Position numbers and translations under genes: made by a program
Part shown: one piece after another, positions 1 through 24,552 of the stretch
How positions within the stretch are numbered: the stretch's first letter is position 1
How the letters are laid out: each line of letters begins with the position of its first letter
DNA from: a virus
Reading direction: 5' to 3' (one strand)
Virus record (IMG/VR): IMGVR_UViG_3300020020_000153
Span: 1 to 24,552 of that record
DNA: 24,552 bases
The notes under the pieces: model-generated
What the model saw: only the letters and a program-made list of their open reading frames with translations
Database searches by the model: none
What the model was told of the DNA's origin: nothing

Positions 1-183
1 GGCAATAGCAACGAACGTTGCACATGCAACAACGTAGGCAGCATATTCTTTATCGGCATCGATACCTTCCTGATTCAACGCACCCAATAACTCTAGGCAA
101 TCGGTCAAGTCTGACAGGCAATCGCCTAGCTCATAAATAGCAGCTTGAATAGGCTCGGGTTCAACGTCACTAGGCCAAGCCAT
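1..183 (-). CDS. Hypothetical acidic protein, 3' end outside the window
   Basis: An open frame reads from an ATG at 183-181 to the window edge without a stop, so 61 residues are visible and the C-terminus is missing. It begins MAWPSDVEPEPIQAAIYELG and is acidic and helical-looking (Asp, Glu, Leu and Ala rich), with three Cys and no motif I recognise. The start overlaps the end of the upstream zinc-protein gene by 14 bases, which fits the tight packing of this operon and argues that the frame is real. It is the last visible gene of the leftward operon. No function can be assigned. Confidence 0.6.
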   Translation of the reverse strand, partial: MAWPSDVEPEPIQAAIYELGDCLSDLTDCLELLGALNQEGIDADKEYAAYVVACATFVAIA

Positions 184-487
184 TAGGCGGCACCAAACGT
201 AGGCTCTGACCAGGGACGATGCGGTCTAGGTCTAGATCGATATTGAATAGTGACCCCTGGTCGGGGCTTATGCCGTGCCTCAAACGGTCGATACATTCAT
301 GGCATGCAAACCGTGGATGCCGGATAGGCAAGGCAATAGCGTTGGAACCGCCACGCTTCCGAACCTCGCACCAACCCGTCGATAATACGAATACTCCGTT
401 AGCGTTGGTGTCTATAAACGTTCCGCAGTAAACACATGTCGCACGCCGACTGACTGGAATACCCGTTCCATCATTCGGGCTTGTCAT
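170..487 (-). CDS. Small zinc-binding protein (two CxxC knuckles)
   Basis: A 105-aa protein with Cys pairs CVYC near residues 18-21 and CHEC near residues 63-66, the pattern of a treble-clef or zinc-ribbon fold. A further Cys near residue 40 is unpaired. The region between the knuckles is basic (EVRKRGG). The ATG is preceded by a GAGAGG ribosome site at good spacing. It overlaps the upstream 52-aa membrane peptide gene by 17 bases and the next gene by 14. Zinc proteins of this size are common and uncharacterised in actinophages; nucleic-acid binding is only an inference. Two copies of a GACCAGGG-type motif lie inside this gene (208-220 exact, 250-262 degenerate). Confidence 0.75.
   Translation of the reverse strand: MTSPNDGTGIPVSRRATCVYCGTFIDTNANGVFVLSTGWCEVRKRGGSNAIALPIRHPRFACHECIDRLRHGISPDQGSLFNIDLDLDRIVPGQSLRLVPPNGLA
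208..220 (+). promoter_or_regulatory. 13-bp motif GACCAGGGACGAT, exact copy
   Basis: Exact copy of the asymmetric 13-mer that also occurs at 5782-5794 (minus) and 7673-7685 (plus), with a 12/13 copy at 9518-9530. This one lies inside the zinc-protein gene, where it encodes the residues IVPG, and 30 bases from a weaker inverted copy at 250-262. A role as an operator or stoperator is inferred from recurrence only. Confidence 0.4.
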
Positions 488-629
488 TATGCCTCTCCAT
501 TTCTCGCCGTAGGCGGGCCAATTCGGATCTCTGCTCTATAATGGTTCGTCGTTGACCATCGCGGTAGGTCGATCGAACGGCAATCGCAATGACTGTTATC
601 GAAACCATTATGGCTATTGCTATTTCCAC
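471..629 (-). CDS. 52-aa single-pass membrane peptide
   Basis: A GTG start at 629-627 with a GGAG ribosome site 7 bases upstream opens a 52-codon frame ending at 471. Translation begins MEIAIAIMVSITVIAIAVRS: a hydrophobic segment over about residues 1-17, followed by a charged helix rich in Arg and Glu (RRTIIEQRSELARLRREMER) that looks coiled-coil-like. It overlaps the following zinc-protein gene by 17 bases. The predicted topology is an N-terminal anchor with a cytoplasmic or periplasmic charged tail. It could be a small holin-like or accessory protein. It is too short to assign, but the start signal and gene packing support it. Confidence 0.6.
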   Translation of the reverse strand: MEIAIAIMVSITVIAIAVRSTYRDGQRRTIIEQRSELARLRREMERHNDKPE

Positions 630-663
630 TTTATGCTCCAAAGGTAGCTTCGGGTCGGAGGTA

Positions 664-700
664 GGGGGCGGGGGGATCTAAAGATCCTCCCCCCGCCCCC
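664..700 (-). terminator. G/C-tract hairpin, probable terminator or attenuator
   Basis: The left arm 664-679 (five G, C, six G, ATCT) pairs with 682-700 (AGATC, then C-rich tract with one G), leaving a short bulge at 687-689 and a two-base loop. There is no T-tract after it in the leftward direction, as is common for actinobacterial terminators. The G runs (652-654, 664-668, 670-675) could alternatively form a G-quadruplex on the plus strand. It lies downstream of the ATPase gene. Confidence 0.5.
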
Positions 701-713
701 CTTTACCTAGCTC

Positions 714-806
714 TTACGATTCCTTTCGATACTCGGGACCATTCCCCCTGGTCAGACAGGGTTTATCGATTTCGACTCCCGAGACCGACTCCCCGTTTAA
801 GAACAC
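714..806 (-). CDS. Possible 30-aa ORF in the operon gap
   Basis: A GTG at 806-804 opens a frame ending in TAA at 714, beginning VFLNGESVSGVEIDKPCLTR. The same frame stays open upstream to about 902 and reads like plausible protein, but has no ATG, GTG or TTG there. The ribosome site is weak. The frame is -1 relative to the end of the ATPase gene, but no slippery heptamer is visible at the junction. It may be a small peptide, a decayed gene end, or chance. Confidence 0.18.
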   Translation of the reverse strand: MFLNGESVSGVEIDKPCLTRGNGPEYRKES

Positions 807-892
807 TTGTACGATTCTCGGCTCGGGATTTGGCCCGCGACCAGGGGCTATATTGCCTTTCGGTTGCCTTACCGTTAAACCGCTGATACCCC

Positions 893-1882
893 CTAAATTC
901 TGTTATCACGTTCCAATCTCATCTTGATGGCCTCCATAAGATAGGTGATCTTGCCGGGACCGTATTCACTATCCTTTAGGAGCTTGATAGCGTCCCTCTG
1001 GCTAATCGTGCTAGGTGCCCCCAATTCGTCAAGCTGCTTTGCCTTAGTGATTGCTTGCAACGTATAGGTACGCATTTCGCTTGACCGAATAGCGATAGGG
1101 TCATCGCCTAATTCGAGCTCAACTATGCCATTCGCGAATCCAACCCGTGAATGAGTACGGGTTAAGCGGAATCCTGGTTTGCCTCTATCGTCGGTTCGCT
1201 TCTCTAGCGAATAGACCAAATCAACGTCATCGGCTTTCGCACTTGCTCCACGGGATTTCGCTTTATCGTGGCCCGCATGATCCAACCTTGCAATACTCAC
1301 GCCATTAGCCTTAAGCAATCGACCAGTGAAATTATGGAAATTGCGATAGGTGTCGTTTGAATTCTCCTCACCAACAACCACCCTAGAAAGGGTGTCGATA
1401 ATCAGCACACTTGATTCATCGTATTGCATCAATTGCAAGGTATCGATGCCGCCCATTTCGGTATCCATGGGCCGCATGATCGGATAGGAGTGATACTTCA
1501 ACCACCCTTCCAATTGCTCGAAATCCCATCCCATATCGTAGATTCGATCCCGCAAATCCTTTAACGTCATTTCGTTGTCGATATACGAGACTCTTTGCCG
1601 TGGCATGTCATTGCCGGTAAACGGATCTTTGCCCATTGAAATGGCGCACGCTATCCAAAGCATCAACATACTCTTACCAGTCTTAGGTGATGCGAATATG
1701 TGGATATGGGCTCCCATAGGCCAGAATCCTTCAACCAACCAATCGTAATTGAATGTCATGTCACGTAGTGCGACTAGATCAACGGCAGGATTCGGATACT
1801 CATAATGCCCGTTTGATTCGGCCCTACTTTCTAGTTCCTTTACAAACCCTTTGAAAGCCTTTACGGCATCTTGTTTATCCAT
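893..1882 (-). CDS. RecA/DnaB-fold ATPase, RepA-like replicative helicase or loader
   Basis: A 329-aa P-loop protein. Walker A is ASPKTGKS at residues 64-71 and Walker B is VLIIDT at about 159-164. A later LDHAGHDK segment (about 205) fits the RecA/DnaB-like motif region of AAA_25 (RepA-type) ATPases. The C-terminal 60 residues look helical, possibly a winged helix. Family members unwind DNA or load the replication fork; here it probably drives phage replication together with the SSB-like and nuclease genes of the same operon. It overlaps the upstream zinc-ribbon gene by 22 bases and is followed by the 640-892 gap. A recombination ATPase is the main alternative. No polymerase or primase is seen in the window. 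Confidence 0.8.
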   Translation of the reverse strand: MDKQDAVKAFKGFVKELESRAESNGHYEYPNPAVDLVALRDMTFNYDWLVEGFWPMGAHIHIFASPKTGKSMLMLWIACAISMGKDPFTGNDMPRQRVSYIDNEMTLKDLRDRIYDMGWDFEQLEGWLKYHSYPIMRPMDTEMGGIDTLQLMQYDESSVLIIDTLSRVVVGEENSNDTYRNFHNFTGRLLKANGVSIARLDHAGHDKAKSRGASAKADDVDLVYSLEKRTDDRGKPGFRLTRTHSRVGFANGIVELELGDDPIAIRSSEMRTYTLQAITKAKQLDELGAPSTISQRDAIKLLKDSEYGPGKITYLMEAIKMRLERDNRI

Positions 1883-2271
1883 TGCTCACATCGTTTACCG
1901 GCAGCAACGAATTCGGATTCTGTGATTTCGCCATTGGCATACGCCTTGTCGATTCTGGCTAGCCACGGGCTTATGAAATTGCCCGAATAGCCCCTAGTAT
2001 TGGCCCATACTTCCCGACTCACTTTCCCCAATTGGTAATATTGTTCGCCCCATTCGATCCACTCGGGAAAGAGTAGATTTCGCTTCCTATCTACTTGTTT
2101 GATTTGCCATCGTTTGTGGCACCAATAGCAATGGTCACCATTGGGGCCGACCCAACTAGCTAGACAACGTAGGCATTGGTATTCGTAATCACCATCACCA
2201 TTCGCACCTAGGTTGTTGGGTCGGCCCCATTTGACGTATAGCGGATCGTCAATCGCTAGAAAGCGGTTCAC
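1861..2271 (-). CDS. Zinc-ribbon protein next to the replication ATPase
   Basis: Contains CLRC and, after a WVGPNGDH linker, CYWC, a four-cysteine zinc ribbon in the N-terminal third. It is followed by a basic stretch (KRWQIKQVDRKR) and an aromatic-rich helical C-terminus (FPEWIEWGEQYYQLGK). The start is uncertain: there is no ATG. I chose GTG at 2271 (136 aa), which gives a 23-base overlap with the upstream gene; a TTG at 2316 would add 15 residues but overlap by 68 bases. Its 3' end overlaps the ATPase gene, suggesting translational coupling. DNA binding or a primase-like accessory role is inferred from position and zinc motif only. Confidence 0.65.
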   Translation of the reverse strand: MNRFLAIDDPLYVKWGRPNNLGANGDGDYEYQCLRCLASWVGPNGDHCYWCHKRWQIKQVDRKRNLLFPEWIEWGEQYYQLGKVSREVWANTRGYSGNFISPWLARIDKAYANGEITESEFVAAGKRCEQWINKMP

Positions 2272-2455
2272 GCAATTCAAAGTAGATATCGCCGTCGACA
2301 AATCGGCAACTAACAATGTCGAATGGCGTAAGCCCCCGATTTGACATTTGGTTGACGATGAGATTTACCGTGAAATCGTCTAGCGAATGGTCGAGGAACA
2401 ATGGGCCAATATGCGTATCGTGTCGATAACCGCCAGGGTTGATTACTCTACTCAT
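2249..2455 (-). CDS. Small hypothetical protein, 68 aa
   Basis: A short acidic protein starting MSRVINPGGYRHDTHIGPLF, with no recognised domain. The ATG at 2455 forms a TGATG stop-start overlap with the SSB-like gene; a GTG three bases upstream is also possible. The C-terminal half (FDIVSCRFVDGDIYFELREP) looks beta-rich. Its conserved position inside the replication operon is the only functional hint. Confidence 0.6.
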   Translation of the reverse strand: MSRVINPGGYRHDTHIGPLFLDHSLDDFTVNLIVNQMSNRGLTPFDIVSCRFVDGDIYFELREPLSSD

Positions 2456-2931
2456 CACGCTAGATCGTCCATATCAATCGTTGCCAATGGCGCACGGTAT
2501 GAAGCGGTATAAAGCTTCGGGGGCGTAAACCCCTTATTTGCCGCTTGCCCCATACCGGTATATTCCATCGTGAGGATTCCCCCGATTTGGATTCCTTCGG
2601 TACTACCGGAACGCCTAACGGCATCTTTCACTGCCAATAGGGAACTAGTACCGGAACCCTTAACGGCAGTGAAATTACCGCCACGGAGATAGACGCTACG
2701 CAAACCCTCATCTTCCTCGCTTTCTTGCAAGTCGGTTTGAAGGGTAATACGAAGCATCATCTTCGGATCACCATTAGCCCAGTGCGACGGTTCCCCCGTT
2801 TGCATATCGGTTTGTTGTTGCTTCTTCATTTCCTTAATTTCGCCCGATACCTTGTTGCCGATTTCCTCAAATGGGAACGCCTTAGCGCCACCACTAAACA
2901 GGAAGTCGTTACCCTCATTATCGTCTGGCAT
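2455..2931 (-). CDS. Putative single-stranded DNA-binding protein (OB-fold-like)
   Basis: A 158-aa protein starting MPDDNEGNDFLFSGGAKAFP. The body has the look of an OB-fold: a beta strand VSGEIKEMKKQQQT, a MMLRITLQTDL strand, then charged residues and a VYLRGGNFTAVKG strand, ending in the acidic tail MDDLA. An acidic C-terminus is typical of SSB-type proteins. Actinophage replication modules often carry such proteins beside a RecB/Cas4-like nuclease, exactly as here: it begins at the TAATG overlap with the upstream nuclease gene. The assignment rests on fold impression and context, not a clear signature. It may protect ssDNA for the ATPase downstream. Confidence 0.6.
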   Translation of the reverse strand: MPDDNEGNDFLFSGGAKAFPFEEIGNKVSGEIKEMKKQQQTDMQTGEPSHWANGDPKMMLRITLQTDLQESEEDEGLRSVYLRGGNFTAVKGSGTSSLLAVKDAVRRSGSTEGIQIGGILTMEYTGMGQAANKGFTPPKLYTASYRAPLATIDMDDLA

Positions 2932-4439
2932 TACTGGCCCCTTTCGGTTGGAATCCGTACAATCGGATTATCTTGCTCATCAAACAACAACATTGCATTA
3001 CCGGCAGCTATGGCGAATGCGGCCGACAGTAGAAGCGGCCCATGATCTACGCTTAATGCCGCTAGTGAATCAATCCCTAATGCCCGAAGCGAACCAATCA
3101 ACATTAGGTCGATATCTTGCGTTGACCATTCGGGTTCGGGAAGGCTTGCGAAATGAACGAGCACGTTAATTATTTCGTCTAGTTCGGCGGGATCATCAAT
3201 AGTCAATTGATTGACCCAAGCCATCATTAGCGTCTTAGCCCGTGAAATAGGCTTACCATTACTCGGGTGATTTCGCATCGATTCCGCTACCGGATCAATC
3301 CACGTTTCTCCGAACGGGATTGAGTAGTCGGTTTCGATTTGCTCAATCGCTAGTGCGATAGCTTCCAAATCGTCTGCCGAATGCCCCGATTGCTTTAGGC
3401 CCGGAACGCCTTTAGGCCAAACCCTTGTCAATGCCTTTGCGGCAATCTCCGAATGATCGATGATGGCCCGCACCCTTGTCCGCAGATGGTCGGCACGGGC
3501 CTCCGTAGAGGCCTCTGGTTGCCGCTCTACGGGCCTCACGGGCTCGGGGGCCATGGTTGCGGCCGAAGGTGCTTCGGGCTCCGTAGACGGCAAACGTGCG
3601 GCAGATAGCAAGTCGTCACGCCTACGCCAATCCTTCACTTCACTTGCCAACGTCAAGCCTTTCCTACCGGATTCGATATCGACCCAATAGGCATCGATAC
3701 GAGTACCGGCAGAATCGGCATGAATGATTAACGCCCAATCTGCCACGCTAGGCGGATCGAATACATAGCGTTCATCGGTCACAACGTCATAACGCAACGA
3801 ATCAACGTATGCCGCTAATTGTGTGCAATAGCTACCGGCGGCATATTCCAATTCCTTGCCTGTCTTAAGGTCGGCAACAAGTACCGAACCAATCGGGATG
3901 ATTGTTCCGTCGGGAGCAAGCAAAGCCTTAGTAGTGCGGAATCGTCTATCTAACGTGCCTGCCAATCGAAATCGATCATTGATGCAATGGATTTCGATAT
4001 CTTCGACTTCTAGGCCCCAATTCGCCTTAAACTCTATGTAGTTCATGCAAAGTTCAATGTAGTTGGGTGGTGCCAACCATTCGTCTTGCCTGTCGATATG
4101 GTCAAACATGGCATGAACGGCGGTACCGATAACCGACCTACGTTCGCCTTTACCGGCAACCAAACATTTCTCTGCAATATCCCGAAGTTGCTTCTTATTC
4201 AAATCGGGATCAAGTACCGAAGCGGCCGCCATCAATTCTGGTCGTTGTGCGGCACCACTCACTACGGTACGCAATTTCCAATCGGTTAAGTTGGATTCGT
4301 CGTCAAGTATCTTCCCCCCATTACTTGATCGTGAATAGCGAACCCGTTTGCCGTTCGGGTCAAGCACATAAGGAATACCCTTTCCAATCCTTCGGAAATC
4401 GGGCCTATCTGGTGGATCGTATTCGTCTAAATCAACCAT
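2931..4439 (-). CDS. PD-(D/E)XK nuclease, RecB/Cas4-like exonuclease
   Basis: A 502-aa protein from ATG 4439, which gives an 8-base overlap with the gene before it; a GTG at 4451 would add 4 residues. The RecB-type nuclease motifs appear in order: GTAVHAMFDH (H109), GTLDRR (D164), VLVADLKTGK (D190, K192) and QLAAY (Q207-Y211). This family degrades or trims DNA ends in recombination and replication. A low-complexity linker of Pro, Glu and Ala follows at about residues 280-316, encoded by a GC-rich repeat of the dispersed family. The remaining C-terminal 185 residues form a separate helical domain I do not recognise. It sits next to the SSB-like protein, suggesting a recombination or replication pair. 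Confidence 0.85.
   Translation of the reverse strand: MVDLDEYDPPDRPDFRRIGKGIPYVLDPNGKRVRYSRSSNGGKILDDESNLTDWKLRTVVSGAAQRPELMAAASVLDPDLNKKQLRDIAEKCLVAGKGERRSVIGTAVHAMFDHIDRQDEWLAPPNYIELCMNYIEFKANWGLEVEDIEIHCINDRFRLAGTLDRRFRTTKALLAPDGTIIPIGSVLVADLKTGKELEYAAGSYCTQLAAYVDSLRYDVVTDERYVFDPPSVADWALIIHADSAGTRIDAYWVDIESGRKGLTLASEVKDWRRRDDLLSAARLPSTEPEAPSAATMAPEPVRPVERQPEASTEARADHLRTRVRAIIDHSEIAAKALTRVWPKGVPGLKQSGHSADDLEAIALAIEQIETDYSIPFGETWIDPVAESMRNHPSNGKPISRAKTLMMAWVNQLTIDDPAELDEIINVLVHFASLPEPEWSTQDIDLMLIGSLRALGIDSLAALSVDHGPLLLSAAFAIAAGNAMLLFDEQDNPIVRIPTERGQ
3496..3595. repeat. GC-rich dispersed repeat, in frame inside the nuclease gene
   Basis: Shares CCGTAGAGGCCTCT (3503-3516) with 19064-19077. 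Positions 3527-3548 match 23871-23891 except for one extra base. ATGGTTGCGGCC (3553-3564) recurs at 9284-9295. The host gene reads through it as a disordered Pro/Glu/Ala linker (about residues 280-316) between its nuclease and C-terminal domains. Confidence 0.7.
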
Positions 4440-4635
4440 AGAATCCAGCACTTTCCAATTCGACGTTTATTTGATTGATAAGCCCGATCATTCCCGCCAC
4501 GAATCCTCTATGGAATTCGCACGGTTTCCAATTGTCGCCCGGCGACCCATTCGATTCGCAATCTTTGCACTTAGCAATGTGACGACTCAATACGTTGTCG
4601 GCAATCACCACCAATGGCCCCCTAGTTGTCTCCAT
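4432..4635 (-). CDS. Small Cys/His-rich protein, 67 aa
   Basis: Starts METTRGPLVVIADNVLSRHI. It contains CKDCES and, 12-15 residues on, CEFHRG, giving a possible C2-CH zinc site at about residues 23-42. The C-terminal part (GFVAGMIGLINQINVELESA) is a hydrophobic or amphipathic helix. It starts one base after the stop of the Thr-rich protein gene and overlaps the nuclease gene by 8 bases. Function unknown; it may be a small nucleic-acid-binding accessory. Confidence 0.65.
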   Translation of the reverse strand: METTRGPLVVIADNVLSRHIAKCKDCESNGSPGDNWKPCEFHRGFVAGMIGLINQINVELESAGFYG

Positions 4636-4636
4636 A

Positions 4637-5020
4637 TCATTCCGTTACTGGCAACCCGAATACCGGAACGCTTACCTTTGTCGGCACGGGCTTTACCGTT
4701 GTGCTAGTTGCGTTTACCGTTGTGCTAGTTGCGTTTACCGTTGTTGACGTTCCGTCAATTGTGGTTGTAGGCGCAATGGTGGTTGTGCTATTGGGCACGT
4801 CATCATTCGGCGGATTCGTTGTAGTGGTTGTGCTATTCACCGGAAAGCTAAATTGAGATCCCTCAATTGTCGTTGTCGTTGTTGCTTCGGTTGTTGTGGT
4901 TGTTGGGCACGGGCCACCACAACCCGAAATGATTTCGTCGTCGGCATTAGCCCTAATTGCCAGACCACCTATCGCCAACGTCAATCCGCCCACGATTACG
5001 CTTAATCGAATTCGGTTCAT
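4637..5020 (-). CDS. Secreted or anchored Thr-rich low-complexity protein
   Basis: A 127-aa protein with an N-terminal signal-like segment: MNRIRLS, a hydrophobic core VIVGGLTLAIGGLAI, then a possible cleavage at RANADD. The mature part begins with CGGPC and is dominated by runs of Thr (five in a row), Asn, Pro and Val, with a heptad-length repeat STTVNAT encoded by a 21-bp tandem DNA repeat. Such Thr-rich stretches are typical of extended cell-surface stalks in actinobacteria. It lies between RusA and a small zinc protein in the early operon, an odd place for an exported protein. It may modify the infected cell surface, for example superinfection exclusion; that is inference. TGATG overlaps the RusA stop. 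Confidence 0.75.
   Translation of the reverse strand: MNRIRLSVIVGGLTLAIGGLAIRANADDEIISGCGGPCPTTTTTEATTTTTIEGSQFSFPVNSTTTTTNPPNDDVPNSTTTIAPTTTIDGTSTTVNATSTTVNATSTTVKPVPTKVSVPVFGLPVTE
4692..4745 (-). repeat. 21-bp tandem repeat, 2.5 copies
   Basis: The unit starting tttaccgttgtgctagttgc recurs at 4692-4712 and 4713-4733, with a partial third copy from 4734. It encodes the heptapeptide repeat STTVNAT of the Thr-rich protein. Copy number may vary by slippage without breaking the frame, because the unit is seven codons. Confidence 0.9.
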
Positions 5021-5520
5021 CATTCGATCCCATGCTTTGCCATAACGCCCAATAGGATATTTCGACTTTCTCCGAAACGCTTTAGGGTTTCATCTTCTAG
5101 AAAGTCGATAGTTACCCTTGCCCCCGGATTACCGGTCCACGCATAAACCTTTGTAACGGTTACAAAGATTACTTGCGAATCATCCCGCCAAACCACCTTT
5201 GTCATTGGGTCCATAAGGCCCCTAAGTAGTTTGTCGATATCGGGTTTCTTTACGCATGGCAACCAACCCATTTGGTACTTGCGTACCGAACTAGTCGGAT
5301 AGGGCAAGGCGAATTCAACGTATAGGCGAATAGCCTTATCTGACGGATTACGTTCCCCCATAATGGCTATTGCCGCATTCTTTACGTCGGTTCGCCATTC
5401 TCCGAAACGTCGTCGGCTATTTGCCGAACCACTAGGGAGCATTGCCCCATTTGGCATACGGGTTAGCGAACCCTTCGATACGGGATTACCGATAATCGTG
5501 AATGAGATGGAATCCTCCAT
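5020..5520 (-). CDS. rusA: RusA-family Holliday junction resolvase
   Basis: A 166-aa protein from ATG 5520, which lies one base after the stop of the HTH gene. An earlier in-frame start would overlap that gene by about 48 bases. RusA features are clear: N-terminal strand SFTIIGNPVSKGS, a Gly/Arg segment RRRFGEWR, then KPDIDKLLRGLMD with the metal-binding D94 and D96, and VVWRDDSQV with D113. RusA dimers cut Holliday junctions symmetrically, resolving recombination or replication intermediates before packaging. Length is slightly longer than E. coli RusA. It is the second gene of the leftward early operon. Confidence 0.92.
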   Translation of the reverse strand: MEDSISFTIIGNPVSKGSLTRMPNGAMLPSGSANSRRRFGEWRTDVKNAAIAIMGERNPSDKAIRLYVEFALPYPTSSVRKYQMGWLPCVKKPDIDKLLRGLMDPMTKVVWRDDSQVIFVTVTKVYAWTGNPGARVTIDFLEDETLKRFGESRNILLGVMAKHGIE

Positions 5521-5521
5521 A

Positions 5522-5743
5522 TCATGCGACTCTCTTCGGCTTTGATTTGGCCCTAACGAGTCGTTCAATGTCCCGCTTATGCACTAGGCGACGCTTTCCA
5601 ATTCGGTAGTAATCCAATTTCCCTTCGGAGAACATTTGATGGATTCTCTGTCGGCTAACTCCCAATCTGTCGGCAGCTATCATGATTGTCTCTAATTCGC
5701 TCGCCTTTATGACTGCGCCATTACGTTCCATAGGGCCGATCAC
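5522..5743 (-). CDS. HTH excisionase-like DNA-binding protein
   Basis: A 73-aa protein with an excisionase/MerR-type helix-turn-helix: TIMIAADRLGVSRQRIHQMF (helices), then a wing YYRIGKRRLVHKRDIERLV and a basic tail RAKSKPKRVA. GTG 5743 has AGAGGA just upstream; an ATG at 5731 (69 aa) is the alternative. It is the first gene of the leftward early operon and faces the divergent control region 5744-5895. Candidate roles are transcriptional regulator of that region, or recombination directionality factor for the serine integrase. Context favours a regulator; neither is proven. It is also a candidate reader of the 13-bp motif found 39 bases upstream of its start. Confidence 0.8.
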   Translation of the reverse strand: MIGPMERNGAVIKASELETIMIAADRLGVSRQRIHQMFSEGKLDYYRIGKRRLVHKRDIERLVRAKSKPKRVA

Positions 5744-5781
5744 ACTTCCTCTATGTCAAGCGATATGCAAGGAGTTTCTTT

Positions 5782-5794
5782 ATCGTCCCTGGTC
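5782..5794 (-). promoter_or_regulatory. 13-bp motif GACCAGGGACGAT, exact copy
   Basis: The minus strand reads the full motif, pointing toward the HTH gene whose start lies 39 bases downstream. Operator function is inferred from its position in the divergent control region. Confidence 0.5.
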
Positions 5795-5814
5795 GCGCCA
5801 CACATTGTGGGTAC

Positions 5815-5843
5815 TTGACTACTTGACATACGTAAAGTAGGTT
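5815..5843 (+). promoter_or_regulatory. Rightward sigma70-like promoter
   Basis: TTGACT (5815-5820), a 17-base spacer and TAGGTT (5838-5843). A second -35-like TTGACA begins 8 bases later (5823-5828) but lacks a matching -10. Transcription would begin near 5850, giving a leader of about 45 bases before the ATG at 5896. Confidence 0.5.
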
Positions 5844-5845
5844 GC

Positions 5846-5858
5846 TTGCCCTAGGCAA
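5846..5858. promoter_or_regulatory. Palindrome TTGCC-CTA-GGCAA at the promoter start site
   Basis: A 5-bp inverted repeat around CTA lies where transcription should begin, so a bound repressor would block the rightward promoter. Its right half CTAGGCAA is repeated 15 bases on at 5866-5873. Confidence 0.45.
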
Positions 5859-5895
5859 CATTCCACTAGGCAATCCATCAAGTGAACGGGGGAGA

Positions 5896-6207
5896 ATGAA
5901 TCAAATCGAAAGAGCGTATGCCGAATGTCGTTCATTGGGCCATGAATGGCGCAAGGGTAAACCAATGGCAACCGATGAGCTTTCATGGGGGACAATCGGC
6001 ATACCTTCAACGTGCCCGAATTGCGGTACAAGCAAGGTGCGAACAATCACAAGGTCGGGAGAGAGCAAGACTCGGTATGACTATCCCGACGGTTATTCAC
6101 GCCATGGTGACGATGTTCTATCGGTAAAGGAATGGCGGCACGCCTACATCGAAACCATATTCGAGTCATTCGAGAGAGCTACCAAACGTCAGAGGAAAGT
6201 ATCATGA
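5896..6207 (+). CDS. Actinophage-type zinc-ribbon protein, 103 aa
   Basis: Starts MNQIERAYAECRSLGHEWRK. The pattern C..LGHEW, later CPNCGTSKVRTITRSGE and TRYDYPDGY is one I know from many actinophage proteins of unknown function; CPNC with the first C-x5-H could bind zinc. I chose ATG 5896, directly behind GGGGGAGA. The spacing is unusually short, but upstream in-frame starts (TTG 5842) would lie inside the promoter. First gene of the rightward operon; its stop overlaps the next ATG (ATGA). Regulatory or nucleic-acid binding is plausible but not shown. Confidence 0.75.
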   Translation: MNQIERAYAECRSLGHEWRKGKPMATDELSWGTIGIPSTCPNCGTSKVRTITRSGESKTRYDYPDGYSRHGDDVLSVKEWRHAYIETIFESFERATKRQRKVS

Positions 6208-6527
6208 GAACCGAACAAGTATTCATCACATGTGATGAATGCAACGCCATTGACGCAACCGAACTACGGTTTGCCGTCAACAACCGGCCCTATGCAATTG
6301 ACCTATGCCAGACCCACCGAGCCATCTTTGATACGTTGATTCAAACGTATATCACAAATGGTCACGCCGTTCGCTTCAATAACCACACTATTAGAAAGGA
6401 TGCCCCTAAGCCGATTGTCGATACGGCAAATCCAAAGAAGGTCCGAAAGAGTAGGGCGAAAGTAGAAGTACCGGCAATGGCGGTAGATGCCCCAACGATT
6501 GAAACGGAGGAAATCGCTAGTGCCTGA
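6204..6527 (+). CDS. Lsr2-like zinc protein, candidate nucleoid-binding silencer
   Basis: A 107-aa protein. VFITCDECNAIDATELRFAV, then YAIDLCQTHRAIFDTLIQTY, then GHAVRF follows the layout of the Lsr2 N-terminal dimerisation domain (acidic turn, strand, YEIDLS helix, G-R-V), with an added CDEC...CQTH zinc site. The C-terminal 45 residues are basic and Pro/Ala-rich (PKKVRKSRAK), where Lsr2 carries its AT-rich-DNA-binding domain, but I do not see a clear RGR hook. Lsr2 is an actinobacterial xenogeneic silencer, and phage copies can modulate it. ATG overlaps the previous stop; an AGAGGAAAG ribosome site precedes it. Confidence 0.6.
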   Translation: MRTEQVFITCDECNAIDATELRFAVNNRPYAIDLCQTHRAIFDTLIQTYITNGHAVRFNNHTIRKDAPKPIVDTANPKKVRKSRAKVEVPAMAVDAPTIETEEIASA

Positions 6528-6672
6528 ATACGTACTCGTTATTTATGAAGGTTCGATCGATCTAATTTGCGATGAATGCGGATCGGTCAATCACTGGGGA
6601 CCGCCAATTGAACTAGATGAAATCATCGCGAATGCCGACGACCATACGAGCGAGGCACATTCAAATGGCTAA
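6520..6672 (+). CDS. Small Cys-pair protein, 50 aa
   Basis: GTG 6520 lies 9 bases behind a GGAGG site and overlaps the stop of the Lsr2-like gene. The product, MPEYVLVIYEGSIDLICDEC and 30 more residues, has one CDEC pair like its neighbour and an acidic C-terminus with several His. Half of a zinc site is visible, so it may dimerise around metal. Function unknown. Its stop overlaps the next ATG (ATGGCTAA). Confidence 0.6.
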   Translation: MPEYVLVIYEGSIDLICDECGSVNHWGPPIELDEIIANADDHTSEAHSNG

Positions 6673-7132
6673 ATTGGTTGCAACGTATGCCGAAGGATTC
6701 TTTGCCGTATTCACCGAAAGCCGTTCGGGAATGCAACAACGAGCGTTGATCGACATAGGCGACAAAGTTCCTACCCCTAAGGAAATGGCGGAATTAGCGG
6801 GAGTCCTATCCGATCAATGGGGATGGGGCAACGTCATTGAACGTTCGCCATCGTCAAAGGCAAAGGAATTGCCGTCAGAGAATAAGCGGGCCTATGCAAA
6901 GCCACGATCTACCGGCGAACCTGTAGGGGCAATTCGTGAGCAAATGATTCTTGATTACGTGGCAAATCACCCGAAAGCTACCGGTAGGGAAATTCTTGAG
7001 GGTTTAGGGTGGGAATTCACGAAAGCTAGAATCTCACGATGGCAGCATGCGTTCACGGCATTGATTCGGGCGAATCAATTGGTGGCCGAAACGGTTGCCG
7101 CTAGTCGCATTAAGCTCTATTCGTTGCCATGA
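6665..7132 (+). CDS. Winged-helix-like protein, candidate phage regulator
   Basis: A 155-aa protein starting MAKLVATYAEGFFAVFTESR. The N-terminal half is unrecognised. After a Ser/Lys/Pro linker (about 70-90), the C-terminal 60 residues (REQMILDYVANHPKATGREI through LVAETVAASRIKLYSLP) have the helix order of a winged-helix DNA-binding domain. It is the last gene of the rightward operon and is followed by a strong terminator. By position, this operon is where an immunity repressor or lysogeny functions could lie; this protein is the best candidate in it, but that is inference. Confidence 0.6.
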   Translation: MAKLVATYAEGFFAVFTESRSGMQQRALIDIGDKVPTPKEMAELAGVLSDQWGWGNVIERSPSSKAKELPSENKRAYAKPRSTGEPVGAIREQMILDYVANHPKATGREILEGLGWEFTKARISRWQHAFTALIRANQLVAETVAASRIKLYSLP

Positions 7133-7144
7133 ATAGAAACGAAA

Positions 7145-7177
7145 AGGCCCCCGAATCTCCCATGGATTCGGGGGCCT
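7145..7177. terminator. Strong bidirectional hairpin terminator
   Basis: A 13-bp perfect stem, AGGCCCCCGAATC against its complement at 7165-7177, with a 7-base loop. A-rich sequence precedes it and TATCTT follows it. It lies between convergent genes ending at 7132 and 7193, so it probably serves both. Confidence 0.85.
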
Positions 7178-7192
7178 ATCTTGCTTCGGGGA

Positions 7193-7537
7193 TTACGAGA
7201 GGGTAACGAATACCCGATATCGCTTACCGGATTCGATGGGGGAGGTTTCCACCTTAAAGGCCTCTCCCGCAGCCTTTCGGATTTGGGCAATCCGATTGAC
7301 CGGGTGGCCTCCGTCCTCATCGGGGGAACGCATTTCATACGTTCCGGGTGCCTCAATTGAAGCGAGGAAAGCCTCAATTGCGGGCACGTTGCTCGCCCTA
7401 CCGCCACGCTTACCGGGTGCGGGCTTATCTTCGGGCTTGATTGCTACTGCGGTAAAGGCCAACTTGGCACCTTCCTTTGTTTCGGGTGAATTGACCTTAT
7501 CACCGCCGTCGGGATTGTCTAGCTTCTTTGTTGCCAT
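7193..7537 (-). CDS. Small basic hypothetical protein beside attP
   Basis: A 114-aa protein starting MATKKLDNPDGGDKVNSPET. The N-terminal 50 residues are Lys/Pro/Gly-rich and probably disordered (KPEDKPAPGKRGGRASN). The C-terminal 60 are compact, with VNRIAQIRKAAGEAF then a KVETSPIESGKRYRVFVTLS beta hairpin, which could be a small winged helix. It stands alone, convergent with the rightward operon and divergent from attP/integrase. Candidate roles include a recombination directionality factor or DNA-binding regulator; neither has sequence proof. AAGG lies 9 bases before the ATG. Confidence 0.6.
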   Translation of the reverse strand: MATKKLDNPDGGDKVNSPETKEGAKLAFTAVAIKPEDKPAPGKRGGRASNVPAIEAFLASIEAPGTYEMRSPDEDGGHPVNRIAQIRKAAGEAFKVETSPIESGKRYRVFVTLS

Positions 7538-7627
7538 GGGCCGACCTTAACGCTTGACATTGGTTAAGTGCAAGGTGGGCCGATGGGCGAATCTCCCCCG
7601 TTGTAGCTCCCGTTGCTTGCGCCGTTC

Positions 7628-7670
7628 TAGGCCCCCGTACGAGGCCTCCCGAGCTTGCCTCGCATGGCCC
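7628..7670. repeat. GC-rich dispersed repeat island
   Basis: Contains AGGCCCCCGTACGAGGCCTC and CATGGCCCG elements of the same family seen at 9284-9540, 19047-19110 and 23850-23957. It is shorter and more degenerate than the other copies. Confidence 0.5.
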
Positions 7671-7672
7671 GT

Positions 7673-7685
7673 GACCAGGGACGAT
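7673..7685 (+). promoter_or_regulatory. 13-bp motif GACCAGGGACGAT, exact copy beside attP
   Basis: Ends one base before the left arm of the attP palindrome and reads toward the integrase. A bound protein here could control integrase expression, or access of the integrase to attP. Function is inferred. Confidence 0.5.
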
Positions 7686-7686
7686 G

Positions 7687-7738
7687 CCAGTTGCACCTAG
7701 TGCCCGATTCCAAGCAATCGGGGAGTGACTGCAACTGG
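7687..7738. other. Candidate attP of the serine integrase (52-bp imperfect palindrome)
   Basis: Outer arms CCAGTTGCA (7687-7695) and TGCAACTGG (7730-7738) and inner arms CCCGATT (7703-7709) and AATCGGG (7716-7722) are perfect inverted repeats. They are symmetric about 7712/7713, with unpaired 7-base segments between them. Large serine integrases use attP sites of about 50 bp with this two-tier symmetry, one tier each for the recombinase and zinc-ribbon domains, and usually encode attP right next to the integrase, as here. The central dinucleotide would be AA, which is non-palindromic as directionality requires. An RNA hairpin in the integrase leader is the alternative reading. Confidence 0.7.
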
Positions 7739-7791
7739 TGGTACCCTAGGGTTTCGGTAGTTTGACCTTTGTAAAGGAGAAAGTTTCAACC

Positions 7792-9210
7792 ATGGCTAGC
7801 AAGCGTAAATCTCAACAAACGATTGACTCGGAAATTAAGCGAGTCGCTATTTACGTTCGGTATTCCAACCTAGGTGGGCGCAATAAGGAAACGCTAACGA
7901 CATTAGATACGCAAGAATCGGGATGCCGTGCCCATTGTGCTTATAAGGGTTGGGAAGTTGTAAAGGTGCTGGCCGATCCTGGTCGTTCGGCATTCAAGAA
8001 GAATACACCTAGGCCCGAATATGATGAGGCTTTGCGAATGATCCAAACGGGCCAAATTGACGCCATCGTTGTTTGGAAAGTCGATCGGTTTACCCGTTCG
8101 TTGCATCAATTCACAAAGGATTGGCACGATATCGAATCTGCGGGAGGCCATTTCGTTTCCGTTATGGAGCAATTCGATACGTCAATTCCAATGGGCCGAC
8201 TTATGTTGACGCTAGTGGTCGGATTTGCCGAACTAGAATCGGAAATGAAATCGGAACGGGCTATTCCTATGCACGCATTCCTAAAGGAGAATGGAAAGGT
8301 GGGACCGGGCCCACGCCCATACGGTTATGACCGAACCAATAGCAAGAATGGCGAGGGTGCTTGCCTTACCGTTAATCGCAAAGAAGCGGATTTGCTCCAA
8401 ACGGCGGCTAAGTGGGTATTGGATGGCAAATCCCTTTCATCGTTTATCCACACCTATCAACCGAACTCGTCGGTTGCCAATAAGAAGATGACCTATCACG
8501 GGTTGCGTTCATCGCTCATCAATCCAACAACGGCGGGCCTCCGTACTTGGGATGAATCACCCGACGGATATAAAGAAGGGAATTGGACGCCCATTATTGA
8601 GCGGGAAATGTGGAACAAGGTCGTTGCACTTATTACCGATCCCGCTAGGCGTGCCCATTTGAATTCGACTTCAAAGTCGCATTTGCTTTCGGGATTGATG
8701 GTCTGCCCGGAATGCAATAAGAACGTTCATGCTCGGGGATGGGTAAGCAATACCACCAAACAACGTACAAAGCGTTATGCGTGCCCAACCTGTTACCGTT
8801 CGGTTGATATGGCGGCAGCCGATCCCGTGGCAGTAGAAATGCTATTTGATGCCGTGCCCGAATCGAAATGGCAAGCGTGGCAATCTGCCGGTACGGGTTG
8901 GGATATCGACGTAATCAAAGGGTACGAAGCGAAACTTGCTTTGATCGATAAGCAGTATTCCGACGACATTATCGGGGATGATCGATGGATGACAATGACG
9001 GCGGATATCCAAGCAAAGATTGATTCGGCCAACAATTCCGAACCGCTTGATATCCCCATGATTCCTCATCTTCGGAATGGTTGGGATGAATTGTCGCTAC
9101 ACGATAAGCAAAGGGTATTTCGTCAAGCCTTTGCGTCGATTCACATTCTTCCGGCTAAAGGTGCGGAACGTTTCAACGTGCGAACCCGTATCGCAATGAA
9201 CGAGAGGTAA
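7792..9210 (+). CDS. int: Large serine recombinase, phage integrase
   Basis: A 472-aa protein from ATG 7792, behind AAAGGAG (spacing about 12, slightly long). The catalytic domain starts VAIYVRYSN with nucleophile Ser25. VWKVDRFTRS carries the conserved Arg residues, and GRLMLTLVVGFAELESE is the long E-helix segment. The recombinase domain includes GPRPYGYD; a zinc ribbon follows with CPEC and CPTC (around residues 305-335), and then a coiled-coil-like C-terminus. It catalyses attP x attB integration without host factors; excision needs a phage directionality factor. The gene stands alone with its own terminator, and attP lies 54 bases upstream. The length is typical for the family. Confidence 0.95.
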   Translation: MASKRKSQQTIDSEIKRVAIYVRYSNLGGRNKETLTTLDTQESGCRAHCAYKGWEVVKVLADPGRSAFKKNTPRPEYDEALRMIQTGQIDAIVVWKVDRFTRSLHQFTKDWHDIESAGGHFVSVMEQFDTSIPMGRLMLTLVVGFAELESEMKSERAIPMHAFLKENGKVGPGPRPYGYDRTNSKNGEGACLTVNRKEADLLQTAAKWVLDGKSLSSFIHTYQPNSSVANKKMTYHGLRSSLINPTTAGLRTWDESPDGYKEGNWTPIIEREMWNKVVALITDPARRAHLNSTSKSHLLSGLMVCPECNKNVHARGWVSNTTKQRTKRYACPTCYRSVDMAAADPVAVEMLFDAVPESKWQAWQSAGTGWDIDVIKGYEAKLALIDKQYSDDIIGDDRWMTMTADIQAKIDSANNSEPLDIPMIPHLRNGWDELSLHDKQRVFRQAFASIHILPAKGAERFNVRTRIAMNER

Positions 9211-9238
9211 CCCAACCCAACAAGGCAAGTTCAAACGA

Positions 9239-9268
9239 GAGGCCCGCACGTTTCGACGTGCGGGCCTC
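9239..9268 (+). terminator. Integrase terminator hairpin
   Basis: Perfect 12-bp stem GAGGCCCGCACG / CGTGCGGGCCTC with a 6-base TTTCGA loop, followed by the T-rich GTTTCGTTTCT. It starts 28 bases after the integrase stop. Confidence 0.85.
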
Positions 9269-9270
9269 GT

Positions 9271-9542
9271 TTCGTTTCTAGGCATGGTTGCGGCCCCCGA
9301 GCCCGTAGAGGCCCGTAGAGAGGCTTACGAGGCCTCGTAACGGGCCATCCCAACGAGGCAAGCAAACGGCACGGTTCTACGGAGCATCCCAACGGCGGGA
9401 GGCCTCGCTAGCTCCGTTCACGTTGCCGCCTACGGGCCTCCACGGGCCTAGGTGGTATGCACATGGCCCGGAGGCCCCCGAGCCCGTTAGAACGGCACCT
9501 AGGGGCCTCTCGTGCCATCGTCCCTGGTGGCGGCCTAGATCG
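9271..9542. repeat. GC-rich repeat region at a convergent junction
   Basis: No gene is supported in this 272-bp stretch. It is built of AGGCCC/GGGCCT palindromic elements: two abutting CCCGTAGAGG units (9298-9320), an ACGAGGCCTCGT palindrome near 9330, and a 22-bp segment (9419-9440) whose exact inverted copy is at 23920-23941. CATCCCAACG occurs twice (about 9347 and 9386). A 12/13 copy of the 13-bp motif sits at 9518-9530 on the minus strand. It may terminate leftward virion transcription. Confidence 0.7.
9518..9530 (-). promoter_or_regulatory. 13-bp motif, 12/13 copy
   Basis: The minus strand reads CACCAGGGACGAT, one mismatch from the exact motif. It lies at the very end of the virion operon within the GC-rich repeat region. 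A stoperator-like role at a transcript end is possible but unproven. Confidence 0.4.
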
Positions 9543-9800
9543 TTACGGGATTCGGAGGGATTGAACGGCGGCAAGAATGTCGTTATCCGAAATAACCGAT
9601 TGATCGTTACCGGGCCTCGCAATACCGTTAAGGATTGCAGATGCGTATTTGTCGCCAAACCCAGGCATTCCCGCCATGGGCCAAATGTGATTGTTTGTCC
9701 ATTCAATCGGGTCGGGTTCACCTTCACTAGATACGCAAGCTCGAATACGATAGATGAAATCGTTATCGCTAGTGAGTAGTGCAACATCGGAATAGGCCAT
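9543..9800 (-). CDS. Small conserved phage protein of the tail-end region, 85 aa
   Basis: Starts MAYSDVALLTSDNDFIYRIR and continues with a Trp-rich middle and PGFGDKYASAILNGIARPG. I recognise this pattern (AYTD..., one to two Trp, PGF.D.YASA, GNDQSVISDNDILAAVQ) from small proteins in tail regions of actinophages, function unknown. A good AAGGGG ribosome site precedes the ATG. It is the last gene of the virion operon. It could be a tail-tip accessory or chaperone. Confidence 0.7.
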   Translation of the reverse strand: MAYSDVALLTSDNDFIYRIRACVSSEGEPDPIEWTNNHIWPMAGMPGFGDKYASAILNGIARPGNDQSVISDNDILAAVQSLRIP

Positions 9801-9815
9801 GATTTCCCCTTGCGA

Positions 9816-10244
9816 TTAAAGTGTAATGCTCCACGATTGGTTATTAAATGCAAGCTCTGTTAATCCACTCGGGCTAAACGGAACGAAATCACCATTTGAT
9901 CTAAAGTCAATGTGCCCGAATGCCCAAGCGGTATTCACCATACCGGCAACTGCCATAAGGTTAGCGGCACGGGCGGGACGGAAACCAGCGGGAATATTCC
10001 AAGCCGATGTGAAATTAAGAACGCCAACAATGCGCCCACGAATGTAAACAATATCACCGACTTTGCGGTATTGCAAACCACCATCGGCATGATTAGACCA
10101 ACCATTAAGTAGGGTTGCATTCGTCCATGCCGACGGAACATTAGAACCCGTGAGAGTTGTTAGGCGGTTTACCTCATCGGTAATCGGGACTCCCCAATTC
10201 GGGACGCTAATGAGAGTCTTAGTGACTGGTCGAACGATAGCCAT
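9816..10244 (-). CDS. Tail-tip or receptor-binding protein, paralog 1
   Basis: A 142-aa beta-rich protein starting MAIVRPVTKTLISVPNWGVP, with AAGGA 7 bases before the ATG at 10244. It is a clear paralog of the next gene upstream. WTNATLLNGWSNHADGGLQY, then GDIVYIRGRIVG and IPAGFRPA, align with WITATMLNSWVASSGRTIQY, NNVVYVHGVMTG and LPVGYRPS. This motif set is found in distal tail and fibre-head domains that trimerise at the virion tip. Duplicated binders may broaden or switch host recognition. Host-receptor binding is inferred from position and fold. Confidence 0.65.
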   Translation of the reverse strand: MAIVRPVTKTLISVPNWGVPITDEVNRLTTLTGSNVPSAWTNATLLNGWSNHADGGLQYRKVGDIVYIRGRIVGVLNFTSAWNIPAGFRPARAANLMAVAGMVNTAWAFGHIDFRSNGDFVPFSPSGLTELAFNNQSWSITL

Positions 10245-10254
10245 TGTCGAATCC

Positions 10255-10662
10255 TTAAGTAGCAAACGAAAGTGTCATTTGAACTTCGGTTACGCCGCCG
10301 AAATATGTTCCAACGTCACCGGCATTAGCGTGACTTGACGAACGAACATATACGGCACCCATTACAATTGAACCGGCATTATTGCTTACAACGGCAAAGT
10401 CATTGTTAACAGATGGTCGATAACCGACAGGCAAGTTAAATGCGGTAGTTCCCAATGCGCCGCCAGTCATTACGCCATGAACATAAACGACATTGTTGAT
10501 CTTGCAATATTGAATGGTGCGGCCACTAGATGCAACCCATGAATTCAACATGGTTGCCGTTATCCATGCACCGGGAGTCATGAGGTTAACGGCATCAACA
10601 ACGGGTTTGCCGAATGTAACAACGTCAATCTCACTACCGATTGTAGGTACGGTAATCGCCAT
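10255..10662 (-). CDS. Tail-tip or receptor-binding protein, paralog 2
   Basis: A 135-aa protein starting MAITVPTIGSEIDVVTFGKP, paralogous to the gene just downstream but with a distinct C-terminal half (GAVYVRSSSHANAGDVGTYF), where receptor specificity would be expected to vary. It lies 6 bases after the large tail hub gene. The shared core WITATMLNSWVA...NNVVYVHG...LPVGYRP suggests a common trimerisation fold. The two genes arose by tandem duplication followed by strong divergence. Confidence 0.65.
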   Translation of the reverse strand: MAITVPTIGSEIDVVTFGKPVVDAVNLMTPGAWITATMLNSWVASSGRTIQYCKINNVVYVHGVMTGGALGTTAFNLPVGYRPSVNNDFAVVSNNAGSIVMGAVYVRSSSHANAGDVGTYFGGVTEVQMTLSFAT

Positions 10663-10668
10663 GTTAGA

Positions 10669-13125
10669 TCATCCCCATTTGCTATTCGCATTCGACCAAA
10701 GGTACTTAGCATTCCAATAGGCAGGGGTATTCGGGTTGCCCGCACCATCCCAAATATCCTCATCCCACAAACCGATATCCCAACCCGATTGGATTTCGGC
10801 GAAATCGTAATAGACGAAAGCCTCGTAATCGTCCAATGCCAATCGGGTTCGCCATTGCTTAGTATCGATACTGTGCTCGATACCCTGAATATGAGCTACG
10901 GCACTAAATCCCCAACCCTCCGTAGGGTGGGTATATCGCACCCGAACTAGATCATTCATAAAGCAAGTTAGTGCCCACACCCAACCATCTTTGTTAATGG
11001 CGGGATTGAATGAAACCGAGTTGACTCTAATTGAAGCCTCGGTTACATCGTGCATCAAATCGGCAGCACGCAAATCCAAATACTCGGGATGGGCGTTATC
11101 GTTTAGCAAATCCATTCGGGAGTAAGTGCGAGGCCCATATTTCTTCTGGCTTTCCGCATCAATCGTTGTGATAGCCGAACCACCAACATTCGCTAGCGAC
11201 AATTCGTTAATGACCCTATCCCGACTCCATGTTGTATCTAGGGCATTCGTGCAAATCATCGGAGCGGTAGGAAGGGTAGGAATATCGTCAACTACCGGCA
11301 AGTATTCGTAAACCGAAGCATCCCTAACAATGACATTGGTACCCGTTTGCCTCACGGTAATCGGTTGACCAGTAGAAGCATTAAAGGCAAGGGTTCCCGC
11401 TTTGCCGTATCCGTCGGATTCCTTCAAATGAAAGATGGGCGTCGAATTCGATGTACCGGGCCGAATAATCAACTCCCGAATTCGTCCGGCCAACGGATTA
11501 CTAAAGTTGCTATTGCCAATGAACATTGGGTCGGTAGTCGCAACTTGACCAGTCGTCAAAGCGAATTGTTCCGCACCTATCGCAATCCATTCGTTGTTAA
11601 GCGGTTCGGTATCTTGATTGTAGTAGTAGTAGAAGCGGACACTTCCGGTAGTCGCATTGTATTGCGCCTTTACCCAGAATGTTCCGGTACTCGTTACTGC
11701 GGGCATATCAACAGTAGCGGTAATCGTCGTTCTACCGGCACGCATTACAAGTCGCCTATTCGTGGCAGCCTTATACAACCACCAACCATTCGACCCGGCA
11801 TCATTCTTTGCAACAATCATTTGACCGGAACCATTCACGTTGTCAAACGAAAGCCTTGCCGTAATGTCGATTCCGCCCAACATATCCAATTCGGCCGAAT
11901 CGGGAACTTGCATATCGTTATTGGGAGCACCCGGAAATACATAGTTGACGTAAGGGAATACTTCGGGTTCGTTCGGCAATTGTGCGAGCAATTCCGCACC
12001 AACCATAGTGATTCGGTCGGCATTCCAATCACGCCCACGATAGAACAATTTGCCGACCCTATCGGCCCAGAAATAGGAACCTTCGCTATCGCCAATCAAT
12101 CCAAGTTCATCGCGAACGGTTCTACCGTTAGCGGTAATCCCTCGCATATAGAAGGAACCTTGTTGCCAATCCGTTTGCGAGGGATGCCAAGCAACTCCGT
12201 TCAACATTTGATTAAAGCGTGTTCCCGACAATTGCATTGTTTCGGCATTCGACATACCCGGAACGGTTTGGTTAGCAAGCAATGACGAAACGTCAACGCA
12301 TGCCATGTTGGTTAAGGCGTGACCATCGATCGTATAGCTATTCGTCATGCCATCAATCAAGCCGTAATAGACAGGGTAGGTAATCCCTTTATGGGTTGCT
12401 TCAACCTTTACGAATCTTCCGGGCCTCAATCCCCATGGGTGAGTTGGTTGATAAGTAAACTCCCCATTGTCGTTGATAACGCTAATGACGGCTTGCCCAA
12501 CTTCGTAACGATTCGTCGCACGTTCCCTACCCTCTCGCAAACTAAAGGCGTTGATATCGCAAGTTACTTCGTGCCAAACGGGAGCGGGAACGTTAGTCGG
12601 AATCGTAATCATCGCAAGATTCTGGTATTGGACTCCCCAAGTTGTATTAGCGGGATTCGTATTCGTCGCCATCAAACGAACATACATGAAATCTTGACTA
12701 ACGGTAAAGTCACTGTATAGGGCGATATCTTCCCATGGTGTAACGGCGGTTTGAGAAACTCCCCAAGCCGTGCCATTCACAACCCGACCATTCTGCACAT
12801 ATCGGTTAGCAGCTTGTTTGCCGTCCATAACCTGAGCTTGAACATTCATGATGTACCGAGTGTTCAATTGCATTTCAAATTGAAAGTGTGCACCAAAGAT
12901 TCGGTTAGTTTGGGCGTCGGCAGTCTTATTGCTAATAGAGAAGCGGCCGCTAGCGGTAGTAAAGTTCACTTCGGTTTCGTGCCCATTAGGGGCATACAAA
13001 GTAGAACCATACGGCAGACCATTACCGGCAGGGGTAAGCGGGATTTCCGTTCGGGTGCCCAATGAAACGAAATCACCCGATTCGGAAATGTAAAGCTTTA
13101 GGGTTACGTCGTCATTCCACGGCAT
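10669..13125 (-). CDS. Large minor tail protein (tail hub) with inserted LamG-like domain
   Basis: An 818-aa virion protein. Residues 1-185 are beta-rich and resemble a carbohydrate-binding or fibre domain. A typical actinophage minor-tail segment follows from about 188 (CDINAFSLREGRERATNRYE, then GRFVKVEATHKG and VYYGLIDGM). Residues 393-555 look like a LamG/concanavalin-type jelly roll (YVNYVFPGAPNNDMQVPDSA, WWLYKAATNRRLVMR, LAGRIRELIIRPG). The tail-hub part resumes at about 640 (INELSLANVGGSAITTID). It probably forms the baseplate hub and binds cell-surface glycans. It starts at a TAATG overlap with the tape-measure stop. Confidence 0.8.
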   Translation of the reverse strand: MPWNDDVTLKLYISESGDFVSLGTRTEIPLTPAGNGLPYGSTLYAPNGHETEVNFTTASGRFSISNKTADAQTNRIFGAHFQFEMQLNTRYIMNVQAQVMDGKQAANRYVQNGRVVNGTAWGVSQTAVTPWEDIALYSDFTVSQDFMYVRLMATNTNPANTTWGVQYQNLAMITIPTNVPAPVWHEVTCDINAFSLREGRERATNRYEVGQAVISVINDNGEFTYQPTHPWGLRPGRFVKVEATHKGITYPVYYGLIDGMTNSYTIDGHALTNMACVDVSSLLANQTVPGMSNAETMQLSGTRFNQMLNGVAWHPSQTDWQQGSFYMRGITANGRTVRDELGLIGDSEGSYFWADRVGKLFYRGRDWNADRITMVGAELLAQLPNEPEVFPYVNYVFPGAPNNDMQVPDSAELDMLGGIDITARLSFDNVNGSGQMIVAKNDAGSNGWWLYKAATNRRLVMRAGRTTITATVDMPAVTSTGTFWVKAQYNATTGSVRFYYYYNQDTEPLNNEWIAIGAEQFALTTGQVATTDPMFIGNSNFSNPLAGRIRELIIRPGTSNSTPIFHLKESDGYGKAGTLAFNASTGQPITVRQTGTNVIVRDASVYEYLPVVDDIPTLPTAPMICTNALDTTWSRDRVINELSLANVGGSAITTIDAESQKKYGPRTYSRMDLLNDNAHPEYLDLRAADLMHDVTEASIRVNSVSFNPAINKDGWVWALTCFMNDLVRVRYTHPTEGWGFSAVAHIQGIEHSIDTKQWRTRLALDDYEAFVYYDFAEIQSGWDIGLWDEDIWDGAGNPNTPAYWNAKYLWSNANSKWG

Positions 13126-14900
13126 TAGGCGGCACCTAGATTCCGACCCGATACCCGTTCGTACTCTCGCAAAGCCTCAAATACCTTTCGCCCTACTTCG
13201 GCGTTCGCGTCCAAAGCGTAAACGTTAACCGTCAGATTGACAGGGGCAACGGTATTCGGAGACTTAGCAAGCATATTCAAAGGCACTACCGCTTCCGGGC
13301 CAGCCTCACCAATCAAAGCAATAGTAGGTTTGTTGACAATTCCACCGGTTGCCATCTTCGGAATTTGGAATGACTTACCACCAACTACGGGAATCCAACT
13401 AGGTACGCTAAATTTGAATCCGCCTACTGTGCTATTCCAAAGCGTCTTGATTGCGTTAAAGGCAGTCGTAAAGGGGTACTTGATGATATCGGCAAGGCCA
13501 CTAAAGGCGTTGTTGATCTTCGTACCCAAACCCGTGAACCAATCCAATACCGTCTTACCGGCAGTAGAAGCGGCGTCCCAACCCTTCTTGAATGGGTCGC
13601 TAATCGTCGTCCAAATGGTTGAAAGAGCGTTAGTAACTCCCGTAACGGCGGCGGTAAAGATTCCGGGTACTTTGTCAATCACCAATTTGATTGCATCATA
13701 AGCGGTACGGAATGGGGCCGACAGGATTTCGTAAACCGTTCCCGCAATACGTTTGATGGTATCCACCATCGTATTAAACGTATCCTTAATCGTGTCCCAA
13801 TTCTTCGTAATGAGTAGGACGGCAATTCCGACGGGACCGGTAATGATGGCAAGGATCGTAGGCCAATTATCGGCAACCCAACTAAATGCCGCTTTGATGG
13901 CATCCCACATAGCGAGGATTCCATTTCGGAACCAATCGACATTGTTCCAAAGGATAAGGATTCCTGCCACTAGTGCGGCAATGGCAATGACGACTAGCGA
14001 AATCGGGTTAGCAGCCATGGCGGCATTGAACAACCACATTGCCGCAGTAACCGCACCAATGCCAATCGCAAGCGGCCCCAATACGTCAATGTTCTTGACG
14101 ATGAAATCAAGAATAGGTTGGAACACTTGCATAAGCTTTGTAATGACCGGCAACAATCCCGCACCTAATCCCGCTTGGAGATTGGCAAACTTCGCTTTCA
14201 ACATATCTTGTTGAGAGCCTAGATCCTTTGAATTGTCGGCATATGCTCCCGCCACATTTGCCGTCTTTTCCATAATGATTTCCTGGGCGGCCATTGCTTT
14301 ACCGGCATCGGTTACCTTGCCCGAAGCATCAACCCAACCTTTAGCCATTGCCCTAGCGTCGATCTCATTAGCGGAAATCTTCACGCCAAATGCGGTTAGG
14401 CCTTTCGTGCTCCCAACTAATCCTTTGTTGATTGCCTCCATTGCAGTAGGTACATCGGTTCCCCAAATTGCCGCCATATCTGCGGCACGTTGGGTGAGGG
14501 TTTCCGTTGATTTAGCGGCATCGGCATTGTTGATACCAACGGACTGCAATAGCGAACCCGTCTTAGCGGCCATGTTCTTATAGGCCGTTTCACTTAGGCC
14601 CATAGAGTCGGCAGCATTCTTTGCGAAATCATCGAATGACTTAGACGTTTCGCCGAATGCCGCTTGCATTACATCATTTGCATCATCGGCATCTGCGGCA
14701 GCGTTAATAACATCTTTGCCGAAATCGATTACCGCCGTTGCAGCTAATCCCGCCGCAACGCCTTTACCGATACCGAGCATCTTATCTTTCATACTAGAAG
14801 TCTTAGTCTCGACTTCCGATATGCCTTTAGTTGCTTCGGTTACATCGGCAACAATCTTTAGGACGTATTCACGTCCGCCGCCACCACCTAACAAAGCCAT
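13125..14900 (-). CDS. Tape measure protein
   Basis: A 591-aa protein starting MALLGGGGGREYVLKIVADV. Residues 40-260 are Ala-rich helices of the TP901-type tape-measure core (AAFGETSKSFDDFAKNAADS, LTAFGVKISANEIDARAMAK). Hydrophobic segments at about 280-325 and 350-370 probably insert in the host membrane during DNA entry. The C-terminus MATGGIVNKPTIALIGEAGP EAVVPL is a classic tape-measure signature. Length suggests a tail of very roughly 90 nm by the usual 0.15 nm per residue rule, which is short. It lies directly after the chaperone and joining genes, as expected. Confidence 0.93.
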   Translation of the reverse strand: MALLGGGGGREYVLKIVADVTEATKGISEVETKTSSMKDKMLGIGKGVAAGLAATAVIDFGKDVINAAADADDANDVMQAAFGETSKSFDDFAKNAADSMGLSETAYKNMAAKTGSLLQSVGINNADAAKSTETLTQRAADMAAIWGTDVPTAMEAINKGLVGSTKGLTAFGVKISANEIDARAMAKGWVDASGKVTDAGKAMAAQEIIMEKTANVAGAYADNSKDLGSQQDMLKAKFANLQAGLGAGLLPVITKLMQVFQPILDFIVKNIDVLGPLAIGIGAVTAAMWLFNAAMAANPISLVVIAIAALVAGILILWNNVDWFRNGILAMWDAIKAAFSWVADNWPTILAIITGPVGIAVLLITKNWDTIKDTFNTMVDTIKRIAGTVYEILSAPFRTAYDAIKLVIDKVPGIFTAAVTGVTNALSTIWTTISDPFKKGWDAASTAGKTVLDWFTGLGTKINNAFSGLADIIKYPFTTAFNAIKTLWNSTVGGFKFSVPSWIPVVGGKSFQIPKMATGGIVNKPTIALIGEAGPEAVVPLNMLAKSPNTVAPVNLTVNVYALDANAEVGRKVFEALREYERVSGRNLGAA

Positions 14901-14905
14901 TTGAT

Positions 14906-15310
14906 CTACCCGTGCCTATCCCATGATTGCATAGCGTTTTCAACGCCTTTGTCCCAAATAGCAGCAAATTGTTCCTCATTTGCTCTACGTGCGGGATAGA
15001 ACCAATATCCCCTTTGCCCATTGAAGGGAGGGAATTGCATGGTTTCGGGACGACCTTGCCCGCCGAATTCAGCACCGTAGAACAATGGTGAATGGCATGT
15101 GATTTGTGCGCCATCACCAGAGCTACCCGATTGCAATTCGGCGGCCGCCATCATTTCTTGCGTTGTATGCGTATTGGATTGTGCGGCCGCTACCCATTGG
15201 GCCGCCATATCGATAGACGACAAACGGGTTTGTTCCGGTAGTTCCTTATTGATCTTTGCCGTATCCCGCTTGAATTCGTCAAACCCTTCTAGCTTTGTAT
15301 CCATCGGCAT
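14906..15310 (-). CDS. HK97 gp10-like or minor tail component
   Basis: A 134-aa protein starting MPMDTKLEGFDEFKRDTAKI. An amphipathic N-terminal helix is followed by a segment with SPLFYGAEFGGQGRPETMQF and GYWFYPARRANEEQFAAIWD, like the C-terminal part of HK97-gp10-family head-tail joining proteins (aromatic G-x-W-F-x-P and a final helix). These usually precede the tail terminator; here it sits between the tail chaperones and the tape measure, so a tail-tube-initiator or tail-completion role is also possible. It begins at a TAATG overlap with the chaperone frame. Confidence 0.6.
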   Translation of the reverse strand: MPMDTKLEGFDEFKRDTAKINKELPEQTRLSSIDMAAQWVAAAQSNTHTTQEMMAAAELQSGSSGDGAQITCHSPLFYGAEFGGQGRPETMQFPPFNGQRGYWFYPARRANEEQFAAIWDKGVENAMQSWDRHG

Positions 15311-15567
15311 TAGCGGCCACGCTTTCCCTGCGCCTTTCGGCGTTCCTTTGCAATGTCAGACATAACCGCCATCATTGCCCGATGTTCCCAAACCTTTAAT
15401 TGCCGATACTCATTCGGAGTAATGCGCCAGTGATACCAAATCCACGCTTGGTTCTTGTGGTTGGTTAGGTCATTACTCCGTTGGTAGGGTCCAATTCTTC
15501 CTCGTTCATCAATTCGGAGAAAGCTTTGATATCGGCCATTCGGGTTTGCCGACGGAATGACTCCCAA
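15310..15567 (-). CDS. Tail assembly chaperone, distal part (probable frameshift extension)
   Basis: An 85-codon frame overlapping the first chaperone gene in the -1 frame. Its start (a TTG at 15567) and first 30 residues look like out-of-frame sequence. The meaningful part is the last 50 residues (LTNHKNQAWIWYHWRITPNE, then a basic tail RRKAQGKRGR). In siphoviruses the downstream chaperone part is made by programmed -1 frameshifting from the upstream gene. I see no canonical X XXY YYZ heptamer in the shared interval 15465-15583, so the exact slip point is open. Position directly upstream of the gp10-like and tape-measure genes fits the role. Confidence 0.6.
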   Translation of the reverse strand: MGVIPSANPNGRYQSFLRIDERGRIGPYQRSNDLTNHKNQAWIWYHWRITPNEYRQLKVWEHRAMMAVMSDIAKERRKAQGKRGR

Positions 15568-15716
15568 TCCAATAGAGGATTCTCACGCCTATTTGTCATG
15601 AACATGACGGCCCCTGCCAATCGCATAGGGTCACTATCCGAAATCGTCTTACCCTCTAGACAAACTGTTTGCATTTCGTCAACTTCAAATAGGGTTAGCT
15701 CATCAAAGGGTGTCAT
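15465..15716 (-). CDS. Tail assembly chaperone, proximal part
   Basis: An 83-aa acidic helical protein starting MTPFDELTLFEVDEMQTVCL, followed by AGAVMFMTNRRENPLLDWES and ending EEELDPTNGVMT. This matches the short G-type chaperones (LTL.EV..., P..WE, DPT near the C-terminus) of actinophage tail operons. It would bind the tape measure during tail assembly and is absent from the mature virion. It starts at a TAATG overlap with the major tail protein gene, and its 3' third is shared with the -1 frame extension. Confidence 0.75.
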   Translation of the reverse strand: MTPFDELTLFEVDEMQTVCLEGKTISDSDPMRLAGAVMFMTNRRENPLLDWESFRRQTRMADIKAFSELMNEEELDPTNGVMT

Positions 15717-16213
15717 TAGGCGGGAACCATATCGTTAGTGGTCGAATGCGTATGGGCCGAACTTCCGATAACCCGAGCAACCGAACCGTCATCCCGAATC
15801 ACATCACCAATAACCGGCATGTCAATCGTAAAGCTAGTGGCCTCGTTAATGCCCGCATCAACAATAGGCCATGCGGGAATGCGAACCCTTCCGGTCCAAT
15901 GCGGATTAGTGGCACTAGCGGGCTCATCGATATAGGCAAACTCGAAATCAACAACGGTACCCGGTCCACCCAATGCCATTAGGGCCTCATCAAGTGATTC
16001 CGGCCCCAAACTCATCTTAAGATCAAGCGAAAGGGTATAAGCGAAACCTTCCGGGTCACAGAATGTCGCAAGATCATCGTCACTCTCTCCCGTAAGGTGA
16101 ATGCCATTAGAGAAACATACAAAGGCATGTGCAACGGTAACCGGCGGCCCGGCATCATCCTTTCCAAGAATGATGAACGGATCAGTAAGCCGAATTGGCT
16201 TAGGGGTAGCCAT
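15716..16213 (-). CDS. Major tail (tube) protein
   Basis: A 165-aa beta-rich protein starting MATPKPIRLTDPFIILGKDD. It has alternating strands and acidic loops (HLTGESDDDLATFCDPEGFA, then LSLDLKMSLGPESLDEALMA) and an AGINEATSFTIDMPVIGDV segment resembling the tail-tube fold that polymerises as hexameric rings. Its place between the tail-terminator-like gene and the chaperones is the canonical one, and the size is normal for short-tailed siphoviruses. Direct sequence motifs for this family are weak, so the call leans on order. Confidence 0.75.
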   Translation of the reverse strand: MATPKPIRLTDPFIILGKDDAGPPVTVAHAFVCFSNGIHLTGESDDDLATFCDPEGFAYTLSLDLKMSLGPESLDEALMALGGPGTVVDFEFAYIDEPASATNPHWTGRVRIPAWPIVDAGINEATSFTIDMPVIGDVIRDDGSVARVIGSSAHTHSTTNDMVPA

Positions 16214-16215
16214 GA

Positions 16216-16608
16216 TTAATCTCCCATTTCTTGAATGATGTTGAATGATGCGGCAAGATAATTAACGCCAGCAAATACCATCGGATATGGCGGAGTCACA
16301 TCACGAATAGGAATGCGGGCACTACGAAGGATTTGGACAATCTGACCAACTAGAGATTCTAGAATGGCATATTGTCCACCAGGTTCAATACGAGCGGCAA
16401 TCACAATGATTTGTGCGGCCGCCGTATATTGACAGAATGTAGTCGGAATGAGCCACGGGTTAGACCATGTTACGTAAACAGATGGTGGCGCAATTGAATC
16501 GGGAATGTCACCACTAACGCCGATGTTATCGGGCAATTCATCACGCAAGATCGTAGCCAATTGGCTACGGAAATCGGTAAGCCCGTAAACGTCGGGATAG
16601 TCACTCAC
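16216..16608 (-). CDS. Tail terminator-like protein
   Basis: A 130-aa protein from GTG 16608, which has GGGGAG 7 bases upstream and shares one base with the preceding TAG; a TTG at 16623 would place the ribosome site inside the gene. It begins MSDYPDVYGLTDFRSQLATI and has the layout of tail-terminator/gpU-like proteins: N-terminal helix, a strand SVYVTWSNPWLIPTTFCQYT, a strand-helix AQIIVIAARIEPGGQYAILE, then a helix and the C-terminal strand AASFNIIQEMGD. These cap the tube at the head-proximal end. Confidence 0.65.
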   Translation of the reverse strand: MSDYPDVYGLTDFRSQLATILRDELPDNIGVSGDIPDSIAPPSVYVTWSNPWLIPTTFCQYTAAAQIIVIAARIEPGGQYAILESLVGQIVQILRSARIPIRDVTPPYPMVFAGVNYLAASFNIIQEMGD

Positions 16609-16946
16609 TATGCAACTCCCCAACCATTAAGCGGATCGTAGAAAGGAATGAGTAGGGAGTCATAACGGTTAAGCAAATCCCGAGCAATTCGGACCATACC
16701 AGATTCGCCCGAACCGATAACGCCAAACGTGGCGTCGGCTTGCTTATACAAATCAACGGCAAGCGATACGGCAACAATGTTGATAGTGGGCGGGACCGGA
16801 TCAAGTGATTCGGTTCGGCCGCACCAATCGTTAATAAGAAACTCGGCGGAATCGCAAACCATTTGGAGCTTAGGATCAACGGGATCATTGGCTAGGTTCG
16901 GCTTACCAATTTGTTTCGCTACTTCAATTGGCGTGACGTATGCCAT
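16608..16946 (-). CDS. Head-tail adaptor (gp6/gp15-like connector)
   Basis: A 112-aa protein from ATG 16946 (AAGGAAA ribosome site); longer upstream starts would read through a terminator hairpin and are rejected. MAYVTPIEVAKQIGKPNLAN, then AEFLINDWCGR and LAVDLYKQADATFGVIGSGE form the small helical bundle of DNA-packaging/adaptor proteins. These sit under the portal and gate the DNA channel. It follows the capsid and PKD-domain genes after the hairpin at 16969-17011. Confidence 0.75.
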   Translation of the reverse strand: MAYVTPIEVAKQIGKPNLANDPVDPKLQMVCDSAEFLINDWCGRTESLDPVPPTINIVAVSLAVDLYKQADATFGVIGSGESGMVRIARDLLNRYDSLLIPFYDPLNGWGVA

Positions 16947-16968
16947 TTGAGTTTCCTTAAGGATAAAT

Positions 16969-17011
16969 CCCCTACCGCTATCCGATGGGGCGGAATGGAT
17001 AGCGGTAGGGG
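16969..17011 (-). terminator. 15-bp perfect hairpin inside the virion operon
   Basis: CCCCTACCGCTATCC (16969-16983) pairs perfectly with 16997-17011 across a 13-base loop; leftward transcripts then read ATTTATCCTT. It separates the capsid/PKD genes from the adaptor and tail genes and overlaps the adaptor leader, 23 bases before its ATG. It is probably a partial terminator or 3' stabiliser that boosts capsid mRNA relative to tail mRNA. Confidence 0.75.
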
Positions 17012-17028
17012 AAATGTTTGGACAATCT

Positions 17029-17400
17029 CTATTCGGTTTCGGGGATTTCCTCAGTAGGCGGCAATTCGTCAACCTTTACGGCTTTGTATTCGTCCGCAGG
17101 TTCCTCGCTTACGTCATCGGCAATCGCACCGGTCAAAGTGAATTCGGCAGAATCCCTCGCATTACCGCTTACAACGGTTGCCATATAGACGGCGGCAATC
17201 CCGTAGGTATGCGTAGCCATTTCGGTATCGGTCCTAACATTCTGACCATCACCAAATCCTAGAGTGGCAATATGCCCGTCACTATTCCACGTAAAGTCAA
17301 TAGTGAGTGTTCCGGGCCTAACCGTGCCAACTAACATCAAATCATGGGCACTAGGCAATCCGTAAAGGGATGGCGGATAACTCGTATCGTAGTAACTCAT
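17029..17400 (-). CDS. PKD/Ig-like domain protein, candidate capsid decoration protein
   Basis: A 123-aa protein beginning MSYYDTSYPPSLYGLPSAHD. Residues about 20-85 look like a PKD fold: GTLTIDFTWNSDG, then ATLGFGDGQ (the GDG turn), then THTYGIAAVYMATVVSG. The C-terminal 30 residues are highly acidic (SEEPADEYKAVKVDELPPTE). It lies 5 bases after the capsid stop and before a terminator, so it would be made in large amounts with the capsid. Ig-like decoration proteins on phage heads are well known; it could also be a head-tail spacer. The ATG at 17400 lacks a strong ribosome site and may be coupled to the capsid stop. Confidence 0.65.
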   Translation of the reverse strand: MSYYDTSYPPSLYGLPSAHDLMLVGTVRPGTLTIDFTWNSDGHIATLGFGDGQNVRTDTEMATHTYGIAAVYMATVVSGNARDSAEFTLTGAIADDVSEEPADEYKAVKVDELPPTEEIPETE

Positions 17401-17405
17401 ACGAA

Positions 17406-18644
17406 TTACGTCCAATCAATCTTAACGGTTCCATTCCGTTCGGGAGTAGCACCCTCCGTAGTAATAGGCGAATAGAAACCGATAAAGGTTGCAACGGCAA
17501 CTTGCCGACCATAAACGCTCGGCTCAAATGCCTGCATAAGCGGCATAGGCTTCTCGTAAATCTCCAAGCCAAATGAGTTACCAACGTAAATCGACTTATC
17601 GGTAATGGCGGGAGTAATGGCGGCCCTAAGTCCGAACATGGATTGGAAGTAGGCATCTGCGCCACCAGACCCATAAGCATTAACCGGGCCAACTGGCGGG
17701 ACCATTGGCCTACCGGCAAGGTCACTCACTCCGATAAGGCTTCCCCAAGCTTCCGGGCCCATAGCAATCCACGTAGGAAGATTGCCGGTATTAGCAACAA
17801 CGGTTGAAGCGGCAGTACCGATAGCAGCAGTAATGGCGGCGGAATCGTTACCGGTAAGCGGCACGATTGCAGTCGTCTTATCAAGCTCGGCAACAACGGC
17901 AGTCTCCGAATAAGCCTCAACCCGGCGGTTCATATGGCTAACCACCATATCAAGCGAACCGGAAAGCATTTCGGTAAGAACTTCCGAAACGTTGATATAA
18001 CCACCAACACGCTTAGTCGTCACCAGTTCCGAAACGATATCCCAAGCCTTACTTGGCATTTCGGATTTCTCCAAAGCAACAACGCCAACGCCAGTAGAGA
18101 AATTAGGGTCAACAATGCGAGGCCGATTAAAGGTAAGGCTAGTGAGTTGCCGTGCCCCAATTGCGGTAAAGAGTGGACGACCAGTAGGGCTCGGGTCAAG
18201 TACCGGGCCAACAACGGGAGCAACAACCAAACCGTTAAAGCCTCCGGCAACGGCAACGGTATTAGCCTTATCAAATCCCATATGCTCTGCGGCACGCTTC
18301 ATGTAGCGACTCATACGCATATCGGCATCGGGATTGTCGGTACGGTGAATCATGTCATAAAGGAAATCACCGGCGGTTCGGTAAGAGAAATCCTTAGCGA
18401 CAATCGTGGGATCAAGTGCCCGAATGCGATTCTTTGCAGTATCGGCCAATTCCAAATCTTGCGAAAGCCGATCAACCTGATTGTTGAGAGCCCTAACTCG
18501 ATCTTGGGCACCGGTAATGGTTTGATTCTCCGATTCCAGAAGGTCTCTACCCTCGTCATCGGCAGTGCTAGCGATTTGATCGATAAGAGCAAGCTTCTGG
18601 TCTCTCTCATCAAGAAGCCGCTTAACCATATTGTCAATTGCCAT
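17406..18644 (-). CDS. HK97-fold major capsid protein
   Basis: A 412-aa protein. Residues 1-90 are a charged coiled coil (KRLLDERDQKLALIDQIAST, NNQVDRLSQDLE), the delta/scaffold domain that the protease removes. The mature fold starts near AGDFLYDMIHRT and includes the E-loop/spine region (VVGPVLDPSPTGRPLFTAIG, then VTTKRVGGYINVSEVLTEML) and a C-terminal A-domain (IYVGNSFGLEIYEKPMPLMQ, FIGFYSP). AAGGA lies 9 bases before the ATG. It is separated from portal and protease by the amidase/membrane-protein cassette, which is unusual. Confidence 0.9.
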   Translation of the reverse strand: MAIDNMVKRLLDERDQKLALIDQIASTADDEGRDLLESENQTITGAQDRVRALNNQVDRLSQDLELADTAKNRIRALDPTIVAKDFSYRTAGDFLYDMIHRTDNPDADMRMSRYMKRAAEHMGFDKANTVAVAGGFNGLVVAPVVGPVLDPSPTGRPLFTAIGARQLTSLTFNRPRIVDPNFSTGVGVVALEKSEMPSKAWDIVSELVTTKRVGGYINVSEVLTEMLSGSLDMVVSHMNRRVEAYSETAVVAELDKTTAIVPLTGNDSAAITAAIGTAASTVVANTGNLPTWIAMGPEAWGSLIGVSDLAGRPMVPPVGPVNAYGSGGADAYFQSMFGLRAAITPAITDKSIYVGNSFGLEIYEKPMPLMQAFEPSVYGRQVAVATFIGFYSPITTEGATPERNGTVKIDWT

Positions 18645-18744
18645 CGTCTTAATCCTTTACATTTGAAGGGTTCGTTATTCAAATGAAGGTTGCGATTGCA
18701 ATTGCTTTAGGTTGCCCCAAATGAATGAGGGTTGCTATGCAACG
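18645..18744 (-). promoter_or_regulatory. 100-bp capsid leader with two inverted repeats
   Basis: An 8-bp inverted repeat CATTTGAA/TTCAAATG (18660-18667, 18678-18685) lies just upstream of the capsid ribosome site. A GTTGC-TAT-GCAAC palindrome (18731-18743) lies at the end of the membrane-protein gene. I see no clear promoter, but this is the largest gap in the virion operon and a capsid-specific promoter or RNA-level control is plausible. Confidence 0.35.
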
Positions 18745-18999
18745 TTATTCGGGTGCTTCGTAGTTTCTTTCTATCTCACGCCTACGGGTTACGTCAATTG
18801 ATTGTTTATTACGCAAGTCAAACGGAGAACGTAGCGTGAGATTATCAATAGGGAGAACGCCGACCATTATCATTCCGACTACCAACTTTGGAATAACGTT
18901 AGTGGATTCGGTCAATCCATCGACGATAATCCAGACACCTAATGCAAATACCACTATCCGACGTAAGGCATTAAAGAAACGCCAAACGTCATTCGGCAT
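18745..18999 (-). CDS. Two-helix membrane protein, candidate holin
   Basis: An 84-aa protein starting MPNDVWRFFNALRRIVVFAL. Hydrophobic segments at about residues 14-30 (IVVFALGVWIIVDGL) and 36-52 (IPKLVVGMIMVGVLPID), a short Asn/Thr loop, and a charged C-terminus (TRRREIERNYEAPE): class II holin-like size and layout. ATG shares a base with the upstream TAA (TAATG). With the adjacent two-helix gene and the amidase it forms a lysis cassette. Which of the two is the pore former cannot be told from sequence. Confidence 0.65.
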   Translation of the reverse strand: MPNDVWRFFNALRRIVVFALGVWIIVDGLTESTNVIPKLVVGMIMVGVLPIDNLTLRSPFDLRNKQSIDVTRRREIERNYEAPE

Positions 19000-19211
19000 T
19001 AGAGAACAAGCAAGCCGATAGCTACGGCGGCACTAGCGAACCATGGCAGGGAGGCCCGGAGGCCCGTAGAGGCCTCTACGTGGCCCGTAGACGGCCGATC
19101 GGAGGCCCGGAGCACTGCCAGCACACCCAACGCCAGAAACGCAACGGCGGCCCCTAGGAAGAACCAATCGGAAAGCAAAGTGTGACTATCAAAGATTCCG
19201 TTAGCGAACAT
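18999..19211 (-). CDS. Two-helix membrane protein with repeat-encoded loop, candidate holin or antiholin
   Basis: A 70-aa protein (71 aa if started at the ATG of 19214, three bases upstream). The first segment WFFLGAAVAFLALGVLAVL and a last segment LPWFASAAVAIGLLVL flank a short hydrophilic loop (RASDRPSTGHVEASTGLRAS). The loop is encoded exactly by a GC-rich dispersed repeat (19047-19110), while the helices are in ordinary sequence. Its start overlaps the amidase stop (TGATG). A holin/antiholin pair with the neighbouring gene is the natural guess. Confidence 0.65.
   Translation of the reverse strand: MFANGIFDSHTLLSDWFFLGAAVAFLALGVLAVLRASDRPSTGHVEASTGLRASLPWFASAAVAIGLLVL
19047..19110. repeat. 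GC-rich dispersed repeat inside a membrane protein gene
   Basis: Built of GAGGCCCGGAGGCCCGTAG and TGGCCCGTAGACGG elements. It shares the 14-mer CCGTAGAGGCCTCT (19064-19077) with 3503-3516. It encodes the inter-helix loop of the holin-like protein without disturbing the frame. Confidence 0.75.
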
Positions 19212-20161
19212 CATCCCTCGTTTGATTTGGCGATGAAATCATCGAATACGGAAGGGTCGGTATCTAGCCAATTGCCGAACCGCTCTTGATATGCGCCTAA
19301 ATCATTAAAGGCCAAACCCGTAGCGGTTACTCCTGCGCCATCATAAGCAAGCAATACAACTTGCCCGGTATCGCTATTGCGAATAATGAACGTAGCCATA
19401 TCATCCTCGTCGGTTTCGGGAATTGGGTAAGTCGGGTGTGGCGGAATTGGATCGGTGCTGTCAATGAAAGCTTGTAAACGCCTATTAGATTCGTCACGGA
19501 TATCTTGCACGTTCCAACTACGGGAGGAATTGACAACGGAAGGAATCCAATTGCCGGACACATTGTCTGTAGCGGGATCAATCTTCCTATCGGGAGCGTA
19601 ATAGTTATGCGTCGACAAATCGTCAACCCGATTGCCAAACCAAAGGTTCATTGCGATATTGGTTCGGAACATGGCGTTTATCTGTACTTCGGGCCAATTC
19701 TCGCCAACGCCATTATTGCCGCATTCGACGCCCAAAGCGTAACTATTCATTCCGTCGGCAGGAACCGTGCCACGGCTAAAGGGAATTGAAATACCCTTGC
19801 CATTCGTATTGGTTGCGCCAGCGGCAATTACCCACACATTACCGCCACGATCAATATACAGATTAGAAATAGGCGAATTCTCATCACCATAAGCGATATA
19901 GCTAGCATCATTCCAACCATCGGAATTAGGGCCGCTGGCAGTGTGATGCCACATCACACACAAAGGCCAACTAGCGAAACCTCCCGAGCTACGTGCACGG
20001 GTTTCCCAACCATCAACTTCAATAACGTTTAATCCGACGTATCGCAAGATATCCGCCATACCCGTTAGCCAAACGGTTCCTTTAGCGGCACGCCTTTGGG
20101 CAATTAGGGCATCACGTCTATCGTAAACATCATCAATGGTGATATCACCGAAATCAGCCAT
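19211..20161 (-). CDS. Endolysin: N-acetylmuramoyl-L-alanine amidase (PGRP/Amidase_2)
   Basis: A 316-aa protein from ATG 20161 (8-base overlap with the protease gene; ATG 20194 would overlap 41 bases). The N-terminal 50 residues are a small charged module (DDVYDRRDALIAQRR). The zinc amidase follows: VMWHHTASG (H72/H73), LYIDRGGNVWVIAAG (101-115), ALGVECGNNGVGENWPE (142-158) and THNYYAPDRKIDP (H185, D196). The C-terminal 65 residues, after a Pro linker (PIPPHPTYPIPETDED), form a distinct domain that could bind cell wall. It cleaves the amide bond between MurNAc and the peptide. No signal peptide is seen, so it needs a holin for export. Confidence 0.9.
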   Translation of the reverse strand: MADFGDITIDDVYDRRDALIAQRRAAKGTVWLTGMADILRYVGLNVIEVDGWETRARSSGGFASWPLCVMWHHTASGPNSDGWNDASYIAYGDENSPISNLYIDRGGNVWVIAAGATNTNGKGISIPFSRGTVPADGMNSYALGVECGNNGVGENWPEVQINAMFRTNIAMNLWFGNRVDDLSTHNYYAPDRKIDPATDNVSGNWIPSVVNSSRSWNVQDIRDESNRRLQAFIDSTDPIPPHPTYPIPETDEDDMATFIIRNSDTGQVVLLAYDGAGVTATGLAFNDLGAYQERFGNWLDTDPSVFDDFIAKSNEG

Positions 20162-20747
20162 TGCGTTGACTAGCCAACCATTCCTTAACGCCATTCAACA
20201 AAGGCGTAACGGGTTCGCATTCCTCATTAGATCGAAGCGTAAGAATGCCAGCGCTTTGATATGCGGGACTAGGGGTAGCGGCAACGTGAGCGACAAATAC
20301 CTGCACTCTTTGCACAATGTCATTAACAATCTTGGGCGTTCTAACGTCTCGAAATGAAATCGACAAACCGGTATGCGATTCACTAAGTACGCTTCTAATC
20401 TTTGTGATTCGGGCATCATCGTAAAGTCGAAATGACGCATATGCGCCGTCATCCTCATCCCGCAATTCGGTAGCGTGACCGACCATATTGTCGAAATTAT
20501 CGTTATGGTCGATCAAGAGCGGGATAAATTGCCCATTAGCAAACTTTCCGCCACGGGAGGCAAACCCTTGCGCCATTGCGGCAAGCGAATGAGGCAAGAA
20601 CGTTTCTTGATATCGAACCAAAGTATTTGATTCGGTATCCATTTCAACAACGTTCGCAACTTCGTTGTACGGCACAATTCGCCCGGTCAATGTGCGACCA
20701 TCATCCCGCAACTCGAAATCTGCGGATCGGATAAACGTTGATTTCAC
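20154..20747 (-). CDS. HK97-type prohead maturation protease
   Basis: A 197-aa protein starting MKSTFIRSADFELRDDGRTL. It shows the serine-protease (U35) pattern: LTGRIVPYNEVANV strand, PLLIDHNDNF with H81, HTGLSISFRD with the nucleophile Ser near 129, and HVAATPSPAYQSAGI with H154. It cleaves the capsid delta domain during head maturation. The start overlaps the portal stop by 4 bases (ATGA) and the stop overlaps the amidase gene by 8. It is normally followed directly by the capsid gene; here lysis genes intervene. Confidence 0.9.
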   Translation of the reverse strand: MKSTFIRSADFELRDDGRTLTGRIVPYNEVANVVEMDTESNTLVRYQETFLPHSLAAMAQGFASRGGKFANGQFIPLLIDHNDNFDNMVGHATELRDEDDGAYASFRLYDDARITKIRSVLSESHTGLSISFRDVRTPKIVNDIVQRVQVFVAHVAATPSPAYQSAGILTLRSNEECEPVTPLLNGVKEWLASQRNG

Positions 20748-22042
20748 GGGATTACCCCTTCCAATTCAATAACCGAATCGGGATCATTCGGGGCAAGCCG
20801 ATTACCCAAACGGATTTCGTCAATCGTCTTAGCTCGGTTTCCATGCTCATCAATCAAGTTGAATAGGGTTTGGTCCGTTTGTGCCCGAGTCAAATCGTCC
20901 GCCCGAATGTAATCGTCCCGGTTGAATTCAACTCGGGTACCCCTAGGCAGTAGCCAATTAGACATTGCCCTAGCGGCAAATGCGGCAGCCGTTCTAAGTG
21001 TGGTTCTCCAATGGAAATCAAGAAGTGAAATCGCATTGGCGTAAGTAAGTCCGCCCGGTTGCGGCAATCCGACCAAATAGGGTGGAACGCCCAAAGCGGC
21101 ACAAATCCTTGTTTCGTCAAAGATTCGTTGCTCCAACATCATCATTTCACGGGGAGAAATGGTGAGGGTTTCCAATTCCAAAGTTCCCGAAAGGATTGCC
21201 GGAGCACCCTGCCGATTACGTGAACCTTCGACCCAACGGCTTTGCAAATCGGAAGCTTCTTTACTATTCAACTTCCGTTGCGATTTGAGAACCGCCCATG
21301 GAATACCGCCACGGGTAGCTAGGTCGGTATTCATCCTTTCCAATGCTGCCGCCGATGCGATGGATTTAGCGGCCCATTCGAGCGGCCCAATGCCTCGCAA
21401 GTTGGTAGGCATGGATTGGTATTTGATATGACAAACATCATTCGGGTCTAGGGTGAGGTTTCCCAAACGGTATTCAATTGCGCCATCGGACAATTCGATA
21501 TTGACCAATTGCGGATTAAGAACGACAAACCGAGCTACCGACCCAATACCGCCCGGCCCCAAACCGTCTTTGTATCTACCCGTAGCCCAAAGGATTACTT
21601 CGCCCATTGCGTAATAGGTATTAAAGATTTGTTTCGCCGCTTCGGAGAAATCGGAATACAAACTAGGTTCGGGATTATTCGACCAATCGGGTAATGCGAC
21701 TACCTTTACCCCTTTGACACCGTAAATGGGAAAGGATGCCAATTGCCGACTATTCAAATCAATGCAAGTCCATAGCGTTGATACAAGCCGTTGTGGAAAG
21801 GCATCACCATTCCATAACGGCGTTTCCCATCCCGTAGGCCATCCTTGCCAGGCTTGTACTTCTGGCATATGCCCCGAAGATTCCAAATGACCTTCGGGAT
21901 ACATAACGTGATTATCGCCAAATCCCGGCTCTACATTGTCGCCAACGGAACCACTCACGGGATTGCTATTAGGGTTGGAATCCCTAGGAATCGCCCTATT
22001 TCGATAGTCCCGAATGACGATTAGGGAATTAGGGTCAGACAT
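20744..22042 (-). CDS. Portal protein, HK97 family
   Basis: A 432-aa protein starting MSDPNSLIVIRDYRNRAIPR. After a disordered, Asn/Ser-rich N-terminus, typical portal elements follow: VSTLWTCIDLNSRQLASFPI, IKYQSMPTNLRGIGPLEWAA, GTLELETLTISPREMMMLEQ and RICAALGVPPYLVGLPQPGG with the channel-helix region LDFHWRTTLRTAAAF. The dodecameric portal is the DNA entry/exit vertex and terminase docking site. It is the first gene of the leftward virion operon and diverges from the terminase genes across a 56-bp gap. Confidence 0.92.
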   Translation of the reverse strand: MSDPNSLIVIRDYRNRAIPRDSNPNSNPVSGSVGDNVEPGFGDNHVMYPEGHLESSGHMPEVQAWQGWPTGWETPLWNGDAFPQRLVSTLWTCIDLNSRQLASFPIYGVKGVKVVALPDWSNNPEPSLYSDFSEAAKQIFNTYYAMGEVILWATGRYKDGLGPGGIGSVARFVVLNPQLVNIELSDGAIEYRLGNLTLDPNDVCHIKYQSMPTNLRGIGPLEWAAKSIASAAALERMNTDLATRGGIPWAVLKSQRKLNSKEASDLQSRWVEGSRNRQGAPAILSGTLELETLTISPREMMMLEQRIFDETRICAALGVPPYLVGLPQPGGLTYANAISLLDFHWRTTLRTAAAFAARAMSNWLLPRGTRVEFNRDDYIRADDLTRAQTDQTLFNLIDEHGNRAKTIDEIRLGNRLAPNDPDSVIELEGVIP

Positions 22043-22098
22043 CGCAAATCACTCTCGCACATATTGCGCCTAAGTGCAATCGGTAGTTAACTCCACAC
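22043..22098. promoter_or_regulatory. 56-bp divergent late-promoter region
   Basis: This is the only space from which both the virion operon (left) and the HNH/terminase pair (right) can be started. It carries an ATTGC...GCAAT inverted repeat (22063-22067, 22076-22080) with an 8-base loop. No consensus sigma70 promoter is clear on either strand, suggesting an activator-dependent late promoter. Confidence 0.4.
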
Positions 22099-22365
22099 AT
22101 GACCGGCGTTCGATATAAGAAACATTTAGACGATCCCGCATATAGGGCTTACAAGCAATGGCTAGCTATGGAGGAAATCCAATGCCATGAATCGGATTGC
22201 GTCAATCGGGCATCAACTCCCGACCATTGCCCACCTATTTCCGAATTTCCCGACCCTTCGCTTTGGTCGGGAGTATTCAAACCACATTGCCGGTATCACT
22301 CAAATCGGCAGGGAGCGTTAATGCGTTGGGCACGTAAGGCCCCTACCAACACAAGGGAATGGTGA
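22099..22365 (+). CDS. Small HNH endonuclease-like protein
   Basis: An 88-aa protein starting MTGVRYKKHLDDPAYRAYKQ. It has an HNH-type layout: C-x4-C (CHESDC), TPDHCPP where DH would be the first catalytic pair, a WSGV spacer, and PHCRYHSNRQG as the closing zinc/N element. HNH proteins beside the terminase are required for cos cleavage by some HK97-like phages, so this may be the packaging nuclease partner. There is no ribosome site before the ATG, so a leaderless transcript is possible. The stop overlaps the terminase ATG (TGATG). Confidence 0.75.
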   Translation: MTGVRYKKHLDDPAYRAYKQWLAMEEIQCHESDCVNRASTPDHCPPISEFPDPSLWSGVFKPHCRYHSNRQGALMRWARKAPTNTREW

Positions 22366-23840
22366 TGATTACAACGGCGGCAGCACCACGCATTAGCACA
22401 AAGCTAGATACGTACAAACCGAATCTAGGTTGGTACTTCGACGAAATGAGTAACCAATTAGGGTTTGAACCCTACGCATGGCAAACGTTGGTCAATTCAA
22501 CTAGCACCATGCTTTCCGAAAGGGGCACGCCATTTGAGGGACAATCAAGCCTTAAATACAATTCGTCTCATGTCGGCGTCATGGTTGGGCGTCAAAGCGG
22601 AAAGACGAAATGGGCGGCAGCTAGGGTAATGGGTCAAGCAATGTTGCCGTATAGAACCGACATTGCCGAAATCGTTGGGCTAAAGCGAATCATTCCGCAA
22701 CAAATCGTATATACCGCACAAAGGCGAGTTACCGCCGTTGAACGGTGGAAGGAACATTGCGGAATCATCGTGGACTATATGGGTGAATATGTAGAGCATC
22801 TAGCGGGACAAACGGGGCATGAATGCCTCACGTTTACCAATGGGTCAACGTATAAGCCTGTCACACCTACCAAGAATGCCGCTAGAGGCATGACGGCTGA
22901 TCTAGTGATTGTTGATGAGGCCTTAACGCATTCGCTTTGGTTGCTCGGTACGTTGCGGCCCATCATGGCCCAAAGGCATTCGGCTAACGGTTGTATCGGC
23001 TCACAATTCGTCGTTATCTCCAATGCCGGTAATGATGATTCGGAGCTACTTAATCATTTGCAAGAATTGGGGCACCGGGCGGTTAAAGCCGATGATGATT
23101 CACGGGTTTGGTTTGAATGGTCGATGAATCCCGGGAGCGATCCATTAGCGGAATCAACATGGCTAGACACAATGCCTACCCTCAATCAACCAAACGGCAT
23201 TTCCCTAGAGTTTATGCGTGAGGAAATGGCGTCAATGCGATTGGGCGACTTTATGCGTGAGTATTTGTGCCATAAGACTAATGACGGTTCCGATAGGGTT
23301 ATTGATTGGGAGCAATGGCAGACCCTATATCGTGACGATGTTTGGTTGACCAATGATCCTGTCATTGCCATTGACGTTTCATGGGATAGGCAACGGGCGG
23401 CAATCGTAGGTTGTAGCTCGGTAGGCGACTATCTGCCAATTGAAGTAATCCAAGCGGCCGAAGGAGTTGATTGGATTATTGATAGGACAATTGACATTGC
23501 CGAACGTAGGGGTTGTGCGGTAGTTATCGATACCGGAGGCCCGGCAGCATCAATGGTGATGATTCTAGAGAATAGAGGAATTGAAGTTATTCCTTATGCG
23601 GCTAAAGATGTAGCAAATGCCGCAGCTTGTTTCTATGACAATGTGCGATCAAAGCGAATCACACATTTGAATGACTTTCGTTTGAATGACGCTATCAAAG
23701 GTGCGACTAAGCGGCCGATTGGCGAACGATGGGGATTCAACCGTAAAGGCAATGTTGATATCTCACCACTAGTGGCAGCATCATTTGCCGTTTATGCGAT
23801 TGAATCGGGTCGATTCGACAAGCCGACCCTATTCACATAA
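22365..23840 (+). CDS. Terminase large subunit
   Basis: A 491-aa packaging motor from ATG 22365, which is spaced 6 bases from AAGGGA; an ATG at 22359 is immediately upstream but leaves no spacing. Walker A is GRQSGKT (residues 75-81), Walker B LVIVDEA (D184, E185), followed by coupling motif VVISNAGNDD. The RNase-H-like nuclease domain begins VIAIDVSWDRQRAAIVGC, continues with CAVVIDTGGPAA and ends around NVDISPLVAASFA. It cuts and pumps genomic DNA into proheads. It is on the opposite strand to the portal. No small terminase is recognisable nearby. Confidence 0.93.
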   Translation: MITTAAAPRISTKLDTYKPNLGWYFDEMSNQLGFEPYAWQTLVNSTSTMLSERGTPFEGQSSLKYNSSHVGVMVGRQSGKTKWAAARVMGQAMLPYRTDIAEIVGLKRIIPQQIVYTAQRRVTAVERWKEHCGIIVDYMGEYVEHLAGQTGHECLTFTNGSTYKPVTPTKNAARGMTADLVIVDEALTHSLWLLGTLRPIMAQRHSANGCIGSQFVVISNAGNDDSELLNHLQELGHRAVKADDDSRVWFEWSMNPGSDPLAESTWLDTMPTLNQPNGISLEFMREEMASMRLGDFMREYLCHKTNDGSDRVIDWEQWQTLYRDDVWLTNDPVIAIDVSWDRQRAAIVGCSSVGDYLPIEVIQAAEGVDWIIDRTIDIAERRGCAVVIDTGGPAASMVMILENRGIEVIPYAAKDVANAAACFYDNVRSKRITHLNDFRLNDAIKGATKRPIGERWGFNRKGNVDISPLVAASFAVYAIESGRFDKPTLFT

Positions 23841-23959
23841 GCAATCGGTCACGAGGCCTCACGTTGCGTTCTACGGGCCTACGGGCTCGGGATGGCGCAA
23901 CCGTCGCCCGGAGGCCCTAGAGGCCCGTAGGCGGCAACGTGGCGGGAGCTAGGCGGCCC
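23841..23959. repeat. GC-rich dispersed repeat at the terminase/lysin convergent junction
   Basis: CTACGGGCCT (23871-23880) and AGGCCCGTAG (23921-23930) form a 10-bp inverted repeat with a 40-base loop. Positions 23871-23891 match 3527-3548 with one indel, and the 22 bases 23920-23941 are an exact inverted copy of 9419-9440. It probably acts as a bidirectional terminator. No gene is seen. Confidence 0.75.
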
Positions 23960-24079
23960 CTAGCGGCGAATCCACGTACGTAGTCGGTCCAAACCAATCG
24001 CAATCGGAATAAGTAGTGCCCAAAGCAGTAGCCCAATGGCGCACCATATCGCTAAGCGGATTCGGGTTAGAGTTTCCAT
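23960..24079 (-). CDS. 39-aa single-helix membrane protein
   Basis: ATG at 24079-24077 overlaps the transglycosylase stop by 13 bases; the frame ends in TAG at 23960. The product METLTRIRLAIWCAIGLLLW continues ALLIPIAIGLDRLRTWIRR: one hydrophobic helix of about 20 residues between short basic ends, as in very small holins or pinholin-like proteins. It sits right after a cell-wall hydrolase gene, which suggests a lysis or wall-entry role. It is below usual length cut-offs and easily missed. Confidence 0.55.
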   Translation of the reverse strand: METLTRIRLAIWCAIGLLLWALLIPIAIGLDRLRTWIRR

Positions 24080-24552
24080 GGTCCATATCCATCATATTCA
24101 AATAGGGTGGTTGCGGCACGGATATTGAATTCTGGTAGCTGCAATTTGGCAACCGTGCAACTCTCGCCCAATTGCCTTGCGATATAGCGACAATTACTCG
24201 GCATGATTTGAAGTAGGCCAGTTGCGCCACTCGGGTTTCGCACTAACGGTTTGCATCGTGATTCCCTATACATGATGCGGGACATTCGTTCAATAGACCA
24301 ACCCGGATCATATTCGGCAAGTAAACCTTCGGCCCCAACGCAACGACCATTAGCGCTATCCGACGTAAAGCGAATAGGCTCGGGAGCGGGAGCGGTTATC
24401 GGGGGATTTAGGCGCACGGCAACATCGTAGGCAATAGCCGGTTCGGAGAGTGGCGGCAATTCCACGGGATAATCGGCAGCGTCAACGGTTGACCAATTTA
24501 TGCCCGGTTTATCGGCTCGAGCATAAACGGCAGCGTCAACGGTTGCCCAATT
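24067..24552 (-). CDS. Lytic transglycosylase-like protein, N-terminus outside the window
   Basis: A soluble-lytic-transglycosylase/goose-lysozyme-like domain: MSRIMYRESRCKPLVRNPSG with the catalytic Glu, then ATGLLQIMPSNCRYIA, the typical SLT motif order. The frame stays open upstream to the window edge (162 residues visible), and no ribosome site precedes the internal GTG at 24465, so I treat the gene as continuing outward. The N-terminal part is Pro-rich and contains a duplicated NW(A/S)TVDAA motif. Cysteines at three places could form disulfides, pointing to an exported or virion-associated enzyme. It could be a second endolysin or a tail-associated wall hydrolase. Confidence 0.75.
   Translation of the reverse strand, partial: NWATVDAAVYARADKPGINWSTVDAADYPVELPPLSEPAIAYDVAVRLNPPITAPAPEPIRFTSDSANGRCVGAEGLLAEYDPGWSIERMSRIMYRESRCKPLVRNPSGATGLLQIMPSNCRYIARQLGESCTVAKLQLPEFNIRAATTLFEYDGYGPWKL
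24474..24552 (-). repeat. 54-bp-spaced direct repeat in the transglycosylase N-terminus
   Basis: cggcagcgtcaacggttg is found at 24474-24491 and again at 24528-24545, with the following bases also matching except one. The spacing is 54 bp (18 codons), so the protein carries a duplicated segment NW(A/S)TVDAA. More copies may lie beyond the window. Confidence 0.75.

Follow-up and report, generated by a model that had tools for sequence, protein, structure and literature searches.

The question raised by this locus is whether a recurrent asymmetric 13-bp motif (GACCAGGGACGAT) marks a dispersed control network, as the original prediction proposed by analogy with the stoperators of Cluster A mycobacteriophages. 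The window, i.e. the whole stretch of 24,552 nucleotides analysed, comes from a small soil phage of a lineage known here from metagenomes only. The repeat is real: a mismatch scan of the window recovers the three exact copies and the weaker matches first reported at 839-851 (11/13), 741-753 (10/13) and 250-262 (8-mer core only), together with the 12/13 copy, on the expected strand and at 9517-9529, one base to the left of the 9518-9530 originally given (Table 1). The 8-mer core GACCAGGG occurs six times against 0.20 expected (Bonferroni ~0.001 over 8-mers), never within virion genes, and ACCAGGG occurs seven times, a number reached in 0 of 300 Markov simulations. It is the core that is enriched and not the total of 13-mer copies at three mismatches (9 versus 6.2 expected, with a count of 9 or more in 15 of 100 shuffles). 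The virion region (~15 kb) contains no copy at two or fewer mismatches, in agreement with the prediction, and three copies at three mismatches (15731, 19210 and 20912). A probability of the order of 0.001 had been assigned to three identical 13-mers; this was too strong, since some 13-mer is tripled in 17 of 300 order-3 Markov simulations and in 3 of 300 regional shuffles, and the window itself contains seven tripled 13-mers spread over several families. Three identical 13-mers alone are weaker evidence than first supposed, and the case for the sites is carried by position and conservation.

Five of the seven copies are intergenic, although such DNA makes up only 5.5% of the record (binomial 1e-5, with the intergenic fraction computed from a hand-made gene list; gene calls were partly by eye, the automatic caller having missed ORFs 170-487, 5522-5743 and 5896-6207). 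The two exceptions, 208 and 250, had been placed in the divergent control region, which in fact spans 5744-5895; both lie within ORF 170-487, which is conserved as a protein in three related loci (L016, L018 and L063). These two copies may be kept for coding. Outside the convergent gap, four of six copies are in the sense orientation (250, 741, 5782 and 7673) and two are antisense (208 and 839), and the 3' end of the motif is ACGAT or NNAY. Two other functions for the motif were considered and rejected: a promoter element, because a sigma-70 scan of positions 1-10000 gave one promoter-like site, at no copy, and no -10 or -35 was seen by eye at a fixed offset; and a restriction or methylation site, because CCWGG is not depleted.

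Table 1. Copies of the repeat and associated features of the window, with counterparts in related sequences.
Position	Strand	Feature	Counterparts
208..220	+	Exact GACCAGGGACGAT; within ORF 170-487, antisense to that ORF	Exact in L016 (408)
250..262	-	GACCAGGGGTCAC; within ORF 170-487, sense; inverted pair with 208	L016 (455) retains the core
741..753	-	GACCAGGGGGAAT; sense; gap 3' of helicase gene	Identical in G002 (L018 482); ACCAGGG in G017 (L063 11044); AGCTGCGG core in L016 (941)
839..851	+	GACCAGGGGCTAT; antisense; 47 nt beyond helicase stop	L016, G002 and G017 retain ACCAGGGG
893..1882	-	AAA_25 helicase gene; the 741/839 pair follows it	
5522..5743	-	Small HTH_17 / Xis-type protein; its gene opens the leftward early operon	
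5782..5794	-	Exact copy; divergent early control region, upstream of HTH gene	ACCAGGG at like place in G017 (L063 4937); L016 and G002 have a GCTGCGG core instead
5811..5839	+	Candidate rightward early promoter, TTGACT-N17-TAGGTT; by eye, ends approximate; not listed by consensus scan	
6665..7132	+	155-aa protein; predicted C-terminal winged helix	
7193..7537	-	114-aa protein; weak, R3H-like fold match	Kept in all five lineages
7673..7685	+	Exact copy; adjoins putative attP, upstream of integrase	Exact in L016 (7863); 12/13 in G002 (9087)
7687..7739	.	Putative attP; 53-bp partial dyad CCAGTTGCA...TGCAACTGG; fold z -3.9 versus shuffles	
7792..9210	+	Serine integrase; Resolvase and Recombinase domains	
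9517..9529	-	12/13 copy between convergent ends of integrase and virion units	11/13 to consensus in L016; G002 gap there holds five ACCAGGG

The positions of several copies are conserved in related genomes, including one (G017) whose helicase is only 39% identical to that of the window. All four sequences that contain the region retain the divergent pair 3' of the helicase gene, with one core changed in L016; the spacing between the 741 and 839 cores is 94 nt in each of the window, L016 and G002, and 83 nt in G017, where random placement would give the pair geometry with a chance of ~1e-4. The copy upstream of the HTH gene is present in both the window and G017, in each case 27 nt from TTGACA (by eye), and the G017 sites at the HTH gene and 3' of the helicase gene share ~30 near-identical bases. 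Single matches in G017 mean little, because CCAGGG is abundant in that genome. Measured against their flanks, the sites are conserved to a mixed extent: in G002, 741 (13/13), 839 (12/13) and 7673 (12/13) are retained; 5782 matches L016 and G002 alike at only 7/13, which does not exceed the level of the adjoining sequence; 741 matches at 8/13 in L016; and the L016 sites at 7673 (13/13) and 9517 (12/13 to the window copy, with two mismatches to the consensus, from which the window copy itself differs by one) are no better than much of the surrounding sequence.

Few genomes enter this comparison. Profile searches with helicase, integrase and RusA turned up no other close relative that carries the control region, and the motif was scanned in 14 of the loci from the earlier searches. 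Gene calls in the relatives are automatic and their intergenic labels rough (L016 408 and 455, so labelled, lie in the homologue of 170-487). A terminase and RusA profile search of genome contigs for a host through its prophages gave no close relative and one distant Nocardia RusA; among annotated phages, neither the 7193-7537 protein nor the HTH protein has a match, and the helicase matches Streptomyces phage mu1/6 only. An origin of the copies as chance repeats of GC-rich intergenic sequence, passed on among close relatives, would be in keeping with the other tripled 13-mers of the window, with the simulations that yield one and with the unenriched three-mismatch count, but the places kept in the distant G017 and the in-register core swaps described below make this explanation very unlikely.

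Beside attP, a copy flanks the attP-like dyad within a few bp in all four integrase-bearing sequences with the region (the window, L016, G002 and G016); the attP sequences differ between lineages while the adjoining copy persists, and in G016 the copy, GACCTGGGACGAT, is inverted and adjoins that genome's own dyad. The sites might accordingly be accessory to integration and excision, bound beside attP by a directionality factor, with the remaining copies as by-products, and an Xis-like HTH protein as well as the precedent of phiRv1, in which a 73-aa Xis is paired with a serine integrase, would fit such a role; G017, however, in which tblastn detected no integrase, still has both the HTH-gene site and those that follow the helicase gene, and we judge the explanation to be distinctly improbable.

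Another possibility is that the inverted copies (741/839, 208/250 and G002 11111/11166) pair in the transcript to form a cis-acting structure or processing site. The 741/839 pair closes a long stem in the window (z -3.8) and in G002 (z -3.0) and a stem of 7 bp in G017 (z -0.8), the convergent pair of G002 also folds (z -3.2), and L016, which lacks the CCCTGGT/ACCAGGG pairing, has an adjoining 10-bp stem (z -1.4). Any inverted repeat pairs, however; 5782, 7673 and 9517 retain an exact or 12/13 13-mer with no nearby partner; the new stem of L016 is explained by a flank, GGCCCGTGA, that is common to both sites and also precedes the unpaired 7673; and searches for tRNA, tmRNA and Rfam families gave no match. 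A function in RNA is therefore improbable.

At three of the four aligned L016 or G002 sites without ACCAGGG, GCTGCGG stands in register, a heptamer found only six times across the eight sequences scanned. This in-register replacement suggests a core of A-SCWGS-GR, a motif widened to SCWGS after the sites were seen, and the 5782 13-mer counts as not conserved unless the GCTGCGG form is accepted. More speculatively, and with a small share of our confidence, the sites may represent a second, independently evolved dispersed-operator system of actinophages, in which ACCAGGG and AGCTGCGG would be interchangeable cores at fixed addresses and the sites within one phage would differ in specificity, with two classes that might serve competing regulators or record an immunity-type exchange. 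Should a phage regulator bind the sites, the swap would offer a natural system for site-by-site change of operator specificity.

We favour, as somewhat probable, the reading that the copies are operator-like sites of ~12-13 bp (core A-SCWGS-GR-NNAY) for one sequence-specific regulator of the lineage. This reading draws on the enrichment of the core; the five of seven copies in scarce intergenic DNA; the kept divergent pair, HTH-gene copy, attP-side copy and in-register core swap; and the precedent of RdfS and Apl, which bind att and their own or early promoter regions. Counted against it are the poor matches of 5782 in the relatives and of 741 in L016, the possible coding constraint on 208 and 250, the widening of the motif afterwards, the small number of genomes and the CCAGGG-rich G017. 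The sites probably dock a regulator of phage genes, and we infer that they are bound as DNA, by a phage-encoded protein, with an effect on transcription. Such a regulator would act at the early divergent promoter region together with its own upstream region (5782); 3' of the replication operon, where 741 and 839 form an inverted pair; at 7673, which adjoins attP and precedes the integrase gene; and at 9517, where the integrase and virion units converge.

The regulator would most likely be the small Xis-type HTH protein (5522-5743), which leads the three binders originally proposed and which would be autoregulatory and act at attP in the manner of RdfS and Apl. It matches PF12728 (Pfam, E 2e-9) and phrog_66 (PHROGs, E 1.5e-5), and its closest solved relative in a PDB sequence search is Gp37 (4j2n, E 1.4e-4), named as the Pukovnik Xis in the RdfS paper. 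Against this assignment, the HTH proteins of the window and G017 are 28% identical, with divergence also in the recognition region, while ACCAGGG is constant. The 114-aa basic protein (7193-7537) may be the binder instead; its fold match is R3H-like, with a Z of 7.0 that lies inside the range of unrelated models. The winged-helix protein (6665-7132), for which a fold search gave a generic winged helix only, with no E below 0.001, is weakened as a binder because G017 keeps sites while no homologue of the protein was detected there. Since the core varies less than any of the candidate phage binders, the sites could also be read by a regulator or nucleoid protein of the host, which is unlikely given that the virion operons lack them. 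If a phage regulator does bind, the sites would point to the lysogeny switch of a lineage in which homology does not reveal the repressor.

Three known systems invite comparison. The start-associated sequences of Cluster K are likewise asymmetric phage repeats of 13 bp, but they lie directly upstream of gene starts, with a proposed role in translation initiation, whereas the nearest annotated start downstream of a window copy is at least ~38 nt away and several copies are at gene ends. RdfS, an HTH_17 protein that binds both attP and its own promoter, and Apl of phage 186, which binds at att and between the early promoters, offer a second comparison: the window also encodes a small HTH_17 protein, the candidate binder, with 5782 upstream of its gene and 7673 by the attP-like dyad. 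Those directionality factors serve tyrosine integrases, whereas this phage has a serine integrase; and Apl binds cooperatively and with low specificity to direct repeats one helix turn apart, whereas 5782 and 7673 are single, specific sites, a difference that also counts against the operator reading.

The stoperators of Clusters A and CA (L5, Bxb1, TipsytheTRex, Gordonia A15, Rhodococcus CA) resemble the window sites in being asymmetric, ~13 bp long, intergenic and dispersed, and in occurring also near an early control region and a regulator gene. True stoperators, at which a prophage immunity repressor that evolved independently of Cluster A would stop passing RNA polymerase, would suit copies at the starts and ends of operons, four of six of which point with transcription outside the convergent gap. 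We nevertheless consider them unlikely: the record (24.5 kb, maybe incomplete) holds seven sites, none in the virion module, rather than 20-30 genome-wide; orientation is mixed rather than single, with 208 antisense and the 839-type copy antisense in all four genomes; the motif lacks the TCAAG end; 5782 lies upstream of the candidate rightward promoter and not within it; and no match to the Rep repressor was found in Pfam (10 proteins), PHROGs (10), PDB sequence (three) or fold (two) searches, although a missing match is not exclusion. The analogy thus extends to dispersed, positionally conserved, asymmetric sites at early, attP and operon-end positions and stops short of Cluster A stoperators proper; provided that a phage regulator binds them, the sites would constitute a dispersed control network outside Clusters A and CA.

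The copies of the 13-bp motif are real and conserved, and they are probably binding sites of a regulator. Their core, ACCAGGG, is clearly over-represented: it occurs seven times in the window, a count reached in 0 of 300 simulations, and six of the seven copies read GACCAGGG (0.20 expected; Bonferroni 0.001). Five of the seven lie in the non-genic 5.5% of the record, a fraction that rests on a hand-made gene list (binomial 1e-5). Of the copies originally predicted, the three exact ones are present, as is the 12/13 copy, which lies one base from the position assigned to it. The rarity ascribed to three identical 13-mers is overstated: some 13-mer is tripled in 17 of 300 Markov sequences, and further tripled 13-mers in the window derive from its GC-rich repeat; nor are 13-mers with up to three mismatches enriched (9 found, 6.2 expected).

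The window, an entire IMG/VR record of 24,552 bases, is tailed-phage sequence whose terminase is 28-30% identical to those of the best annotated actinophages among the matches listed. The protein with an Lsr2-like match is a possible phage nucleoid-type silencer. The GC-rich repeated element, of which the exonuclease ORF holds one copy and which the virion-only piece L004 also carries, resembles a small mobile element or a REP-like one.

Organization and accessory features of the window
Feature	Position (strand)	Description
Leftward early operon		HTH_17 gene first, then RusA, exonuclease, AAA helicase
Rightward early operon		short
Serine integrase		Resolvase / Recombinase domains
Virion operon		leftward
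GC-rich hairpin	661-701	strong; after site 741; no T run
Tandem repeats, 21 nt	4692-4754	inside Thr-rich ORF
TGTCAAG (CTTGACA)	5754(+), 5822(-), 7553(-)	three copies, all within two control gaps
Lsr2-like protein	6204-6527	weak match (Pfam E 2.7e-4, PHROG E 2.2e-5)
Terminator-like hairpin	7145-7177	strong, bidirectional; between 6665-7132 and 7193-7537
Terminator-like hairpin	9239-9268	strong; after integrase
GC-rich repeated element	3504-3561, 9290-9482, 19054-19107, 23856-23952	around CTACGGGCCTC / GGCCCCCGAGCCCG
Inverted pair within GC-rich element	9408-9445, 23915-23952	38 nt, 87%; flanks virion module
Right-end repeat	24469-24552	30 nt, 93%; copies 54 nt apart

Three related metagenome phage sequences carry the control region: L016 (19.1 kb, mostly 82-89% identical to the window where aligned), G002 (L018/L019; 26.3 kb, mostly 71-79%) and G017 (L062/L063; 24.3 kb, helicase 39%, terminase 53%); G016 (20.2 kb) carries only part of it, and the virion-only pieces L004, L019 and L020 contain no match to the pattern ASCWGSGRNNAY. 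In the window, L016, G002 and G017 alike, an antisense copy lies 38-50 nt and a sense copy 121-144 nt beyond the helicase stop (the sense core altered in L016), with core-to-core distances of 94, 94, 94 and 83 nt, respectively; random placement of the 15 ACCAGGG of G017 reproduced this geometry in about 1 of 8,000 trials, at a tolerance chosen after the data were seen. At the corresponding place, the three relatives have a hairpin like that at 661-701, of the same shape and other sequence. Upstream of the HTH gene, ACCAGGG stands 27 nt (by eye) before TTGACA in both the window and G017; in G017, GGCCATCTACCAGGGSTTAYGCAGAAACCT is common to this site and the antisense post-helicase site. The attP-adjacent site is exact in L016, 12/13 in G002, and 12/13 with a different centre base and inverted orientation in G016; the attP-like dyads differ in sequence among the three lineages, yet the neighbouring motif is present.

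ACCAGGG is missing from four aligned sites (741, 5782 and 9517 in L016; 5782 in G002), and GCTGCGG occupies the same register at three of them, which is hard to call chance because only six GCTGCGG occur in the eight sequences scanned; the change at 5782 in L016 and G002 may be a single inherited event. Flanks are retained, ACGGCCCGTG preceding both ACCAGGGGTTAT and AGCTGCGGTAAC in L016. GCTGC departs from CCAGG at the two ends and in the middle of the palindromic five-mer SCWGS, a widened pattern built from these same sites; the comparison suggests that the core is read with two-fold symmetry within an asymmetric site. Inverted copies pair in the transcript, and that they act instead as RNA structure is quite improbable. 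Their folds beat shuffled sequence in the window (z -3.8) and G002 (z -3.0) but less markedly in L016 (z -1.4) and G017 (z -0.8). DNA recognition is favoured because the same sequence also occurs as copies without a pairing partner and shared flanks account for an alternative stem in L016.

As to the protein that would recognize this DNA, G017 retains the motif sites together with the genes for the HTH protein and the 7193-7537 protein, and has no detectable homologue of the integrase, 5896-6207 or 6665-7132; the integrase and the winged-helix protein (6665-7132), one of the binders originally put forward, are thereby weakened as candidates. At L063 3320-4280, between the 9543-like gene and the HTH gene of G017, the integrase block is absent, as though the integration module had been lost by deletion, and several long terminator-like hairpins lie there. 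The HTH protein is of the Xis-type HTH_17 family, and kindred proteins can bind attP together with their own promoter (RdfS) or the early promoter region (Apl); the Apl sites are direct repeats, which counts against the HTH protein here. Its divergence between the window and G017 (only 28% identity, recognition region included), with the site core unchanged, likewise argues against it. The 114-aa basic protein (7193-7537) is kept in five of five lineages, with a weak fold match. A host factor reading the sites seems unlikely. Profile searches of genome contigs for terminase and RusA found no host.

Known stoperators have TGTCAAG as their 3' half. The three copies of the window are all kept in place in L016 and are partly matched in G002, G017 and G016; the copy at 7553 belongs to a near-palindrome, CTTGACATTGGTTAAG, that is perfect in G002. 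The heptamer contains TTGACA, and its copies may be merely promoter -35 boxes; as a possible lysis-lysogeny operator, it is a candidate equal to the 13-bp motif.

No Rep repressor was found among the window proteins searched. Published stoperators comprise 20-30 sites of 13-14 bp, mostly in one orientation and mostly away from promoters, bound by monomeric Rep and with a consensus ending 3' in TCAAG. The window motif departs from these in site count, orientation and consensus end, so that the stoperator label is not justified, whereas the conserved, probably regulator-bound sites of the proposed network stand.

Follow-up and report, generated by a model that had tools for sequence, protein, structure and literature searches.

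Five GC-rich islands in the genome of an actinophage-like siphovirus share short words to a degree that shuffled and simulated sequence does not approach, and relatives of the phage carry islands at the equivalent sites, written in words of their own. In the reading that we favour, with a probability slightly above one half (about 0.55), the islands would be quasi-palindromes fixed at their sites, with words kept alike by copying within the genome, mainly through template switching.

The window, i.e. the whole stretch of DNA analysed (24,552 bases, IMG/VR virus record IMGVR_UViG_3300020020_000153), comes from an actinophage-like siphovirus of soil and encodes a portal, major capsid protein, tape measure and amidase as well as the genes listed below. 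Megablast of the whole window revealed no named phage relative, and its protein matches in the phage collection are to actinophages, at only about 28-32% identity. All of its close kin are contigs from IMG/VR. Two of them, L040 (19.1 kb) and L028 (5.9 kb), come from one metagenome and are about 82-88% identical to the window over long aligned blocks; since an ungapped comparison of their 199-base overlap gives only 144 matching positions, they were treated as two close relatives and not as one genome. G002 (L014 plus L029, 26.3 kb) is about 71-77% identical to the window over long blocks, and L031 about 75-78%. For comparisons of lineages, A denotes the window, B L040/L028, C G002 and D L031 (two sites only). 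Searches for tRNAs and for known RNA families gave no match. The genes that matter here are as follows.

2931-4451, minus strand: RecB/Cas4-like exonuclease
7762-9210, plus strand: serine integrase
9543-9800, minus strand: tail-end gene, convergent with the integrase
18999-19214, minus strand: two-helix membrane protein of 71 aa, holin-like by its position beside the amidase
22359-23840, plus strand: large terminase
24067-24465, minus strand: gene convergent with the terminase

The islands, together with one terminator-like hairpin, are placed among them thus, in the gene context first described for them (exonuclease linker, membrane-protein loop and two convergent junctions).

3490-3600, minus strand: linker island, within the exonuclease gene, encoding P/E/A/R-rich linker residues; GC 0.70
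7570-7690, no strand: island upstream of the integrase, a weak member, highly conserved with L040
9239-9268, plus strand: integrase terminator-like hairpin with a 13-bp stem, z -7.8, the stem beginning GAGGCCCG
9284-9540, no strand: post-integrase island, where the integrase converges with the minus-strand gene 9543-9800
19030-19115, minus strand: loop island, between two hydrophobic stretches of the 71-aa membrane protein
23841-23992, no strand: post-terminase island, where the terminase converges with the minus-strand gene 24067-24465, with a long hairpin at 23861-23940

The four block identities by which an earlier note had tied the islands together all proved exact. Positions 3503-3516 equal 19064-19077 (block CCGTAGAGGCCTCT), 3553-3564 equal 9284-9295 (block ATGGTTGCGGCC), 3527-3548 match 23871-23891 with a one-base indel, and 9419-9440 are the exact inverse of 23920-23941, at 22 bp the longest match between islands. 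Self-comparison bears out the grouping, a BLAST search of the genome with the 9284-9540 island as query returning only the other islands and itself. The linker island has 12-41 9-mers in common with three other islands, and the post-integrase island 29-48 with the linker, membrane-protein and post-terminase islands. The weakest member, at 7628-7670, has no 9-mer in common with the linker and membrane-protein islands and three with the post-terminase island; it has an 11-12-bp GAGGCCTC word in common with the post-integrase island and with no other, and the longest match of that pair (13 bp) is part of a separate motif, ACCAGGGACGAT. Because both CTACGGGCC and GGCCCGTAG are used on coding strands, yielding the peptides STG and RPVE, we take the island words to act at the level of DNA and not of peptide.

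Islands are present at the equivalent sites in G002 and, where covered, in L031, the word types being GAGGCCCGTAG in the window, CGGCCGCC in G002 and GAGCCCGCTAG in L031. Word sharing, measured as shared 9-mers per 10^4 cells between different (non-orthologous) sites, is far higher within than between genomes when A/B, C and D are set against each other: the values within genomes are 8.8 (A), 6.4 (B), 2.8 (C) and 7.8 (D), and those between genomes 0.76 (A-C), 0.60 (B-C), 2.07 (A-D), 0.77 (B-D) and 1.3 (C-D). The A-B value is 7.1, and A and B therefore have one vocabulary; their sharing at non-orthologous sites equals that within A, and homogenisation postdating the A-B split is not evident. 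In G002 a 20-bp block is common to the membrane-protein loop and the post-integrase site. Since part of this block is kept in the window's loop and is absent from the window's post-integrase island, its distribution suggests copying out of a gene.

The islands fold better than their shuffles. The post-terminase hairpin (23861-23940) reaches -53.7 kcal/mol with a z of -3.95, and is found in other sequence in L028 and in L031 (z -3.2 for the L031 orthologue), the G002 hairpin being weak (z -0.8); the fold at post-integrase positions 9395-9530 has a z of -3.2, and those of the linker and loop DNA a z of about -2.3. The right arm of the post-terminase hairpin is conserved. Its left arm is of the GTTCTAAGC or GTCTAAGC type in B, C and D and reads CACGTTGCGTTCTACGGGCCTACGGGCTCGG in the window. 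Alignment scores of the window's left arm are 21 with the linker copy, 19 with the inverse of the right arm and 9 with the L028 orthologue, while the left arms of L028 and L031, the latter more distant, score 21 with each other. These figures point to a rewriting of the left arm in the window lineage, by which it came to resemble closely other islands or its partner arm; the window's arm still scores 18 against L031, and partial retention or reversion is possible. A second mark is provided by the linker and post-integrase copies, which are one 38-nt unit differing by one extra base and by an inverted 8-bp spacer, ATGGTTGC in one and GCAACCAT in the other, flanked by GGCC on each side.

Template switching between short inverted repeats is documented to produce both arm homogenisation and spacer inversion, coding DNA included (PMC8604942). 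The same two marks are seen here, arm homogenisation in one lineage as one event only, and taken together the arm replacement and the spacer flip point to template switching at quasi-palindromes. The base for this mechanism is thin, consisting of one polarised arm replacement and one spacer flip, both spotted by inspection. Among known systems the quasipalindrome template-switch loci are the closest in mechanism, sharing with the islands arms made alike, an inverted spacer and occurrence in coding and noncoding DNA; events at those loci are, however, local to one inverted repeat, whereas the islands' word recurs at distant sites and differs by lineage (PMC8604942). On our reading the islands would be old, site-fixed, GC-rich quasi-palindromic stretches at places where the phage genome tolerates change, namely the two convergent junctions, the protein linker, the membrane-protein loop and, weakly, the region upstream of the integrase. 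Their words would be kept alike inside a lineage by intragenomic copying, and we infer polymerase template switching as its main agent, between the arms of inverted repeats and between islands, which would homogenise arms, flip spacers and seed the word at other tolerant sites. From such copying it would follow that words turn over between lineages while sites stay.

A terminator pattern with a U tract was found only at 9239-9268, right after the integrase, where the beginning of the stem is an island word and L040 has a paired change; no U tract follows the post-terminase hairpin. For these reasons a role of the two junction islands as transcript ends, though plausible, is one that we can only infer. 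Another hairpin, perfect and built of G/C runs (GGGGGCGGGGGGATCTAAAGATCCTCCCCCCGCCCCC), lies between genes at 643-714 and has a similar counterpart in L040 at 833-902; it is probably a terminator and outside the island word family.

Several further features of the window were recorded. The motif TGACCAGGGACGAT occurs with 0-3 mismatches at 207, 741 (minus), 838, 5782 (minus), 7672 and 9517 (minus), in gaps between listed genes; L040 has copies of it and G002 has variants, and it is possibly a stoperator-like site or the operator of a repressor. An imperfect inverted repeat, CCAGTTGCA...TGCAACTGG, lies at 7686-7741, immediately upstream of the integrase gene, in a region nearly identical in L040 and not common to G002; this is a possible attP. 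At the contig end (24469-24552) lies a 30-bp near-identical direct repeat (93%, spacing 54). The L028 and G002 contigs also end near it, so that it may mark a genome end or be a repeat at which assembly breaks. Extreme avoidance of short words switches between relatives (window, L040, L028, L033, L034, L042, L044, L045 and L046). In the window, runs of three A or T occur 694 times and runs of four 3 times; G002 has 97 of four and 7 of five; CGCG is seen 7 times in the window against 70 expected (A-run counts are direct; counts and expectations for non-palindromic words were halved by the script). L033 and L034 are without CTTC and CGCG, L042 is nearly without CCTC, and L045 and L046 are without AATT and AAAA, while the CG dinucleotide ratio ranges across the kin from 1.5 to 0.16. 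Restriction avoidance is one guess for this behaviour; AAAA is not palindromic.

Conserved sites with lineage-specific words are also what might be expected if the word were the recognition site of a phage or host protein (a repressor, or a factor of the nucleoid, of packaging or of recombination), the two changing together between lineages, and the inverted pairs at convergent junctions resemble those of DNA uptake sequences (DUS; PMC3630211). We consider this explanation rather unlikely: copies are few (AGGCCCGTAG occurs six times), spacing and orientation are not fixed, the words cluster in GC-rich hairpins and not at promoters, and the other motif, ACCAGGGACGAT, looks more operator-like. 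Cluster O mycobacteriophages have 17-bp dyad repeats that are among the closest in pattern, being likewise palindromic, phage-wide, intergenic and coding, and of unknown function, but these comprise more than 30 copies of one fixed motif, whereas the islands consist of irregular blocks, 10-38 nt long, at few sites (PMC4351075). Compared with stoperators and Cluster O-type repeats, the island copies are few and irregular, and protein binding of the word is putative. A related and unlikely possibility is that the DNA dialect word at a few equivalent sites is peculiar to each lineage and putatively read by a factor, of phage or host, that evolves along with it, as a phage counterpart of DUS dialects. 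Those of the Neisseriaceae are likewise among the closest in pattern, with a short lineage-specific word, inverted terminator pairs and intragenic copies (PMC3630211); they differ in that DUS serve transformation and are genome-wide in bacteria, the phage islands being a handful of copies with no known reader.

A genome-wide word preference, or GC-rich composition alone, might make unconstrained DNA converge on like words, and both the extreme word avoidance that differs between relatives and the P/A/E/R/G/T-rich residues encoded by the coding islands, which raise GC, speak for some such influence. The five islands have 314, 116 and 43 shared 8-, 10- and 12-mers, respectively. Trinucleotide-preserving shuffles of the islands gave a mean of 5.1 and a maximum of 17 shared 10-mers, so that local composition, the control put forward in the earlier note, does not account for the shared blocks. 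Markov models of order 3-6, trained on the genome outside the islands and on its close kin, and tilted to island GC, gave means of 2.8-6.9 and a maximum of 25 against the observed 116, and matches of at most 18 bp, the observed 22 bp never being reached. B also shows the excess over these vocabulary models, and C shows it clearly for 10-mers and the longest match and marginally for 8-mers. In D, with its two sites only, the longest match of 15 is just above the 14 that simulation reached at most, and the counts of 8- and 10-mers lie inside the simulated range. Furthermore, island GC is 0.67-0.71 against 0.496 for the genome, but several other noncoding gaps, some of which may contain unlisted small genes, are not GC-rich (0.41-0.54). 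Composition and vocabulary, very unlikely as the explanation, are largely refuted by simulation as a full one; they may contribute to which words arise.

It had also been proposed that the islands are a mobile family inserted in frame, in the manner of Rickettsia palindromic elements. Those elements are palindromic repeats between and inside genes, present as discrete insertions of 100-150 bp. The islands are likewise palindromic and both inter- and intragenic; unlike in the Rickettsia elements, insertion is not seen. The membrane protein is 69-71 aa with equal loop length in five phages (window, L028, L029, L031 and L169; L031 measured from the aligned start), among which the loop DNA differs. 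The exonuclease linker, from WRR to WP, has 70 residues in the window; three homologues of 32% identity have 66, and island words are absent from their linker DNA except for one GAGGCC in one homologue. Insertion like that of the Rickettsia elements was rejected on this lack of protein lengthening, and the comparison of nuclease and holin-like genes, suggested as a way to reveal clean absence of an insert, found nearly equal lengths with or without the words. Aligned between the window and L040/L028, the islands are identical in about 79-84% of aligned columns and show small indels but nothing cleanly gained or lost, and no clean empty site was found among the relatives, whose equivalent sites carry islands. 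A discrete element with the same ends at differing sites was likewise rejected, the blocks spanning 10-38 nt with ends that vary.

No source in a host was apparent either. The 16-mer GAGGCCCGTAGAGGCC has 56 exact matches, one per stretch, in 84,980 bacterial and archaeal genomes (257 Gb), where about 120 are expected (4^-16, two strands); this is about chance or fewer, and therefore no host repeat is evident. A REP/BIME or MITE family of the host, for which many copies would be looked for, was rejected on these scattered single matches in the genomes scanned. The islands have no blastn match in 50,697 phage records, a scan of genomes by terminase alignment gave no prophage, and the repeat family is confined to the window phage and its kin. 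A mobile palindromic element (of RPE, REP/BIME or MITE type), for which the dispersal of palindromic units and the position of two inside genes in tolerant places had argued, is thus highly improbable. What stands of the original proposal is a real, hairpin-forming and apparently recombinogenic repeat family in a tolerant linker, a loop and two convergent junctions; its mobility and in-frame insertion are not supported.

If template switching at site-fixed quasi-palindromes is the right reading, no mobile element is needed for in-frame repeats of a DNA word to arise inside genes: errors of hairpin copying would write a word into a tolerant linker or junction, and every lineage would end with its own word. 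This would be a caution against calling mobile palindromic elements from a single genome, and these phages would offer a natural system in which to measure template switching in phage evolution.
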